Assembly: GCF_030053155.1 (NCBI RefSeq)
Contig: NZ_CP125643.1
Span: forward strand, 372,001-436,000
Length of the DNA stretch: 64,000 nucleotides
Reading direction: 5' to 3'
DNA from: Rhizobium sp. BT03
Lineage (GTDB): Bacteria > Pseudomonadota > Alphaproteobacteria > Rhizobiales > Rhizobiaceae
This document shows, in pieces, positions 1-64,000 of the stretch. The position numbers were made by a program, and so were the translations under genes. The notes under the pieces are model-generated. The model was not told the DNA's origin. It ran no database searches and worked only from the letters and a program-made list of their open reading frames with translations. The number at the start of each line of letters is the position of its first letter. Positions within the stretch are counted from its first letter, which is position 1.

Positions 1-514
1 GGGCAGACAGGGCTAGTTCTCGCATGAGCGTTCCCGCGCTCGATGCAAGATCAAGGGTCGGCTGAATTTGCAGATTTCCGCTGATCGTCCGATCGAGCAT
101 GCGAGAAAGCTTGTCACGCAAGGATTGCGTATCGATCGTCAATGACAGTTGAGATCTTATGCCATCTTGTCGGGCATTCAGCGGAGCATTTGCAACATGC
201 GGCGACTCTACCTGTTGCCCAGACCAATGAAAGACTGCATTCCCGGACGCCGGCAGGAAGACCGTTACGACGTCAACTGGGGAATCTATCATGACCGAGA
301 ACGCCCCTTCATGATGGGCATCCGCAACGCCAAAACCATCAAGGGAAATTCGACTGCAGCGAGAGTTAAGCGATCTACTGTCGTGTTGAGCAAGGTCAGA
401 GGACGCCAGGGGCGATGATATCAAAGGCAAAAGACGTTCGGGATCGGAGCCCTCGATAAAGTTGTCTTTCACTAAGGTCCCTTCATCGGGCTTGCTGAAC
501 AAACTTTCGGTCAT
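1..514 (-). CDS. AraC-family regulator, N-terminal part (cut by window edge)
   Basis: An uninterrupted minus-strand reading frame runs from an ATG at 512-514 off the left edge of the window, giving about 171 residues. An in-frame stop (TAG at 530-532) lies just upstream. The visible part looks like the ligand-binding half of an AraC regulator. Residues near the edge (RMLDRTISGNLQIQP, then DLASSAGTLMREL) follow the same pattern as the complete AraC protein at 35196-36161 (RRLGCRLNTPIRGSLDFSP, then DLSVGFGSLLVQL), which carries the HTH. The DNA-binding domain would lie outside the window, so the family call rests on similarity to that paralogue. It points away from the catabolic island and probably senses a compound related to the local pathway (inference). 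Confidence 0.7.
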   Translation of the reverse strand, partial: MTESLFSKPDEGTLVKDNFIEGSDPERLLPLISSPLASSDLAQHDSRSLNSRCSRISLDGFGVADAHHEGAFSVMIDSPVDVVTVFLPASGNAVFHWSGQQVESPHVANAPLNARQDGIRSQLSLTIDTQSLRDKLSRMLDRTISGNLQIQPTLDLASSAGTLMRELALSA

Positions 515-804
515 CCAATATAAACCTATCTATGAACACCAACTCGCACATGCCGGGACTAGTTTTCCAAACCTTCAAAGCTCGAGACCGGATGGCGTGC
601 GAGCGATTTTGATCGCGTACATGACCGATTCGGACCTTTGTGGAGGCCGGTTGAATCTCTCATTCCCTAGGCTTTCGTCATGGCGGATCATCACCAGCAC
701 CGACATCCACGTTCTCCCGCTCGAGATGGCCTCCTAGTTTTTCAGCGCTGCAGTTGGGAAGCCTCTAATGATGCGATGACTGGCTTCCACAAGCCTCGAA
801 CAGA

Positions 805-822
805 TTGACAGATTGTCTGATA
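805..822 (+). promoter_or_regulatory. Operator/promoter motif copy 1 (orphan)
   Basis: TTGACA (805-810) is fused to GATTGTC (811-817) and followed by TGATA, the same word found in front of the catabolic genes. A weak -10 candidate, TAATGC, lies 17 bases after TTGACA at 828-833. No gene start with a good ribosome-binding site follows; the first structure downstream is the 935-966 hairpin. Confidence 0.65.
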
Positions 823-934
823 TACGTTAATGCTATTCCTGATCAAAGGCAAGGCAGCATCAGGGAAATCTGCCACGGTTCTAGTGGAGTTCCCGCACGG
901 CAAATCAATCTAAAGATGCCTCCCAAGGCGAGGG

Positions 935-966
935 GTGACGGGCTGCTTTCGATCGCAGCCCGTCAC
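935..966 (+). terminator. 12-bp perfect hairpin downstream of orphan operator
   Basis: GTGACGGGCTGC (935-946) and GCAGCCCGTCAC (955-966) are perfectly complementary around an 8-base loop. There is no T-run after it, so it is not a classical intrinsic terminator. It may be the 3' structure of a short transcript started at the operator at 805. Confidence 0.4.
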
Positions 967-1556
967 GGGAAGGGTGGGAGTGCTATGAGTGGGAGAGAAC
1001 CTACGCCAACCGACCTTGGAGGCCGTTGAGTCGACACGGAGAAAAATGATTGTGCTGTAGGATGGCCCCACGATTTCGCCACACGCTGGTCCTCTTAACC
1101 TGCGCATCAGCATACTTCGGTTATGACGTATAAGAGAGGCACGCTCCAGGCTCAACACTCGGAGACGCAAAGACGTCGACGAGTTCTTTTGGCCTACTAA
1201 GCGAGGCGGTCGCGGCAAATATCAATGCGTAAGCCGCGCCTCGTCGCATTGAGTTGACTTTGCGCTCTTCTTAGCGGGTACGGACTCCGGGCGTCTGATT
1301 GGGCAAAAGAAGAGCTTAAGGACGAAACCTGATGATGGTCAAACAGCTTGTGCTGCCATAGGCGTGCTGTTGTCTGTGCCGCGCGAACGCGAAAAGCGCG
1401 ATCAAATCGGAACGTGGCGGCGAGAGAAGACTAACAGGAAAGACCACATCAAACTCAACCGGGTGTCGGAATACCGATGCTTACGGCATTGCGTGCATGA
1501 GGCCTCAAAATGACGCCGGTCTCGACATGTGTCCGCCGAAAATCGCAAAAAAGGAA

Positions 1557-1577
1557 TTGACAGATTGTCGGACAAAA
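1557..1577 (+). promoter_or_regulatory. Operator/promoter motif copy 2
   Basis: TTGACA (1557-1562) is followed by GATTGTC-G-GACAAAA (1563-1577). The inner TTGTC-G-GACAA is a perfect odd-centred palindrome, which helped define the operator. A possible -10 (TACTAT) is at 1582-1587. It precedes the leader peptide at 1643 and the SDR-like gene at 1711. Confidence 0.8.
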
Positions 1578-1642
1578 ATTTTACTATATCGCCCGCGCAT
1601 TGCTTGTTCGCGGGAGACGCAGCGACGGACCGGGAGTTATAA

Positions 1643-1714
1643 GTGCTAAACTTGGCCAAAAATGCACAAATTGTCGACCTTCTTAATCTGCCGGAAGCGG
1701 CGACCGGCGCGTGA
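1643..1714 (+). CDS. Short upstream leader peptide (23 aa), translationally coupled
   Basis: A GTG at 1643 sits seven bases after a GGGAG sequence (1632-1636) and opens a 23-codon frame ending in TGA at 1712-1714. That stop overlaps the GTG start of the SDR-like gene at 1711 as GTGA, the usual geometry of translational coupling. No family is recognised. It may be a true leader peptide, or the start of the downstream protein in an earlier, unshifted form of the gene. Confidence 0.4.
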   Translation: MLNLAKNAQIVDLLNLPEAATGA

Positions 1715-2460
1715 TACAAGCGTCTCTGACTCACAAGGCGTGTCATACTCCATCGACCGAGGTACTGGTTGAACGTGACAGTGACGCCAACATTTCTCCT
1801 GGGGAAAAAGTCTGTGTCTTGATAGGCGCGTCAAATCCTGTTGGTCTTTGTTTGGCGCGCTCATTTATAGAAAAAGGCTATCGGGTCGCCGTAGGCGACG
1901 CCAATCCCGCCGACTTCGCCTCCCTGGCTGAAGGCCAGGGAAACAATTTTTTACCGGTCAAAGTCAACCCGAACAGAGACGTTTACGTCAACTCAATGGC
2001 TGACCAGGTGTATTTGCGCTGGAGACGGGTCGACGTTCTGGTGAACATAGTTTTCCGCAGAAATGAAACAACCCAAACTGTAACGGGATCGCTATCCAGC
2101 GCGAATCTGGGGCTTGATGCCGTATCCAATCTAATCAGAGTTACAGGTGCCTTTAGCTCTCGACTTCAGGGCGCGGAGCTTGCCGTAGTGGACGTCGCAT
2201 GGTTCGAAGAGACGACCTCGCTGGAAGCAGAAGCCGTCCTTCAAGCGGCGTTGCGCACTACTACCTCCGCAATTGCTAGGCAATATTTCGGTTCCGGGCT
2301 GAGGATAAATGCTGTACACGCCAGCGATGTGAACTCTACGTCTTCAAGCGAAAATGACGTGCTTCGAACAGTGATCCACGCCGTGCAATTCCTGGCGAAT
2401 TCGGAACTGTCCGGAAAGCTGACAGGGAACGTGCTGGAGATCGATCCTCGGTGCAGATAG
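1711..2460 (+). CDS. SDR-fold protein lacking the catalytic Tyr/Lys
   Basis: The 249-residue protein has a short-chain dehydrogenase/reductase layout. A beta strand and glycine-rich turn (CVLIGASNPVG, about residues 35-45), a DVLVN strand, and GLRINAVHASDV near the end match the GIRVNAVAPG region of the family. At the position where SDRs carry YxxxK, the sequence reads EAVLQAALR, so both catalytic residues appear to be missing. Catalysis is therefore doubtful, and a binding or regulatory role is possible. It follows an operator copy at 1557 and overlaps a 23-codon leader, so it appears to belong to the regulon. The start is uncertain: the GTG at 1711 has no good ribosome-binding site of its own. 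Confidence 0.65.
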   Translation: MIQASLTHKACHTPSTEVLVERDSDANISPGEKVCVLIGASNPVGLCLARSFIEKGYRVAVGDANPADFASLAEGQGNNFLPVKVNPNRDVYVNSMADQVYLRWRRVDVLVNIVFRRNETTQTVTGSLSSANLGLDAVSNLIRVTGAFSSRLQGAELAVVDVAWFEETTSLEAEAVLQAALRTTTSAIARQYFGSGLRINAVHASDVNSTSSSENDVLRTVIHAVQFLANSELSGKLTGNVLEIDPRCR

Positions 2461-2671
2461 ATCCACTCCCACGTTCTGATCCGGCAAATCTGCAGGTATT
2501 AACCTTCCGTTAAGTTTCTCGAAAGACGCAATGGGTAAGAGGTCAAATCCTAACAACACGTAAAAAAGTTTCGATTGTTTTAGTGAAACTCTTATCCATG
2601 TTCGTTCAGGCTCAAACATTACTATTCCAAAAGCGAGGCCCCAGCACCGTTTGAGCCCTTTGGAGGTAAGT

Positions 2672-5185
2672 ATGTTCGTCGATCGCCTGTTATCCACCTT
2701 TACCATAAGAGCAAAGGTGTTATTGGTACTTGTACCCTTGATCCTGATATTGGCGGCAGTTGGTGGGGTCGGCTTAAAAGCAACTGGCTTGCTTCAGTCT
2801 CGTCTTCGGCTTTCAAATGAGGTTCTTCAGACCTTGAGCGGGTTTCGAAGTGTCGCGGAAAGCATGAACCGCTTTTTGGCGCAAAGCTCAACGGAGTACC
2901 GAGATGAGGCGCTGACAAGTTTAAACGGGCAGAGCGCAACCATGCAGTCGCTCCAGGAAGCGGCGGCAGGTAGCGGGAGCGAAACTGGTGCGCTCGAAAA
3001 CAGTGTATCGGCAATGTCCGTTATCTCGGGCAGCATCGGCCGCATGTGGTCTTTGCATAATGACGAGGAATCCGTTCGCAGCGACATTGTTTCCAACTTG
3101 TCGAAGATCAAGGAGGTCGGAGGCGCCCTTAAATTGGCTGCGGTTGATGTGCGCTCACAAGTACGCAATCAGGAGAACTCCGGGAAAACCATGCTCCGGG
3201 AGGCTACCCGCTCACTCGATACGGCATCAGTTATGCAACACATGGCGGAAGACTTGGTGAGCTTGCCGGACGGAGCGAAGCAGCCTCCGACTGTCGCCCA
3301 GCAAGGGCTTGTGATCAAAAAGTCGCTAAAAACAGTTAAGCGGGTAGTCTCGACTGCTGACGAGCAGGCCGTTACTAAAATTGAGAGGACTATCGCCAAG
3401 CTAATCGCCAACCCCGAATTTGTCGACCCTTCCACACGGCTTGCCGGCTCTGACCTACAGAGCTTTGCGACGAACCTGCGAGTGGATGCGATCCAGCACA
3501 TGATTGAAGGAACAAATGCGATCCGGGCGTTGGATAAAGCGTTGACGGATTCCGAAATGCTTGTTGCGACGGCGACAACGATCGGCCAGGACGCCGATTC
3601 GATCGAAATCGAAATCAATAACCTGTTCCGTACAGCCAACGCAGAGAATCAGCAGCGCCTCGTTGAGCAACTTACAAAATTGGCGCGTGACACCGTGGCA
3701 GTTGGAGGCGTTGCCAGCTCGATATCTGGCTTCGATAAAATGCAGGAAGATCTATTCGCCCAGGTGGATTCTATCCAAGAGAACACAGAGAAGCTGGTCA
3801 AGATAGCGGAAGCCCGCCAAGCGCAATATTCTGAGGCGGACAAAACCGGTCAGGAGATCTGGAAAAACCTCGTAACTTTTGCAGCAACTCAGGAAAACGA
3901 TGCTCGCAATGAAAGCAATCTTGCCCGCTTGCTGTCAACTATCGCCACAGTGTCCGGCGTCTTGGTAGCCTTGGCGGCTGGCGCCGGCCTGATGGCGACA
4001 CTTCGCGCCCCGATCGAACGGATCGCGAAGCGCATGCAAGAGCTGGCAAAGGGCGATCTTCGATCGCAGATTGTCGGACGTGACCGGAGAGACGAAATAG
4101 GTGAAATGGCTCGCGCACTCGAGGTTTTCCGTGAAAATGCTGTCTCGAAGATGGACATCGAGACACGAACGGAAGCCGATAGGAAAACCGTTGAACAGGA
4201 GCGGATGGATCGTGAACGCGAACGCGCTCAGATGGAGGAGGAGGTCGCAACTGCCGTCACCATTCTAGGAGAGGCGTTATCTCGATTGGCGCGTGGCGAC
4301 ATCTCTCAAGAAATTGACCGCCAATTCCATCCCAATCTTGAGCCGCTGAGGCGCGATTTCAATCACTCGCTTTCGATCCTGAGAGAGACAGTGTCTCATA
4401 TCGACGAGAATACCAATCAAATTCAATGGGGAACCAGCGAGCTTTTCAAAGCCTCAGATGATCTGTCGCGGCGAACTGAATTGCAAGCCGCCTCACTGGA
4501 GGAGGCTGCGGCCGCCGTCGAACAGGTGACGGTCACGGTCAGAAAATCATCCGAGAATGCCTATGAAACCCAGGCTTTCGTGTCCGTTGTTAAAGAACAC
4601 GCCGAGGGTGCGGCAACCATTGTGACCGATGCGATCAACGCAATGGGCAGAATAGAAGACGCGTCCCACAAGATCGGCCAAATCATTGGTTTGATCGATA
4701 CGATTGCGTTCCAGACAAATCTTTTGGCACTAAATGCTGGTGTCGAGGCGGCTCGTGCTGGAGATGCCGGAAAGGGTTTTGCAGTCGTAGCCCAGGAAGT
4801 GCGCGAACTTGCCCAGAAATCATCAGCTGCAGCCCGCGAGATTCGCCACCTGATTTCGGAATCCTCTTCGGAGGTGGCGATCGGCTCAGATTACGTGGGG
4901 AAAGCAGGTGAGGCGTTACACAACATAACGGCGTCGATCTTGAAGATTTCCGATCGGATTGATCAAATCGTCAATTCGAGCCGCGAGCAAGCGGCGTCCC
5001 TCGCCGAGATCAACAATAACGTCAATGTACTTGACCAGGGAACACAACAAAACGCTGCCATGGCCGAGCAGACAAATGCCGCGGCAAAGACTCTCTCGGA
5101 TCAGACTAACGAACTCAGCGAGCGGCTCGCTTCATTCAAATTGACCGAAGATAAGTCGACGCGTCGGGTTAGGTTAGTGGCGTAA
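2672..5185 (+). CDS. Methyl-accepting chemotaxis protein (MCP 1)
   Basis: ATG 2672 has GGAGG at 2662-2666 and gives 837 residues. One membrane helix lies near residues 15-36 and a second near 420-443. Between them is a helical periplasmic sensing domain of about 380 residues. After the second helix come a HAMP domain, a second HAMP-like stretch (ALSRLARGDISQEI) and the conserved signalling hairpin ([19 protein letters not shown], then [15 protein letters not shown]) near residues 675-716, which contacts CheA/CheW. There is no C-terminal CheR-tethering pentapeptide. The next gene is a periplasmic binding protein, which may present ligand to this receptor (inference). A paralogue is at 36454. 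Confidence 0.93.
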   Translation: MFVDRLLSTFTIRAKVLLVLVPLILILAAVGGVGLKATGLLQSRLRLSNEVLQTLSGFRSVAESMNRFLAQSSTEYRDEALTSLNGQSATMQSLQEAAAGSGSETGALENSVSAMSVISGSIGRMWSLHNDEESVRSDIVSNLSKIKEVGGALKLAAVDVRSQVRNQENSGKTMLREATRSLDTASVMQHMAEDLVSLPDGAKQPPTVAQQGLVIKKSLKTVKRVVSTADEQAVTKIERTIAKLIANPEFVDPSTRLAGSDLQSFATNLRVDAIQHMIEGTNAIRALDKALTDSEMLVATATTIGQDADSIEIEINNLFRTANAENQQRLVEQLTKLARDTVAVGGVASSISGFDKMQEDLFAQVDSIQENTEKLVKIAEARQAQYSEADKTGQEIWKNLVTFAATQENDARNESNLARLLSTIATVSGVLVALAAGAGLMATLRAPIERIAKRMQELAKGDLRSQIVGRDRRDEIGEMARALEVFRENAVSKMDIETRTEADRKTVEQERMDRERERAQMEEEVATAVTILGEALSRLARGDISQEIDRQFHPNLEPLRRDFNHSLSILRETVSHIDENTNQIQWGTSELFKASDDLSRRTELQAASLEEAAAAVEQVTVTVRKSSENAYETQAFVSVVKEHAEGAATIVTDAINAMGRIEDASHKIGQIIGLIDTIAFQTNLLALNAGVEAARAGDAGKGFAVVAQEVRELAQKSSAAAREIRHLISESSSEVAIGSDYVGKAGEALHNITASILKISDRIDQIVNSSREQAASLAEINNNVNVLDQGTQQNAAMAEQTNAAAKTLSDQTNELSERLASFKLTEDKSTRRVRLVA

Positions 5186-5369
5186 GCTACGCATCGAACG
5201 GGACTGCCACGCGTCGGATGGCCACTGTGATAGCGGCGTTCTACTGAAGGGAAATCCGCTTACGGAAGCGAAATCCGGCCATAGGCTCTTGGTCTCCCTT
5301 TCGCCGCCCGTCTGACTGTAAAAAACCCACCTAGAGCCGATCAACCTTCAAGAGATCAACTGCTTTGCA

Positions 5370-6569
5370 ATGCTCAGAGACACGAGAGGTATCAAATCCG
5401 TGCGCATACGTGAAATTACAAGAGCCATTATTCTAATCACCGGCTTGGTGATCCCTTCTGTAGCGGCCGCCGGTGGCCTTACGGAATTGCCGCGGGAGGA
5501 ACGAAAAACCTACGAGTTGCTCGATCCAAAGTTGCCTACAGGTGAATCTGTCTTCCGCACGTTTAAGGCACAGCGAGCACCGCCGTGGAAAATTGGGTAC
5601 GCATCGACATATGCTGACAATTCTTGGCGTGCGAGTATTCTTGATGAGTTCACAAACAAGATTGTTCCAGCTTTCAAGAAAGCGGGGCTGGTCTCCGAGT
5701 TCATCGTCACCCAGTCAAATCTTGAAGACGCTGTCCAGATCAGGCAGATGCGGCAGATGGTAGACGACGGCGTTGATGCAATTATTATCTGCTGTTCGAA
5801 CCTCACGGCGCTTAATCCTACGATAGAGTATGCGTATTCAAAAGGAGTGCCTGTGTTCTCGTACTCTGGTTACGTAACATCGCCGTTCGCCGTCAACGCA
5901 ACTGAGAACAACATGCAAGGCGGGTTTGAGGCGGCGAAGTGGCTCGCTGAAGAAATCGAAGGAAGTGGCAATGTGCTTCTCGTTTCGGGGATCTCCGGCT
6001 TTGCCTCCTCGGACAGCTTTGACGTCGGCGCAAAGAAGGCTCTGGAGTATTATCCCGAGATAAAGATCGTAGGTCATGTCGACGGGAAGTGGACAGACAA
6101 GGTCGCGCAGGCCGAGGTGCAAAAATTCCTTGCAGCGAATCCCGGTCGAATTGATGGTATTATCGTTCAGTCGGGAGCTGAGAATGGTGTTATCAACGCG
6201 GTGCGCCAGTCCGGGCGCGACATGATCCCAATCGTTCTAGGGGGCGAAGCTTCGGCAGCCTGTTACTGGCGACGGAACCCCGACTTCGTAAGCAAGAGTT
6301 TTCATTTCTGGCCGCCGCGCTCTGAGGCGGGTTTCGTATGGGACGTAATGATGCGAACTCTTGAGGGACAGGGCCCCAAAATTCAGACAATCCTGCGGCC
6401 AGCAATTCCCAGTACCATAGAGGATGTAATGGCGGATTTGCCAGCTGATTGCGATCCTAACTCTGAGGATTGGATCGAGCCGAAGAATACAGCTTGGTGG
6501 TCTGCCAGCGCTGCTGCTAAATATTTCGATAACCCAGCGGATCCGCTCTCCTGGAAGCCGGCCGATTGA
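5370..6569 (+). CDS. TorT-like periplasmic substrate-binding protein 1
   Basis: This 399-residue protein has an N-terminal signal peptide ending near residue 34 (PSVAAAGG). It has the two-lobed type I periplasmic-binding fold of the sugar/TorT group (PPWKIGYASTYADNSW, QMRQMVDDGVDAIIICCSN, VLLVSGISGFASSDSFDVG, VLGGEASAACYWRRNPDF). It is closely similar over its whole length to the protein at 19813-20982, sharing even the C-terminal DCDPNSEDWIEPKN-type stretch. No ATPase or permease gene is adjacent. It stands between an MCP and a GGDEF-EAL protein, which suggests a role in chemotactic or c-di-GMP signalling, or use of the transporter at 28598-32085. GTG 5400 is an alternative start. No operator copy lies in front. 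Confidence 0.88.
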   Translation: MLRDTRGIKSVRIREITRAIILITGLVIPSVAAAGGLTELPREERKTYELLDPKLPTGESVFRTFKAQRAPPWKIGYASTYADNSWRASILDEFTNKIVPAFKKAGLVSEFIVTQSNLEDAVQIRQMRQMVDDGVDAIIICCSNLTALNPTIEYAYSKGVPVFSYSGYVTSPFAVNATENNMQGGFEAAKWLAEEIEGSGNVLLVSGISGFASSDSFDVGAKKALEYYPEIKIVGHVDGKWTDKVAQAEVQKFLAANPGRIDGIIVQSGAENGVINAVRQSGRDMIPIVLGGEASAACYWRRNPDFVSKSFHFWPPRSEAGFVWDVMMRTLEGQGPKIQTILRPAIPSTIEDVMADLPADCDPNSEDWIEPKNTAWWSASAAAKYFDNPADPLSWKPAD

Positions 6570-7000
6570 AGATCGCATGCGGGGTCTGTGTGGAATGCGG
6601 TGCCTTCATGATCGGCTCTCGTGCAAGGTAGGCTGCGCTAAGGAATGACAGTTCAAATTGGGAAATGCCCGGGTCGCCTCAGGAGACATGAGACAAGCGA
6701 TCCGGTTCCAACGAACATATTTGCTCCGCGGTAGCATTCTTACTCCGGCCCTCCTCTCGCCAAACGGGACAACATACTCATTGCGCCTTTCAATCTACGT
6801 GCTGCCGCGAAGGTTGTTGCTTCGAATGTGAAAGCAAAGTTCATTTCCGACCGCACTATCCGGCTCAGGCCGACGCGCGGTTCGACGCCTTACTGACATA
6901 TCTGCATCAATTTGTTGCTCGAATGATTTGGGTGGCGTTCCCGGAATTCCTGATCGGATGGATGATGCATCTGTCTTGGCCCTCGGTAAGGAGCTTCACG
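6570..7000. other. Intergenic region before GGDEF-EAL gene 1
   Basis: No gene or copy of the operator motif was seen. An in-frame ATG at 6923 could lengthen the next gene, but TAAGGAG at 6987-6993 supports the start at 7001. Confidence 0.5.
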
Positions 7001-9559
7001 ATGAATTCGACTTTACAACCGCTTTGGCAACGCTCCTTTTTTCAGAAAAGGCGCAATCGCCGGAGAGACGAAGCGCTGCATCATGATACCTCAGCCGACC
7101 GAGGAGCGCTGCTTGAAGCATTGATCGGCGTGTTGCCCCTCCCAATTTTCTTCAAAGATCTGCACGGTCGCTATGTCGGTTGCAACAAGGTTTTCGAAGA
7201 TCTCCTCGGTCGCTCGCGCGACGAGATCATCGGGAATACAGATTTTGATCTCAGTTCAACGCAACTGGCGGAAATTTATTCTATTGAAGAGAAAGGCCTT
7301 CTTGAAAGGGGTGGAGCCCAAGTCTCCGAGCGTAAGATCGCTCTCGCAAACGGCGCCATCCTGGATGTTGTCTGCAACAAGGCAGTTTTCAGAGGTCACG
7401 ACGACGAGCCCGCGGGTCTGATTGGCGTTATCATCGACATAACCGAACACAAGTTGGCGGAGCAGGAACTCAAAAACGCTCTCGAACTAGCCCAAGGGAT
7501 CGTCACCGCTATTCCAGACGTTCTGTTTGAGGTCGACGAGGATGGGCGATATCTTCAGGTCTGGACCAGAAATCCCGAACTACTAGCCCAGCAGCGGGAA
7601 ATGCTACTGGGTAGGACGGTCGACCAAGTTCTTGCGCCTGATCAAGCGGCTATTGCAATGGAGGCGCTTCGAACTGCAAGCAGTGAAGGAGTTGCCTACG
7701 GTCGATGCATTAGCGTATCCTTGCCAAACGGCGAGACCCGATGGTTCGAGTTGTCGGTGGCTAGACGACCAAGCGCCGATCCTGACGCCGCCACCACGCT
7801 CCTGGCATTTTCGCGTGATGTCACGGAACGAAGGCAGGCGGAAGACGCCATCAACTCCGTGCGGACGCAATTGCTAAGTGTGCTGCAAACCATTCCTGAC
7901 ATGGTTTGGGTAAAGAATGTCGATGGCGTACACCTGTTGTGCAATCATGCATTTGAGCGGCTGACCGGGAAATCGGAGGCGGAGGTCGTTGGAAAAACGG
8001 ACCTTGAATTGTTCGGGGCTGAGAGAGCTCACATTTCCGGAAAATCTGATGAGGCCACGATCGAAGCCGGTGGCATACTTATCGACGAGAATTGGGTGGT
8101 TTCCCCGGAGAACGGTCAGTCCATTCTTCTCGAAACACGTAAACTTGCGGTCCTCGGCGCCGGGGGAGAGGTTACAGGAGTCCTCGGGGTCTCTCGCGAT
8201 GTCACGGAACTGAACGCCTCGCGGGAAAAAATCAGGCAAATGGCCTTTTACGATCCGGTGACTTCTTTGCCGAACCGCTTGCTGTTTAACGAGCGATTGC
8301 AAAAGGTCGTCAGTGACGCGTCGTCTCAACGTCGGCGGACAGGGGTAATGCTGATTGACATCGACCATTTCAAAGTCGTGAACGATACGATGGGTCACCC
8401 TGTGGGTGATCAACTACTCTGCCAGGTCGCTACCCGGCTTAAGAAATCTGTCCGCGATCTCGACACGGTTGCGCGTCTCGGCGGCGACGAGTTCGCGATT
8501 CTGTTGCCGGAAATCCAGACAACCGACGATCTCGATTGGGTTGCGTGCTCGATCCTCGAGAGATTCAAGGAATCTTTCCTATTGGATGGCAAGGAAGTCT
8601 ACGTGTCATGCAGTGTAGGCATCGCGATCTCGCCCGACGACAGCACAGATGTCAACGATCTGGTGAAATACGCCGACTCTGCGATGTATCTTGCCAAACG
8701 CTCGGGGAGAAACAGTTTTCGCTTTTATTCGAAGGATTTGACTGTGGGCGTGGAGGAGCGCATGCAGTTGGAATCTGAATTGCGCCGCGCTATCGAGCGC
8801 GAAGAATTGGAGCTGCACTACCAGCCCAAGGTGCTTCTGGACAGCGGCGTAATGATAGGATCGGAAGCGTTGTTGAGATGGCCTCATCCCGAGATGGGCA
8901 TGATTCCGCCGGTTCGATTCATTCCGGTCGCTGAGGATACCGGGCTGATCGTTGAACTCGGGCGATGGGTGCTGCGTGAAGCGTGCAAGACGGCGAAGGA
9001 GCTGAACGCCGATTGCCACCACCTGCACAAGATTGCAGTCAACCTTTCGGGTAAGCAATTCCAATGCTCACGGTTGGTAAACGAGATCGCTGCAATCCTC
9101 GGTGAAACCGGTTGCCGCGCGGAATGGATCGAAATCGAAATCACGGAGAGTCTGCTTCTCGATCGGAAGGGCGAGACCCTGCAGACGCTTCTTAAGCTGC
9201 GTCAAATGGGATTTTCGATTGCTATCGATGATTTTGGCACCGGTTACTCGGCGCTCAACTATCTAGCCCGCTTCCCGATCGACACGCTGAAGATCGATCG
9301 GTCATTCATAAATAGCTCGGACAAAAGGAACGAAGAATTGGTCAAAGCGATTCTGTCCATTGCACAATGTCTTGGGCAGGACGTGGTGGCGGAAGGTGTT
9401 GAGACCGCCGAGCAGGCAGCATTTCTCGCAGCGAACGGATGCGGTTCGGCGCAAGGCTTCTTTTACAGCAAGGCCCTGCCGAAGATGGAATTGATCGCTC
9501 TTTGGGTGCGCGCGTCCGCCACCGGCTTCGTTTCAGATCGTTACGCCGCTTCGCGATGA
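7001..9559 (+). CDS. PAS(x3)-GGDEF-EAL cyclic-di-GMP enzyme 1
   Basis: ATG 7001 follows TAAGGAG and gives 852 residues with no signal peptide or clear membrane helix. Three PAS domains occupy about residues 40-400; a repeated IPD(V/M)-type start marks domains 2 and 3. A GGDEF domain follows with an intact RLGGDEFAIL motif near residue 490. The EAL domain begins with SEALLRW near residue 620 and keeps EITESLL, AIDDFGTGYS and DTLKIDRSF, so both diguanylate cyclase and phosphodiesterase sites look intact. It probably converts a PAS-sensed signal (redox, flavin or ligand) into c-di-GMP changes. The protein at 38891 has the same architecture and high sequence similarity. Confidence 0.93.
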   Translation: MNSTLQPLWQRSFFQKRRNRRRDEALHHDTSADRGALLEALIGVLPLPIFFKDLHGRYVGCNKVFEDLLGRSRDEIIGNTDFDLSSTQLAEIYSIEEKGLLERGGAQVSERKIALANGAILDVVCNKAVFRGHDDEPAGLIGVIIDITEHKLAEQELKNALELAQGIVTAIPDVLFEVDEDGRYLQVWTRNPELLAQQREMLLGRTVDQVLAPDQAAIAMEALRTASSEGVAYGRCISVSLPNGETRWFELSVARRPSADPDAATTLLAFSRDVTERRQAEDAINSVRTQLLSVLQTIPDMVWVKNVDGVHLLCNHAFERLTGKSEAEVVGKTDLELFGAERAHISGKSDEATIEAGGILIDENWVVSPENGQSILLETRKLAVLGAGGEVTGVLGVSRDVTELNASREKIRQMAFYDPVTSLPNRLLFNERLQKVVSDASSQRRRTGVMLIDIDHFKVVNDTMGHPVGDQLLCQVATRLKKSVRDLDTVARLGGDEFAILLPEIQTTDDLDWVACSILERFKESFLLDGKEVYVSCSVGIAISPDDSTDVNDLVKYADSAMYLAKRSGRNSFRFYSKDLTVGVEERMQLESELRRAIEREELELHYQPKVLLDSGVMIGSEALLRWPHPEMGMIPPVRFIPVAEDTGLIVELGRWVLREACKTAKELNADCHHLHKIAVNLSGKQFQCSRLVNEIAAILGETGCRAEWIEIEITESLLLDRKGETLQTLLKLRQMGFSIAIDDFGTGYSALNYLARFPIDTLKIDRSFINSSDKRNEELVKAILSIAQCLGQDVVAEGVETAEQAAFLAANGCGSAQGFFYSKALPKMELIALWVRASATGFVSDRYAASR

Positions 9560-9838
9560 TGAGCGCGAATAAGGGAAAATGTCACCTGTCTGATGGACGG
9601 TGATGCGGTGCGCGCTGTGAGACAACTCAACTTGAGCCTCGTCAATCTCTGAATGTCTGCGGTTTTTCGCGGAACAGGGGGCAACGCTGGGTCAACGACC
9701 ATGCGTTGTGCGGCCCCGCGAGCCGCATTCTCGAATGCTCTGCTCCTACTGCGCGGCATTCGGTAGGCCGGGGAAAACGCGGTACACCGGCTCCTAAAGC
9801 AAGGCAGTCGCTCTCGATATGGCTTTCTTCAAAAATAT
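9560..9838. other. Intergenic region
   Basis: Sequence between the GGDEF-EAL stop and the operator at 9839. No gene-like frame or recognisable element was seen. Confidence 0.5.
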
Positions 9839-9861
9839 TTGACAGATTATCATACAATCTG
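9839..9861 (+). promoter_or_regulatory. Operator/promoter motif copy 3 (best-preserved outer arms)
   Basis: TTGACA (9839-9844) overlaps a 19-bp near-palindrome, CAGATTATC-A-TACAATCTG (9843-9861), in which seven of nine base pairs are symmetric. This copy shows the full extent of the operator. It lies about 40 bases in front of the GTG start of the first hydrolase of a three-gene operon. No good -10 is visible at 17 bases. Confidence 0.85.
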
Positions 9862-9899
9862 CCAAAAATGTCGCCAAGCACCTGATGGGAGGAAAATCA

Positions 9900-10796
9900 G
9901 TGTCTCTTAGTATGCATCACCTGGCCAAGCTTCCGTATTTTTATCCGTTCGAATTTGGCGATGGAAAAATCACGGTACTGTCCGACGGGCCGTTAGAGCT
10001 AGGAGATCCTCGCCTGAACTTCTTGGGGGTAGAGCCACGCACGGTCAGCCTGATGCTAGAGGACAATTTCCTGCCAACGAACAAAGTTGTACTCGAGCAA
10101 AACGTGCCGCTTGTTGAGATAAATGGAAGAACAATTCTATTTGATACCGGGATGGGGTCTTCCAAAGCTTTCGGGCCCACCACAGGTCGACTCCTAGCCA
10201 GCCTGAGAGAGGCAGGTCGAGATCCGACGGAGATCGATGCGGTGGTTCTGTCGCACGCCCATATCGATCATATCGGCGGTCTGTGCGATGCCAATGGAAG
10301 GTTAAATTTCCCGAACGCCGACATCTTCATCAGTGAGCGAGACTTCACGGACTGGACGGACGGGTCGTCGATCGATTCTTCATTTCAATTTCAAATCGAT
10401 AACGCTCGGCGAAACCTGCTTCCCCACAAGGATCGGACCTTCTTTTTCAAAGACGGCGAGGAGTTCTTGCCGGGCGTTCACGCGATTTCGGCCCCCGGCC
10501 ACACGCTCGGTCATCATTGTTTTATGCTGCAGTCGGGAAACGATCGCCTCTGTTTTCTCGGCGACCTTACGCACCATCATATCCTGTTGATGGAGAGGCC
10601 GATGATGGAATTCCGATACGACACGGACCCGAAGCTGTCAGCTAGATCCCGCACGCGCGTGCTTGATATGCTGGCGACAGATCGCATTGCGGTAATGTCC
10701 TATCACTTCGCATGGCCAGGTGCCGGGCATGTGGTGCGAAACGGAGACGGATTCCGCTATATCCCCTCTCCAATGCAGTTGCTTGCACATCGATAA
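9900..10796 (+). CDS. Metallo-beta-lactamase-fold hydrolase
   Basis: The start chosen is GTG 9900, since GGAGGA at 9888-9893 fits it better than the in-frame ATG 9885, which lies upstream of that site. The 298-residue protein carries the zinc-binding signature SHAHIDHIGG (His119, His121, Asp123, His124) and later metal-ligand regions SAPGHTLGHH and FLGDLTHHH. Family members hydrolyse lactones, thioesters and related esters. It is the first gene of a tight operon with the dehydrogenase at 10809 and a second hydrolase at 11936, under operator copy 3. A lactone or ester intermediate as substrate is an inference. Confidence 0.88.
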   Translation: MSLSMHHLAKLPYFYPFEFGDGKITVLSDGPLELGDPRLNFLGVEPRTVSLMLEDNFLPTNKVVLEQNVPLVEINGRTILFDTGMGSSKAFGPTTGRLLASLREAGRDPTEIDAVVLSHAHIDHIGGLCDANGRLNFPNADIFISERDFTDWTDGSSIDSSFQFQIDNARRNLLPHKDRTFFFKDGEEFLPGVHAISAPGHTLGHHCFMLQSGNDRLCFLGDLTHHHILLMERPMMEFRYDTDPKLSARSRTRVLDMLATDRIAVMSYHFAWPGAGHVVRNGDGFRYIPSPMQLLAHR

Positions 10797-10808
10797 GGAA
10801 TTTCAAAG

Positions 10809-11936
10809 ATGCAGATGCGTTCGGTAATCCTCAGGGAGTCGGGTCTGCCGAAGCCCTATTCAAATTCGAAACCTCTTAAGATTGAGCTTGTGGAACTGAC
10901 GCCGCCTGGCCCCATGGAGGTGTTGGTCAAGATCAAGGCTGCCGGTGTCTGCCACTCTGACCTGTCCGCAATCAATGGGGACAGACCGCGTCCGCTTCCA
11001 GTCGCTCTAGGCCATGAGGCATCTGGCGTCGTCGCAGCAATCGGACCGAGTGTCGAGAAGGTTGAGGTTGGTGACCATGTAGTCATGTCATTTCTGCCGG
11101 TTTGTGGCCATTGCTCATATTGCGCTGAAGGCCGCGCCAGCCTCTGCGAACCGGGCTACCAGGCCAATGCTGCAGGAACGCTTCTATCCGGCGGCAAGCA
11201 CATCCGTTTGAGAGGATACGAAATTAACCACCATAGCGGCGTTTCTGCGTTTTCCGAATATGCTGTCGTGTCGGCGAGCTCGGTAGTCAAAGTGACCAAA
11301 GATATCGATTTGGCGACAGCTGCTCTCTTCGGCTGTGCCGTTATGACCGGCGTTGGAGCTGTGATGAACACGTGTGGGGTCCGCCCAGGCCGTAGTGTGG
11401 CGGTAATCGGGCTCGGCGGCGTAGGCCTTTCGGCGATACTTGGCGCTGTTGCGAGCGGTGCAAGCGATATCGTGGCGATCGACCTAATCCAAGCGAAGCT
11501 GGATCTTGCCAAGGAGCTGGGAGCGACGAAGACTTTTTTGGCCACCTCGCCGAATATTGTTGCCCAAGTAAAAGGCGCGACAAGCGGCGGGGTAGACTAC
11601 GCGATAGAGATGGCTGGATCCAAAAAGGCATTCGAGCTTGCATATGAGATTACCCGGCGCGGAGGGATGACCGCTACGGCCGGACTGGCCAGCGCAAATT
11701 CCCGTTTCGAGGTTTCGCCCTTGCCGTTGGTCGGAGAGGAGAGAACGATCAAGGGCAGCTATATGGGTTCCTGCGTGCCATCGCGCGACATACCCCGCTA
11801 TATCGACCTTTACCTCAAAGGTAAGCTGCCAGTGGACAAATTGCTGTCGAGCACTGGCCCCCTTGATGAGATCAATGAGGTTTTCGACCGTCTTGACAGG
11901 GCCGAGATCAATCGACACCTAGTCTTGATGGACTGA
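10809..11936 (+). CDS. Zinc-dependent alcohol dehydrogenase (MDR family) A
   Basis: This is a 375-residue medium-chain dehydrogenase. The catalytic zinc region GVCHSDLSAI and GHEASGVV are present. A structural zinc loop has the cysteines PVCGHCSYCAEGRASLC, and the Rossmann motif reads AVIGLGGVGLSAILGA. It should oxidise an alcohol or reduce an aldehyde with NAD(P). It begins 13 bases after the upstream hydrolase, and its stop overlaps the next start (TGATG). Flanking by two metallo-hydrolases suggests alternating hydrolysis and oxidation of one intermediate (inference). It is related to, but distinct from, the dehydrogenases at 25100 and 32144. Confidence 0.9.
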   Translation: MQMRSVILRESGLPKPYSNSKPLKIELVELTPPGPMEVLVKIKAAGVCHSDLSAINGDRPRPLPVALGHEASGVVAAIGPSVEKVEVGDHVVMSFLPVCGHCSYCAEGRASLCEPGYQANAAGTLLSGGKHIRLRGYEINHHSGVSAFSEYAVVSASSVVKVTKDIDLATAALFGCAVMTGVGAVMNTCGVRPGRSVAVIGLGGVGLSAILGAVASGASDIVAIDLIQAKLDLAKELGATKTFLATSPNIVAQVKGATSGGVDYAIEMAGSKKAFELAYEITRRGGMTATAGLASANSRFEVSPLPLVGEERTIKGSYMGSCVPSRDIPRYIDLYLKGKLPVDKLLSSTGPLDEINEVFDRLDRAEINRHLVLMD

Positions 11937-12730
11937 TGGCGGGGAGAATTCTCTTGAACGAGTGGACAGTGCTCGCCATCCATTACGGCACCGCGCAAAG
12001 ACCAGTAAGTGACCTGATACTAGAGACGAATGACATTCATGATCGTCCATCACAAATCGACTACTTCGTGTGGCTGATCCGTCTCGAGGACCGATTAATT
12101 CTTGTTGACACTGGTTTCGAAGCCGGAGAGGGCGCGGCCAGAGGGCGGACCCTCTTGATCCATCCGGTGGCAGCACTGAGCAGCCTTGGCATCAAATCCA
12201 GCGAAATTACTGATGTCGTTGTGACACACCTGCACTACGATCACGCCGGAAACCTCCCGGCCTTTCCTAACGCCACTTTTCACATTCAGGATCGGGAGAT
12301 GGCGTATGGAACGGGGCGGTGTATGTGCCATGAGCGAATGCGTCGGCCTTTTGCTACAGAAGGTGTCGTCGACGCGGTCCGGCTCGTTTTTCAGTCACGG
12401 GTACGGTTCCATGATGGGGATGGGGAAATTGTTCCTGGATGCAGGGTGCATCTGGTTGGCGGTCACTCGAAAGGTTTGCAAGTTGTTACGGTGGCAACAG
12501 GCGGCGCTTTGCTGGTTATCGCTTCCGACGCGCTTCATTTCCAGCACTATCTTGAAAATGACGGCGCGTTTCCCCTGTTTGCAGATTACCTAGAGGTCAT
12601 CGAGGGTTACAACAAGCTCCGCGTCCTTGCCGGAGCAAACGGACTCATCATTCCGGGTCATGACCCTGAGGTGCTACAGAAATTTTCTCCCCTTGCGCCA
12701 GACCTCCAGTTCGCTAGAGTTCTCCTGTGA
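11936..12730 (+). CDS. Metallo-beta-lactamase-fold lactonase-like protein (AttM/BlcC-like)
   Basis: The 264-residue protein has the motif VTHLHYDHAGN with His98, His100, Asp102 and His103, as in N-acyl-homoserine and gamma-butyrolactone lactonases, plus VGGHSKGLQ and SDALHF as later metal-ligand regions. It overlaps the dehydrogenase stop by one base and so is co-translated with it. A lactone ring-opening role in the island's pathway is the simplest reading. Quorum quenching of acyl-homoserine lactones is an alternative that sequence alone cannot exclude. Confidence 0.85.
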   Translation: MAGRILLNEWTVLAIHYGTAQRPVSDLILETNDIHDRPSQIDYFVWLIRLEDRLILVDTGFEAGEGAARGRTLLIHPVAALSSLGIKSSEITDVVVTHLHYDHAGNLPAFPNATFHIQDREMAYGTGRCMCHERMRRPFATEGVVDAVRLVFQSRVRFHDGDGEIVPGCRVHLVGGHSKGLQVVTVATGGALLVIASDALHFQHYLENDGAFPLFADYLEVIEGYNKLRVLAGANGLIIPGHDPEVLQKFSPLAPDLQFARVLL

Positions 12731-12762
12731 CCCACAATAAACCGATTGAAATTTTTTGCTGT

Positions 12763-12807
12763 TTGCAGACAATCGGGTTGTCCTACGAAACGCTCCGGCA
12801 GTATATT
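12763..12807 (+). promoter_or_regulatory. Promoter and variant operator of the gntR gene (copy 4)
   Basis: GACAATC (12768-12774) and GGTTGTC (12776-12782) form an inverted repeat, GACAA-N5-TTGTC. These are the same half-sites as elsewhere but turned outside-in with a wider centre. TTGTCC (12778-12783) and TATATT (12802-12807) make a plausible -35/-10 pair with an 18-base spacer, so the operator overlaps the -35. This suggests autoregulation of the GntR gene. Confidence 0.65.
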
Positions 12808-12850
12808 GATTCTGTGCGTCACTAGAAATTTCATCGAAGGTTTGTTGTGA

Positions 12851-13540
12851 ATGGGAACGATCGACCTCCAGATTAGACGTCAAAACGCCTCTCTTCGAAT
12901 CCTTGTTGAGGATAAGCTCCGGCAGGCTATTTCAAGTGGCCGTTTCAAGCCCGGGCAGCGGCTGGTGGAGCGCGAGTTGTGCGAACTTATCGGGGTTGGC
13001 CGAACTTCAGTTCGCGAGGCGCTACGCCAGTTAGAAGCTGAAGGGCTTATTACTAGCTATCCGCATCGGGGGCCGGTTGTCAGCACTATCAGCTACGAGG
13101 AGGCTAGGCAGCTTTATAGTGTACGCGCGCTGCTTGAAAGCTTTGCCGGCCAGGAGTTCGCCGAGAACGGTTCGAATGAAGAGATCGTTGCTCTCCTCGA
13201 GACCGTGGAAGCGTTCGAAGCCGCAGCCAAGAGCGGTTCCGGAACGCGGATCATCGAAGCCAAGACCGCTTTTTACGATTGTTTGATGACCGGCAGCAAG
13301 AACGTGTTTGTGAAGCAAATGCTCACGTCGTTGCACAACCGGGTCACATTGTTGCGGATGACATCGATGACCCAGCCAGGGCGGCTGCAGAACAGCGTTT
13401 TCGAAATAAGAGAGATTGCGGCCGCTATTGCGTTGCGTGATGGCGACAGGGCAGCCGCGCTTTGCAAGCGCCATATCGAAATCGCGGCTAAGGTGGCGTT
13501 GGACTACTTGAGCAAGAACCCCGTCGAAACCTCCGAGTAG
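12851..13540 (+). CDS. GntR-family regulator, FCD (FadR C-terminal) subfamily
   Basis: This 229-residue protein has an N-terminal winged helix (LRQAISSGRFKPGQRLVERE, then GVGRTSVREALRQLEAEGL, residues about 15-70) and an all-helical FCD ligand domain. At the position where FCD proteins usually read EHxxI it reads EIREI, so one usual metal-binding histidine seems replaced, while the late histidine (KRHIEIA) is kept. It is the only GntR gene in the island and lies at its centre with an operator variant in its promoter. It is therefore the best candidate for the protein that binds the repeated operator, probably as a repressor released by a pathway intermediate (inference). Confidence 0.93.
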   Translation: MGTIDLQIRRQNASLRILVEDKLRQAISSGRFKPGQRLVERELCELIGVGRTSVREALRQLEAEGLITSYPHRGPVVSTISYEEARQLYSVRALLESFAGQEFAENGSNEEIVALLETVEAFEAAAKSGSGTRIIEAKTAFYDCLMTGSKNVFVKQMLTSLHNRVTLLRMTSMTQPGRLQNSVFEIREIAAAIALRDGDRAAALCKRHIEIAAKVALDYLSKNPVETSE

Positions 13541-13573
13541 TTCCACAAAACGAAGTTCAGGCGACGGCTAAGG

Positions 13574-13596
13574 TTGACAGATTGTCTGAAAATCTG
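13574..13596 (+). promoter_or_regulatory. Operator/promoter motif copy 5
   Basis: TTGACA (13574-13579) overlaps CAGATTGTC-T-GAAAATCTG (13578-13596). Eight of nine symmetric positions match, making this the most symmetric copy. It precedes the hydrolase at 13670; CTTACC at 13597-13602 is a weak -10 candidate. Confidence 0.85.
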
Positions 13597-13669
13597 CTTA
13601 CCTCTCTTATGGGAGGTGAGACACAGGAAGTGCGGCTTCCCAACAACATCATTTTGTTAGGGAGGACGT

Positions 13670-14899
13670 ATGGGCGCCCATGCCGAGCTGATTAAACGCG
13701 TAACCCTGGCGATCGAAGATCCGGAGCTACCGCGACTGACCCCAGGTCTTACAACACGGATCTCGTTGCAAGTTGGACCAGAAAAGTCATCACTTGCTGT
13801 GGGAGGCGGGATAGTCGCACTGGACGGCGCGGACGAAAATGCTGACGTCATACTGAGTGCCCCAGAAGGAGCTTGGGAAAAGGTTATGCAGGTGCCGCCG
13901 CCGGCAACCTACCATTCGTTCACCGCCTTTCAACTCGCTAACCCTGAGTTCACGTTATCTGGTTCGCCCGTAGCAATCGCTCAAGCGCGTCCCGCTCTGG
14001 AGCGACTGTTCGAAATCGTCGTAGCGTCTCCGCCCCTAGTTGCGCCGAAGGTCGATCGAAATATTGAACAGGTCACCGGACGCTATAAGCGGGTAGAGGT
14101 CGGCGGCGTAGAACACGATATCTTTTACGAGGAAGCCGGTGCAGGAACTCCTATCCTTTTCCTCCATACGGCTGGCGCAGACGGCCGTCAGTTTCTACCG
14201 CAACTCTCCGACACTGGGTTTGCGCGTACGAACCGATTGATCTCAGTTGATCTGCCGTTTCACGGACGTTCGATGCCTCCTTTAACTTGGGACGGCTCGC
14301 CCTATCAACTCACAACGGATCTCTACCTGACCTGGTGCACGGCGATACTCGACCAGCTCGTCGGAGACAGAGCTATCGTCGTTGGAGGATCTATGGGCGC
14401 GGCGATGTGCATGGTGCTGGCGGCGGAGCGACCGGAACGTCTAATGGGTGTAATTGCGGTCGAGCCGCCGTTGAAGTCAAAGGGCCGTCGCAACCCCTTT
14501 CAACACAACGTCAACGTTCATGGGTCGCTTCATAACTCAGCCTATGTCCGCGGAATCATGAGCCCGCTCAGCCCGCAAGAAGAGCGACGCCGCGCCAGTT
14601 GGATCTACTCGCAGGGTGCTCCTGGAGTTTATCCCGGCGATCTTTCGTTCTACAGCGACGAGTTCGACGGTGCCGTCGTCGGTCCGAAGATTGATGCCAA
14701 GCGAACACCGACCGTTCTTCTCTCCGGGACCTATGACTACTCTGCGACGCCTGCAGACGGAGCAGCGCTAGCGGCCCTCATTCCTGGCAGCCGTCATGTC
14801 GTTATGGAGGGGCTTGGGCACTTTCCGATGTGCGAAAATCCTGACTATTTCCGGAGCTTCTTGCAAGACGCTATTCGGTTCGTCGAAGATAACGGCTGA
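13670..14899 (+). CDS. Alpha/beta-hydrolase fused to an SCP2-like N-terminal domain
   Basis: ATG 13670 follows AGGGAGG and gives 409 residues. The first 130 or so resemble a sterol-carrier/SCP2-like lipid-binding fold (weak call). The rest is an alpha/beta-hydrolase with an oxyanion region (FLHTAGADGRQF), nucleophile elbow GGSMGA (Ser241), a late acid region (LLSGTYDYSA) and catalytic-His region (MEGLGHFPMCENPDYF). It likely cleaves an ester, thioester, enol-lactone or C-C bond, much as RutD or PcaD do in their pathways. It is alone behind operator copy 5, and the IS remnant follows its stop by 28 bases. Confidence 0.85.
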   Translation: MGAHAELIKRVTLAIEDPELPRLTPGLTTRISLQVGPEKSSLAVGGGIVALDGADENADVILSAPEGAWEKVMQVPPPATYHSFTAFQLANPEFTLSGSPVAIAQARPALERLFEIVVASPPLVAPKVDRNIEQVTGRYKRVEVGGVEHDIFYEEAGAGTPILFLHTAGADGRQFLPQLSDTGFARTNRLISVDLPFHGRSMPPLTWDGSPYQLTTDLYLTWCTAILDQLVGDRAIVVGGSMGAAMCMVLAAERPERLMGVIAVEPPLKSKGRRNPFQHNVNVHGSLHNSAYVRGIMSPLSPQEERRRASWIYSQGAPGVYPGDLSFYSDEFDGAVVGPKIDAKRTPTVLLSGTYDYSATPADGAALAALIPGSRHVVMEGLGHFPMCENPDYFRSFLQDAIRFVEDNG

Positions 14900-14927
14900 T
14901 CACAAAGCAACCGCGTTGGCCATTTAC

Positions 14928-16240
14928 CGATCGTGTCCCAGTACGTGGCGTAGGTGACGGTAGGGAGTAAAGCCGAGCGCCCGCGCGCTTCTCGTTGCGC
15001 TGTAGCGGGTGATCGGCTTTGCGGGCGGCCATCAGTGTTTTCCGCTAGGGTCGGGTTGTTCAAGACCAACCTGACGGAAAGATCACCGATGACCAATGAC
15101 ATGATGAACGTGCGCTCCCTTGTTGAGAAGAGTGCCGATGCAGATTTGTTGCGTGAGATGATTGGCTTTGCCGCCGAGCGGCTGATGGAGTTGGAGGTCG
15201 GCTCGGCTACGGGTGCTGACTTCGGTGTGAAGAACCCCATGCGGCTCACTCAACGCAATGGCTACCGTGACCGCGATTGGGAGACGCGGGCTGGCACCGT
15301 CGAGCTTCGCATTCCGAAGCTGCGCAAAGGCAGCTACTTTCCGAGCTTCCTTGAACCGCGCCGCATGGCAGAGAAAGCTCTGACGGCCGTTATCCAGGAA
15401 GCGTATATCCAGGGAATCTCGACTCGTTCTGTCGACGACCTGTGGTGGATGCGACCTATCTCAAGGTCCGGCGTGGCGGCCGCATCGTCTCAGTCGCCGT
15501 CATTATCGCGGTCGGCGTCAATAACGACGGTCGGCGCGAGGTCCTGGGTATGGAAGTTGGCACCTCGGAGGCCGAACCGATCTGGACGGAATTCCTGCGC
15601 AGGCTAACGCGCCGCGGTCTACGCGGGGTGAAGTTGGTTGTCTCTGATGCACATGAGGGCATCAAGGCTGCCGTTTCCAAGGTTCTCAATGCCACTTGGC
15701 AAAGGTGCCGGGTTCACTTCATGAGGAACGTGCTCGCGCATGCTGGAAAGAGCGGCAGGCGGGTCGTATCCGCCTTCATCGCGACGGCCTTTGCCCAGGA
15801 GACCCCGGAGGCAGCAAGCCGCACAATGGCGCAGTGTCGCCGATCAAATCAGGCCGAAAGTGCCGAAGCTTGCCACCATCATGGACGACGCTGAAGAGGA
15901 CGTGCTCGCCTACATGACCTTCCCGAAAGAGCACCGGGCAAAGCTGCACTCGACGAATCCAATTGAGCGTCTCAACGGCGAAATCAAGCGACGCACCGAG
16001 GTCGTCGGCATCTTTCCGAACGACGAAGCCATCGTCCGTCTCGTCGGCGCACTGCTGCTCGAACAGAATGACGAATGGGCCGTTCAACGCGCCAAGTATA
16101 TGACGCTTGAGACCATGGCCCAAATGAGATGAGCCCCAAATCAGCCTGCCCCGCTGTGGCACGCTGATATCCCCTTCCGACCCATGTCGGGAAAGCACGG
16201 CCATCAGCCGCGACCTACACCACCTCCCGGGACACGATCG
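14928..16240 (+). mobile_element. Decayed IS256-family insertion sequence
   Basis: The element is bounded by imperfect 28-bp terminal inverted repeats at 14928-14955 and 16213-16240; the outer CGATCGTGTCCC and inner GTAGGT match exactly. Inside is a disrupted IS256-type transposase. No clear target-site duplication was found at these ends. It sits between the stop of the hydrolase and the 3' side of the convergent SDR gene, so it breaks no island gene. Confidence 0.85.
15089..16132 (+). pseudogene. IS256-family transposase, disrupted
   Basis: Three frames together give an IS256 transposase. The N-terminal part (15089 to about 15440) ends in ISTRSVDDL. The middle part continues with [19 protein letters not shown] and VVSDAHEGIKAAVSKVL. 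The C-terminal part contains LHSTNPIERLNGEIKRR. At about 15440 an internal deletion, estimated at 40-60 codons from the family's usual length of about 400 residues, joins the first two parts out of frame. A further one-base shift lies near 15830. The mobilising enzyme cannot be made whole. Confidence 0.9.
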
Positions 16241-16615
16241 TATCACCTTGTATTCCGGACTAAACTTATGCCGACAGCGTTGCGATAGAGGGCATTCGGA
16301 ACCAGCATGCGGCTATTCCGGAAGGTCGGCACTCGCATGACGTCATCTGACCGACATCGTGGGGTTATTCGACAAAAATTGCGAAATGTCCTTGATCCAG
16401 TTTCCGCTGTTAGATCTAGTTGTCGCCGGCAGTCCTTCTCCTTCTCTATCATATTTGCTGGAGCGTGCCGCAAGTCCGACAAGAGCTGCGCCTAGGCCAA
16501 CAGCTCTGTGCTGTCATTGACGGGTTAGGAACACGTCAATGATCAACGAGGCTGGAGCCTTATACCCGGTGTTCCTGCCTCAAATGTAAGGGCATGACGA
16601 GTGCCGCCCTTTCCT
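16241..16615. other. Intergenic region between the IS remnant and the SDR gene
   Basis: No convincing gene is present. The frames are short and have no recognisable domain. Confidence 0.45.
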
Positions 16616-17383
16616 TCACTTGACCAGGTGGTTTCCGATCGAGGAGCCGCCATCGACCGTCAGAATGCTACCGGTCGCGAACCTCGAACGATCGGACGCA
16701 AGAAAAAGCATTGCTTCAGCAATCTCTTCAGCTGTCCCCATCCGATCCATGACGGCACGGGCGTTGAAATCGCTGCGAAGCTTCGCGGGGTCCTTCGCTT
16801 CGGCGAAGATTTTCGTGAAGTAAGGAGAGTCGATTGTCCCTGGAGCGACCGCGTTGACACGAATTCCCTCTTTCGCATGATCCATGGCCATCGCGCGCGT
16901 CAGCGAAGATATTGCTCCTTTCGATGCTACGTAGGCAGTCCTGTCCGCGATTGCTGAGGTTGCGGTGTAGGAAGTCGTATTGATGATCGAACCTCCGCCG
17001 TTCCGTCGCATAACAGGAATGACGTACTTTGAGCAAAGGAAGATCCCTTTGACGTTTACGGACATAATCCGGTCCCAAGTTTCTTCAGGAATGGTCACCA
17101 CATTCCCCGTCGTTCCGAACCCGGCATTATTGACGAGCACGTCGACCCGGCCCCACTTTGCGGTCGTCTTCTCAACCATGCTTTCCGCGTCCTTGGCGGA
17201 CGAGACGTCGACGCGAACACCGAAAGCCTTCGAGCCGATCTCGTTCGCCACACGAACCGCGGCGTCTTCATTGACATCAGCAACAACCACATAGGCGCCG
17301 TTCTTTGCGAAAAGCTCGGCTGTCGCACGACCAATGCCGCTGCCGCCCCCTGTGACGATACAAACTCTTTGATTCAAATCCAT
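16616..17383 (-). CDS. Short-chain dehydrogenase/reductase
   Basis: The minus-strand ATG at 17383 follows GAGGAGA and gives 255 residues. All classical SDR landmarks are present: TGGGSGIG at about residues 11-18, NNAG at 85-88, Ser138, Tyr151 and Lys155 (YVASK), and the C-terminal GSILTVDGGSS. It should oxidise or reduce a hydroxyl/keto group with NAD(P). It is transcribed away from the flavin reductase operon, and each side has its own operator copy in the shared intergenic region, so it is probably co-induced with the monooxygenase. Confidence 0.95.
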   Translation of the reverse strand: MDLNQRVCIVTGGGSGIGRATAELFAKNGAYVVVADVNEDAAVRVANEIGSKAFGVRVDVSSAKDAESMVEKTTAKWGRVDVLVNNAGFGTTGNVVTIPEETWDRIMSVNVKGIFLCSKYVIPVMRRNGGGSIINTTSYTATSAIADRTAYVASKGAISSLTRAMAMDHAKEGIRVNAVAPGTIDSPYFTKIFAEAKDPAKLRSDFNARAVMDRMGTAEEIAEAMLFLASDRSRFATGSILTVDGGSSIGNHLVK

Positions 17384-17417
17384 CGACCATCTCCTCATTT
17401 TTGGGTGCCTTAGAAGA

Positions 17418-17440
17418 CATTTTAGCAGACAATCTGTCAA
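17418..17440 (-). promoter_or_regulatory. Operator/promoter motif copy 6 (for the SDR gene)
   Basis: Read on the minus strand, TTGACA (17440-17435) is followed directly by GATTGTC (17434-17428); the second half-site is poor. It points to the SDR gene starting at 17383. It is the mirror partner of copy 7, with 14 bases between the two TTGACA elements. Confidence 0.8.
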
Positions 17441-17454
17441 TTGTGAAAATCCAG

Positions 17455-17483
17455 TTGACAGATTGTCTGCTGATCTGTTTATC
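17455..17483 (+). promoter_or_regulatory. Operator/promoter motif copy 7 (for the monooxygenase operon)
   Basis: TTGACA (17455-17460) overlaps CAGATTGTC-T-GCTGATCTG (17459-17477). TTTATC at 17478-17483 is a fair -10 at exactly 17 bases. It drives the flavin reductase gene starting at 17518. Confidence 0.85.
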
Positions 17484-17517
17484 TAGGCTCGATCGAATTT
17501 GGCCGTGGGAGGACAAT

Positions 17518-18027
17518 ATGGCCGATACCAGCACTGAGGCGCAGTTGGCTTTTAAGGCAGCTATGCGTCGGTTCACATCAACCATCTGCTTGATCACGAC
17601 CGAACTCAACGGGGTCCGTCATGGCATGGCCGCCACCGCGGTCCAGTCGGTTACCGCGGACCCACCAACTGTTCTTGTCTGCATCAACCAATCGGCTTCG
17701 GTGAATCAGCCTTTGAAGATCTCCGGGAAGTTCGCCGTGAACATGCTGCATCTTTCACATGCCGATCTTGTGCCGCTGTTCAGTGGGCAATTGAAGGGTG
17801 AAGAGCGCTTTCATTACGGCGAGTGGCTGTCTCTCGACGGCATGCCGGTCCTGTCCGATGCGCAGGCGGCGTTTGTCTGCAAGCTAAAAGATGTCGTTCA
17901 CGTTGGAACGCATGATGTTGTGCTCGGAGAAGTGCTCGAAGCACGGTTCATCGAGTCAATCGCGCCGCTTCTCTACGAAAACGGTCAACTCGTCAGGTCG
18001 TCGTCCATCAGTGGATCGGCCGCATAG
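17518..18027 (+). CDS. Flavin reductase (RutF/HpaC-type) partner of the monooxygenase
   Basis: ATG 17518 follows GGGAGGA and gives 169 residues. The protein has the split-barrel flavin-reductase fold (AAMRRFTSTICLITTEL, GMAATAVQSVTADPPTVLVCIN, GKFAVNMLHLSHADL). Enzymes of this group reduce FMN or FAD with NAD(P)H and pass it to a separate monooxygenase. The RutA/SfnG-like monooxygenase two genes downstream is the natural partner. It is the first gene of the operon under operator copy 7. Confidence 0.93.
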   Translation: MADTSTEAQLAFKAAMRRFTSTICLITTELNGVRHGMAATAVQSVTADPPTVLVCINQSASVNQPLKISGKFAVNMLHLSHADLVPLFSGQLKGEERFHYGEWLSLDGMPVLSDAQAAFVCKLKDVVHVGTHDVVLGEVLEARFIESIAPLLYENGQLVRSSSISGSAA

Positions 18028-18090
18028 TAGGTGGCTTTAACCACCAATCACATCACTCATCGAAAGCCCAAGGGCGGCAAGGAGAAAAGC

Positions 18091-18507
18091 GTGAGCAATA
18101 TGGCACCCGCAAGAGAAATTCATGGACGTGAAGTCACAGAGCGCTTTGAGCGCGGACTAAAGACCCGGCGCGAAGTCTTGGGGGGGGGCTATGTTGATGC
18201 GTCGGTCAGCAAAGCCACCGACTTCAATTGGCCGATGCAAACCCTCGTCACAGAATACTGCTGGGACGCGATTTGGAATCGGCCGGGCCTGGAGCGCAAG
18301 CAGCGCAGCATCCTCAATCTCGGGATGATTTCGGCCCTCAATCGTCCGCATGAGCTGAAACTGCATGTTCGCGGAGCAATCAACAACGGTCTTACCAAAG
18401 AGGAAATTCGGGAGGTTTTCCTCCAGGTTTCGATTTACTGCGGTGTTCCTGCGGCCATCGACAGCTTCCGCGTGGCAGCGGAAGTTTTCGACGAGATGGG
18501 CATCTAG
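18091..18507 (+). CDS. 4-carboxymuconolactone decarboxylase-like protein (PcaC-like)
   Basis: GTG 18091 is chosen because GGAG at 18081-18084 precedes it at good spacing; GTG 18031 has no such site. The 138-residue protein matches the PcaC/CMD fold, with RKQRSILNLGMISALNR, a core helix, and LQVSIYCGVPAAIDSFR, the usual IYCG-P-A signature near the active site. True PcaC removes CO2 from gamma-carboxymuconolactone in the beta-ketoadipate pathway; other members are peroxidase-like. Its place between the flavin reductase and the monooxygenase suggests it acts on the ring-opened or lactone product (inference). Confidence 0.9.
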   Translation: MSNMAPAREIHGREVTERFERGLKTRREVLGGGYVDASVSKATDFNWPMQTLVTEYCWDAIWNRPGLERKQRSILNLGMISALNRPHELKLHVRGAINNGLTKEEIREVFLQVSIYCGVPAAIDSFRVAAEVFDEMGI

Positions 18508-18567
18508 TTATTCAACGCATTTGAGTGGGCTGAGCATCATCCGTTGCCAGCCCGAGGAGGGACTACA

Positions 18568-19689
18568 GTGACCGCACAAGACGATTTCCGCGCTGCCGGA
18601 AACCCAATGTTCAATGATAACAAGCTCAAGCTCGGCGTATTTGGCACGAATTGCTCGAATGCATGCGCGATTACGCTCGCTGAGACAACGTTCGAACCTA
18701 CCTTCGACCACAACGTCGAGATTGCAAAGAAGCTTGAGGCAGCCGGTTGGGAATGCATGGTGCCGATTGCACGCTGGCGTGGTTTTGGCGGTCCTTCAAA
18801 CTTCAATGGCGTGAACATGGATACGTTCACCTGGGCGGCCGCTCTCGCGGCGGTCACCACGAAGCTCCAGTTCTTCTCAACGACTCACATTCCGACGCTA
18901 AACCCGATTGTTGCAACCAAGATGGCGACAACAATCGATCACATCTCGAAGGGTCGATACGGCCTCAATCTCGTTACCGGCTGGTTCACTCCCGAAATGG
19001 AAATGTTCGGAGTTCCTATGATGGAGCACGACACCCGCTATGAATACGCCACTGAATGGATGGATATCGTCGAGACGCTCTGGAAACGCAATGGCGTTAC
19101 CTTCGAAGGCGAGTTCCTCAAAGTCAAAGACGCCTTCAGTGAACCCAAACCCTACAACAAGGCGGGTCGCCCGCTCCTGATCTGCGCCGGCGCCTCGGGC
19201 AAGGGACTGCATTTCACCGCCAAGTTCTGCGACTTCAACTTCGGCTTCATGCAAGACATGGAATCCGGCGCTGCCTGGGTCAAAAAGGTGAAGGACCTGG
19301 CGCGTACTGAATATAACCGTGATCTTGGCACATTCACAGCTTGCCCCGTTATCGTTCGCGAAACGGAGAAGGAAGCAAAGGAATACTACGACTACTACGT
19401 CAACCAGAAGGGTGACTGGGAGGCATGCGAGAACATCTGTGAAGTTCTGCAGGTGCAATCTCAAAACCATTCTGCCGAAATGTATCAAAAATTCAAGGAA
19501 CGCTTCGTCGCTGGCTGGGGTGGATACCCGATCGTCGGCAATCCAGAACAAGTCGCCGACAAGCTCGTGGATCTCAGCAATACAGGCGTCAACGGCGCCT
19601 TGCTGACAATGGTCGATTACAACGAGGAACTTCCCTTCTTTAACGACCGTGTCATGCCGCTGCTCAAGCAAGCCGGTCTGCGCAACTGA
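18568..19689 (+). CDS. Luciferase-like flavin-dependent monooxygenase (RutA/SfnG-like)
   Basis: GTG 18568 follows GAGGAGG and gives 373 residues of the bacterial luciferase-like fold. The pattern of RWRGFGGPSNFNGVNMD, TTHIPTLNPIVATKMA, TIDHISKGRYGLNLVTGWF, the HDTRYEYATEW helix, and ICAGASGKGLHFTAKFCDF follows RutA, which opens the uracil ring with reduced FMN, and SfnG, which acts on dimethylsulfone. It needs reduced FMN from a reductase, and two candidate reductases lie in the same regulon. It is the likely ring- or bond-cleaving enzyme of the pathway. The substrate is unknown; the absence of RutB and RutC neighbours argues against simple pyrimidine use. Confidence 0.93.
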   Translation: MTAQDDFRAAGNPMFNDNKLKLGVFGTNCSNACAITLAETTFEPTFDHNVEIAKKLEAAGWECMVPIARWRGFGGPSNFNGVNMDTFTWAAALAAVTTKLQFFSTTHIPTLNPIVATKMATTIDHISKGRYGLNLVTGWFTPEMEMFGVPMMEHDTRYEYATEWMDIVETLWKRNGVTFEGEFLKVKDAFSEPKPYNKAGRPLLICAGASGKGLHFTAKFCDFNFGFMQDMESGAAWVKKVKDLARTEYNRDLGTFTACPVIVRETEKEAKEYYDYYVNQKGDWEACENICEVLQVQSQNHSAEMYQKFKERFVAGWGGYPIVGNPEQVADKLVDLSNTGVNGALLTMVDYNEELPFFNDRVMPLLKQAGLRN

Positions 19690-19698
19690 ACCAGTCCT

Positions 19699-19746
19699 CG
19701 GGACGGCGATTGCCGTCCCGACACGAACTCTGCCAGATTCTGGCAG
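19699..19746 (+). terminator. Tandem hairpins between monooxygenase and binding-protein genes
   Basis: Two stem-loops follow the monooxygenase stop. The first is CGGGACGGC-GATT-GCCGTCCCG (19699-19720), the second CTGCCAG-ATT-CTGGCAG (19730-19746). Only the second is followed by a short T-rich stretch (GATTTT). They may partly end or stabilise the upstream transcript. Confidence 0.6.
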
Positions 19747-19812
19747 GATTTTCGCGGCTGGCGGCCAAAGGGGCCGGCGGTTGAGCGGAACCACAAGGGG
19801 AGGAGGCCCTGA

Positions 19813-20982
19813 ATGCTGAAGAAAATCGTTGCAGCGCTTTTTACGCTGTCGAGCCTTTATCACATGAACGGCGTGGCGAAGGCTGACGGCCTCGATTCGT
19901 TGCCGCCGGACCAAAAGGCGCTTTACGAGAATATCGATCCCGCCATTCCGCTCGGGGGGACGGTGTACAAAGATTTTGTTCCAAAACGTCCACCGCCGTG
20001 GAAAATTGGTTATGCATCCACATATGCCGGTAATACCTGGCGCGCGAACATCCTGGACGAATTCACCAACGTATTGCTTCCGAGATATAAGGAAGCAGGC
20101 CTAGTCTCCGATCTAATCGTCACGCAGTCTGACCTCAAAGACGCTGTCCAAATCCAGCAGATGCGGCAGATGGTTGACGACGGTGTTGATGCGATCGTCA
20201 TTTGCTGCTCGAACATTACCGCACTTAACAAGACCATAGAGTATGCTCATTCGAAAGGCGTGCCAGTCTTCTCAGTCTCGGGCTATGTCACATCACCCTA
20301 CGCAATCAATGCCACAGAGAATAACACCGACGGTGGCTACAAGGCTGCTGAATGGCTTGCCAAGGAAATCGGTGAAAAAGGCAACGTCCTGATGGTATCG
20401 GGCATCCCCGGTTTCGCATCATCGGACAGCTTCGACATCGGCGCGAAGAACGCGTTCGATAAATTCCCCGGTATCAAAATTGTAGGCACGATAGCTGGCA
20501 AATGGACCGACCAGGTCGCCCAGGTTGAGGTTCAGAAGTTTCTTGCCACCAATCTTGCTGAGGTTAATGGCATTCTCGTTCAGTCCGCTTCAGAAAACGG
20601 TGTCGTGAACGCAGTACAGCAATCCGGCCGCGACATGATGCCTATCGTGCTCGGGGGTGAGGCTTCGGCAGCCTGCTACTGGCGTAAGAACCCTGATTTC
20701 ATAAGCAAGAGCTTCCATTTCTGGCCGCCGCGGTCTGATGCCCGCCTTGTGTGGGACGTCATGATGCGAACGCTCGAAGGCCAGGGACCAAAGATCCAGT
20801 CGATTCTTCGTCCTGCGCTTCCTTACACCATTGATGACGTGAAGGAAGTGCTGAAGGAAGATTGCGATCCCAATTCCACGGATTGGATCGAGCCGAAGAA
20901 CAACGGCTGGTGGCCTGCAGACGTCGCTGCAAACTACTTCGAACGTCCTGAAGATCCGTTAGCTTGGCGGCCGAAGAAGTAA
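19813..20982 (+). CDS. TorT-like periplasmic substrate-binding protein 2
   Basis: ATG 19813 follows GGGGAGGAGG and gives 389 residues with a signal peptide ending near residue 24 (GVAKADG). It is the close paralogue of the protein at 5370-6569, sharing PPWKIGYASTYA, QMRQMVDDGVDAIVICCSN, SGIPGFASSDSFDIG and VLGGEASAACYWRKNPDF. The fold is the type I sugar-type periplasmic binding protein. It lies in the monooxygenase operon without its own permease, so it may deliver substrate to the transporter at 28598-32085 or to a chemoreceptor. Its stop codon overlaps the first possible start of the aminotransferase. Confidence 0.9.
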   Translation: MLKKIVAALFTLSSLYHMNGVAKADGLDSLPPDQKALYENIDPAIPLGGTVYKDFVPKRPPPWKIGYASTYAGNTWRANILDEFTNVLLPRYKEAGLVSDLIVTQSDLKDAVQIQQMRQMVDDGVDAIVICCSNITALNKTIEYAHSKGVPVFSVSGYVTSPYAINATENNTDGGYKAAEWLAKEIGEKGNVLMVSGIPGFASSDSFDIGAKNAFDKFPGIKIVGTIAGKWTDQVAQVEVQKFLATNLAEVNGILVQSASENGVVNAVQQSGRDMMPIVLGGEASAACYWRKNPDFISKSFHFWPPRSDARLVWDVMMRTLEGQGPKIQSILRPALPYTIDDVKEVLKEDCDPNSTDWIEPKNNGWWPADVAANYFERPEDPLAWRPKK

Positions 20983-22277
20983 TGAATGTTCTCCGGAAGG
21001 AGACCTCCCAGCCTCCCGCGTCGGTTTCTATAATCGGCGCGGGAGGTATCTGCGATTTGATTGGAAATAGTGTGCTGGACTTTCACAGAATTCAACGTTT
21101 GCCGCCTTATGTTTTCGAACAGGTCAACCGTTTGAAAGCAAGCGCGCGAGCGGGCGGCGCCGATATCATTGATCTCGGCATGGGAAACCCCGACCTTCCC
21201 ACTCCTCAGTCGATCGTCGACAAGCTGTGCGAGGTCGTGCAGGATCCGCGCACCCACCGCTATTCCTCCTCCAAGGGCATTCCGGGGCTGCGCCGTGCCC
21301 AGGCCGCCTATTATGCCCGCCGTTTCGGTGTCAAGCTCAACCCGGATACCCAGGTGGTCGCCACCTTGGGCTCCAAGGAAGGCTTCGCCAACATGGCGCA
21401 GGCGATCACCGCGCCCGGCGACGTGATCCTCTGCCCGAACCCGACCTATCCGATCCACGCCTTCGGTTTCCTGATGGCGGGCGGCGTGATCCGCTCGATG
21501 TCGGTTGAGCCGGATGAGAGCTTTTTCCCGCCGCTGGAGCGGGCGGTCCGGCATTCGATCCCGAAGCCGTTGGCGCTGATCCTCAACTATCCGTCGAACC
21601 CGACGGCCCTCGTCGCGACGCTCGATTTCTATAAGGACGTCGTCGCCTTCGCCAAGAAGCATGACATCATCGTGCTTTCCGACCTTGCCTATTCCGAGAT
21701 CTACTTCGACGGCGCTTCGCCGCCATCGGTTCTCGAAGTGCCGGGTGCAATGGATGTGACCGTCGAATTCACCTCGATGTCGAAGACCTTTTCCATGCCC
21801 GGCTGGCGCATGGGCTTTGCCGTCGGCAACGAGCGGCTGATCGCGGCGCTCACCCGCGTCAAGTCCTATCTCGACTACGGCGCCTTCACGCCGATCCAGG
21901 TGGCCGCGACCCATGCGCTGAACGGCGACGGTTCCGACATTGCGGAGGTTCGCAACGTCTACAAGCGTCGCCGCGACGTCATGGTCGAAAGCTTCGGGAA
22001 GGCCGGCTTCGACGTGCCGCCGCCGGCTGCCACCATGTTCGCCTGGGCAAAGATCCCGGAAAAGTTCCGTCATCTCGGTTCGCTGGAGTTTTCCAAGCTG
22101 CTGGTCGAGAAGGCCGACGTCGCCGTTGCACCGGGTATCGGCTTCGGCGAAATGGGCGACGACTACGTCCGTCTGGCGCTCGTCGAGAACGAACACCGCA
22201 TCCGCCAGGCTGCGCGCAACATCAAACGCTGGCTTAGCGGCGACGAGAAATTTGAAATCAACGTAATGAATCAGTGA
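20982..22277 (+). CDS. PLP-dependent aminotransferase (AlaC-like)
   Basis: The conserved protein (FHRIQRLPPYVFEQVNRLK, DLGMGNPDLPTP, KGIPGLRRAQAAYYARRFG, LNYPSNPTALVA, and the PLP-lysine region SMSKTFSMPGWRMGF) is a fold-type I aminotransferase of the AlaC/LL-DAP group. It transfers an amino group between an amino acid and a 2-oxo acid. The conserved part begins near 21075. The roughly 30 residues from ATG 20982 are not typical, so GTG 21072 is an alternative start, and the last residues also depart from the family. Codon use is richer in G and C than in its neighbours and resembles a chromosomal core gene, suggesting it was captured from the chromosome. Confidence 0.9.
   Translation: MNVLRKETSQPPASVSIIGAGGICDLIGNSVLDFHRIQRLPPYVFEQVNRLKASARAGGADIIDLGMGNPDLPTPQSIVDKLCEVVQDPRTHRYSSSKGIPGLRRAQAAYYARRFGVKLNPDTQVVATLGSKEGFANMAQAITAPGDVILCPNPTYPIHAFGFLMAGGVIRSMSVEPDESFFPPLERAVRHSIPKPLALILNYPSNPTALVATLDFYKDVVAFAKKHDIIVLSDLAYSEIYFDGASPPSVLEVPGAMDVTVEFTSMSKTFSMPGWRMGFAVGNERLIAALTRVKSYLDYGAFTPIQVAATHALNGDGSDIAEVRNVYKRRRDVMVESFGKAGFDVPPPAATMFAWAKIPEKFRHLGSLEFSKLLVEKADVAVAPGIGFGEMGDDYVRLALVENEHRIRQAARNIKRWLSGDEKFEINVMNQ
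21012..21046 (+). repeat. Inverted repeat at the 5' edge of the aminotransferase gene
   Basis: CCTCCCGCG (21012-21020) and CGCGGGAGG (21038-21046) are perfect complements around a 17-base centre. The repeat lies between the binding-protein stop and the conserved part of the aminotransferase. It may be an attenuator, or a scar from the joining of the aminotransferase gene. Confidence 0.45.
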
Positions 22278-22288
22278 AAGGATACCCG

Positions 22289-22687
22289 ATGCCAATCTTC
22301 GGATCATGCCAATGCAAAGCGGTAACGTACCAGGTTCAGGAAATTGATGGACCCATGTGGAATTGCTTCTGTCAAACATGCCGGAAGTCACACGCCGCTG
22401 ATCACAATACCGCTGCGAAGGTGAAAAGCGAGCACTTCAAGATCCTTACAGGCCAAGATACGCTTCATAGCTTCGAATCGACGCCTGGAAAGCTGCGGTG
22501 GTTTTGTTCGGTATGTGGCTCGCACGTTTATGCGGAGCGGCCGGCCAGCCCGGAGCTCAAAGTCGTTAGAGCCGGCACGTTCGATACCGATCCTGGAAGT
22601 GTGCCGATGTCAAACGTATGGGTATCGCATGCGGAACCTTGGCTCGCCCATGATCCATCGAAGGCAAGCTCACCAGAGTTCCCGTAA
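22289..22687 (+). CDS. GFA-domain zinc protein
   Basis: ATG 22289 follows GAAAGGAT and gives 132 residues with the glutathione-dependent formaldehyde-activating (GFA/CENP-V) fold. Zinc-binding cysteines occur as GSCQC (Cys7, Cys9), NCFCQTC, and WFCSVCGSHVY. Members bind glutathione adducts or act as small-molecule lyases or dehalogenases; many are uncharacterised. It is the last gene of the monooxygenase operon. Together with the zinc alcohol dehydrogenases it could handle a reactive aldehyde released by the pathway (inference). Confidence 0.88.
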   Translation: MPIFGSCQCKAVTYQVQEIDGPMWNCFCQTCRKSHAADHNTAAKVKSEHFKILTGQDTLHSFESTPGKLRWFCSVCGSHVYAERPASPELKVVRAGTFDTDPGSVPMSNVWVSHAEPWLAHDPSKASSPEFP

Positions 22688-22689
22688 GT

Positions 22690-23005
22690 GACCGGGATAC
22701 TACCTGTCGTAACTGAGGTGGAGCCACGGCGACCGTATATCAAGCGGCAACGCCTCATTCCGTGTCCAGGAGGTTCTAACGCAAACGTGCTGGGTCGGTA
22801 AAAGCGGCAGGGATTGCAGACAGTAGGTGCGCTTGCACGGCGAGCCCACCCATTGAGAGAATAAAGTCGTACGAGACAGAAGACTTCTGCGAAGCAATCC
22901 AGCCTTCGAGGTTGGGAAATTACGGGTTGTGAGGGCTCAGGACACCGCAGGACTATTTTTGCCCCCACGGGTCCTCAACGACCTCCATTGCGGTGTGAGT
23001 GAAAA
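22690..23005. other. Intergenic region before the FMN reductase gene
   Basis: No gene-like frame or FMN-riboswitch-like structure was recognised. The region ends at operator copy 8. Confidence 0.45.
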
Positions 23006-23018
23006 TTGTAAGATTGTC
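23006..23018 (+). promoter_or_regulatory. Operator motif copy 8 (variant, near FMN reductase start)
   Basis: TTGTAA (23006-23011) is joined to an intact GATTGTC (23012-23018). It differs from the common word at two bases. The reductase ATG is only 30 bases further on, too near for a normal promoter with the -35 at TTGTAA. This copy may act only as an operator, with the promoter slightly upstream. Confidence 0.55.
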
Positions 23019-23047
23019 TTATGCGAGAATGTTGGGAGTCCTGTGAC

Positions 23048-23566
23048 ATGAAAGTTGTTGTAATAACGGGGAATTTATCGCGCCCCTCGAAAACCCGGGC
23101 CGTAGCAGACTTCATGGTGGATCGGGTGCGCGCGTCCGGCAACGAAGCAAGCTGCTGGGACCTTGTCGACCTTCATCCGCACCTTGGGGCAACAGTGTTG
23201 CCCTCCAGCGCCGCTGAGATTGTTAAAGCGGCACTCAACGATATTTTGGCTAGTGACGTGCTAGTTGTTGGTAGTCCGGTCTACAAAGCATCTTACACTG
23301 GGTTGCTGAAGCATTTATTCGACCTTGTCGACATGAAAGCGCTTAAGGGCCGCTATGTGATCCCTTTTGCAACCGGTAAAGCATCGAGTCACAAGCCGCT
23401 CGTCGAAGCCTCGATGGAAGCCTTATTCGACTTTTTCGAAGCGCAAATACATAGCCGTTTCATTTTCGCTCTCGATGAAGATTTTCAGAACGATGCTCTT
23501 TCTGAGAACCTGCGCGCGCTTGTCGACAGAGAGCTCGATGCCGCGCGTCGCGCCGTCAGCCCATAA
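23048..23566 (+). CDS. NADPH-dependent FMN reductase (SsuE/MsuE-like)
   Basis: ATG 23048 follows GGGAG and gives 172 residues; the upstream ATG 23021 overlaps the operator region and is less likely. The flavodoxin-like fold shows VVITGNLSRPSKT for phosphate binding and VVGSPVYKASYTGLLKHLFDL at the flavin/NADPH site, as in SsuE and MsuE, which serve alkanesulfonate and dimethylsulfone monooxygenases. It is the second, structurally unrelated flavin reductase in the regulon and is followed 16 bases later by ribBA, so the pair looks like a flavin supply unit for the luciferase-like monooxygenase. Confidence 0.92.
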   Translation: MKVVVITGNLSRPSKTRAVADFMVDRVRASGNEASCWDLVDLHPHLGATVLPSSAAEIVKAALNDILASDVLVVGSPVYKASYTGLLKHLFDLVDMKALKGRYVIPFATGKASSHKPLVEASMEALFDFFEAQIHSRFIFALDEDFQNDALSENLRALVDRELDAARRAVSP

Positions 23567-23582
23567 TAAGGAGGAGGATTCC

Positions 23583-24863
23583 ATGTCTTTTTCGAGCATA
23601 GATGAGGCGATCGAGGCGATCGAAGCGGGCGAGATGGTTATCGTGGTCGACGACGAAAACCGGGAGAATGAAGGCGACCTAGTCGTTGCTGCCGAAAAAA
23701 TAACAGCTGAGCACATCGCTTTCATGATGAAATATGCGAGAGGCCTTATCTGCGTGCCACTTCCAGCCGAACGTCTCGACAAACTCGAGATCCCCCTGAT
23801 GGTCACACGTAATTCGGACTCACTGCAGACGGCATTTACCGTTTCCGTCGATTGCAAACACGGCACAACGACAGGGATTTCAGCCGAAGATCGAGCAGCA
23901 ACCGTCAAGTCGCTCATCGATCCGCAGACGCGGCCGGAAGACCTATCGCGACCGGGTCACATTTTTCCTTTGCGTGCAAATCGTCTCGGTGTCCTGGGCC
24001 GTCCTGGCCACACCGAAGCTGCCGTGGATCTTGCACGACTTGCCGGCCTGGCGCCGGCTGGCGTAATCTGCGAGATCGCCAATGACGACGGAACCATGTC
24101 TCGACTGCCAGATCTCGAGAAGTTCGCAATCGAACATGGCCTGCACATAGTAACGATCGACGCTTTGATTGAGTACTGCAGGAGTCGTGATACGAGGGTA
24201 AAGCGTTACGCGCAGTCCTTTATGCCAACGCGGTTTGGGGATTTCAAGGCAATTGCTTATCGCGATAGTTTGACGGGAACGGAACACTTAGCTTTGACAC
24301 TTGGCGAGTTGTGCGAGAAGGAAGACGTTCTGGTACGGGTGCATTCTGAATGTCTGACAGGTGAGGCGTTCCGGTCCATGCGATGCGACTGCGGTCAACA
24401 GCTCGAAATGGCTCTTCGGGCGGTCCAGTTAGCGGGCGCTGGTTGCGTGATCTACATGCGTGGGCAAGAGGGGCGTGGCATTGGCTTAGGAAACAAAATT
24501 GCGGCTTACAGCCTGCAGGATCATGGTCGTGATACTCTTGAGGCAAATCGGGAACTCGGCTTCGCATCTGATTCCCGCGAATATAACGCAGCGGCGGATA
24601 TCATCCGCGACCTCGGTATCGGCAGCGTTCGGCTTCTGACCAACAATCCTACAAAAATAGAGGCGCTGCGAACGTCAGGCGTCATCGTGTCGTCTCGCCA
24701 GAGTCTGATCGCCGCATCTAGCGCGTCCAACATCACTTATTTTAAGACAAAGCGCGATCGGTTTGGCCACCTGTTGGACCAGGACACGTCAGCTGAACAC
24801 GTCGGCCGGAGCAACGTCTTTTCAGTGTTTGGCGCGCAGGTGTTCTCTGGACCCCTTGGATAA
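23583..24863 (+). CDS. ribBA: RibBA: DHBP synthase / GTP cyclohydrolase II
   Basis: ATG 23583 follows GGAGGAGG and gives 426 residues. The N-terminal half is DHBP synthase, with DDENRENEGD at residues 23-32 and HGTTTGISAEDR. The C-terminal half is GTP cyclohydrolase II, with zinc ligands Cys257, Cys268 and Cys270 (HSECLTGEAFRSMRCDCG), RGQEGRGIGLG, and LLTNNPTKI. The usual GD after SECLT is GE. Both entry enzymes of riboflavin synthesis are thus present in a catabolic operon. No FMN riboswitch was seen; control appears to come from the island's operator. This is probably an extra copy to raise flavin levels when the monooxygenase is induced. Confidence 0.95.
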   Translation: MSFSSIDEAIEAIEAGEMVIVVDDENRENEGDLVVAAEKITAEHIAFMMKYARGLICVPLPAERLDKLEIPLMVTRNSDSLQTAFTVSVDCKHGTTTGISAEDRAATVKSLIDPQTRPEDLSRPGHIFPLRANRLGVLGRPGHTEAAVDLARLAGLAPAGVICEIANDDGTMSRLPDLEKFAIEHGLHIVTIDALIEYCRSRDTRVKRYAQSFMPTRFGDFKAIAYRDSLTGTEHLALTLGELCEKEDVLVRVHSECLTGEAFRSMRCDCGQQLEMALRAVQLAGAGCVIYMRGQEGRGIGLGNKIAAYSLQDHGRDTLEANRELGFASDSREYNAAADIIRDLGIGSVRLLTNNPTKIEALRTSGVIVSSRQSLIAASSASNITYFKTKRDRFGHLLDQDTSAEHVGRSNVFSVFGAQVFSGPLG

Positions 24864-25099
24864 CGGAGCCGCCCTCGCCACTTACCTGCCGGTGATTGTA
24901 GGGGGCCGCCTTTGACCGGCAGAGTCCTAGAGCTTTTGCGTGGGCCCTGCCAGCACATCATTCGTGCAGGCCTATCGGAGTGATGTGGCCCGCGATTGCA
25001 TCGAAAGCAGCGTTCGACCATATCTCGTCTTGAGCACGGCTGTTCCGACGGATCGCATTTAATCGCGGTCCGTCTTGTCTTTCGAAAAGTCTCGCAAAA

Positions 25100-26206
25100 C
25101 TAATGCTTCATGCGAAGGATCGGCTTAATGACTTTGCCGCTCTCGGAATCAGCCATCGCCTCGTTGATCTGGTCGAGGTCATAGAACTGAACCAGTTTGT
25201 CGAACGGGAAAAGTCCCTGCTGCCAATACTCGATCAACTGCGGGACGAACTCGGACGGAACGCTTTGTCCTTCGACAACGCCGATCAATGTGCGGCCGAA
25301 AAGGAAGTTCCCGATATCGATCGTGCCTTCAGTGCCGAGAGCGGACGAGCCAACGAGACCGCATGTTCCCGGCGTACCAAGGCAGTCGACTGCCTGACGG
25401 AAAACTCGCGGCGAACTCGTGCATTCCAAGCTGAAATCAACGCCTGCGGGGACGATCTTCCTGATCGCGGCAACGCTGTCCAATTTGCGGGCATTTATCG
25501 TGTGCGTCGCCCCGAGTTCGCGCGAAAGTTCCAGCCGTTCATCGTTCAAGTCGATCACGATGATGGTCGCGCATCCGGCGATTTTCGCGGCCATCGTAGC
25601 CGCCATGCCAACCGCACCAGCACCGAACACTGCTATTGACGAGCCGGGCTTCGGCTTGAGGCAATTCAGTACCGCGCCAGCACCGGTCTGAAGCCCGCAC
25701 CCGAGCGGTCCGATCAACTCGAGTGGAACATCCTTTGCAACCTTCACGGCGTTTCGTTCGCTGGCGATGGCGTAGGTTGCAAATGACGACTGCTCGAAGA
25801 AGCAGCCACTAATCTGTTTCCCGTGAGAATCATGGATCGGGCAGGTGCCATCCGGACGAGTGCCGCGGAAATTGCGACCGAAGAAGTCCTCGCAGTAGAA
25901 AGGTGTACCGGAAAGGCACTTTTCGCACTTGCCGCAATAGGCGTAGCTCAAAGCAACGTGATCACCGGGCACAAGATCTTTAACTGCGCTCCCGACGGCC
26001 TCGACGACGCCAGAGCCTTCGTGTCCCAACACAACAGGTTGAGGTACGTCATATCCCTGGTCCCTGACCACCAGGTCGGTATGACATACCCCCGATGCGA
26101 CGATGCGGACCAAAATCTCGTCTGCACGAGGTTCCTCAATCCCTATGCACTCCAAGATCAAGGGCTTCGCCTTTTCGCGCGAGACCGCCGCATATGCCTG
26201 CTTCAT
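25100..26206 (-). CDS. Zinc-dependent alcohol dehydrogenase (aryl-alcohol DH-like) B
   Basis: The minus-strand ATG at 26206 follows GGAGGAAC and gives 368 residues. Landmarks are GVCHTDLVVRD and GHEGSGVVEAVG for the catalytic zinc, AYCGKCEKCLSGTPFYC for the structural zinc, and AVFGAGAVGMAATMAAK for NAD. The sequence is of the XylB/aryl-alcohol dehydrogenase type. It is closest in the window to the dehydrogenase at 32144, with which it shares the QSSFATY/QSSFATH and PLGCG stretches. It is a single gene behind operator copy 9 and probably oxidises an alcohol of the pathway. Confidence 0.93.
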   Translation of the reverse strand: MKQAYAAVSREKAKPLILECIGIEEPRADEILVRIVASGVCHTDLVVRDQGYDVPQPVVLGHEGSGVVEAVGSAVKDLVPGDHVALSYAYCGKCEKCLSGTPFYCEDFFGRNFRGTRPDGTCPIHDSHGKQISGCFFEQSSFATYAIASERNAVKVAKDVPLELIGPLGCGLQTGAGAVLNCLKPKPGSSIAVFGAGAVGMAATMAAKIAGCATIIVIDLNDERLELSRELGATHTINARKLDSVAAIRKIVPAGVDFSLECTSSPRVFRQAVDCLGTPGTCGLVGSSALGTEGTIDIGNFLFGRTLIGVVEGQSVPSEFVPQLIEYWQQGLFPFDKLVQFYDLDQINEAMADSESGKVIKPILRMKH

Positions 26207-26250
26207 GTAACTGTTCCTCCAAGGCTCACAACGCAATTCGCGCGAACGTA

Positions 26251-26273
26251 CTCATCGTCAGACAATCAGTCAA
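26251..26273 (-). promoter_or_regulatory. Operator/promoter motif copy 9 (for dehydrogenase B)
   Basis: On the minus strand TTGACT (26273-26268) is followed by GATTGTC (26267-26261), then T and GACGATGAG. Seven of nine symmetric positions match. TACGTT lies 17 bases after TTGACT. It faces the dehydrogenase start at 26206. Confidence 0.75.
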
Positions 26274-26568
26274 TAATTACTCTAAAATTAGATCAGTTCA
26301 ACCGGAGCAGGGCTGCATTTTTGCAAAGTCACGAGTGAACGCTGATTTGAAGTGATCAAAGGGTTCCGATGCATGTTCGAAAGGGAGCATGCGTCTTGTC
26401 CCGCTTTGGGCTGAAAGATCGGCTGACGAAAATTTAGTAGCAACGTGTGAGGCGAGCCGGATGGCGTCGCTTGCCGACGTCGAGCCGGTTCTGAAGGCTA
26501 TCGACAGCTTCGAGACACCGGTATTGCCAAGTTCAACCGACTACAAACGATGCTACTGCCAGCCAGGC
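26274..26568. other. Intergenic region between dehydrogenase B and the mutase-like gene
   Basis: An open plus-strand frame is present, but it has no family match and no clear ribosome-binding site. Nothing else was recognised. Confidence 0.4.
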
Positions 26569-27198
26569 TTAACAGACAGTACCAACCAGGACGTTAGTCT
26601 TCTCGATGATCGAGAGGTCCGACGCAATCCGGTATACAGTTGGCGCGGCGGTCGGTGACTCAATAGCGAGCGTATCCTGGATCGTGAGGCGTTCGATGCC
26701 CTGCTTTAGTGACCTGATCGTATTCCCGTGGGCCACCACAAGAACCGATTTCCCTCTCAACAAGGGGGGGAACACTTCGCTTATCAAAAAGGGCAGAACC
26801 CTCGCGCTTATGTCCCGTATGCTTTCTCCCCCAGGTGGTGGAGTGCTGTACGAGCGGCGCCAAACCTGGACAACATCCTGGCCCCACCGCTCACGTGCCA
26901 CGTTCTTGTTGATGCCGGTGAGCTGTCCGTAGTCGCGTTCGTTCAACTCGGTTCTCCTGATTGGCTCCAGCAGATCGCCGTTGGTTTCGTTCAAAATCGC
27001 TCTGCAAGTGTCGACTGTGCGCAAGAGGGCAGAGCTAAACGCAATATCGAACGAGATGCCGAGGTTCGCGAGCAGTGAGCCGGCTCGCCTGCTCTCAGAC
27101 CAGCCCTCCTGTGTGAGCGGCACGTCGCTCGTACCCGTGAACTCCCCGCGCGCGTTCCCTTCGCTTTGGCCATGCCGGACAATCACCAGAGTGGACAT
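26569..27198 (-). CDS. Histidine phosphatase / phosphoglycerate mutase-like protein
   Basis: This 209-residue protein has the histidine-phosphatase core: VRHGQSEGN with catalytic His9, RTELNERDYGQLTG, PPGGESIRD, and VVAHGNTIRSL with the second catalytic histidine. These features match 2,3-bisphosphoglycerate-dependent phosphoglycerate mutase, but related phosphatases share them. It is a single gene behind operator copy 10, which ties it to the regulon. It may serve carbon flow from the pathway into lower glycolysis, or dephosphorylate a pathway compound (inference). Confidence 0.9.
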   Translation of the reverse strand: MSTLVIVRHGQSEGNARGEFTGTSDVPLTQEGWSESRRAGSLLANLGISFDIAFSSALLRTVDTCRAILNETNGDLLEPIRRTELNERDYGQLTGINKNVARERWGQDVVQVWRRSYSTPPPGGESIRDISARVLPFLISEVFPPLLRGKSVLVVAHGNTIRSLKQGIERLTIQDTLAIESPTAAPTVYRIASDLSIIEKTNVLVGTVC

Positions 27199-27247
27199 TC
27201 ATAACCCTCCCATCGATTTAGCGAACACGAATATTGTCGCACCATCG

Positions 27248-27260
27248 GACAATCCGTCAA
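27248..27260 (-). promoter_or_regulatory. Operator/promoter motif copy 10 (for the mutase-like gene)
   Basis: On the minus strand TTGACG (27260-27255) is followed by GATTGTC (27254-27248); the second half-site is poor. It faces the gene starting at 27198. Copy 11 starts 65 bases away on the other strand, so the two divergent units share this control region. Confidence 0.7.
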
Positions 27261-27324
27261 GTGCGACTATGTGCAAGTGAAAACAAAACGATGTCGAAAA
27301 AACAAACGTCGAAGTTTATATTTA

Positions 27325-27347
27325 TTGACAGATTGTCTGATAGCTCA
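27325..27347 (+). promoter_or_regulatory. Operator/promoter motif copy 11 (for the transporter operon)
   Basis: TTGACA (27325-27330) is followed by GATTGTC (27331-27337), then T and GATAGCTCA. TACCAA at 27348-27353 is a weak -10 candidate at 17 bases. The binding protein of the ABC operon starts at 27454. Confidence 0.85.
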
Positions 27348-27453
27348 TACCAATGCACTCCGCCGTATTGAGGAGAGTCCGGCACGGCTTGGGAAGGCAA
27401 GGCTCTCGCCTTAACAGACAATGCCGCCCAGAGCGGCCGGAGGAGGAATTTTC

Positions 27454-28542
27454 ATGAAGAGACGTACATTTCTACAAGCGAGCGGGGCAATTGCTGTAGC
27501 CGGCACGTTCGGAATGCCGGGGATTCTTCGCGCCGACGACGCGATCAGTATCCTACCTGACACTTGGCCCTCCGAAGGCGCCAACCCAATTGTCGACGCG
27601 GGTAAGTTCAAGAAGTCAGGCCCGTGGAAGATCGGACACAGCCACTACGGCCTCGCTGGTTCAACGCATACCTACCAGACGGCGTTTGAAGCCGAATATG
27701 AAATAAAAAAGAACAAGGATCGGATCGCTGATTACCAGTTCCGGAGCGCTGATCTCAATGCCTCCAAACAAGTTGCCGATATCGAGGATCTGATCGCCCA
27801 GAAGGTCGATGCGATCATCATCGCACCGCTAACCACCGGTTCCGCCGTCGAGGGCATCAAGAAGGCAAAGGCTGCTGGCATTCCAACCGTAGTCTATCTC
27901 GGACGCGTCGACACCGAGGAGTTTACGGTTCAGGTCCAGGGCGACGACTTCTATTTCGGGCGCGTGATGGCTCAGTTCCTCGTCGACAAGCTTGGCAACA
28001 AGGGCAAGGTATGGGTTCTGCGTGGCGTCGCCGGGCATCCCATCGATGCAGATCGTTATGCAGGCGCCATGGAAGTCTTCAGCAAGTCTGGACTTCAGAT
28101 CACGTCGACCCAGCACGGAAGCTGGTCTTATGAGGACTCAAAGAAGATCGCCGAAAGCTTGTATCTCTCCGACCCAGATGTCGCGGGCATCTGGACCGAT
28201 GGAGCCAACATGTCTCTTGGCGTTTTGGATGCCTTGCAGGAGGCTGGCGCCTCAACGATCCCGCCAATCACGGGCGAAGCACTTAACGGCTGGATGCGTC
28301 GTTGGAATGACGAAAAACTTTCCTCGATCGGTCCGATTTGCCCACCCGCTCTGTCTACTGCCGCGCTACGGGCCGCCTTCGCCTTGCTGGATGGGAAGCC
28401 GATTCAGCGTAACTGGACGAACCGCCCCAAGCCGATCACCGACGAGACGCTCTCCCAGTTCTATCGCGCAGATCTCACTGATGCGTACTGGGCGCCGACC
28501 GAAATGCCGAACGAAAAGCTCCTTGATTATTTCAAGGCTTGA
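27454..28542 (+). CDS. Sugar-type ABC transporter binding protein with Tat signal
   Basis: ATG 27454 follows GGAGGAGG and gives 362 residues. The N-terminus, KRRTFLQASGAIAVAG, is a twin-arginine-type signal, so export in a folded state is likely. The mature part is a type I periplasmic binding protein (GPWKIGHSHYGLAGSTHTY, DIEDLIAQKVDAIIIAPLT, KGKVWVLRGVAGHPIDADR, DVAGIWTDGANMSLGVLDAL). It is the first gene of the only complete ABC importer in the window and differs clearly from the two TorT-like binding proteins. Confidence 0.93.
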   Translation: MKRRTFLQASGAIAVAGTFGMPGILRADDAISILPDTWPSEGANPIVDAGKFKKSGPWKIGHSHYGLAGSTHTYQTAFEAEYEIKKNKDRIADYQFRSADLNASKQVADIEDLIAQKVDAIIIAPLTTGSAVEGIKKAKAAGIPTVVYLGRVDTEEFTVQVQGDDFYFGRVMAQFLVDKLGNKGKVWVLRGVAGHPIDADRYAGAMEVFSKSGLQITSTQHGSWSYEDSKKIAESLYLSDPDVAGIWTDGANMSLGVLDALQEAGASTIPPITGEALNGWMRRWNDEKLSSIGPICPPALSTAALRAAFALLDGKPIQRNWTNRPKPITDETLSQFYRADLTDAYWAPTEMPNEKLLDYFKA

Positions 28543-28547
28543 TGAAC

Positions 28548-28573
28548 TACGGGCACGATCACTCGTGCCCGTA
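28548..28573 (+). terminator. 11-bp hairpin between binding-protein and ATPase genes
   Basis: TACGGGCACGA-TCAC-TCGTGCCCGTA is a perfect stem-loop just after the binding-protein stop, with no T-run. Stem-loops at this position in ABC operons usually protect the binding-protein transcript and lower downstream expression. Confidence 0.7.
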
Positions 28574-28597
28574 TCCCTGTCGAAGATGGAAATTCCC

Positions 28598-30127
28598 ATG
28601 AGCACGCTTGTCGAGATGGTCGGCATCAACAAATCGTTTGGTTTCACGAAAGTCCTTTCGGACGTTCGCTTTTCCCTGGAACGTGGCTCCGTGCACGCTC
28701 TGATGGGGGAAAACGGCGCGGGGAAGTCCACCCTGATGCGTATTCTGGCGGGGGTATATCAGCCGGGCGCAGGAAGTGTTCGGCTCCGCGGGGAGGAAGT
28801 CAATTTCCGTTCCCCTAAGGAGGCACGGTTGGCGGGAGTGTCGACGGTGTTTCAGGAGTTTACCCTGATCCCCAATCTCACCGTTGCTGAGAACATGTTC
28901 CTGGGCCACGAACCTCGTCGCATTGACGGTTCGATCGATAGCGTCGAGGTAGTGAAACGCGCTCGCGCTTTGCTGGCTGACGTATTTCCACAGCTCGACG
29001 CAACCGCGATCGTCGAGACACTGACTGTCGCGCAGCAGCAGGCAGTAGAGATCGCGAAGGGACTTACGTCGAACGCGGACGTATTCATCTTCGACGAGCC
29101 AACGGCGGCGTTGAACTCGACCGATGTCGCGCATCTTTTCAAGGTTATCCGCGACCTTAAGGCTCAACATAAGGCTGTCGTCTACATCTCTCATCGCATG
29201 AATGAAGTCTTCGAACTATGCGACACCATCACCGTCATGAAAGATGGCGCTTGGGTAAGGACTGCAAGAGCGCAGGACTTCAACTTGCAAACGCTGGTAG
29301 CGACAATGGTTGGTCGCGAACTTCAGAACTTCTTTCCGCCGCGCTCGCAGGCCACCGGAGCGGCAATGCTGGAGGTTTCGGACTTGCGCCTCGACGACAG
29401 CAGCTCGACAGTCACTTTCGTTGTCAGAAAAGGTGAAATCATCGGGCTGGCAGGGCTCGAAGGACAGGGCCAGCGAGAGATAATGCGTGCCATTGTGGGC
29501 GTTGAATCGCCAAAGGCCATCGCCGTGTGGCGTGCCGGCCCCGACAACAGCATGCACGTGGTGAATGTAGGGTCAGGGTTCGCTCGCGCGGTCGGATCAG
29601 GAATCGGTTTTATCCCTGAGGACAGGAAGCAGGAAGGGCTGTTCCTGCGCCTGCCTATCTACGACAACATCGCGCTGGGAAAACAGCTCAATCGGAATAT
29701 GGCAAGCGTTGCGTGGCGATCGGTGTCGAGGGTCCGCGAGGTGATCAAGTCGTTACGAGTTGCGGCCGCCGATCCCAATGCGCCCGTAGGTAAACTCTCG
29801 GGCGGGAATCAGCAGAAGGTGCTGCTGGGCCGCTGGTTGCTCTCCGGAGTGGACATCCTCGTTATTGAGGAGCCCACGCGCGGCGTCGACGTCGGTGCAA
29901 AGGCAGAGATTTACAGATTGCTGCGGGACTTCAGTGATCGTGGCGGTGCGGTCGTGGTTTCGTCGCGCGAGCACGCTGAGCTTATAGGGCTCTGCGACAG
30001 CATTTTGGTCGTTCATGACAGGAAGATCGTCGGGCAGATGTCCGCAGAGGGGGCGACCGAGGAAAGAATCCTCGAGACTGCGCTGGGGGCGAGTGCGTCA
30101 CCGGATCCCCGTGCTGCGGTGCATTGA
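28598..30127 (+). CDS. Sugar-type ABC transporter double ATPase (RbsA/MglA-like)
   Basis: ATG 28598 is the likely start (in-frame ATG 28586 is an alternative), giving 509 residues with two ATPase domains. Domain 1 has GENGAGKST, LTVAQQQAVEIAKGL as signature region and FIFDEPTAALN as Walker B. Domain 2 has the degenerate Walker A typical of this family (GLAGLEGQGQREI), an intact LSGGNQQKV signature, and ILVIEEPTRGVDVG, where the usual Walker B Asp is Glu. It powers import with the two permeases that follow. Confidence 0.95.
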   Translation: MSTLVEMVGINKSFGFTKVLSDVRFSLERGSVHALMGENGAGKSTLMRILAGVYQPGAGSVRLRGEEVNFRSPKEARLAGVSTVFQEFTLIPNLTVAENMFLGHEPRRIDGSIDSVEVVKRARALLADVFPQLDATAIVETLTVAQQQAVEIAKGLTSNADVFIFDEPTAALNSTDVAHLFKVIRDLKAQHKAVVYISHRMNEVFELCDTITVMKDGAWVRTARAQDFNLQTLVATMVGRELQNFFPPRSQATGAAMLEVSDLRLDDSSSTVTFVVRKGEIIGLAGLEGQGQREIMRAIVGVESPKAIAVWRAGPDNSMHVVNVGSGFARAVGSGIGFIPEDRKQEGLFLRLPIYDNIALGKQLNRNMASVAWRSVSRVREVIKSLRVAAADPNAPVGKLSGGNQQKVLLGRWLLSGVDILVIEEPTRGVDVGAKAEIYRLLRDFSDRGGAVVVSSREHAELIGLCDSILVVHDRKIVGQMSAEGATEERILETALGASASPDPRAAVH

Positions 30128-30139
30128 GGAGGATAACTT

Positions 30140-31081
30140 ATGAATTCATTTGCCAGTCGCCTGAAGCTCCCTTATCGCGCGGGAGCGATCGGGCTTTCCA
30201 TTGGAACGCTCCTGGTGATGGTTGTCGCCTCGGTAATATTATTGCCGGACTTCATGGATCCGGAGAATTTGTCTAATCTCCTGGCGCAATCGACGGTGCT
30301 CGTCATCTCGGCTCTCGGTCAGACGTTCGTCATTCTCACTGGCGGCCTCGACGTGTCGGTTGGGTCCGTCATCAGTCTAACGACGACGATCATGACGCTT
30401 GATCTTCCTGAGATAACCCGCGTGCTTATCTGCATCGCGGTGGCGATGGGGTTCGGAGTAGCGAACGGTTACGGTGTCGCGCGCCTCAATGTACATCCAA
30501 TCATCATGACGCTGACAACAATGGGCATCGGCCAAGGTATCGCGTTGATCATTTTGCCAATCCCAGGCGGGCGCGTGCCGGAGTGGCTTTCCGGCTCGGT
30601 AGCCGGATCCATCGGCCCCGTACCTAACTCATTGTTTTGGTTGATCACGGCATCGCTCTTCGCATCCTGGATTCTCTATCGTCGTCCCTTCGGCCTCTAC
30701 CTCTTCGCTTCCGGCGGCAATGACTTCAACGCACGGATGAACGGTGTTCCCGTCGAGCGCACCATCATCAAAGCGTATGTTCTTTCCGCTCTATTCGCAT
30801 GCGCTGCGGGGATGTTTCTTGCAGGTCGCCTTGCATCGGGTGATCCTAAGGGCGGCGCTTCATTCGGGATTGAGTCTGTAACGGCTGCAGCATTGGGTGG
30901 GGTCCACCTCGCCGGGGGCATCGGAAGCATTGTGGGAACCGTCGTTGGCGCGGCGATCCTCGGGACAGTGAATAATGTGATGAATCTGGCCAACGTCTCT
31001 GCATTTCTTCAGTCGGTCGTCAAGGGTGTGTTGCTTCTCGTACTCGTCGTTTCGCAGCGACGCAAAACAATCGGACTTTGA
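30140..31081 (+). CDS. Sugar-type ABC transporter permease 1
   Basis: This is a 313-residue, highly hydrophobic protein with about eight to ten membrane segments. The conserved stretches are ILTGGLDVSVGSVISL and AAALGGVHLAGGIGSIVGTVVGA, as in RbsC-type permeases. GAGGAGGATAACTT precedes the ATG. Its stop is next to the start of permease 2. Confidence 0.95.
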   Translation: MNSFASRLKLPYRAGAIGLSIGTLLVMVVASVILLPDFMDPENLSNLLAQSTVLVISALGQTFVILTGGLDVSVGSVISLTTTIMTLDLPEITRVLICIAVAMGFGVANGYGVARLNVHPIIMTLTTMGIGQGIALIILPIPGGRVPEWLSGSVAGSIGPVPNSLFWLITASLFASWILYRRPFGLYLFASGGNDFNARMNGVPVERTIIKAYVLSALFACAAGMFLAGRLASGDPKGGASFGIESVTAAALGGVHLAGGIGSIVGTVVGAAILGTVNNVMNLANVSAFLQSVVKGVLLLVLVVSQRRKTIGL

Positions 31082-31086
31082 AAGAA

Positions 31087-32085
31087 ATGGACTTCTCGAT
31101 GACCACATCAGACTCGAAAACTGAAGCACCATCTCGCTCATTGAGGGGTAAGAGCGCCATTTCGTGGATACTCGGGCTACCGCCCGCATACTATGTGCTC
31201 GCAATCCTGGTTGCGGTTGCTCCAGCAGTGAGCGCCACGCTCATAAATCCCAACTACTGGTTTGTAATCCTCAAGCAGTCAGCGCCGCTCGGGATCGCGG
31301 TGCTCGCCCAGTCGCTTGTCATGCGGGTGCGATCCATCGATCTCTCTGTCAGCGGTATTTTCGCGTTCGCGATTTATCTGGCCAGCTCGGGCCAGCTCAA
31401 CAACTATCCACCGCTAATGACCGTCCTCATGCCTGTTGTGATTGGGCTAGCTGTGGGGGGTGTAAACGGAATACTCGTAGCATACGTGCGCGCTTCTGCC
31501 GTTATCTCCACACTAAGTGTTTCGGCCATTCTGATTGGGATCGTCCAATACATGAGCGCCGGCCGCGCGCCCGGTTCAACGCCAAGCTGGCTTCGAATAC
31601 TTACGAGCGGCAATATCCACGGCCTTTCCTATTCCGTGGTCCTGTGGATCGTCATCGCCGCCCTGATTTCTATCGCATTTCGCTTTCTCATCGTCGGGCG
31701 TTACTTCAGGGCCGTCGGCGACAATCCGAGGGCGGCGGAAACTACAGGAATTCCGTTGGCACGTACGATTTTTGTCTCGCACACGCTCGCGGGCGCCCTG
31801 ACAGGCATCGCGGCCCTGGTCCAGGTATCCGCGTTGGCGGTCGGCACCATCAAGCCAGGCTTCGACACCTTCATGAATGCTCTCGCCGCCACGATCCTCG
31901 GCGGTGTGACGTTCGGCGTCGACCGGGGCGGCGTCGCCGGGCCGTTCGTTGCCGTCGTTGCCTTCAGCTTCCTGTTCGCGATGCTGACCGTCTTCGGCAT
32001 CCAGGAGCCGGGCAAGCTTATCGTCCAGGGCGTGATCATTGCATTTGCCGCAATCATCTACGGTGCGCGCGCGGGTCGCGTCTAG
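31087..32085 (+). CDS. Sugar-type ABC transporter permease 2
   Basis: This is a 332-residue RbsC-type permease with SLVMRVRSIDLSVSGIFAF, GRYFRAVGDNPRAAETTGI and ALAATILGGVTFGVDRGG. ATG 31087 is chosen; TTG 31078, which overlaps the previous stop, and ATG 31099 are alternatives. Two different permeases suggest a heterodimeric channel rather than the common homodimer. Confidence 0.93.
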   Translation: MDFSMTTSDSKTEAPSRSLRGKSAISWILGLPPAYYVLAILVAVAPAVSATLINPNYWFVILKQSAPLGIAVLAQSLVMRVRSIDLSVSGIFAFAIYLASSGQLNNYPPLMTVLMPVVIGLAVGGVNGILVAYVRASAVISTLSVSAILIGIVQYMSAGRAPGSTPSWLRILTSGNIHGLSYSVVLWIVIAALISIAFRFLIVGRYFRAVGDNPRAAETTGIPLARTIFVSHTLAGALTGIAALVQVSALAVGTIKPGFDTFMNALAATILGGVTFGVDRGGVAGPFVAVVAFSFLFAMLTVFGIQEPGKLIVQGVIIAFAAIIYGARAGRV

Positions 32086-32143
32086 TCCGTCGGGCCGATC
32101 AAGTCATTCCCGTAGCAATTGCGGGAGAACGCAGGAGAATATA

Positions 32144-33247
32144 ATGGTGAAAATCACTGCGGCTGTCGCCGTGAAGCCAAAGAGCCCGCTGGAGTTCCGT
32201 GAACTCGAACTGGCTGACCCCGAAGGCAACGAGATCCTGGTTCGCACGGTTGCGAGCGGGATCTGCCACACGGACTTGCTGCTTCGCGACGGTATTTTTG
32301 GCCCGCCGGCACCGGTGATCCCGGGGCACGAAGGCGTCGGCGTCGTCGAGGCGGTCGGACCAGAAGTTCAGAGCCTCAAAGTGGGTGATCACGTCGCACT
32401 GAGCCAGAGCTCATGCGGATTCTGCGCCGACTGCCGCCGTTCTCACCCAATGAACTGCCAAAATTATACCCAGTACAATCTTACGGGGCTTCGTCCGAAT
32501 GGTAAGAAGGCATTGCTCTGCGATGAAGTTGGCATTGGCAGCAATTTCGTGGGCCAGTCGTCCTTTGCGACGCATATCCTTGCGACTGAAAACAATGCAG
32601 CGCTTTTGCCGAAAACAGACCTCGACCTTACCGACGCTGCGCCACTCGGGTGCGGCATGGCAACGGGTGCAGGAACAGTGATAAACGCGATGAAGCCGGA
32701 AATAGGGTCGACGATAGCCGTTTTCGGCGCAGGTGCTGTCGGCATGGCCGCCGTGATGGCCGCCAAAGTTCGTCGGTGCAGCAAGATTATCATCATAGAT
32801 CTGAATCAGCAGAGGCTAGACATGGCCATGGGGCTTGGTGCCACACATGCGATCAACGGCAAAGATCCCGACGTAGTCAACCAGATCCATGCGCTGACGG
32901 GCGGCGGTGCCGACTTCGCGATCGACGCAGTTGGCATCATTCCGGTTATTCTGAACTCGATCAAGTGCACCCGTGCCGGCGGGCACGTTGTCTTGCTCGG
33001 CCTCGACGCGCTCGGGAACGACATTCCCATCCCCCTCGATCTAATGGTGTTCAATCGCAAGATCCAGGGTGCGATCCTTGGTGATCAGATTCCACAGCTG
33101 TTCATTCCGCAGATGATGGATCTTAATCAGGCTGGGCTTTTCCCCTTCCAAAAATTGATCACCAAGTATCCCTTCGAGAAGATCAACGAAGCGATCGCGG
33201 ACGCCGAAGCCGGGCGAGTGATCAAGCCGGTCGTCGTTTTCAATTAG
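32144..33247 (+). CDS. Zinc-dependent alcohol dehydrogenase (aryl-alcohol DH-like) C
   Basis: ATG 32144 follows GCAGGAGAA and gives 367 residues. It has GICHTDLLLRD and GHEGVGVVEAVG (catalytic zinc), SSCGFCADCRRSHPMNC (structural zinc), and AVFGAGAVGMAAVMAAK (NAD). It resembles dehydrogenase B at 25100 but lies in the transporter operon, so imported substrate may itself be an alcohol oxidised on entry (inference). Confidence 0.94.
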   Translation: MVKITAAVAVKPKSPLEFRELELADPEGNEILVRTVASGICHTDLLLRDGIFGPPAPVIPGHEGVGVVEAVGPEVQSLKVGDHVALSQSSCGFCADCRRSHPMNCQNYTQYNLTGLRPNGKKALLCDEVGIGSNFVGQSSFATHILATENNAALLPKTDLDLTDAAPLGCGMATGAGTVINAMKPEIGSTIAVFGAGAVGMAAVMAAKVRRCSKIIIIDLNQQRLDMAMGLGATHAINGKDPDVVNQIHALTGGGADFAIDAVGIIPVILNSIKCTRAGGHVVLLGLDALGNDIPIPLDLMVFNRKIQGAILGDQIPQLFIPQMMDLNQAGLFPFQKLITKYPFEKINEAIADAEAGRVIKPVVVFN

Positions 33248-33259
33248 GAGCCAGCGCAA

Positions 33260-33571
33260 ATGACATCGAAGAAGTCAGAGGAACAGCACCTTGTCGTTGA
33301 ATTCAAAACCACGTCCCAAAATCGAAATCGCGTAAAAGAACTCCTTCAGGAATTCATTGGACCCGCCCGCGAAGAGTCTGGTTGTCTCTACTACGACCTC
33401 TACCAGCGGTCGGACGATCCGAACACTTTCATCATCTTAGACGGCTGGCAGAATGAGGCGGCTGTCGTTGGCCATGGCGAACATCCTAATGTCAAGCGGG
33501 TGCTGGAGCCTCTTCTTCCACTGTTGGTGAGTCCACCGTCGATTAATGTAAATACCCGTATCAGCGACTGA
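33260..33571 (+). CDS. Antibiotic-biosynthesis-monooxygenase (ABM) domain protein
   Basis: This is a 103-residue small ferredoxin-like protein (HLVVEFKTTSQNRNRVKELL, ESGCLYYDLYQRSDDPNTFII, WQNEAAVVGHGEHP). ABM proteins include small quinone-forming monooxygenases (YgiN type) and enzymes acting on aromatic substrates. It is 13 bases from the dehydrogenase stop and is followed by NDH-2, so a quinone- or redox-linked role fits. Confidence 0.9.
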   Translation: MTSKKSEEQHLVVEFKTTSQNRNRVKELLQEFIGPAREESGCLYYDLYQRSDDPNTFIILDGWQNEAAVVGHGEHPNVKRVLEPLLPLLVSPPSINVNTRISD

Positions 33572-33633
33572 TCGGGCGCAATGGCCATTTCTACGAGGCG
33601 CGCGCCCCGAGCGCGCAGGTTTGGGGAGACGAA

Positions 33634-34899
33634 ATGGATACGCATCGAGTTGTCGTAGTCGGCGGTGGCTTTGCCGGACTCCAGTTAGCGAAGGACCTCA
33701 AGTGTCCCGACACTTCCATAACGATCGTCGACAGGCGCAACCATCACCTCTTTCAACCGCTCCTCTACCAAGTTGCCACGACTGTATTGGCAACCTCGGA
33801 GATAGCCTGGCCCATCAGAGCATTGTTCAGAGGACGAAAGGATGTATCGACGCTGCTGGGCGAGGTTGTTGGCGTTGATACCGAGGCACGCGTAGTATCG
33901 CTCAAGGATGGGAATGCTATTCCCTATGACACGCTCGTTCTCGCGACAGGTGCAAGGCACGCCTATTTTGGCCGGGACGAGTGGGAGCCGTTTGCGCCCG
34001 GGCTAAAGGCACTCGAAGACGCGACGACCATCCGGCGGCGGCTTCTTCTCGCGTTTGAGAAGGCCGAATTGGAGGCTGATCCCGAACGGCGGAAGGCAAT
34101 GCTCACGTTCAGCATAATCGGAGCAGGCCCGACAGGCGTGGAGATGGCTGGGATTATAGCGCAACTGGCCCAACGAACCCTTGTTGAGGAGTTCCGTAGC
34201 ATCGACACCAGATCGGCGCGCATCCTTCTCATCGAGGCAGGTCCACGTGTCCTACCCGTGTTCCCGGAAGCACTTTCGAGATATGCCGAGCAGTCGCTAA
34301 TCAAGATGGGCGTCGAAGTGAGAACAGGCATTCCCGTGACGGCATGCAACGAGAACGGCATCGCGATCGGAGATGAGTTCGTTTCAAGCCGGACCGTCAT
34401 CTGGGCTGCGGGGGTGCAAGCGTCGAACGCCGCCGCCTGGGTCGGTGCTGAAAAGGACAGGGCGGGTAGGGCGGTCGTGCAGCCAGATCTGACTGTTGGC
34501 GGTAAGCCCGAGATTTTTATTATTGGAGATACTGCCTCCGTGAAGGCCGCTGATGGAACACCCGTCCCCGGAGTGGCTCCCGCCGCCAAACAGCAAGGCA
34601 AATATGTCGCTTCGGTAATTGAAGCACGACGTCTGGGTACACCCACTCCAAGTGCGTTCAGATATAGGCATCTGGGAAACCTGGCTACCATCGGGCCGAA
34701 TTCGGCTGTTATCGACTTTGGGAAGATCCGGCTCAAGGGCGGAATTGCATGGTGGATTTGGGGGCTTGCCCATATCTACTTCCTGATAGGTACGAGGAGC
34801 AGATTGGCAGTGGGACTAAGCTGGCTATGGATCTTTGTTTCCGGCCATCACTCCGCACGTTTGATCACGCAAAAAGAAACCTTAAAGGATGAGGTTTAG
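33634..34899 (+). CDS. Type II NADH dehydrogenase (NDH-2)
   Basis: This is a 421-residue flavoprotein with two dinucleotide folds: VVVGGGFAGLQLAKDL for FAD near the N-terminus and FSIIGAGPTGVEMAGII for NADH. It also has HHLFQPLLYQVAT, TVIWAAGVQAS, and IFIIGDTASVK, and a C-terminal hydrophobic stretch that likely anchors it to the membrane. It passes electrons from NADH to quinone without pumping protons. As the last gene of the transporter operon, it may remove the excess NADH made by the alcohol dehydrogenases. Confidence 0.93.
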   Translation: MDTHRVVVVGGGFAGLQLAKDLKCPDTSITIVDRRNHHLFQPLLYQVATTVLATSEIAWPIRALFRGRKDVSTLLGEVVGVDTEARVVSLKDGNAIPYDTLVLATGARHAYFGRDEWEPFAPGLKALEDATTIRRRLLLAFEKAELEADPERRKAMLTFSIIGAGPTGVEMAGIIAQLAQRTLVEEFRSIDTRSARILLIEAGPRVLPVFPEALSRYAEQSLIKMGVEVRTGIPVTACNENGIAIGDEFVSSRTVIWAAGVQASNAAAWVGAEKDRAGRAVVQPDLTVGGKPEIFIIGDTASVKAADGTPVPGVAPAAKQQGKYVASVIEARRLGTPTPSAFRYRHLGNLATIGPNSAVIDFGKIRLKGGIAWWIWGLAHIYFLIGTRSRLAVGLSWLWIFVSGHHSARLITQKETLKDEV

Positions 34900-35195
34900 T
34901 CGCTAGCGCGAGCACGCCCGAGTCTGCTGGGCCGTGAATGGAGACCATCAAAGGCCAGACATTTGGGAATCGGTTGCGAAGCGATGGTTGGCAGCAGGTA
35001 ACAATTCTGTCGGAGTTCCATATATAACAATGATTGATCTTCGCACTATCAACTTAGGCGACTTCGACTGCGTCGAATTCACGGCGAGGACTGGCCGCGA
35101 CAAGTCAATTGCCCTGTCCGCCTGTCGTTAGCGATAAGCGGGCCTCATGCTTGAATACCGTTTCGGGAAGGAAGTGATGATGTGGAGAGTTGAGA
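34900..35195. other. Intergenic region before the AraC-type gene
   Basis: A 65-codon open frame at 34934 has no family features. No copy of the operator motif is present. Confidence 0.4.
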
Positions 35196-36161
35196 GTGTC
35201 CCCCTCTAAGATTGACCATTTCTCGCTCAAAGGTACCTGCAGCGAGGAACTCGCGGCAGCGCTTTCGAGGCTTTCCCCGCAATCTGAAGCGCATGTACAT
35301 GGCGATAAGACGATCGCCTACGATGTACATGCGATTACCAATGGTCCGATTGCAGTTATTGCCGCGCACTACGAGGGCGACCTAACCGTCCAGCACCGGG
35401 GACCGGCGGAGGCAAACATCATCATGCTTCCACTACATGGGCGATCGGTCGTTACCGTTGACGGCAGACAAATCCCGTCAGAGGGAACGCGGGGCGTTTT
35501 CGTGAACAGTATGTCGGCGAGTACGACCCAATTCATTGGGCCCAGGAAACATTTGGGGCTTAGGATCGCCCATGATGAGCTGACGCGCCGTTTGGGATGT
35601 CGGCTCAATACGCCAATAAGAGGCAGCCTCGATTTTTCGCCAGAAATCGACCTATCGGTCGGGTTCGGCTCCCTTTTGGTTCAACTGGTACCAGTGCTGT
35701 ATGCTGGATTACGAGACGGAACCCTCCTTCAATCACCGATAGCACTTCATCACCTCACTGAAACGACGATGGAGCTTTTGATCGAAGCTGCGCAGCATCG
35801 CTACTCATCTGAGTTATGCCGCGTTGCTGAATCACCCTTACCCAAGGCCGTTAAGCGGGCGGTCGACTATATGCGTGCCAATATTACTCGGCCGCTATCT
35901 CTTGAGGAAATCGCAACGGCTTGTGGCGTAAGCCGACGCACTCTTCAAAGCGGTTTTCGCAACTTTCGGAATACGACCCCTCTGGCATTCCTGCAGCACC
36001 TACGGTTGGAATTAGTGCATCAGGAACTGATGACAGGCGAACCTGGCCTCTCGGTCACGCAGGTCGCTCTGAAATGGGGCTTCGTGCATAGAGGCAGATT
36101 TTCTGCGGACTATCGCAAGCGCTATGGGGTACTTCCCTCGGAAACATTGCGTATATCATAA
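35196..36161 (+). CDS. AraC-family transcriptional regulator
   Basis: GTG 35196 with GGAGAG at 35184-35189 is the better start (TTG 35190 is too close to that site), giving 321 residues. The N-terminal two thirds are the AraC ligand-binding-like domain. The C-terminal 100 residues hold two helix-turn-helix units (SLEEIATACGVSRRTLQSGF and SVTQVALKWGFVHRGRFSADYRKRYG, here joined in the protein by a linker). The truncated gene at 1-514 appears to be its paralogue. It lies beside MCP 2 and may control the sensory flank or respond to the pathway's substrate. Confidence 0.93.
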   Translation: MSPSKIDHFSLKGTCSEELAAALSRLSPQSEAHVHGDKTIAYDVHAITNGPIAVIAAHYEGDLTVQHRGPAEANIIMLPLHGRSVVTVDGRQIPSEGTRGVFVNSMSASTTQFIGPRKHLGLRIAHDELTRRLGCRLNTPIRGSLDFSPEIDLSVGFGSLLVQLVPVLYAGLRDGTLLQSPIALHHLTETTMELLIEAAQHRYSSELCRVAESPLPKAVKRAVDYMRANITRPLSLEEIATACGVSRRTLQSGFRNFRNTTPLAFLQHLRLELVHQELMTGEPGLSVTQVALKWGFVHRGRFSADYRKRYGVLPSETLRIS

Positions 36162-36453
36162 GCAGATTGCGCCGACCGAGCTACGATCAGCCGGCACGCT
36201 CGACCGTCCTCAAGGCTTGCAGCAACAGCACTCTCCAGAAAAGCCGACTGCCTCGGCCCAAGATCTGTCTTGCAGATGATCCCCTGAACGCGACGATGTT
36301 CCGATCTGCGCAACGCAGTTCAAGACCACTACAGGGGTTAATCTTATAGTAATTATGCCGAGGTCATCTCACACATAGCGGTCAATGTCGCAATGTTCTG
36401 GACCGCGTCGCTAATGGAAGCCGGTGTAATTTATAGTCGTCTATGAGGAACAT
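36162..36453. other. Intergenic region before MCP 2
   Basis: No gene-like frame or operator copy was recognised. Confidence 0.4.
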
Positions 36454-38715
36454 ATGTCGAGACTGCCGCTATCTCTACTTTTAATGATTTTGGCAATTAT
36501 CCCGTTGACGGCGTTCGTAATCATCGGAGTATCAACATCACTGGGATATTACCGAGAATACTCTACCTTCCGCAGCGCACAAACAACGCAGCGACTTGGG
36601 CGGGAAGGCGGATTCCTCGCCCAAGCTATAGCGGCGGAAGCGTTTGCAGGCGCCGACGTGCGTCGGGCAAAGCAAGCTGCATCGGACAGGGCTTTTACAG
36701 CGGTCTTTTCCGCTTACGACTCTTGGAAAAAGGCATTCGACGATCCGGCCATAGAACGGGCGGTACAGATCATTCGTGAAAGGCGGGACAATATCGATAG
36801 CTTCCGCCGGCGCGTCGATGACGGAACGGCTAGCGAGGCGGAGGGAGCTGTTGCTTTGCGCCCAGCTGCCCTTGCGGGCTTGGAGCTCGTCCGTCGCACT
36901 GGGGCGACTGTCAATGATTTGGATTTAGCACGCCAAATTACCGGTTTTCACGCGCTCATGCAGATCACGGAAGCTAGTTTGCTGGAGATCAGGCCCGGCC
37001 GAGCCTACGTCAAAAATTCAGCCATGTCCGTCGATCTATTTTCGTCCCTCTTACAGTCAAAAAATCTAAAGCAGCTTTATGTGCCTGCGATGCAGGAATT
37101 TCTCCCCGCCGATCTCGTCAAATCTTATGACGACTTCGAGGCCAGCGCCGCAGGCAAGTTCATCGCGGGCGTTCGCGATCAGATGTATGCAAACCAGCCG
37201 GGCGTTTCCTTCCCCCCCGAGACGTTGGATCGATGGAATGAAATCACCCAACAGCGGGCTGCTTTGTTGACCGCACTCATTATGCGCACCGGCGACGAGT
37301 TGGACGAGATGGCATTTCAGCGTTACGCCGATCTTCGCAATGCCTTTATCGGCTACTCCGGCGCCACGCTTCTGATCATGTCTACGGTACTCATTTTGTG
37401 CATTTCGGTCGTTCGGAGAATTTCAAGCTCCATTCGGACTCTGACAAGCCGAATGAAGGCACTCGCAGAAGGCGATACGTCGGCGCCGGTGCCCTTGACG
37501 ATCCGACGCGACGAGATCGGGGACATGGCGCGTTGCCTTGAGTTTTTCCGCGGCGCGGCCATACAGAAAAGTAACCTGGAGACATCCGCGGAAGCTGAGC
37601 GCATTCGTTCTGACCAAGAGAAGCTGGATATTCAGGTAAGGGCGGAAAAAGAAGCAGAAGAGCGCCTCATCCGAGCGACGACGGCATTGGCAACCGGGTT
37701 GAAGCGGATGGCGGATGGAGACTTGATTTATGAAATTGAGGAGCCGTTAGCGCCACAGTTTGAAAGTTTGCGCAGGGATTTCAACGCTTCCATTCGTCAG
37801 CTCCGGGACGTGCTTGTTACCGTCGGCCATTCAGTCGAAACGGTCACGAATGGCAGCTCGGGCGTCTCGGCCGCATCTGAAAATCTTTCAAGACGCACGG
37901 AGCAGCAGGCGGCTTCGCTCGAGGAAACTGCAGCGGCGTTGGAGGAGATAACCGTCAACGTTGCATCGACCACGAAGAGGACGGCTGAGGCGCGCGGAGC
38001 CGTCCAACAGATGCGAGATCATGCGGAAATGTCCGGTCGGGTTGTACGCGATGCTATCGGCGCCATGAATCGCATTGAAAACTCCTCCAAGCAGATTTCC
38101 CAGATCATCAGCGTCATCGACGCGATCGCCTTCCAAACGAACCTCCTGGCGCTGAACGCCGGCGTCGAAGCAGCGCGTGCTGGCGACGCGGGAAAAGGCT
38201 TTGCGGTTGTTGCCCAGGAGGTCAGGGAGCTTGCACAGCGCTCAGCGACAGCGGCAAAAGAAATCAAGGATCTCATCGGCAATTCAGCTCTTGCCGTCGA
38301 CGAAGGCGTAAGGCTCGTGAGTGAAACCGGATCGGGCCTGAGAACGATTGAAGAGCTTGTGCAGGATGTAAATCTTCATATGGACGCAATCGCAACGGCC
38401 TCCCAGGAACAATCGTCGGGCCTGCGCGAGATCAACGGCGCGGTTAACCATATGGACCATGCCACTCAAGAAAATGCGAGCATGGTCGCGGAGATGAATA
38501 CTGCAGGATCGCACCTCGCTCAAGAGAGCCAAAGCCTAGCCGCACTGTTGAAACATTTCCACTTCAAAGACGAGAGCGGGAAGCCACAGAAGGTCACGGG
38601 CGAACTTGGGAAGAGCTTCCCGCCCGGTCAGACAATGGTTGACCGCGGAGACTATCCGATGCGCCGTGGTAACCTGGTGCTCGCGCCTTCGAATGATGAT
38701 TGGCAAGCGTTCTAA
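36454..38715 (+). CDS. Methyl-accepting chemotaxis protein (MCP 2)
   Basis: The protein has 753 residues. Membrane helices lie at about 5-27 and 300-325 with a periplasmic domain of roughly 270 residues between them. Next are HAMP ([16 protein letters not shown]), a second HAMP-like part ([19 protein letters not shown]) and the signalling hairpin ([37 protein letters not shown]) near residues 550-600. It lacks a clear CheR-binding pentapeptide. The cytoplasmic half is similar to MCP 1, while the sensing domains differ in length, so the two receptors likely sense different ligands or binding-protein states. Confidence 0.93.
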
Positions 38716-38890
38716 ATGATATGGGCGGCGTCGCCGACCACATGCAAATACACGTCTTTGATGATTCTGAATGAGAGCGATATCCCGGTGGGGTAGCGGC
38801 ATGGTACTCCGCCAAATGACTTGTGCGGTCCTAACAAAATGCTGGCTTGACGCATGATTGCTCAGCCACGTGACAAAGCAGGACAGGCAC

Positions 38891-41689
38891 ATGAAACACG
38901 TACGTCAATCGGAACGCACATCCCGCCCCGAACAGCCTGTGGAAGTGCAGATGCCGACTGATGCTCAAATCGACCAGGGGCGTGGAGCCTTCCGCAACGC
39001 GGTCAATGCCAGCCCTCCGCTTGCCACGGGCACGGCCCCGCCATTTTCGGAAGCCTCCGTTGTCCGGCCATCGCACGGTCACGACGCAGATGTCGCAAGT
39101 CTGAAGCAACCGTTTGAGAAGGCTTTCCGGGCGAATCCCCGGCATCCTGCGACAAACATCGACTTGCCATTCAACGCCGAAGAGATGTCCAGTGCCGTCG
39201 TACTCGACGCGATCCCGTTACCCGTCTTCTTCAAAAACAGAGATGGGATACACCTTGGTTGCAACAGGGCCTTCGAAAGCTTCTCCGGCCGCTCAAAGGG
39301 AGATATTATCGGAAAAACCGTTTTCGATTTGGTGCCCGCACCCATAGCCGAGACGTATGCCGCGTTGGACGAGGCGCTTTTTGCAAATGGCGGTGTTCAG
39401 CAATATGAAGCAAAGGCCACCACCGAGAATGGTGGTGTCGTTGATCTTTTACTCAGCAAGACCGCAATCACTGATATCGCTGGTAACAGGATCGGCTTGG
39501 TTGGCGCGATGTTGGACATCACAGAGCGAAAACGTGCGGAGCATGATCTCAAAGAGGCTCTTGAATTCGCAGAGGGAATTATTGCCGCCATTCCTGACGT
39601 TCTGTTCGAGGTAAATGCCGACGGTCGCTACCTGCAGGTCTGGGCAAGGAATCAGGAGATCCTGGCGCAGCGAAAAGAAGTGCTGCTCGGCAAGCTTGTC
39701 CGCGATGTGCTCCCTCCAGATCAGGCCGACATCGCTATGCTGGCTCTTGAAGAAGCCGATGAAACCGGCGCCTCCTACGGTCGTTGTGTCCGTATAGCCC
39801 TACCAAACGGCGAATCCCGTTGGTTTGAACTGTCGGTCGCAAGGCGACCAAGCAGCAATCACTCAACCGTCACTTTTCTGGTGTTATCTCGCGATATTAC
39901 CGAACGAAAGCACGCCGAGGGCACGACTATTGAAGCTCGGGCTCGCCTCCTAAGTGTCCTGCAGACCATTCCGGATATGGTATGGCTGAAAGACGTAACA
40001 GGCAAATATCTGTTGTGCAATCATGCCTTCGAAGAATTGGTCGGCAAGGCAGAAGCGGAAATCGTCGGGAAAACGGATTATGACCTGTTTACTCCCGAAC
40101 TCGCCCAGTTTTTTCGTGACAAGGATGAGGAGGCCATGCAAGCCGGCCGTATTCTCATCAATGAGGAACGGTTTACCGCTCACGAGGACGGTCGATCAAC
40201 GCTTTTGGAGACTCGTAAGGTTCCGGTATTCACGGGGGGAAAGCTGATGGGGATCCTCGGCGTCGCCCGCGATATCACCGAACTGGACACGTCCCGTAAG
40301 AAAATCCATCAGATGGCATTCTACGATTCTCTGACCGGCCTGCCTAACCGGACACTTTTCAATGAACGGCTACGCGAGATGATCGGGGACGCGGCTTCGG
40401 CGGGCCAGCGAGCCGGGGTGATGCTGATCGACATGGACCATTTCAAAGCGATCAATGACACTATGGGACATCCCGTCGGTGACGAGTTGCTGCGGCAGGT
40501 GGCGACACGCATGAAAAAAGGCGTCCGTGCCAGCGACACCGTGGCGAGACTCGGTGGAGATGAATTTGCAGTCTTGCTGCCCAATGTTCAGGACAATGAC
40601 GATTTGGCTCAAATTGCCAGCAGAATGCTTGCCGCATTCGGCGAACGCTTCATGCTTTCCGACAGGGAGATCTTTGTATCCTGCAGCATCGGGATATCGG
40701 TATTTCCAAATGACGGCGACGCTCCCGACGATTTGGTGAAATATGCGGATTCTGCGATGTATTTGGCGAAGCGCTCGGGGCGTAGCAACTTCCGCTTCTA
40801 CTCAAAGGATCTCACGATTGGGGCTGAAAAGCGCCTAGCGCTAGAATCAGACCTACGCCTAGCTTTGAAACATGAGCAACTTGAACTCCATTATCAGCCA
40901 AAGGTCCTATTGGACAACGGAAAGGTGATCGGTTCAGAAGCACTGCTACGATGGCATCATCCGAAGATGGGAATGATCCCTCCGGGAGAATTCATAGGTG
41001 TCGCCGAGGAAACGGGATTGATCATCGATCTTGGACGATGGGTGCTGCATGAGGCGTGTTGCACGGCTGCCGTCATGAATGCAGATGGACTGCCCCCGCA
41101 CAAGATTGCGATAAATTTGTCTCCTAAGCAGTTTCAATGCCCGCGTTTGTCGCAAACGGTGGCGGACGTATTGCAGGAAACCGGTTGTCGTGCGGAGTGG
41201 ATCGAGGTTGAAATAACTGAGAGTCTCCTGCTCCATAACTGCGAGGGCGTTTCGACGACACTCTCTCAATTGCATGCGAGCGGAATTTCCATAGCGATCG
41301 ATGATTTCGGCACCGGCTACTCATCTCTGAGCTATTTGGCTAACTTTCCCATTGATACCCTCAAAATTGACCGGTCATTCATCAATCGATCCGACAAGCG
41401 AAGTAGAGAACTGGTCAAGGCAATTCTCTCAATTGCGCGCTGCCTAGGGCAAAATGTAGTCGCTGAGGGCGTGGAGACGGTCGATCAAGAAAAATTCTTG
41501 GCTGAAAGCGGCTGCGCTGTGGCACAGGGGTTCTACTATAGCAAGCCCATCCCGAAGTCCGAACTTCTCGCTGCAAACGCAGTGCTCGAGTTCTCTCGCG
41601 GTGATTCCCATCTTACGCCGATGCCCGCAGAGGAAGGGGTGGCACTCATGCGCTTGCCTCCCGCATCTGTTGGGACCCGAACCGCGTGA
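38891..41689 (+). CDS. PAS(x3)-GGDEF-EAL cyclic-di-GMP enzyme 2
   Basis: ATG 38891 (AGGA upstream; TTG 38858 is a less likely in-frame start) gives 932 residues. After about 100 variable residues there are three PAS domains, a GGDEF domain with RLGGDEFAVLL near residue 553, and an EAL domain with SEALLRWHHP near 682, EITESLL, and AIDDFGTGYSSL. Both catalytic sites look intact. It parallels the protein at 7001 in domain order and in much of its sequence, and similarly follows an MCP gene. Confidence 0.93.
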   Translation: MKHVRQSERTSRPEQPVEVQMPTDAQIDQGRGAFRNAVNASPPLATGTAPPFSEASVVRPSHGHDADVASLKQPFEKAFRANPRHPATNIDLPFNAEEMSSAVVLDAIPLPVFFKNRDGIHLGCNRAFESFSGRSKGDIIGKTVFDLVPAPIAETYAALDEALFANGGVQQYEAKATTENGGVVDLLLSKTAITDIAGNRIGLVGAMLDITERKRAEHDLKEALEFAEGIIAAIPDVLFEVNADGRYLQVWARNQEILAQRKEVLLGKLVRDVLPPDQADIAMLALEEADETGASYGRCVRIALPNGESRWFELSVARRPSSNHSTVTFLVLSRDITERKHAEGTTIEARARLLSVLQTIPDMVWLKDVTGKYLLCNHAFEELVGKAEAEIVGKTDYDLFTPELAQFFRDKDEEAMQAGRILINEERFTAHEDGRSTLLETRKVPVFTGGKLMGILGVARDITELDTSRKKIHQMAFYDSLTGLPNRTLFNERLREMIGDAASAGQRAGVMLIDMDHFKAINDTMGHPVGDELLRQVATRMKKGVRASDTVARLGGDEFAVLLPNVQDNDDLAQIASRMLAAFGERFMLSDREIFVSCSIGISVFPNDGDAPDDLVKYADSAMYLAKRSGRSNFRFYSKDLTIGAEKRLALESDLRLALKHEQLELHYQPKVLLDNGKVIGSEALLRWHHPKMGMIPPGEFIGVAEETGLIIDLGRWVLHEACCTAAVMNADGLPPHKIAINLSPKQFQCPRLSQTVADVLQETGCRAEWIEVEITESLLLHNCEGVSTTLSQLHASGISIAIDDFGTGYSSLSYLANFPIDTLKIDRSFINRSDKRSRELVKAILSIARCLGQNVVAEGVETVDQEKFLAESGCAVAQGFYYSKPIPKSELLAANAVLEFSRGDSHLTPMPAEEGVALMRLPPASVGTRTA

Positions 41690-42459
41690 AGCCTACGGCT
41701 AACAGCGCGCAGGATCCACGCCACCTGCGGCGCTGTTTATACCGCACTCATCCAACGGAAGCCCAAACTACTCTGGGCGATTGGATAAAACGCGGACCAA
41801 TAGGAACTACTTAAAACTTCAGGTGCTTTGATGTTCCGAAATATGCAGGCCCTGTACCGAATTGCGCGACGAAACATACGTTGACGTGTTTTCGCTTTCG
41901 ATTGCCATTGCAAAGACTTGCCCAGTACAATCTACTATTCTGCGTCAATATCGTCAAAAGCATAACCGTGCAAAAGCTCATCCCATTTCCCCATCCGAAT
42001 AGAAGTTCTGCGGATTTGAAAAGTTCAACTGCGAATTCGAATGGCTCCGGACATTTCGACATCATCCAATCGCTGAAATCGGAACTTCACGATTTGGCTA
42101 GTGCCGTAAATCAGTTGGAGGCGCTATGTGAGTCATACCGATCCCAAGCTGATACGTGCTCGCAACCTGACTGAACGACTGAGCGTCCGCGCTTGTCATC
42201 GTATTCCCTATGACCCTCTCTGGGCGTGGCGGCCAGTGGTTCGTTGAATCTTGCCAAACGTTCCCGGATCCCACCACTTCCCGAACACGGGAGCTTCAAT
42301 TCGATCAACTCGAAACTTTCGGCCATTTGAACGGGTGGCGGAAAAAAACGCCAGCGATTGCGCCGTGATTTCGTAATGGTTCTGCCTATTTGCTGAAGGC
42401 GGTCGGCCGATTGGAATGCTCCATCAGACCTCAACTTACCGGCAGCAAGGACTGCAGGT
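41690..42459. other. Intergenic boundary between catabolic island and conjugation block
   Basis: No firm gene is present. A GTG-start frame at 41968 could encode a 68-residue helical peptide ending at 42174, but no ribosome-binding site or family supports it. The base composition is lower in G and C than on either side, consistent with a junction between two plasmid modules. Confidence 0.4.
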
Positions 42460-42735
42460 TCGATAGCTTCTTTTCGTGGATGAGGATATACGGATCCTCG
42501 AACTCTACCCGCATCTTGTCCTGGTTGGCGACGAAGTAGGGGCTGAGGTACGGGTCGAATTGCATGCGCGCGAAGACTACGAGTTTGGTCTCGGCGGTCT
42601 TGGCTTCCTCGACGAAATGGCACTCTCGTTGCTAACCTTCTCCATTGCGTCGACGAGGAACGGCCGCGCAAGGTCGATGCCACGCTTCGGGTCCATCGAT
42701 TCATCCCGGACGCTCCCGCCTTGCGTAATAGACTG
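42460..42735 (-). pseudogene. Decayed minus-strand gene fragment
   Basis: Two minus-strand frames look protein-like and join through a shift near 42605. The first contains MDPKRGIDLARPFLVDAME and the second [18 protein letters not shown], then [13 protein letters not shown]. An upstream in-frame TGA and the lack of a start codon suggest a broken gene. The family was not recognised. Confidence 0.4.
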
Positions 42736-42916
42736 GATTTTTCATTTCTGCCTGGGTTTCAAACCTGTCTCGCCGTGGTGTTGCTGCATCCCGTCCTGCC
42801 CCGGCTTTTGGTCCTGCCAGGCTCGCGCTGCCCGCAACGGCTTTGCCGTCCTTCACTTCGTTGCGGCCCTGCGGGTGCTGGCCGCACTTGCAGCCTGGCT
42901 TTTGGACCGCCGTAGC

Positions 42917-42947
42917 AGGTCGCGATGGCCGCGACCTCGAACGGAGG
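42917..42947 (+). promoter_or_regulatory. Leader hairpin and ribosome-binding site of the ardC-like gene
   Basis: AGGTCGCG-ATGGC-CGCGACCT (42917-42937) is a perfect 8-bp stem just before GGAGG (42943-42947). An additional inverted repeat, CCGCAACG (42832-42839) with CGTTGCGG (42859-42866), lies upstream. The stem could affect access to the ribosome-binding site. Confidence 0.45.
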
Positions 42948-42954
42948 TTCAGAG

Positions 42955-43875
42955 ATGAACAGGCAGCAATCCAATCAACGATCCGATATCTACAGCCGCA
43001 TCACCACCAAGATCATCGCCGATCTCAAACAGGGCGTCCGTCCATGGACCAAGCCATGGACGACGGGAGGCTGGACAGCCGAGGTCAGCCAGCCACTGCG
43101 CCACAATGGCCAACCCTACACCGGCATCAATGCTCTGCTCCTCTGGTCTGAAGCCATCGCCCGCGGCTTTGCATCACCAAGGTGGATGACGTTTCGCCAG
43201 GCAATCGAGCTCGGCGGCGCCGTCCGCAGGGGCGAAACCGGCACGACCGTCGTCTTCGCCAGCTCTTTCATCCGCGCCGAGACGACGGAGACAGGCGCCG
43301 AAATCGAACGCGACATCCCCTTCCTCAAAACCTACACCGTGTTCAACACCGACCAGATCACCGGCCTTGATGGCCTTGCCCATTCCATCGCGCCTGACCA
43401 GGATTGGATGAGCCGCATCGGTGCTGCCGGCCGCTTCTTTGCCAATACCGGCGCCCTGATCCGCCATGGAGGATCGGCGGCCTATTATGCTGCTGCCCGT
43501 GACTACATCCAGATGCCGTGCTTCGACGCCTTCCGGGACGATGCATCCTATGTCGCCGTTCTCAGTCACGAGATGACGCACTGGACCGCTGCACCGCGAA
43601 GGCTCGATCGGGATCTCAGCCGCTATGCGAAAGACAGGAGCGAACGCGCCCGCGAAGAGCTCATTGCCGAACTCGGCAGCTGCTTTCTCTGCGCCGATCT
43701 TGGTATCGTCCCCGAGCTCGAACCACGCCCCGACCATGCAAGCTATCTCGATGACTGGCTCAAGGTTCTCGGCAGCGACAAGCGTGCCATCTTTTCAGCG
43801 GCAGCTCATGCCCAGCGCGCGGTCGACTATCTGCATGACTTGCAGCCGGACCTCAACGAGGAGGAGGCGGCGTGA
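42955..43875 (+). CDS. ArdC-like antirestriction / zincin-domain protein
   Basis: ATG 42955 follows GGAGG and gives 306 residues. The N-terminal 130 residues match the ArdC single-strand DNA-binding domain (RSDIYSRITTKIIADL, GINALLLW, GETGTTVVFA). The C-terminal part carries the zinc protease motif SHEMTHW (His205, Glu206, His209), with EELIAELGSCF providing the probable third ligand. Such proteins are typically made early after plasmid entry to protect incoming single-stranded DNA from host restriction. Confidence 0.92.
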   Translation: MNRQQSNQRSDIYSRITTKIIADLKQGVRPWTKPWTTGGWTAEVSQPLRHNGQPYTGINALLLWSEAIARGFASPRWMTFRQAIELGGAVRRGETGTTVVFASSFIRAETTETGAEIERDIPFLKTYTVFNTDQITGLDGLAHSIAPDQDWMSRIGAAGRFFANTGALIRHGGSAAYYAAARDYIQMPCFDAFRDDASYVAVLSHEMTHWTAAPRRLDRDLSRYAKDRSERAREELIAELGSCFLCADLGIVPELEPRPDHASYLDDWLKVLGSDKRAIFSAAAHAQRAVDYLHDLQPDLNEEEAA

Positions 43876-44939
43876 GCCGTCTCCTTCTTAGCCACCCGGA
43901 CGCCGCCCACTGCCGCGACCCGACGGCCGCAAGCTCCTATCCCGCGAACCGGCGTCTAAAATCGTCAGGCATTGACCTCGCGCAGCTAGTGGGGCGTGTT
44001 CACCGGCATATTGAAGTGACGCGCGAAGTATTCCGACGGCGTCGTCATGCGGCCCGTGGTGAGAACCAGCGCATCCCCTCGACCGTCGATGCTGAAAATC
44101 ACGCGACTGTGCAGGCTTGCAACCTCCTCCGGCAGATCCTCCCTTAGCATCGCGATGGCGGAAGCCATCGTCCGCCGAGGGCGAACGAGAACGATGTCCC
44201 GCGCGAACGAGTCGTCGTGCGTAGCATCGAGAGAAGCGTTGATGACAGCGGGTCGTCGGATGATCTATTTGGAACTAGCAAAAAATATTGCTTTGATAAA
44301 TTTGCGCTGACAGCTTTGGCCGCGGCCTCAACACGAGCGGGTGCCTGCAGCCGCTGGCGCGCATTGGAAAGATGGAGGCGGACGGTTTGAATGGATAAGT
44401 TTCAGTCTCCTATGGATAGCACCGTCACTATCGCCGTCGGATAAAAGCTGCAAACAACGTCTTTCCTGTTTCGTCAGATCCTGCCTGGGATTAGCGATCT
44501 CTCCGTCCAAACGCGTTGGACCCGTTCATGAAATCTGTTTTCGCTTGGCGCGTAATGCCGGATAGACACTGGAGAGCCAACCATCGGCGCCCTCACCGGT
44601 AGGTCATGTTCCAGCCGAGTTCGCCGGTGCGCAACGCGCTCCATATGCTGAGCGGCGACGGAGATAGGGAACGCACGGGCGGGGGCAGTCGGTCCCGCCT
44701 CCCTTGACGGCCGCTATGCTGAGGCTCCTGCGGCTGCCCTTGTTCCGCCCTTAGCGTGGCGAGAATTCCCGAAATCCGCCTCACGGCGCCGCTATGCTGA
44801 TTTCTCCGATACTCTTCATTGTTTGATTGGAACCCGCCTGCGGGCGGGTTGCCCGATCGTCCCTGATGGCTGCCGGCAGCCATGCGATCGGGAGTTGTGA
44901 GTGATTCGCCATCTCGCCTCATCAAACATCGAAAATCAG
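43876..44939. other. Region without intact genes before the conjugation regulator
   Basis: Apart from a short gene remnant at 43986-44270 (minus strand), no gene was recognised. Open frames here are short and lack family features. Confidence 0.45.
43986..44270 (-). pseudogene. Minus-strand gene remnant without a start
   Basis: An open minus-strand frame ends at 43986 and reads protein-like for about 94 codons (RDIVLVRPRRTMASAIAML, VFARH-type tail SEYFARHFNMPVNTPH). No start codon with a ribosome-binding site is present after the upstream stop; ATG 44168 would give a 60-residue protein. It may be a decayed gene or a short real one. Function unknown. Confidence 0.35.
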
Positions 44940-45311
44940 TCAGTTTAACCCCGCCTCCTGGCTGGCGCGGAAAGAGCTCAGCTTGCTCAGGAGGTCCTGA
45001 GAGATCTCGAATTGCCGCGCCGTCCCCCGGCCCATGGCGTTCTTCCCCATCGTCTCCAAAAGCATTCCTCGCTTTACCAAAAGGTCGACCGTCTCCTTCA
45101 CACCGCTGCGTGTTAGCTCGGTAATCTCAATGATATTAGAGAGTGTTAGCTTCTGGTGGGCCTGAGTCATCGTATAGAGGATCGTCATCATGCCGATCTG
45201 CTTCAGCCTCGCCTGGGGGGTCTCGTCCTCCAGCGGATGGTCGAGGATCTCATGGAGAATGAGTCCGGAGAAGGCAAGGTTGTGCCATTGCGTTTTAATC
45301 GCGCTTGTCAT
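44940..45311 (-). CDS. Winged-helix regulator of the conjugation operon (MarR-like)
   Basis: The minus-strand ATG 45311 gives 123 residues with a winged-helix DNA-binding fold (IGMMTILYTMTQAHQKLTLS, ITELTRSGVKETVDLLVKRG, then a basic wing region MGRGTARQFEIS). It is transcribed divergently from the virB-type operon, and its start codon overlaps the operon's predicted promoter, so it probably represses its own transcription and the conjugation genes. ATG sites further upstream in the same frame are possible but unlikely. Confidence 0.75.
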   Translation of the reverse strand: MTSAIKTQWHNLAFSGLILHEILDHPLEDETPQARLKQIGMMTILYTMTQAHQKLTLSNIIEITELTRSGVKETVDLLVKRGMLLETMGKNAMGRGTARQFEISQDLLSKLSSFRASQEAGLN

Positions 45312-45332
45312 GTCATTTAACTGTGTTATATA
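45305..45332 (+). promoter_or_regulatory. Predicted promoter of the virB-type operon
   Basis: TTGTCA (45305-45310) and TATATA (45327-45332) are spaced by 16 bases and read toward the TrbM-like gene at 45410. The sequence overlaps the divergent regulator start. Confidence 0.55.
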
Positions 45333-45409
45333 CGGCAGTATGAATGCGGGCAGGCAGATTGGGTCTCCCGAAACGCAATAGGGCGCCATCGTCTCGAAGG
45401 ATCCTGTTC

Positions 45410-45946
45410 ATGAAAAGCCTTCTCCTGAATTCACTGCTTACAGTCTGCTTCGTTGCGCCAACCTATCTTATTTTCGGCAGTAAAGCGCGGGCCGAGGATT
45501 GGGGATGCCAGGTTATCCTATGCCTTTCCAATCCCGGCGGGCCGACGCAATATGCAGAATGCCGGCCGCCAATCCAGAAGCTGTGGCGGGAGCTTGCCGA
45601 GGGGCACTCATTCCCGACCTGCAGCGGCGTCGGTTTTCAGAGTTCGCAGCCGGGCTATGAACCCTATTATTGCGATGCGGGGTACAAGCTCACGACTGAT
45701 AGCGGTCGCGGCGGTCGGCAAGCAACCTGCGTGTCGACATCGCCGCAGCCGGTGAGCAACAGCCTCTGCTGGGATGGGAACGACTATACTTCCCGCGACA
45801 ATTCGGTCCTGTCGCCACATTGGCAGCGCGTGGACGGGCACCGCCAGTGCATGGGCTATCTGATAAGTCGTCCGAATGTGCGATCGCAGCCGCACTATGT
45901 CGATGTCACCATCGACGGCGCCGGTAAACAGCGCGTTTGGTACTGA
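45410..45946 (+). CDS. TrbM/KikA-like secreted cysteine-rich protein
   Basis: ATG 45410 gives 178 residues with a signal peptide ending after SKARA, near residue 28. The mature start, DWGCQVILCLSNPGGPTQYA, then CRPPIQKLWRELAEGHSFPTC, matches the TrbM family of conjugation proteins. Several cysteines suggest disulfides in the periplasm. It is the first gene of the virB-type operon, three bases before the transglycosylase gene. The family call is moderate. Confidence 0.75.
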   Translation: MKSLLLNSLLTVCFVAPTYLIFGSKARAEDWGCQVILCLSNPGGPTQYAECRPPIQKLWRELAEGHSFPTCSGVGFQSSQPGYEPYYCDAGYKLTTDSGRGGRQATCVSTSPQPVSNSLCWDGNDYTSRDNSVLSPHWQRVDGHRQCMGYLISRPNVRSQPHYVDVTIDGAGKQRVWY

Positions 45947-45949
45947 CCG

Positions 45950-46609
45950 ATGGGTGCTGCATTCGTCGAAATCGCGCAAACCTGTGCGCCGATGGTTCAG
46001 GTCGAGACGCTGGCCGGCATTGTCAGCCTTGAGAGCCGTTTTCAGCCTTTCGCCATTCGCATCAACAGCGGCCCGCCACTCGCCGCCCAACCCGGATCGA
46101 AGGCGGAGGCGATTGAGATTGCGACGTCTCTGATTGCCGATCACCAGGCTATTCAGATCGGGCTCGGCGGCATCGCGATAGAGGACCTTCAAAAACTGAA
46201 GCTATCCGTGGCCGACGCCTTTGATCCCTGCCTGAACCTCAATGCGACGGCCAGGCTTCTCGACGGATACTACCGCGCCGCATTACGCGCGGGGGATCCG
46301 GCTCAGGCCGAAAGGGTGATGCTCCAGTCCTACTACGGCCGCGATGATCCATCCCTCGGCGCCATGGTCAAATATGACGAGCAGGTACGCCAGGAAGCAA
46401 AGCGGTTATCGCCGATTGCTGCCTCCCTTGTGATTGGCGAGCCCGATGGCCGGGCCGGGCCTGGAGAGCCGACGCAAGATCAGGTGGCGCCGGCGCTTGC
46501 GAAGCAATCCTTCCAAACCGCCGAGGCCACATCCTGGGATGTTTTCAGCTCAGGTCGGCAATCCTCGGTTCTCGTTTTCCAGAATGATCGATCGGAGCAG
46601 AGTGAATGA
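45950..46609 (+). CDS. virB1: VirB1-like lytic transglycosylase
   Basis: The 219-residue protein has the lytic-transglycosylase core: catalytic Glu in GIVSLESRFQP, then GLGGIAIEDL and CLNLNATARLLDGYY. It opens peptidoglycan for assembly of the secretion channel. Its stop overlaps the start of virB2 (ATGA). A cleavable signal peptide is not obvious. Confidence 0.92.
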   Translation: MGAAFVEIAQTCAPMVQVETLAGIVSLESRFQPFAIRINSGPPLAAQPGSKAEAIEIATSLIADHQAIQIGLGGIAIEDLQKLKLSVADAFDPCLNLNATARLLDGYYRAALRAGDPAQAERVMLQSYYGRDDPSLGAMVKYDEQVRQEAKRLSPIAASLVIGEPDGRAGPGEPTQDQVAPALAKQSFQTAEATSWDVFSSGRQSSVLVFQNDRSEQSE

Positions 46610-46905
46610 TATCCAAAGCCAGACTTCGCCCCCTTGCGGCATCCACGCTGATGGCGGTCGCCATTGTCATGTGCCTGGTCGAGCCAGCCTTCGCCCAGGC
46701 CGCCGGCATCGAAACCGTGCTGCAGAACATCGTCGACATGCTGACCGGCAATATCGCCCGTCTGCTGGCCGTCATCGCCGTCATCATCATCTGCATTGCC
46801 TGGATGTTTGGCTACATGGATTTGAGGCGGGCCGGCTTCTGGATTATCGGGATCGGCGGCATTTTTGGCGCCACCGAGCTGGTCAACACCATCGTCGGAG
46901 GCTGA
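46606..46905 (+). CDS. virB2: VirB2-like pilin
   Basis: This is a 99-residue protein with a long signal sequence ending in EPAFAQA and two hydrophobic segments (IARLLAVIAVIIICIAWMFG and FWIIGIGGIFGATELV), as in the T-pilus subunit VirB2. It is co-translated with virB1. Confidence 0.94.
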   Translation: MISKARLRPLAASTLMAVAIVMCLVEPAFAQAAGIETVLQNIVDMLTGNIARLLAVIAVIIICIAWMFGYMDLRRAGFWIIGIGGIFGATELVNTIVGG

Positions 46906-46910
46906 CCGGC

Positions 46911-47249
46911 ATGGCAAGCGCTCCCAGCCTCGAAGAAGACATCCTGTTCCTCGCCTGCACCCGCCCGGCGATGATCGCAGGCGTGACGATGGAGGCGATG
47001 GGCGTCAACATCATGCTGACGACCATTCTCTATATCACAGCGGGGTCGATCGCCTATGCGCTGATCGGCGTCGTCTTCCACGTCGTGTTCCGGGCGCTCG
47101 TCAAGCACGACCACAACATGTTTCGGATCCTGATTGCGTGGATCGAAACCCGTGGCCGCTCCCGCAATGCGGCCTATTGGGGCGGCACCACGCTCTCGCC
47201 TCTGACGCTCACCCGACGTTATGACGAAAGGGATCTCAGCTTTGTCTAA
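46911..47249 (+). CDS. virB3: VirB3-like inner-membrane protein
   Basis: ATG 46911 gives 112 residues. It has ACTRPAMIAGVTMEAMGVN followed by a membrane segment and FRILIAWIETRGRSRNAAYWGG, typical of VirB3. It overlaps virB4 by up to 29 bases. Confidence 0.93.
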   Translation: MASAPSLEEDILFLACTRPAMIAGVTMEAMGVNIMLTTILYITAGSIAYALIGVVFHVVFRALVKHDHNMFRILIAWIETRGRSRNAAYWGGTTLSPLTLTRRYDERDLSFV

Positions 47250-49608
47250 CATTGCGACGCTCCGGTCGCGCGAGCTCGGGCCGCAGACCTTCATTCCCTA
47301 CGTCAGGCATGTCGACGAGACGACCATTGCGCTCGAATCCCGAGCGTTGATGACAATGATCGCTCTCGACGGCGTTTCCTTCGAAACATCAGACGTCAGG
47401 GACCTCAACGGCCTGCACCGCAGCCTGAACACGCTCTACCGCAATATCGCCGACGAGCGGCTGGCGCTCTGGACGCATGTCGTGCGCCGCCGCGACAATG
47501 CCTATCCCGAGGGACGCTTCGCCAATCCCTTCTCCGACGGTCTGAACGCGAGATATCGGGAGCGGATGGTGAGGGAAGACCTGTTTCGCAACAATCTCTA
47601 CCTCACCCTTGTCTGGCATCCCGGCCGGGATCCTGCCGAAAAGGCGGCCAAGCTTCTCTCCCGGCTGCGCAAGGCCCGCCGATCCGATACCGAGCTCGAC
47701 GGGCAGGCTCTGAAGCATCTGCGTGACCGCGTGGCGGATGTCGTCGCCGGCCTGCAGCGCTTCGGGCCGCGGCAGCTCACGCTTCACGAACATGACGGCA
47801 TCCTGTTCTCCGAGCCGAGCGAAGTGCTCCACCAGATCGTCGGCGGCCGGCGGGAACCGATTCCGTTGACGGACGGACGAATTTCCTCGGCGATCTATTC
47901 CGACCGGGTAATTTTCGGGCGCGAGACCGTCGAGATCCGTCACGAGGCCGACAGCCGCTATGCCGGCATGTTCGGCTTCAAGGAATATCCGGCGACCACG
48001 CGCAGCGGCATGCTCGACGCTATCCTGACGGCACCTTTCGAGCTCATCCTGACGCAGTCCTTTGCCTTCACCTCAAAGGCCGATGCCCGCACGATCATGG
48101 GCCGCAAGCAGAACCAGATGGTCAGCGCCGGCGACAAGGCAGCCTCGCAGATCGAGGAACTCGGCGAGGCGATGGACGATCTCGAATCCAATCGCTTCGT
48201 TCTTGGGGAACATCACCTTGCGCTTGCCGTCTTCGCGCCCTCGGTCAAGGAGCTGACCGATCACATGGGTAAGGCGCGCGTCTACCTCACCAGCGGCGGC
48301 TCGGTCGTCGCCCGCGAGGATCTCGGGCTCGAGGCCGCCTGGTGGGCGCAATTGCCGGGCAATTTCCGCTATCGCGCGCGCTCGGGCGCGATCACGTCGC
48401 GCAACTTCGCAGCCCTGGCGCCCTATCATTCCTATCCGGCAGGCAAGAAGGACGGCAACGAGTGGGGACCGGCGGTCGCCATGCTCAAGAGCGCGTCCGG
48501 CTCACCCTTCTATTTCAACTTTCATCACGGCGATCTCGGCAACAGTTTCGTCTGCGGCCCGTCGGGTACGGGCAAGACGGTGCTGTTGAACTTCATGCTG
48601 TCGCAGCTCGAAAAGCACGATCCGCATATGGTCTTCTTCGACAAGGACCGCGGCGCCGACCTCTTCGTACGCGCAGCCGGCGGTACTTATCTGCCGCTGA
48701 GGAATGGTGTCGCCACCGGCTGCGCGCCGTTGAAAGCACTGGAATTCACTGCGGAAAACAAAATATTCCTCACCGGTTGGATCGCCAAGCTGGTCCGATC
48801 CGGATCTGGCGAACTATCGATCACCGAGTTGCGCGACATCGCCTCGGCGGTCGACGGGGTGGCGGACCTGCCGGTGGAGCGTCGCTCCATCGGCGCCCTG
48901 CGCACCTTCCTCAACAACACCGATCCCGAGGGCATTGCCGCACGTCTGCGACGCTGGGAGAGGGGCGGGCCGCTTGGCTGGGTCTTCGACAACGAAGCCG
49001 ACGATATCGGCATTGGCGCCAGGTTCATCGGCTACGACATGACCGATTTCCTCGACAACGAGGAGATCCGCACGCCGTTGATGGCGTACCTGTTCAATCG
49101 TATCGAGCAGCTGATCGACGGGCGTCGCATCATCATCGTCATCGACGAGTTCTGGAAGGCGCTGCAGGACGAAGGTTTTCGCGATCTCGCCCAGAACAAG
49201 CTCAAGACCATCCGCAAGCAGAACGGTCTCATGCTGTTTGCGACCCAGAGCCCGCGCGACGCCATCGTATCGCCGATCGCCCACACGATCATCGAGCAGT
49301 GCCCGACCCAGATCTTTCTTCCGAACCCGCGCGGCGACCGCGCCGACTATGTCGACGGCTTCAAGCTGACTGAGCGCGAATTCGAGCTCGTCTCACGAGA
49401 GCTCTCCGTCGAAAGCCGCCGGTTCATCGTCAAGCAGGGGCACAACAGCGTTGTCGCCGAATTGAACCTCAGCGGCTTCGACGACGAGCTCGCCATCCTC
49501 TCCGGCCGGACGGCCAATGTCGAGCTTGCCGATGCCATCCGATCGGAGATCGGCGAGGGACGGGAGGACTGGCTTGCCGTGTTTCACCAGAGGAGGAAGA
49601 CAGCATGA
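47221..49608 (+). CDS. virB4: VirB4-like ATPase
   Basis: This is a 795-residue cytoplasmic-face ATPase of the T4SS. Walker A is GPSGTGKTV near residues 446-453, Walker B is IIIVIDEFWKAL, and LMLFATQSPRD follows. ATG 47221 lies inside virB3; TTG 47242 is an alternative start that would cut the overlap. It drives pilus assembly and substrate passage. Confidence 0.96.
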   Translation: MTKGISALSNIATLRSRELGPQTFIPYVRHVDETTIALESRALMTMIALDGVSFETSDVRDLNGLHRSLNTLYRNIADERLALWTHVVRRRDNAYPEGRFANPFSDGLNARYRERMVREDLFRNNLYLTLVWHPGRDPAEKAAKLLSRLRKARRSDTELDGQALKHLRDRVADVVAGLQRFGPRQLTLHEHDGILFSEPSEVLHQIVGGRREPIPLTDGRISSAIYSDRVIFGRETVEIRHEADSRYAGMFGFKEYPATTRSGMLDAILTAPFELILTQSFAFTSKADARTIMGRKQNQMVSAGDKAASQIEELGEAMDDLESNRFVLGEHHLALAVFAPSVKELTDHMGKARVYLTSGGSVVAREDLGLEAAWWAQLPGNFRYRARSGAITSRNFAALAPYHSYPAGKKDGNEWGPAVAMLKSASGSPFYFNFHHGDLGNSFVCGPSGTGKTVLLNFMLSQLEKHDPHMVFFDKDRGADLFVRAAGGTYLPLRNGVATGCAPLKALEFTAENKIFLTGWIAKLVRSGSGELSITELRDIASAVDGVADLPVERRSIGALRTFLNNTDPEGIAARLRRWERGGPLGWVFDNEADDIGIGARFIGYDMTDFLDNEEIRTPLMAYLFNRIEQLIDGRRIIIVIDEFWKALQDEGFRDLAQNKLKTIRKQNGLMLFATQSPRDAIVSPIAHTIIEQCPTQIFLPNPRGDRADYVDGFKLTEREFELVSRELSVESRRFIVKQGHNSVVAELNLSGFDDELAILSGRTANVELADAIRSEIGEGREDWLAVFHQRRKTA

Positions 49609-50306
49609 TCCGTACAGGAACGATGCGGCCATTGTTCGTATCGGCCGCTCTTTTGGCGTCGGCGGTGCTGGCATCGGCGCAGGGCATCCCCGTCATCGAT
49701 CAGACATCGATCGCCAAGCAGATCGAGAGCATTACGCAGCTGAAGTCCCAGCTCGACACCCTGAACCAGCAGCTCCAGCAGGCCCAGCAGCTCTATGGAT
49801 CGCTGAACAAGATCACCAACATGGCCGACGTCGCCAACCTGCTGAACGATCCGTCGATCCGCAAGGCGCTTCCGCAGGACTTCAACGCGATCGAAGGCCT
49901 GTTCAAAGGTTCCGGCAGCGGCGTCTTCGGCAGTTCCGCTTCGAAATTCCTTCAGGATAACTCCAGCTATCGCACCGATGCCGATGATTTCTATGCGCAG
50001 GAACTGTCGCGCATCCAGAACCAGAACGCCGGCCAGATGAGCCTCGGCCAGCAGATCTACGATGCGGCGACCAAGCGCATCGACGGCATCGATGAGCTTC
50101 GCCAGAAAATCTCCGGTGCGGCCGACGCCAAGGACATCGCCGATCTGCAGGCCCGCCTCCAGGCTGAAACCGCCTTCTTGCAAACCGACGTCTTGCGCAT
50201 GCAGGGCCTGCAGATGGTCCAGCAGGCCCAGGTGCAGGTCGATGACCAACGCAAGGCTGAGGACTGGCGCAAGCGCATGGACACGATGGGAGCGGCGCTC
50301 AAATGA
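49605..50306 (+). CDS. virB5: VirB5-like minor pilin
   Basis: The 233-residue protein has a signal peptide ending in ASAQG near residue 26 and then a helical, glutamine-rich protein (LKSQLDTLNQQLQQAQQLYG), as in VirB5/TraC pilus-tip proteins. It overlaps both neighbours by four bases. Confidence 0.92.
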   Translation: MIRTGTMRPLFVSAALLASAVLASAQGIPVIDQTSIAKQIESITQLKSQLDTLNQQLQQAQQLYGSLNKITNMADVANLLNDPSIRKALPQDFNAIEGLFKGSGSGVFGSSASKFLQDNSSYRTDADDFYAQELSRIQNQNAGQMSLGQQIYDAATKRIDGIDELRQKISGAADAKDIADLQARLQAETAFLQTDVLRMQGLQMVQQAQVQVDDQRKAEDWRKRMDTMGAALK

Positions 50307-50536
50307 AGCGGCTTCTTTCTAGCGCGGGAATGCTTTTTCTGGCGGCCTGCTCCCCGCAGGCGGAGAAGATTTACACGGTCGATGAGTTCATGGCGGACGA
50401 TGCTCTGCTCGCGAAAATCATCGTCGAATGCCGCAACAATCCCGGCGAACTCCGAGATACGCCCAATTGCTGCAACGCCGAGGCCGCCGACGGCAAGCTG
50501 CGGCTGGAGCGCATGCGCAAGTCGCTCGGGGGCTGA
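50303..50536 (+). CDS. EexN-family entry-exclusion lipoprotein
   Basis: This is a 77-residue lipoprotein with lipobox FLAACS and the short mature domain TVDEFMADDALLAKII, then VECRNNP and CCNAE, typical of EexN, which blocks entry of a second copy of the same plasmid. It lies between virB5 and virB6, the usual place for this gene. Confidence 0.88.
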   Translation: MKRLLSSAGMLFLAACSPQAEKIYTVDEFMADDALLAKIIVECRNNPGELRDTPNCCNAEAADGKLRLERMRKSLGG

Positions 50537-50539
50537 GCG

Positions 50540-51472
50540 ATGTATCAGGTCTTCAGCTTCGTCGATGGGCAGTTCAAGGCACCGCTCGAGAACTTCATTT
50601 CCTCGGGCACGTCAAATATTGCCAGCTGGGTCAGCGGCCCGCTGACGGCGGCACTCACGCTCTATGTCGTGCTCTACGGCTATCTCGTTCTGCGCGGCTC
50701 CGTGCAGGAACCGATACTCGAATTCGCCTTCCGCGCAATGAAGCTCGCCATCATCGTCATGCTGGTCAGGAATGCCGGCGAGTATCAAACCTACGTCACC
50801 AATATCTTTTTCGATGCGCTGCCGCGCGAAATCTCGCAGGCGCTGAACTCCGGCACGGCGCCGAGCGCATCGACCTTCGACAGCCTGCTCGATAAGGGCC
50901 AGAAATGCGCCTATGAGATCTGGTCGCGTGCCTCCTGGCCGGTCGATATCGTCACCGGCATCGGCGGCATGATGGTCATCGGTGCGAGTTTCATCGTCGC
51001 GGCGATCGGCTACATCGTCTCGCTTTATGCCCGGCTGGCGCTTGCCATTGTGCTGGCCATCGGACCGATCTTCATCGGGCTCGCCATGTTCCGGTCGACC
51101 CGCCGGTTCACCGAATCCTGGATCGGCCAGCTCGTCAATTTCGTCATCCTTCAGGTTCTGGTCGTTGCCATCGGTTCGCTGCTGATCACCTGCATCGACA
51201 CGACGTTTACGGCGATCGAAGGCTATAGCGACGTCCTGATGCGGCCGATCGCGCTCTGCGCCATCTGCCTTGCCGCTCTTTATGTCTTCTACCAACTGCC
51301 CGGCATTGCTTCGGCTCTTGCGGCGGGCGGGGCGTCGCTCACCTATGGCTACGGCGCTGCCCGCGATGCGCATGAAAGCACGCTCGCCTGGACGACATCC
51401 CACACAGTCAGAGCGGTCGGCCGCGGCGCGCGTTCCGTCGGCCGCCGTCTGACTCCAGGCCGGACGGAATGA
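50540..51472 (+). CDS. virB6: VirB6-like polytopic membrane protein
   Basis: The 310-residue protein has about six to seven membrane segments (for example GPLTAALTLYVVLYGYLVL and ARLALAIVLAIGPIFIGLA) and the VirB6/TrbL pattern (FRSTRRFTESWIGQLVNFVI). It forms part of the inner-membrane platform. Confidence 0.95.
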   Translation: MYQVFSFVDGQFKAPLENFISSGTSNIASWVSGPLTAALTLYVVLYGYLVLRGSVQEPILEFAFRAMKLAIIVMLVRNAGEYQTYVTNIFFDALPREISQALNSGTAPSASTFDSLLDKGQKCAYEIWSRASWPVDIVTGIGGMMVIGASFIVAAIGYIVSLYARLALAIVLAIGPIFIGLAMFRSTRRFTESWIGQLVNFVILQVLVVAIGSLLITCIDTTFTAIEGYSDVLMRPIALCAICLAALYVFYQLPGIASALAAGGASLTYGYGAARDAHESTLAWTTSHTVRAVGRGARSVGRRLTPGRTE

Positions 51473-51511
51473 CGGCCCCCAATGCTTCAGCTAATTGAAC
51501 AGGTTTTAGGG

Positions 51512-51793
51512 ATGCTCCGAATCGTTTTATCGCTTTTTCTGACCGCTGGCCTCTTAGGCTGCGGTTCGATTTCCCACCCGTTGCCCAAATGTGATGGTTA
51601 TTCCCGCCGGCCGCTGAACCGCGCCATGTGGCAATGGCAGGACAGTGGAGGCGAGCAGCCGGCGACCCGGGCCGTTCCCGCTGAGCCGACCAGTCACGCC
51701 GCCGCCTATGTGCCGGAACCATCTTCAGCCACACCGGCCGCTTTCGCGCATTTCGATGTCGCGGGCTCCTACCGTCCATGCGAGGGCGAATGA
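51512..51793 (+). CDS. virB7: VirB7-like outer-membrane lipoprotein
   Basis: ATG 51512 gives 93 residues. The N-terminus, MLRIVLSLFLTAGLLGCGS, is a lipoprotein signal with the lipid-bearing cysteine near residue 17. The position between virB6 and virB8 fits VirB7, which anchors VirB9; it is longer than the classical protein. Confidence 0.75.
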   Translation: MLRIVLSLFLTAGLLGCGSISHPLPKCDGYSRRPLNRAMWQWQDSGGEQPATRAVPAEPTSHAAAYVPEPSSATPAAFAHFDVAGSYRPCEGE

Positions 51794-51794
51794 C

Positions 51795-52466
51795 ATGGTG
51801 ACCACGAATAACCTCAAAAGTTACTTCGACAAGGCCCGCCGGTTCGATCAGGACCGGATGATCCAGGTCGAGCGTTCCGCCCGCATCGCTTGGTTCATCG
51901 CTGCTTGCGCCGGCACGCTTGCTGCCGTTTCCGTCTTTGCCGTTGCCGGCCTCACTCCTTTAAAAACCGTCGAGCCCTTCGTCGTGCGGGTCGATAATTC
52001 CACCGGTATCGTCGATGTGGTCTCGGCGCTGACATCCACCGCCGGCACCTACGACGAGGCCGTCACCAAATATTTCGCGGCCAAATATGTCCGCGCCCGC
52101 GAGGGCTACGTCTGGAGCGAGGGCGAGGAGAATTTCCGCACCGTCGCCTTGCTGTCGACGCAGCCGGAACAGACTCGATTTGCCGCAGTCTACCGCGGCA
52201 GCAATCCCGATTCCCCGCAGAACATTTATGGCCGCAGCGCCACGTCGCGGATCAACATTGTTTCCATCTCGCTGATCAACGCCAATGTGGCATCCGTCCG
52301 CTATATGAGGACCGTGACCCGCGGTGACGAGGTGCGCACCACGCACTGGGTTACGACCCTGACCTTCTCCTATGCCAACGCTCCGATGTCCTCGACCGAC
52401 CGGCTGACCAATCCGCTCGGCTTCGTCGTCAGCGAATATCGCGCCGATCCGGAGGCCATCAATTGA
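51795..52466 (+). CDS. virB8: VirB8-like assembly protein
   Basis: ATG 51795 starts one base after the virB7 stop and gives 223 residues. One membrane segment lies at about 34-52 (AWFIAACAGTLAAVSVFAV), followed by the periplasmic VirB8 fold (VEPFVVRVDNSTGIVDVV, YFAAKYVRAREGYVW, NPLGFVVSEYRADPEA). Confidence 0.95.
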   Translation: MVTTNNLKSYFDKARRFDQDRMIQVERSARIAWFIAACAGTLAAVSVFAVAGLTPLKTVEPFVVRVDNSTGIVDVVSALTSTAGTYDEAVTKYFAAKYVRAREGYVWSEGEENFRTVALLSTQPEQTRFAAVYRGSNPDSPQNIYGRSATSRINIVSISLINANVASVRYMRTVTRGDEVRTTHWVTTLTFSYANAPMSSTDRLTNPLGFVVSEYRADPEAIN

Positions 52467-53320
52467 GACCGCACTTTCTCCTTCCGCTCATCCTGGCCAC
52501 CGGGTTTTCGTCTGCAGCGCTCGCCCTCGAGACGCCGCGCGGCGCCGTGCAGGACAGCCGCATCCGTTTCGTCGACTACCAGCCCTATAACATCACCAAA
52601 GTCGTCGGCACACTGCGGTCTTCGGTGCAAATCGAATTCGCCGCCGACGAGGAAATCGCTCATGTGGCGCTTGGCAACAGCGTTGCTTGGGAAGTGGCGC
52701 CGGCCGGCAACATCCTGTTCCTGAAGCCCAGGGAAAATCAGCCGGTGACGAATATCTCGGTCGTGACGACACGACGGGACGGCTCGACCCGCAGCTATCA
52801 GATGGAACTCACCGTCCGCGACGGCAGCGTCGAAGCCGGTCAGAACACCTATTTCTATGTAAAATACCGCTATCCCGCTGATGAGGCGGAGCGGCGCCGG
52901 CAGGAAGCAGCTGCGCGCGCGCAGGCGGCACAGGCCGGCGAGGCTGATCGCGTGCTTGCCCTTCACGAAGCTTATGGACCGCGCAACTGGCGTTATACGG
53001 CGCAAGGGTCCCAGGTGCTCGAACCGCAAGCGGTCTATGACAACGGCAAGGTCACCACCTTCGCCTTTGCCGGCAACCAGGAAATGCCGGCGATTTATAT
53101 GGAAAACTCCGACGGCAGCGAAAGCCTGGTTCCGAAGTCAGTCGACGGCAATCTCGTCCTCGCTCACGCGATCAGCCGCAAGTTCATACTGCGCCGTGGC
53201 GGCGACGTGCTTTGCGTCTTCAACGAAGCCTACGATCGCGTCGGCACCAATCCCGAGACCAACACGACGTCACCATCGGTCGAGCGCGTCGTCAAAATGC
53301 CGCCCGGCGCGGCGCAATAG
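52463..53320 (+). CDS. virB9: VirB9-like outer-membrane complex protein
   Basis: The protein has 285 residues with signal peptide ending AALALE near residue 21. It shows RIRFVDYQPYNITKVVG, NISVVTTRRDGSTRSYQM, and the late FAGNQEMPAIYMENSDG and CVFNEAYDRVG, as in VirB9/TrbG. It overlaps virB8 by four bases. Confidence 0.95.
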   Translation: MRPHFLLPLILATGFSSAALALETPRGAVQDSRIRFVDYQPYNITKVVGTLRSSVQIEFAADEEIAHVALGNSVAWEVAPAGNILFLKPRENQPVTNISVVTTRRDGSTRSYQMELTVRDGSVEAGQNTYFYVKYRYPADEAERRRQEAAARAQAAQAGEADRVLALHEAYGPRNWRYTAQGSQVLEPQAVYDNGKVTTFAFAGNQEMPAIYMENSDGSESLVPKSVDGNLVLAHAISRKFILRRGGDVLCVFNEAYDRVGTNPETNTTSPSVERVVKMPPGAAQ

Positions 53321-53328
53321 GAGGTGAC

Positions 53329-54501
53329 ATGGCCGAGGAAGAGATTACCCAAATTCCGGGCGAGCGTGCCGAGACGTCGGCCGGCAGCCGGCTCGACAAT
53401 AACCCGATCCTCAAACGCGGCGCTGTCGCCTTGGCGATCGTCGCCTTTGTCACGTTCGCTCTCTGGTCGATGCGAGGGCAGGACAAGCCGTCAGACGGTG
53501 CCCAGCCGGAGCGCGTTGTCATCCGGCAGACATCGGATTTCGAACCGGCGAAGGAGCCACAGCCGGTGGCGACACCGCCGCAGGTTCAGCTCCCGACGCC
53601 TGTCGCCGCCGAGCAGGCGCCGACCGACGATGACAAGCTGCTCGACGCTGCCCGCCGTGCGCCGGTCATCGCCTATGGCGGCGAGAAATCGCCGGCGACG
53701 CGGCGGCAGGATCAGAATGCGGCGGCGGATCAGGCCTCGAATTACGTGCCGCTCGGCGCCAATCCCGGCGGCTTCGCCTCGCAGGGCGAAAACGAAGATC
53801 AGCGCTTCAACCGCTTGCTGACGCCGACGCAATTGCAGGGATCGCGTGCAGGGACGTTGGGCAATCGCGATTTCATCGTCGCAATGGGGACATCCATTCC
53901 TTGCGTTCTCGAGACCGCGCTCTCCTCCGATCAGCCGGGGTTCACGAGCTGCGTCATCAACCGGGACGTTCTTTCAGATAACGGCCGCGTTGTGCTGATG
54001 GAAAAAGGCACGCAGGTCGTCGGCGAATATCGCGGCGGCATTCGCCGCGGGCAAAAGCGCGTGTTCGTTCTCTGGAACCGGGCGAAGACGCCGAAAGGCG
54101 TGATCATCACGCTGGCATCGCCGGCAACCGATGCGCTTGGCCGGGCGGGCATCGACGGCTATGTGGACACCCATTGGTGGGAGCGGTTCGGCAGCGCAAT
54201 GCTCCTGTCGATCGTCGGTGATGCCAGTTCCTATGCCAGCAGCCGGCTGCAGGACAGCGACGTCGAAGCGCAAAATACCACCAGCGCCGGTCAGCAGGCC
54301 GCGGCGATCGCCGTCGAGCAGTCGATCAACATTCCCCCGACCCTGATGAAACATCAGGGCGAGCTCGTTTCGATCTTCGTCGCACGCGATCTCGATTTCT
54401 CCAGCGTCTATCGGCTTCGCGTGACGGAGCCCCGCAATCGCGTCTATGACCGCGCCGTGCTTGGGGATTTCGGCCCCTCCTCGAAGCTCGTGACAAAATA
54501 G
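53329..54501 (+). CDS. virB10: VirB10-like energy-coupling protein
   Basis: ATG 53329 follows GGAGG and gives 390 residues. A single membrane segment (AVALAIVAFVTFALW, about 30-45) is followed by a proline-rich linker and the VirB10/TrbI beta-barrel domain (GTSIPCVLETALSSDQPGF, GTQVVGEYRGGIRRGQKR, HWWERFGSAMLLSI). Confidence 0.96.
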   Translation: MAEEEITQIPGERAETSAGSRLDNNPILKRGAVALAIVAFVTFALWSMRGQDKPSDGAQPERVVIRQTSDFEPAKEPQPVATPPQVQLPTPVAAEQAPTDDDKLLDAARRAPVIAYGGEKSPATRRQDQNAAADQASNYVPLGANPGGFASQGENEDQRFNRLLTPTQLQGSRAGTLGNRDFIVAMGTSIPCVLETALSSDQPGFTSCVINRDVLSDNGRVVLMEKGTQVVGEYRGGIRRGQKRVFVLWNRAKTPKGVIITLASPATDALGRAGIDGYVDTHWWERFGSAMLLSIVGDASSYASSRLQDSDVEAQNTTSAGQQAAAIAVEQSINIPPTLMKHQGELVSIFVARDLDFSSVYRLRVTEPRNRVYDRAVLGDFGPSSKLVTK

Positions 54502-54509
54502 GTTCGGCA

Positions 54510-55538
54510 ATGACTGAAGCTGCCGACTCCGGCGTCGTGCGAGAACTGCTTTCGCCGCTATCACGCTTCCTGCGCGACAAGACGCTCTATGAGGTCATCG
54601 TCAACCGGCCGGGGCAGGTCGTCACGGAGGGTAGGGAGGGATGGCAGACTTATGAGATGCCCGAACTCTCTTTCGACAGGTTGATGCGTCTCGCCCGCTC
54701 GGTCGCGAGCTTCTCCAATCAGTCGATCGACGAGACGCGACCGATCCTGTCGGCGACCTTGCCGGATGATGAGCGAATTCAGATCGTCATCCCGCCGGCA
54801 ACGACGAAGGGAACCGTCAGCATCACCATCCGTAAGCCATCCTCCGTGTCGTTGACCCTGGAGGATCTCGATCATGGGGGATTGTTCGCCGATGTTGTGC
54901 CGGCCCAAGACGACGGGCGACGATCAGACCATAGGCTGTTGGAATACTATCGCATCGGTGCCTACAAGGCGTTTCTCCGGGAGGCGGTGTTTGCAAGAAA
55001 GAACATCATCATCTCCGGCGCCACCGGGTCGGGAAAAACAACTCTATCGAAAGCGCTGATCCGCCACATTCCGCAAAGCGAGCGGATTATTTCGATCGAA
55101 GACACTCCGGAACTGGTGGTCCCGCAGCCCAACCACGTTCGACTGTTCTATTCCAAAGGCGGCCAGGGATTGTCTAAAGTCGATGCGAAGGATCTGCTGG
55201 AATCCTGCTTGCGCATGCGGCCCGACCGCATCCTACTTCAGGAGCTCCGAGACGGCACGGCCTTCTACTACATCCGCAATGTCAACTCCGGCCATCCTGG
55301 CTCGATCACCACGGTCCATGCCGACTCCGCCCGCCTCGCCTTTGAGCAGCTGACTTTGCTGGTCAAGGAGTCGGAGGGTGGTGGGGACCTCGAACGGCAC
55401 GACATCCGCGAGATGTTGACGATCGCGGTCGACATCATCATCCAATGCAAACGGATCGACGGCCGGTTTCGCGTGAGCGAGATTTACTATCGAGACGCCG
55501 CGACTGACCTCGGCCGCTCTTCGTCGGATCGAGCTTAA
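54510..55538 (+). CDS. virB11: VirB11-like traffic ATPase
   Basis: The 342-residue hexameric ATPase has Walker A GATGSGKTT near residues 170-177, SIEDTPELVVPQPNHVRLF (Asp box), CLRMRPDRILLQELRDGTAFYY (Walker B) and HPGSITTVHAD (His box). It is the last gene of the operon. Confidence 0.96.
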   Translation: MTEAADSGVVRELLSPLSRFLRDKTLYEVIVNRPGQVVTEGREGWQTYEMPELSFDRLMRLARSVASFSNQSIDETRPILSATLPDDERIQIVIPPATTKGTVSITIRKPSSVSLTLEDLDHGGLFADVVPAQDDGRRSDHRLLEYYRIGAYKAFLREAVFARKNIIISGATGSGKTTLSKALIRHIPQSERIISIEDTPELVVPQPNHVRLFYSKGGQGLSKVDAKDLLESCLRMRPDRILLQELRDGTAFYYIRNVNSGHPGSITTVHADSARLAFEQLTLLVKESEGGGDLERHDIREMLTIAVDIIIQCKRIDGRFRVSEIYYRDAATDLGRSSSDRA

Positions 55539-55581
55539 CGGGTTGCGTCCGGGCCTCTAACAATTCTGTCGGTCTCGACCG

Positions 55582-56160
55582 TCAGTCCAATTGTGCGGCC
55601 TTCTCACGCAGGACCACTGAAAACGCGCGGAGTCCCTGATGGTCCAGTGCATCAATGAATTCGTGAACCGCCGGCACCGTCTTGCGTAAATTCAACCGGG
55701 CGCGCCTGATGCTGTCGATCAATGCGCTCGAAAAGGTGGAATGGAGGCCCACGAGGAAATTGTCTGGCGATACGCAGGCCACCCCATGAGGCCGAAGGTC
55801 CGCGGCTGGGAAATCCTTGAGATTCCACGTGACAATCACAGAAGCCTTTCCGGCGATGGCTGCAGCTAAAACATGACGATCATCCGGATCCGGTAGCGAG
55901 AGGTCGGGGATGAGAATTCGGTGGTTGCCGACATCGGCATCGGGCAAGACTTTTTTGATCCGATCACGGGTCGCTTCCAGACGGGGGAAGGGTATCTCGG
56001 GTGAGCCGATGGCCAGATTGCGAATCCACTCGGCGTGGATGTCGTCGGTCCAGCGTGCGTCGACGAGACCGTCGAAAGCACACTGGACCAAGACATTACG
56101 CAAATGGAAAGGGTAGAGGACGCAGGCATCATAGACCGCGACAGGCGGCTTAGAGGCCAT
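55582..56160 (-). CDS. PIN-domain toxin
   Basis: This is a 192-residue PIN-family endoribonuclease. Acidic residues expected at the active site occur in VYDACVLYP (Asp), the DARWTDDIHAEW region, DPDDRHVLAAAI, and the late TWNLKDFP. It overlaps the upstream HTH protein by 11 bases, the arrangement of a toxin and its antitoxin. It probably stabilises the plasmid. Confidence 0.85.
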   Translation of the reverse strand: MASKPPVAVYDACVLYPFHLRNVLVQCAFDGLVDARWTDDIHAEWIRNLAIGSPEIPFPRLEATRDRIKKVLPDADVGNHRILIPDLSLPDPDDRHVLAAAIAGKASVIVTWNLKDFPAADLRPHGVACVSPDNFLVGLHSTFSSALIDSIRRARLNLRKTVPAVHEFIDALDHQGLRAFSVVLREKAAQLD

Positions 56161-56596
56161 GATTGACGATCAGATCCTCTGTGTCCTCGGCCAGCGCGTC
56201 GAGGCTTTTCTGGCGAGCATCGAGCTTGGCCTTGAGCGAGAGAACATCCTTCAACTTGGCTCGGCGGTGCTTGCCGACATAGCGGAAGGGCAGATCGCCG
56301 CGATCCATGCGCAGCACCACGAGAGGACGTGAGATGCCGAGGATGGTGGAGGCGTCGGCCGGGCTCAATTCCTGATCTTCCGTGAGCAGGGCAACACGTT
56401 CGCCGCGCAACAGATGATCGAGGAGTGCCTCGACAGGCGCGAGAGCCGAGGCTGGAAGAGAAAGGGTTTGAAGTTGTCCACTTTCACGGCGAATCCGTAG
56501 TTCCAGTTGGTCGCCCTCCGCCAGATTTGGCATAGGCGCGACGGCCTTGCGGTCGCGATCCGACAATTTGGTAAATTGAAGAACATGGCTGGTCAT
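56150..56596 (-). CDS. HTH antitoxin partner of the PIN toxin
   Basis: The minus-strand ATG 56596 gives 148 residues. The second half holds an excisionase-like winged helix (LSPADASTILGISRPLVVLRM, LPFRYVGKHRRAKLKDVLSL). It precedes and overlaps the PIN gene, so it is the likely antitoxin and autoregulator. Confidence 0.85.
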   Translation of the reverse strand: MTSHVLQFTKLSDRDRKAVAPMPNLAEGDQLELRIRRESGQLQTLSLPASALAPVEALLDHLLRGERVALLTEDQELSPADASTILGISRPLVVLRMDRGDLPFRYVGKHRRAKLKDVLSLKAKLDARQKSLDALAEDTEDLIVNHGL

Positions 56597-57107
56597 GGCG
56601 AACACCTCTGACCATGTATATAGGGCAAGTCGCTCATAACTGCAATAACTGAAATATCTTCCGCTTTCCATCTCCGATTTCCGGGTGCCATAGGAGCGCG
56701 CGGCGAACGAGCTCGACCCGCCAACTTGAAGCGGTTACCGCCAACGGCAAGCGCTCCGCTTCCGATGTGATCGTGCAATGCAAAGGGGGCCGTCTCACCA
56801 ACTATGCAGAAAAATAGGGCCGCTGGAAAACCAGGGCCCTTTAAGGTGTGAAGGTCAATAACCTCCAGAGGGGAACAGCTGATACGATGGCACTGGGAGG
56901 AAAACCATCGACTGCATCAACTGGAGGCAATATGCTCATATTTTGACCGCTTGGTAAAACATTTTTTTGTGCAGTGCAGCTATGCAGAAATGGCAGAGAG
57001 TTCTCTGGGCCGATTTGACCGGAATATAGCTTCACGCAGTCGAAATCGCCCGGGCGATGGCTTCCTTTTAGGGCGCCTACGTCGCTGACCAAGGAGGCTG
57101 GTGTGGA
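56597..57107. other. Region between toxin-antitoxin pair and DUF1173 gene
   Basis: A plus-strand frame ending at TGA 57086-57088 has protein-like composition but no start codon near its beginning; it may be a remnant. No other element was recognised. Confidence 0.35.
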
Positions 57108-58298
57108 TCATGGCAGCCGCGGCATTTCGCCGTCGGCCACACGCCAGATCCACGGCGTCATCTCGGCTCTCGCGGCGATCATCTCATTCAGTGCAACGTC
57201 ATAGTCTTCGTCGGCCTTCGTCGGAACGATGAACATGGCGATCGGCGCTGGCTTTGCCTCCGGTAAGGTCACGGAGGCAATCCGCTGGTCGCGCGAAAGA
57301 TCGAACCGGAGTCCTTTCACGCTTCTTCGCTTCAGGCTTGAGAGCCGCTCCAGGAGACGCTGTTCATGGATGGTTTCGAACGGGATCCAGTTCTCGTTGA
57401 CCACCATCAGCGCCACTTCCTCGACCGAAGCTATCCCCGCTCCCGAAATGCCGAACGTGGCGATGACGATGAGATGAAACCCCTCGTTGGATCGCCACAG
57501 TTCCAGTTCGGTTTCATATCGGGCATTCAACCGTTTCCACGCACCCTCATCGAGCATGAAGGGGAAAGGCAGGTGGCGCACCAGCATCTTCTGGCCATCG
57601 CGCGCTGAGGAAAATTCCTTTACCTCTCCGACGGTCATCATCAGTTTCCGCGGACCGGGACCGGTTAACTGGGCGCCGGCCAACATAGCCGCACGCCGCG
57701 CTGAAATCCCCTCTTTGTCGTCCTGATGAAACACTTCCGGGACAAACAAGATATCGCTGAGAGGGCCGCCGCGGACGATCATCTGCTTTGCCGCGTTCAC
57801 CAGACTGCTGCGCACGCGCCCCCAGCCGCGTTTCCCGGCCCATAGCGAGGTCCATTCCGTCAGCTCCCCCATGTCCCAGAGATAATGGAGCATCGCGCTG
57901 AGCGAGAGCTTCTTGGGCTCGCTTCGCACAGTCTCCGACGGCTCCGAAGGCGATGTCGACGTCGATCGGCCCCCTCGTTTCGACAGCGAAAAATCGAGTT
58001 TCAGCGTTGCCGCACCGGTCGCCGCGTCGATTTGGATGGCGTTGCCGATCAACGGCCCGAGGCCGGATAGCTCATACGGCGGGTCGTAAGACGAGCAGCC
58101 GGGATCATGCTGCCGGCCTGAGAGCGGCATGCGTTTGATCAGGAATTGGCCATCCATCCGGGCAATGTACATCGGCACCGGCGGTTGCCGACACGGGCAA
58201 GATGGCCTGAGCTTCTGTTCGTAAGCGCGTTCGAGCTGCGGCAGAAACTCTGGAGAACTGTCGTCGAACGCCTGGTTGCCGATCAAAAACTGTCGCAC
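57108..58298 (-). CDS. DUF1173-family protein
   Basis: This is a 396-residue protein with CPCRQPPVPMYIARMDGQFLI-like opening and the cysteine pairs CPC and CSSYDPP that may bind a metal. The rest resembles the DUF1173 family found beside conjugation systems on rhizobial plasmids. Its biochemical role is unknown. Confidence 0.8.
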   Translation of the reverse strand: MRQFLIGNQAFDDSSPEFLPQLERAYEQKLRPSCPCRQPPVPMYIARMDGQFLIKRMPLSGRQHDPGCSSYDPPYELSGLGPLIGNAIQIDAATGAATLKLDFSLSKRGGRSTSTSPSEPSETVRSEPKKLSLSAMLHYLWDMGELTEWTSLWAGKRGWGRVRSSLVNAAKQMIVRGGPLSDILFVPEVFHQDDKEGISARRAAMLAGAQLTGPGPRKLMMTVGEVKEFSSARDGQKMLVRHLPFPFMLDEGAWKRLNARYETELELWRSNEGFHLIVIATFGISGAGIASVEEVALMVVNENWIPFETIHEQRLLERLSSLKRRSVKGLRFDLSRDQRIASVTLPEAKPAPIAMFIVPTKADEDYDVALNEMIAARAEMTPWIWRVADGEMPRLP

Positions 58299-58557
58299 GT
58301 CGTTCCTCCCTTGCCTGACCGAAGGCTGATCGAGCCGTAAAAGGAAGGCGTAGCATGAGCTTCGCGGACTTTACTAGCGCAAATTAGTTAGTATGTAAAT
58401 GTTACGGCCGCTGGGGCCGATTTCAACGCCATAGGCAGGAAAGAAGATACGTGCATTCCAGCCTCCAAAAATTAAAATTAACGATCATGATAATTAGAAG
58501 TCAACGGTGCGTTGATTAGACATCAGCCCGTCAAAATGTAGAGGCTGCGCCAGCATA

Positions 58558-58868
58558 AAGTGAGTTCTAATCGCGGGCTACCCAGCCCTTCGAGCCGGCC
58601 GGCGCTGAACCGCCAATCACCTTGCCGCCTTCCGACTGCCCGATGGCTGCCGGCGTCTCTACATCGCAGCTGACGTCGATGCGGCCGGCCGGCACGTATC
58701 GAGGGATTGAGCTGCCGCGCCCAGGCGCTGGGGATCCTGCCGCTAGTGCTTGCCCCGGAGCTCGGCGACTTCAACGAGGATCTGCGCCGGCTCAGCCCGG
58801 AACGGCTCATTGCTAATCTCAGGGCGCAGCTCGTTCTGGAAAACGCTCTGGCCTTTCTGCCCGCATGA
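58558..58868 (+). pseudogene. 3' remnant of a Toprim-domain (DUF7146-like) gene
   Basis: Two frames together resemble the end of a plasmid Toprim/primase-like protein. One gives ANHLAAFRLPDGCRRLYIAA then DVDAAGRH and stops near 58711. The other continues with LSCRAQALGILPLVLAPELG, DFNEDLRRLSPERLIANLRA and ends at 58868. An early stop and a shift break the frame. Confidence 0.65.
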
Positions 58869-59058
58869 TCGAGCCGGACGGGGAAGGTGAGGGCGTGAGG
58901 GCCTACAGGATGGCCGGTCTCTGCCGGTCGCCGCACGGGTAGGCGCCCGCCCGCGGGCCTGCCGAGAGGCGACCCTTACCATGCGGCGGGCGGGCCTTCA
59001 GCGGGTCGCTCAGGTTTCTTCCCCTGGCTTCCCGCCGCAATGACGACATGCTCTCGGT

Positions 59059-59169
59059 CATGCGGCTGGCGTCGTCATCTTCCCCGGCTCCGGCATTACC
59101 GGCAATCTGGCCGACAAGGCCCGCCGACTTGGCATCTCCGTTTGGCAAGCGGCGGGAGATGGCGCGTAA
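59059..59169 (+). pseudogene. 3' remnant of a DUF2493-like gene
   Basis: The frame reads AGVVIFPGSGITGNLADKAR, then RLGISVWQAAGDGA and stops at TAA 59167-59169. This matches the C-terminus of DUF2493 (SLOG-like) proteins of rhizobial plasmids; the rest of the gene is missing. Confidence 0.6.
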
Positions 59170-59253
59170 GCGCCATCTGTCCATACGGCTGAAGGAGATG
59201 CTTGCATTTCGTAAAAATTGTGTACACATTTGCCGTTGAAACGGAGCTTCGCC

Positions 59254-59520
59254 ATGACCCAATCTCGGCAGCAGATACCATCTCCCCGCCGTGTCGGCGT
59301 GCGGGAATTTCGCGGCAACCTGACGTCTTTCCTCAAGCAGGTCGAAGACGGCCAGCGGTTCGTCCTGACGTCCCATCACAAGGTTGTCGCCGAAATCGGC
59401 CCGCCGTCAGCCGGCGTCGTCATGCGGAAACCAGGCGCGCTGCGCGGAAAGATCAAAGTTGCCGATGACTTCGATGGTCTGCCGGCGGATGTTCTGAAGT
59501 CCATGGAAGACGGGACGTGA
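59254..59520 (+). CDS. Phd/YefM-family antitoxin
   Basis: ATG 59254 follows ACGGAG and gives 88 residues with VGVREFRGNLTSFLKQVEDG, RFVLTSHHKVVAEIGP, the Phd/YefM DNA-binding fold. Its stop overlaps the GTG start of the PIN toxin gene. Confidence 0.9.
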   Translation: MTQSRQQIPSPRRVGVREFRGNLTSFLKQVEDGQRFVLTSHHKVVAEIGPPSAGVVMRKPGALRGKIKVADDFDGLPADVLKSMEDGT

Positions 59521-59915
59521 GGCTGCTGCTCGATACACATGCCTTGCTGTGGTGGCTGAACGACGACGAGAAGCTAGGGAACTATGCGCGTCGCCTTATC
59601 GGCGATCCCGAGAATGATGTCCTCGTCAGTGCTGTCTCCCTTTGGGAAATCACTGTGAAGCTGCGCATCGGCAAACTTGATGCCGATATCGAAGAGATTG
59701 TTGCGATTTTGCCGGATCAAGGTTTCGACCGGCTGGATATCTCGGACGCGCATCTTATCGCTCTCGCTGCTCTTCCACTTCATCACCGCGATCCTTTCGA
59801 TCATCTGCTCATGGCGCAAGCCGGGGCGGAGGGAGCGTATTTGGTTTCGGACGATCAAAATGTCGCGCTTTATGGCATTCCGTTTGTGACTTGCTCCGAT
59901 CCTGTTGCCTTGTGA
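59517..59915 (+). CDS. VapC-like PIN-domain toxin
   Basis: GTG 59517 gives 132 residues. The PIN motifs are LLLDTHALLWWL (Asp), SAVSLWEITVKLRIGKL (Glu), HHRDPFDHLLMAQA (two Asp), and LVSDDQNV (Asp). It forms a toxin-antitoxin pair with the preceding Phd-type gene. Confidence 0.93.
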   Translation: MRLLLDTHALLWWLNDDEKLGNYARRLIGDPENDVLVSAVSLWEITVKLRIGKLDADIEEIVAILPDQGFDRLDISDAHLIALAALPLHHRDPFDHLLMAQAGAEGAYLVSDDQNVALYGIPFVTCSDPVAL

Positions 59916-60244
59916 TCTCACCGAGCTTGGCTCCGCGGATGAAGCCGGCTCAGATCGTTCCGGTTGCGTGTTTGCCAATGGCGATGTACCTGGCGACCCA
60001 TCGGCGGCTCAGGTGCTTGGGAGCGGGCACGTTTGGGGAAGATCACTCATTCGACGCCCGCGTGAACAGCTTCACCCGGGATTGGAGCACGGTCTGCCAA
60101 CGGCAATGCGGTGCCGCGGCGACCTCGCCGATCAGCAGAAATGTTATCGAGGTGCTCACAGCCTGCCGCAGCCGGGAGCGGGCGAGGGTATTATGTTGAT
60201 CGACATGCGGGCGAAGCGTCCGTGGAGTGTGCGGCCAATATCCC

Positions 60245-60524
60245 CCAGTGCTTGGACCGGGGGGCCATGGTTGTTGTCTCCTTCGATTGCCCCGAACCAT
60301 TCCTGTTTTATATCGCTCGTATAGACGACCGCCTGCTTTGGCGGCCAACCCCTGAAGGGGTAAGACTCGCCCGAAATTTTTGCAAAATTCGATTTCGGTT
60401 CGTTTATCCTGGTGGAAAATAGAATTTTGCAAAATTTTCAGGCGAGCTGACCGCAGCAGGTCGGCCGTCTCTTCGTGCGCCATCGGGAATGGTCCTGAGC
60501 AACCGAAGGAGACAACAACCATGG
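60245..60524. repeat. Large diverged inverted repeat over the DUF736 leader
   Basis: The leader and start of the DUF736 gene (right arm, about 60422-60524) recur in inverted, diverged form on the left (about 60265-60390). The best inner arms are CTCGCCCGAAATTTTTGC... at 60366-60390 and its complement at 60422-60446 (23 of 25 match). The outer arms match at CCATGGTTGTTGTCTCCTTC (60265-60284) and its complement at 60505-60524. The left arm has an extra stretch near 60340-60362. Confidence 0.75.
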
Positions 60525-60844
60525 CCACCACGATCGCAACGCTCACGCAGAAGACCGACGGCATCCTCGAAGGCGTCTTCGCCACGATCCGGGTCAACGC
60601 CCCGATCGCCATCGTCCCAAATGCCAGCAAGGCAAGCGAAGAAGCGCCCGACTACCGCGTCATCCACCGCAAGACGGGCTTCGAGATCGGCGCCGCCTGG
60701 AACCGCATCGCGCGGCAGACCGGCGAGGAATACCTCTCAGTGAAGCTTGAGGCCCCCGAGATCGGTGTGATCTTCGGCAATCTCGCACCGGCACCCGGCG
60801 GCGATCCGAGCAAGAAGGTGATCCTCTGGAACAGCCCGAACTGA
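60521..60844 (+). CDS. DUF736-family protein
   Basis: ATG 60521 follows GAAGGAGA and gives 107 residues (GVFATIRVNAPIAIVP, DYRVIHRKTGFEIGAAWNR, YLSVKLEAPEIG). DUF736 proteins are small, common on rhizobial plasmids, and of unknown function. Its leader is part of a large inverted repeat. Confidence 0.92.
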   Translation: MATTIATLTQKTDGILEGVFATIRVNAPIAIVPNASKASEEAPDYRVIHRKTGFEIGAAWNRIARQTGEEYLSVKLEAPEIGVIFGNLAPAPGGDPSKKVILWNSPN

Positions 60845-60857
60845 AGAACAAAGCGAG

Positions 60858-60948
60858 CGGCCCCGAGCAATCGGGGCCGGCTTCGCCGTATCTCAGGTTT
60901 TGCGCGCAACAGCGGGATTGAAAGCGGGCATCGAGCCCGCTTTCAATC
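60858..60948 (+). terminator. Two hairpins after the DUF736 gene
   Basis: CGGCCCCGA-GCAA-TCGGGGCCG (60858-60879) is a likely terminator stem 14 bases after the stop. A second perfect 14-bp stem, GATTGAAAGCGGGC-ATCGA-GCCCGCTTTCAATC, lies at 60916-60948. Confidence 0.7.
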
Positions 60949-61023
60949 CTCCTGTCGTGCCACACGAGACCAAGGACACTGGCTGCTCAGATACTTGAAG
61001 TCTGCCGTGAGGCTCGTGCCGCC

Positions 61024-61131
61024 TCAAGGACTTCGCGGCCCCTCCAATTTTCAGCCGACGCCCTGAAGGGCACCGTCAGAAAATCGGTTCCTCCGCTCGC
61101 CGGCTCCGCCGGTCGCTGACGCGATCCTTGA
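61024..61131 (+). repeat. Structured palindromic element, copy A
   Basis: This 108-bp unit begins with TCAAGGA and ends with TCCTTGA. Inside are CAATTTTC and GAAAATCGG arms and a GCCC-TGAA-GGGC hairpin (61060-61071). It is related to copy B at 62091-62189, and each precedes a small plasmid gene (61190 and 62246). Confidence 0.75.
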
Positions 61132-61189
61132 CCCGGCCCGATCCTCACGACCCCGGGCGTCATCTTTCACATTTCAGGAGATGACGACG

Positions 61190-61357
61190 ATGACGATTCC
61201 ACTCGAAATTCAGGTTGAGGAACTGCGGGCCGAGCTCAGGAACGCCGATCCGGCTGAGCGCCGCCAGATCGAAGCGGAGCTGGAGATCGCTCGGGCCGAA
61301 CTGAGGGTAGCGATCGCCGAGCAGGAGGGCGCCATCGACGCCGCGCCACCCTTCTGA
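61190..61357 (+). CDS. Short coiled-coil protein (55 aa)
   Basis: ATG 61190 has CAGGAG at 61175-61180 (ATG 61181 in the same frame is too close to it). The 55-residue product is mostly charged helix (VEELRAELRNADPAERRQIE, then LEIARAELRVAIAEQ), with codon use like the neighbours. Function unknown; the helix suggests a dimer. Confidence 0.7.
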   Translation: MTIPLEIQVEELRAELRNADPAERRQIEAELEIARAELRVAIAEQEGAIDAAPPF

Positions 61358-61438
61358 GGGCGGCGTTTGCCTCCTCGCCTGGGCCGGCGCGCCGGATCGA
61401 CCGGCGCGTCGACCCGAAGCTGCGCTTCACGCCGATAA

Positions 61439-61744
61439 TTACCGGCAAGGACCAGGAAGACTTCCGCGGACAGCCCGGACCATGGGTTCCCGTCCGGCAT
61501 TTGTGTTCGGCCTATAGCCGCGCGCCCGTTTTGATCGGAGAAGTTCGAGGAACATACGGACTGCATCCTCCTCTCTGTCGAAGTGATGCACCATGGCTTG
61601 TCCGATCGTTCCGATGCGTCCCCATCGCCGCGTCAGGCAAGGTGTGCCGAACAACGTCGGTTCGATTGCGAGCGCGTAGAAGCGCGCCATGTTTTTCGTC
61701 GCGTCCGTGCGTTCGATGTAGAGCTGATAGGGTTGAGTGAGCAT
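61439..61744 (-). CDS. WGR-domain protein
   Basis: The minus-strand ATG 61744 gives 101 residues. It has a WGR domain (YQLYIERTDATKNMARFYAL, RRWGRIGTIGQAMVHHF, AVRMFLELLRSKRARGY), a small nucleic-acid-associated fold also seen next to PARP-like and plasmid proteins. ATG sites upstream would lengthen it. Confidence 0.85.
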   Translation of the reverse strand: MLTQPYQLYIERTDATKNMARFYALAIEPTLFGTPCLTRRWGRIGTIGQAMVHHFDREEDAVRMFLELLRSKRARGYRPNTNAGREPMVRAVRGSLPGPCR

Positions 61745-62090
61745 GACGGAGAGTCGCCTCTTCCAGCTTTTGCGTCTAACGACACTTATGAATCGATCGG
61801 CCCACACCGATTCATTTTTGTGATGATCGTCGAAGCCGAAGATCATGGATTTGGGCGAGCCGGCCAATCGCCGGCCGGGTGCTATTCGCTCCGCTCACGG
61901 AGCCCGAACACCGTCTGCGCCTCCGGTCACGCCCCCTCTCGCGGAATGACGTGAGCGAATTGCCCAGCCGCAGGGCGGGGTTCTATCCTCGACACCTGCT
62001 GCCGGCTCACGCCGGAAACGGTCGCGTACCCTTCGGGTCCGCGGGTCTCTTCTCTCTCTGACGTCCAATTTTACTCCAGCAAATCCGGCG

Positions 62091-62189
62091 TCAAGGACGG
62101 CGCGCCTCCCAATTTTTCCGCTGCTGCGTTTCACTGCGCTCTGGAAAAATCGGTTCCCCCGCTTGCGAGCCGCGTTCCGCGGTCCTTGA
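62091..62189 (+). repeat. Structured palindromic element, copy B
   Basis: This 99-bp unit begins with TCAAGGA and ends with TCCTTGA, with CAATTTTTCC and GGAAAAATCG arms, and shares AAAATCGGTTCC and CCGCT with copy A at matching places. It ends 57 bases before the gene at 62246. Confidence 0.75.
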
Positions 62190-62245
62190 CCCCTCTTTGC
62201 AACAGAGTGGCCGGTCTCCGTCATCAAGATGAAGGAGATCACATT

Positions 62246-62728
62246 ATGACAACCGATCAGAACCTCATGCTCTACACCAAGCTTGCCGGCTTCCGGCTCG
62301 TCGTCCTGGCAAACCGCTTCGGCTGCGACAGCGATTTTTCACGAGAGCTTCACCATCGCCTGGTTGAGGGGCTCGACGCGGCAATCGATCGGATCCGCGT
62401 CATCATGGAATTGGAACGAAGTGTTCTCATCGGGGAGGATGAATTCGCCGAATATCAGCTGGAGGGCGAGATCGAGATTTTCGGGCGCTTCACTATCAAT
62501 CTGCTGGACGAACTCGAAATTGATTACGACACGCATGAATTCCGCGTCAACGGCGGCGATTGGATGAGCGCTTGGGCTGCCGACGACACTGGCGTCGATA
62601 TCAACTATCCTGAGCTCGTTGCGCTGATTGCGGACGAACTCGGCTCGCTGGCGCCGATCATCAAGGATATCACGTTGGCAACTCGCATCCCGGTCTATGC
62701 GGGGCGCGCCGTTTGGTCATGGTGGTAG
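62246..62728 (+). CDS. Conserved plasmid protein of unknown function
   Basis: ATG 62246 follows GAAGGAGA and gives 160 acidic residues without signal peptide or membrane helix (HHRLVEGLDAAIDRIRVIME, ELEIDYDTHEFRVNGGDW). No family was recognised. It is preceded by the palindromic element copy B. Confidence 0.8.
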   Translation: MTTDQNLMLYTKLAGFRLVVLANRFGCDSDFSRELHHRLVEGLDAAIDRIRVIMELERSVLIGEDEFAEYQLEGEIEIFGRFTINLLDELEIDYDTHEFRVNGGDWMSAWAADDTGVDINYPELVALIADELGSLAPIIKDITLATRIPVYAGRAVWSWW

Positions 62729-62886
62729 CAGCACCATCTCACATACTGAGAGGCGACAGACGAGGTTGCCTCTCAGTTGCCGATGGCCCTCAAGTGAGCC
62801 GAGGAAGGACGGCTGCGAAGTTTCACAACAATCGCAGTAATGTTGTAAATGCTGTAAATCCCAGCGATAGCAACAAGGAAGCCCAT

Positions 62887-63156
62887 ATGCCGAAGCCAAG
62901 CGGGACGTATTCAACCAGCGACCTCTCACGTAAATCCGGCGACATCATCGCCGAGGCGCTGCGTCATCCGGTGACGATCACCCAGCGGAACAAACCCCGG
63001 CTGGTTCTCCTCAATATCGAAGATTATCAGCAACTGATCAGGCAGGCAGACCGACGCACCGTCGGCACTATCGAAACGATGCCCGACGAGCTTTTTGCCG
63101 AACTCGAAAACGCCGTCGACGCCTATGCCGGCGAGGACGAGGTGGGCCGCTCATAA
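62887..63156 (+). CDS. Orphan Phd/YefM-family antitoxin
   Basis: ATG 62887 follows AAGGAAG and gives 89 residues with the YefM fold (TYSTSDLSRKSGDIIAEALR, VTITQRNKPRLVLLNIEDYQ). No toxin gene follows; the next gene is the convergent coupling protein. It may act in trans as an anti-addiction factor or be left over. Confidence 0.88.
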   Translation: MPKPSGTYSTSDLSRKSGDIIAEALRHPVTITQRNKPRLVLLNIEDYQQLIRQADRRTVGTIETMPDELFAELENAVDAYAGEDEVGRS

Positions 63157-63164
63157 AACCACGA

Positions 63165-64000
63165 TCATAGCACGGGTTTGACGAAACGATTGACCTTAGC
63201 TGCCTGATCCATCTCCTTTCGCCGGAAGTAGATCGCCCGACCGCAGCGGATCGGACTATGCCCCTGGACGATGATGATCTGCTCGTCCTTCCTCATCGAC
63301 TGGGTGATCTCGTGCGGCATGATCAGCGGCCGGCGCTGGAAGGTGACGTTCTCGGATCTCCTGGATGCATTGTTCTTCGTGTCCCAGCCGATGTTGCGGG
63401 AACTGCCCTTCACCTCCACCGTCATCTCGCCACATTGCGCAGAGACGTTGCGCGCCGTGTCGAGCGCCTTGATCGCTGCGTAGGAGGCGAAAGCGCAGCC
63501 ATCGATCCATGACGTCGCGCCATCCTTCCCGAAATGCCGCTCCAACTGCCCGACCGACTGGTACATCAACATCATCGAGATGCCGTACTTGCGGCCGCGG
63601 TCGCGCGCCTCCTCGAGCACCCTCATGTAGCCGAGCAGATCGACCTCATCGAGCATGAACAGCGCCCGGCGCTGGAAGGCGCCGTCGGCCTGCACCATGG
63701 CGTTGATGAGCGAGCCGATGATCACACGAGCGATGCCCGGATAGGAGCGCAGGATCGATGCGGGGATGTTGAGGAAGACGTCCTTCTTGCCCGAAACGAT
63801 ATCACTCGATTTGAAGGCATTGCCGCAGACGAGCGCGGCATAGCTGTCGAGCGACAGCCACTGGGTATCCTTCGATGCTGTGGAATAGACGCCCGAAAAC
63901 GTCTGCTCCGTCATGTTGGTGAAGACGCCGAGCGTTTCGCGGATGAAGGCCGAAGCGGAATGCTCCTGAATGTCGCGCAGCATAGCGAGCACCGAGGGCT
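63165..64000 (-). CDS. VirD4/TraG-type coupling protein, C-terminal part (cut by window edge)
   Basis: The frame continues past the right edge, so only the last 278 or so residues are visible. RALFMLDEVDLLGYMRVLEE is the Walker B region, ISMMLMYQSVGQLERHFG follows, and the C-terminus reads KVNRFVKPVL. The Walker A motif lies outside. The protein docks the relaxase-DNA complex to the secretion channel. It faces the maintenance genes, in the opposite direction to the virB operon. Confidence 0.95.
   Translation of the reverse strand, partial: PSVLAMLRDIQEHSASAFIRETLGVFTNMTEQTFSGVYSTASKDTQWLSLDSYAALVCGNAFKSSDIVSGKKDVFLNIPASILRSYPGIARVIIGSLINAMVQADGAFQRRALFMLDEVDLLGYMRVLEEARDRGRKYGISMMLMYQSVGQLERHFGKDGATSWIDGCAFASYAAIKALDTARNVSAQCGEMTVEVKGSSRNIGWDTKNNASRRSENVTFQRRPLIMPHEITQSMRKDEQIIIVQGHSPIRCGRAIYFRRKEMDQAAKVNRFVKPVL

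Follow-up and report, generated by a model that had tools for sequence, protein, structure and literature searches.

A Rhizobium of the R. etli/phaseoli type, which nodulates bean, carries uptake and catabolic genes on its symbiotic plasmid: which regulator, if any, controls them, and to what signal would they respond? The stretch of this plasmid that we analysed (64,000 nucleotides; the window) carries one operator-like word in front of several of these genes, among them a candidate for the teu importer. According to the portions of the literature available, teu was described in 1998 as an importer, induced by bean exudate, that aids rhizobia in nodule competition, and it sits on pRtrCIAT899a in Rhizobium tropici CIAT 899. 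The same portions state that exudates of bean and Macroptilium induce teuBAC1C2 of R. tropici and that these genes are required for nodulation competitiveness (PMC3557214, PMC4125696, PMC5968715). The reading we favour, with a probability of about 0.82, is that two paralogous GntR/FCD repressors would share one operator and govern a teu-type uptake and catabolic regulon together with their own genes.

The operator word and its sites

The earlier note, made from the sequence of the window, had described eleven copies of one word, all but the first facing a gene start. All eleven quoted sequences were found at the quoted places, and ten stand as operators; the copy at 23006 was not recovered by the position matrix described below. 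The copy at 805 indeed faces no gene, none being mapped there and the sequence itself having been read. The sites and their genes are listed here; several orthologue start positions used in the comparisons were extrapolated from BLAST alignments and may be inexact.

809..827 (+): operator, orphan; TTGACA from 805; matrix 22.4 bits; the next site precedes any gene start
1561..1579 (+): operator before an SDR gene (1819-2460, start from the p42d annotation); TTGACA from 1557; 17.5 bits
9843..9861 (+): operator, near-perfect palindrome, before MBL-ADH-MBL-gntR1; 29.7 bits in the minus reading, 15.0 in the plus
9885-10796, 10809-11936, 11936-12730 (+): MBL hydrolase, zinc ADH, MBL lactonase-like protein (Pfam, NCBIfam)
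12758..12776 (-): operator 5' of gntR1 (autoregulatory position); 15.7 bits; alignment of 11 loci
12851..13540 (+): gntR1, GntR/FCD (FadR-subfamily) regulator; PF00392 4.7e-20, PF07729 8e-27
13578..13596 (+): operator before the alpha/beta hydrolase gene; TTGACA from 13574; 30.2 bits
13670..14899 (+): alpha/beta hydrolase (PF00561)
16616..17383 (-): SDR oxidoreductase (PF13561 1.1e-70; start from the p42d annotation)
17418..17436 (-): operator before this SDR gene; TTGACA from 17440; 27.2 bits; same place in diverged loci
17459..17477 (+): operator before the flavin reductase series; TTGACA from 17455; 27.2 bits; same place in diverged loci
17518..22687 (+): flavin reductase, CMD-family protein, luciferase-like (LLM) flavin monooxygenase (18568-19689), sugar-type periplasmic binding protein, aminotransferase, GFA protein
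23010..23028 (+): the unsupported 23006 site, 6.6 bits, before FMN reductase (23048-23566) and RibBA (to 24863)
26251..26269 (-): operator before zinc ADH (25100-26236, minus); TTGACT from 26273; 21.0 bits; orthologous sites in L041, L053 and L055
27238..27256 (-): operator before a histidine-phosphatase-family gene (26569-27198, minus); TTGACG from 27260; 14.4 bits, the weakest accepted
27329..27347 (+): operator before a contiguous sugar-type ABC importer; TTGACA from 27325; 22.7 bits
27421-28542, 28598-30127, to 32085 (+): ABC importer, candidate teuBAC1C2 (binding protein, ATPase, two permeases; Pfam, with the teu gene order from the available portions of the literature)
series 27421..34899 (+): after the importer, zinc ADH, ABM-domain protein and FAD oxidoreductase (Pfam)

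Across species the operator is a palindrome, CAGATTGTC-T-GATAATCTG, usually lying over a -35 TTGACA, as the earlier note had proposed. Many copies here, taken singly, have a weak mirror half, and at several sites it is poor; across species it is clear: in the right arm, outside the search word, a mean of 3.7 of 7 positions match, compared to 1.7 at random positions. Promoter alignments show diverged flanks around an invariant operator; at 13578..13596, TTGACAGATTGTCTG is invariant across the 7 orthologous promoters aligned.

The word is also confined. In the genome of 6,907,391 bases, all 10 matches to TTGACNGATTNTCNNA fall in a 42-kb stretch (C4:356905-399340, on the contig of the window) and its reversed control has 0; the motif is not equally frequent outside the island, on which the proposed regulon had been made to depend. 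With up to 2 mismatches, TTGACAGATTGTCTGA gives 13 matches, all on contig C4, 12 inside the 42-kb stretch and 1 at 293185. A matrix trained on 57 sites, all from other records, was scanned over 104 kb of the same contig. It exceeded 13 bits at 19 positions, where 100 Markov-1 random sequences averaged 1.04 and reached 5 at most; the 19 represent 14 distinct sites, 10 of those in the window. The regulon extends past the window to about fifteen live sites: four operators lie upstream (C4:356133(-), 356905, 357111 and 358133(-)), and the one at C4:293185, 63 kb away, precedes a GH3 glycosidase gene.

A second core, at C4:292805, is not counted as live. It looks like the relic of a lost gntR, because it can be aligned over 392 bases (73%) to the sequence upstream of gntR in L044, and the GH3 upstream region follows within about 16 bases. 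A match at 4067 (CAGATTGTCGGACGTGACC), within a chemoreceptor gene (2651-5185) and without a -35, was also left uncounted. Allowing one mismatch, the 12-mer has 33 matches, of which the 18 on other contigs, together with C4:265073, are read as chance or coding, 0 of the 19 being within 2 mismatches of the 16-mer. The excess on other contigs (18, compared to 1 genome-wide for the reversed word) stays despite this reading.

Two gntR genes and their own operators

The GntR gene in the window had been taken for the only one of the island. A second, gntR2 (C4:356203-356883), lies 15 kb upstream and is 73% identical to gntR1; the next GntR paralogue in the genome, on C5, shows 36% identity. A GntR HTH and an FCD domain (PF00392 and PF07729, above cut-off) place gntR1, gntR2 and R. 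tropici gntR1 in the FadR subfamily, and the recognition segment, VGRTSVREALRQLEAEGLITS, is the same in gntR1 and gntR2. In the mapping of orthologous sites and in the set of 60 gntR matches below, the labels gntR1 and gntR2 follow the best BLAST match, by which R. tropici and R129_N are labelled gntR2 though their position says gntR1.

The copy at 12768, previously described as rearranged, proved to be an ordinary minus-strand operator before gntR1, reading CCGATTGTC-T-GCAAACAGC in the normal register from 12776 to 12758; CAGACAATC is invariant at this site in the 11 loci aligned. We collected 60 gntR matches from the loci, leaving out L001 and L003. Of these, 54 have a core with at most 2 mismatches within 150 bases on the upstream side, compared to 54 of 1200 random 150-base windows, and 50 have one with at most 1 mismatch within 130 bases downstream. 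The other 6 show no such upstream core; they include the second, tandem gntR copies (71-72%) in L016, L017 and L037, which lack a downstream core as well.

The metal ligands of the FCD domain are an Asp/His set in many, not all, members of the FadR subfamily. In our alignment the ligand columns hold K138, Y142 and I186/R187, with only H208 kept, a departure from the metal set that is not decisive. These altered residues suggest that the effector is probably held differently than in usual FCD proteins. The best NCBIfam match of GntR1 is the PhnR-type phosphonate-associated GntR (TIGR03338), but its 127 bits are far under the curated cut-off of 271.5, and no phosphonate gene was found among the proteins scanned. 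Among ten window proteins scanned, only the aminotransferase and RibBA passed the NCBIfam curated cut-off.

In the available portion of PMC4494728, the FadR-subfamily motif consists of TKGT and ACMA boxes, usually with 3 nt between GT and AC. The operator consensus, TTGT-CNG-AYAA, fits both boxes and spacing. Local catabolic repressors of this subfamily (GlcC, LldR, DgoR and PdhR) have in common with the present system a GntR HTH plus FCD domain, several operons plus their own gene as targets (predicted ones here) and, as far as the available sources go, a palindromic TKGT..ACMA operator with 3-nt GT-AC spacing. In contrast to these, two paralogues would here share one operator, and the conserved arms are longer (CAGATT).

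Does each paralogue read this operator? The word might be a real operator used by only one of them, or by a third regulator, while the other reads something else. The two proteins differ at 27% of aligned residues, and the available portion of PMC4494728 notes that proteins sharing 60 to 70% identity can differ in the motif they bind; yet their recognition segments are identical. An extra GTTGTC-like half beside the 12768 operator is kept in the five gntR1-type loci of the 11-locus alignment and is lacking in gntR2-type promoters, but genes of both lineages are preceded by the same core, and single-gntR plasmids of Agrobacterium tumefaciens and Shinella, which are of the gntR2 type, have the same operator word. 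On balance we consider use by one paralogue doubtful and prefer use by both. Tentatively, such a pair could read one operator with two inputs (different ligands, or homo- and heterodimers), so that the whole regulon, with the distant GH3 glycosidase, both importers and the flavin monooxygenase pathway, would open only when the fitting host compounds come together.

Distribution of gntR and operator in other genomes

Among 148 Rhizobium genomes, gntR (E<=1e-60) was detected in 33 and the operator in 33. Comparison of the two sets by eye indicated that they are the same genomes, of which operator plus gntR is a sharp marker. These 33 genomes have related plasmids, and the co-occurrence is therefore partly joint inheritance; all 33 carry two or four gntR copies. 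In a family sample of 297 genomes, the operator was present in 5 of 5 with gntR and, as one copy, in 1 of 292 without it. Outside the genus, three Agrobacterium tumefaciens, one A. rubi and one Shinella plasmid have one gntR copy, while an A. salinitolerans plasmid and Pararhizobium arenae have two. The operator lies near gntR even where little else is common, as in A. rubi (56-58% GntR identity), an uncultured Rhodobacteraceae (63%) and Shinella.

In Acidisoma (59% GntR), no 16-mer within 2 mismatches was found, only CGGATTGTCTGTCAATCGG. The Azospirillum GntR (48%) has its recognition segment changed to VSRPILREAL. We dropped it as a negative case, since a weak core, CATACTGTCTGACAAG, persists 28 bases 5' of gntR despite the changed segment; it is therefore no proof that operator and helix change together.

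Very probably, the sister gntR genes that travel with the word act as the switch reading it. The proposal of one operator word and a GntR/FCD regulon is well supported at the sequence level by confinement, co-occurrence with gntR, promoter conservation and the fit to the FadR-subfamily consensus in the portion of the literature available.

Proposed mechanism and the teu candidates

In the mechanism we propose, a GntR dimer would occupy CAGATTRTC-N-GAYAATCTG. At most structural-gene promoters one half would lie over the -35 hexamer and the remainder in the -35/-10 spacer, so that binding would exclude RNA polymerase. With sites before each gntR, and with gntR1 downstream of the 9839 operon, the regulators would set their own level. 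The inducer would be a plant compound of bean exudate or a product of its breakdown; its binding to the FCD domain would free the repressor from the DNA. We infer that release by such an inducer would turn on the ABC importers, the flavin-dependent monooxygenase with its reductase, the hydrolases/lactonases, the dehydrogenases and the GH3 glycosidase 63 kb away.

Repression is preferred to activation solely on the position of the operator. GntR might act as an activator at these sites, but an operator over the -35 and spacer at most structural-gene sites is expected to block polymerase, and we consider activation improbable. The word might instead be mainly a strong promoter cassette (TTGACA plus spacer) that spread by copying between genes and has no dedicated regulator. 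We consider this highly improbable even with TTGA directly before 47 of the 71 non-redundant core sites: the pre-gntR sites have the core without TTGACA and in opposite orientation, so the core is conserved independently of the -35, while the dyad symmetry reaches past the search word, the sequences flanking the sites are unrelated and the word accompanies gntR across genera. The conserved TTGAC itself could be a promoter signal instead of an operator signal. In a set of 47 sites, a -10-like AT-rich segment is correctly spaced (AT fraction of 0.71 at offset 23, compared to 0.39-0.51 from offset 29 on).

The repressor regulon would include both candidates for the teu bean-exudate importer. Two importers of teuBAC1C2-type gene order lie on pRtrCIAT899a and two on the R. 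etli plasmid. The operator precedes both of the contiguous (binding protein-ATPase-permease-permease) importers, in the present plasmid as well as in R. tropici, the site of the R. tropici orthologue of the 27421 importer being at L059:17046. The regulon resembles the teu locus in its location, on the same plasmid in CIAT 899 (pRtrCIAT899a) and on sv. phaseoli symbiotic plasmids. It differs in that no regulator is named for teu: the portions of the teu literature surveyed give no regulator, operator or substrate, and the sequence does not single out teu among the two importers. The available portion of PMC9611204, consulted for GntR and p42d, does not mention the regulon. If the two-repressor reading is true, both regulators, their operator and the genes under them, the distant glycosidase among these, are in hand, and the plant compound recognised by bean symbionts could therefore be found by a simple release-from-DNA assay. 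The LLM monooxygenase, reductase, lactonase-like hydrolases, dehydrogenases and GH3 enzyme suggest as substrate a glycoside with an aglycone that undergoes oxidation and hydrolysis.

Distribution and form of the operator

We scanned the whole 6.9-Mb genome (seven contigs) for the operator word; the eleven sequences quoted in the earlier note were all present. TTGACNGATTNTCNNA gave 10 matches, every one inside C4:356905-399340 (C4 is the contig carrying the window, C4:372001-436000), and its reversed control gave none. TTGACAGATTGTCTGA at two or fewer mismatches gave 13 matches and the core CAGATTGTCTGA gave 8 exact matches, in both cases on C4 only. At one mismatch, the 12-mer had 18 more matches on other contigs, compared to 1 for the reversed word, and the 16-mer at three mismatches had 17 there, compared to 8. 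Weak look-alikes of the operator therefore occur in the genome, and position must decide on single weak sites.

Core sites were collected from 19 sources (the window, two stretches of its own contig, and 16 loci selected from other records), yielding 73 sites, or 71 once near-identical ones were dropped. A matrix was trained on the 57 sites foreign to this replicon; its consensus is CAGATTGTCTGATAATCTG. In 104 kb of the contig, 19 matrix windows exceeded 13 bits, compared to a mean of 1.04 and a maximum of 5 in 100 Markov-1 sequences, and the reversed contig sequence peaked at 11.3. These windows collapse to 14 sites.

Operator sites scoring above 13 bits
C4, upstream of the window: 356133(-), 356909, 357115, 358111/358129
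Window: 809, 1561, 9843/9861, 12776(-), 13578, 17436(-), 17459, 26269(-), 27256(-), 27329

The operator before the glycosidase gene GH3 scored 25.1 bits. As 20 plain shuffles reached up to 19.8, the weakest sites, 27260 (14.4), 12768 (15.7), and 1557 (17.5), lean also on position and conservation. A site formerly placed at 23006 scored 6.6 bits and falls out of the set.

Outside the searched letters, the right arm mirrors the left at a mean of 3.7 of 7 positions in the 71 sites, compared to 1.7 at random positions; at least 5 of 7 mirror in 44% of the sites and in 1.2% at random. The second right-arm letter mostly differs from the mirror letter C (C in 13 of 71) and the matrix favors T, so that the halves usually read GTC and ATC. 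Thus, CAGATTGTC-T-GATAATCTG is nearer the common form than the palindrome proposed earlier, CAGATTGTC-N-GACAATCTG. This matches the motif that Suvorova and others give for the FadR subfamily, with TKGT/ACMA boxes and a GT-to-AC gap of 3 nt, as set out in the motif passages of PMC4494728. A large local regulon with an operator fitting its regulator family is real.

TTGA directly precedes the core in 47 of the 71 sites, and an AT-rich segment, which alone is weak evidence for a -10, lies at -10 distance (AT 0.71 at offset 23 versus 0.39 to 0.51 from offset 29 onward). Because of these two features, the operator of most structural-gene promoters is predicted to overlap one edge of the -35 plus the spacer. 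Operators before gntR lack TTGACA and have the opposite orientation, indicating that the operator is separable from the -35. Upstream of the alpha/beta hydrolase gene, TTGACAGATTGTCTG is invariant in seven selected loci (two nearly alike), as are the right-arm ATCTG and the TTA that follows, and the flanks align poorly (mean column identity, 48%).

The regulator genes and their relatives

gntR1 (window 12851-13540) had been considered the only GntR gene of the island. However, a 73% identical copy, gntR2, lies at C4:356203-356883, 15 kb ahead of the window. VGRTSVREALRQLEAEGLITS is identical in both products, and the next closest paralogue genome-wide shares 36% identity. In 11 of 11 aligned loci, which cover both lineages and come from Rhizobium, Agrobacterium, and Shinella, CAGACAATC (the operator core reversed) is invariant upstream of gntR; site 12768, once taken for a rearranged copy, equals this conserved operator. 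An extra half, GGGTTGTC or near, stands beside the gntR1 operator (window 12758-12790 and orthologues) in all five gntR1-type loci aligned, whereas this GTTGTC half is not kept in the gntR2-type promoters of the 11-locus alignment. For GntR sites, PMC4494728 describes additional half-sites at 7 to 12 nt from the centre.

Across the related loci (L001 and L003 excluded), 60 gntR matches were examined. The core occurred at two or fewer mismatches within 150 bases upstream of 54 (34 at one or fewer), compared to 54 of 1,200 random 150-base windows, and at one or fewer within 130 bases downstream of 50. The six without this upstream core are second copies (71 to 72%) in L016, L017, and L037 plus one match each in L043, L047 (67%), and L056; in L056, from Agrobacterium rubi, the operator lies 183 bases upstream, beyond the 150-base search zone. 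The tandem second genes of L016, L017, and L037 lie about 8 kb from the first and, unlike other copies, have no core at two or fewer mismatches on either side.

In the genus search, 33 of 148 genomes had a gntR match (E≤1e-60) and 33 an exact TTGACNGATTGTCTGA; compared by eye, these are the same 33. A family sample of 297 genomes, overlapping by five, had gntR in 5, all with the operator; one of the 292 without gntR has a single copy (G185). Since the plasmids are related, these co-occurrences are not independent, and independent weight comes from gntR loci with different neighbours. In A. rubi (GntR 56 to 58% identical), GATTGACAGATTGTCTGATAGC separates gntR from a flavin reductase gene; in a contig from Rhodobacteraceae (63%), TTGACGGATTGTCTGA immediately follows gntR; and G089, a genome of another genus (69%), has its sole exact operator 30 bases after gntR. 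At least one site at two or fewer mismatches of the 16-mer was found in 46 of 48 loci, and none in any locus for the reversed control. No such site was seen in Acidisoma (L049, GntR 59%), which has only a weaker one, or in L051, where the match, in an unrelated bacterium, spans 55 residues. An Azospirillum GntR (48%) has a changed recognition segment, and a single weak core lies 28 bases upstream of its gene.

On A. rubi pW2_73_1 (L056), the operator adjoins nitrile hydratase, amidase, CMD, and flavin reductase genes; this GntR would be a related regulator for another substrate. The gntR2-type half of the system is present on plasmids of Agrobacterium tumefaciens and Shinella, and two gntR places are seen on one from A. 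salinitolerans, so that the chemistry of the regulon is not limited to bean symbionts.

GntR on its operator would most likely block the -35 and spacer, causing repression, which an FCD-domain ligand would relieve. FCD domains usually carry a common set of metal ligands. As these are replaced in 14 aligned sequences (by K138 and Y142 in every sequence and by I186 in nearly all; H208 is kept), the predicted ligand is probably held without the common metal site.

Predicted regulon content and the candidate teu importers

In a DNA search, 36 plasmid records had at least 80% of window 9500-33500 covered by a single place, and 35 records matched at 99% identity or more. The 20 matches listed were R. 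phaseoli, R. etli, R. esperanzae, R. sophoriradicis, and other Rhizobium isolates, all from Phaseolus vulgaris; the region is also present on R. etli CFN42 p42d. Given these bean-isolate matches, the window is assigned to a symbiotic plasmid of a bean-nodulating Rhizobium. Mapping plus annotation placed the following behind the operator; from spacing, each series would be one transcript.

Predicted regulon members
gntR2
3-hydroxyisobutyrate-dehydrogenase-like gene
CMD-hypothetical-hydrolase-ABC importer-aldehyde dehydrogenase series
SDR gene
SDR gene, separate from the preceding
MBL-ADH-MBL-gntR1 series
alpha/beta hydrolase
flavin reductase-CMD-LLM monooxygenase-binding protein-aminotransferase-GFA series
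zinc ADH
histidine-phosphatase-family gene
second ABC importer, then ADH, ABM, and FAD-oxidoreductase genes
C4:293538-295982, GH3 glycosidase

In R. tropici CIAT 899 (L052), GH3 adjoins the gntR1 island, and the distance from the same operator to the gene is about 341 bases, compared to about 349 here (own-contig stretch L058); the gene's 63-kb distance from the island in this plasmid therefore looks secondary. L058:8495-8890 (C4:292495-292890) is 73% identical over 392 bases to the gntR upstream region of another locus (L044), holds an exact core at 8805-8816 (C4:292805), and is fused to the GH3 upstream region within about 16 bases. We infer that C4:292805 is a relic of a gntR promoter, the scar of a lost further gntR, marking the break. 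The GH3 enzyme and the sugar-type importers point to a glycoside as the candidate inducer or substrate class.

The bean-exudate-induced teu locus, teuBAC1C2 (PMC5968715, PMC8416774), responds to Macroptilium atropurpureum exudate as to bean and is required for nodulation competitiveness, according to the sections on teu in PMC3557214, PMC4125696, and PMC5968715. Those of PMC4125696 locate it on the CFN42 and CIAT652 symbiotic plasmids and report it absent from sv. mimosae strain Mim1; in a passage of PMC8581550, ABC genes known from 1998 work went up in R. phaseoli in bean exudate. Among the papers listed in literature searches on teu, GntR regulators, and p42d, none was seen to describe this operator or regulator. 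Two importers with the gene order binding protein-ATPase-permease-permease are present on this plasmid and two on that of R. tropici; the operator stands before all four.

Importer operators
This plasmid, window 27325: second ABC importer
This plasmid, C4:358111: before the CMD gene heading the importer series
R. tropici, L059:17046: importer
R. tropici, L059:5443 and 6439: ahead of two genes of the importer series, for the dehydrogenase and CMD

Because both candidates on both plasmids lie behind the operator, teu is predicted to belong to the regulon whichever importer it is. The main value is that the regulon supplies a probable switch for a locus linked to bean exudate and offers a way to find the plant compound. 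A third ATPase-permease-permease set of R. tropici, with no adjoining binding protein, also lies behind an operator (L052:28840).

Three sugar-type periplasmic binding proteins of this plasmid (window 5370-6569 and 19813-20982; L002:7966-9132, in another stretch of the same plasmid) are 64 to 68% identical, and matching ATPase/permease sets are fewer. A Mutator-type transposase gene broken across two reading frames (window 14954-16132) lies between the alpha/beta hydrolase and SDR genes. Finally, the riboflavin-synthesis gene RibBA (window 23583-24863) adjoins FMN reductase in the catabolic island and may perhaps feed flavin to the LLM monooxygenase.
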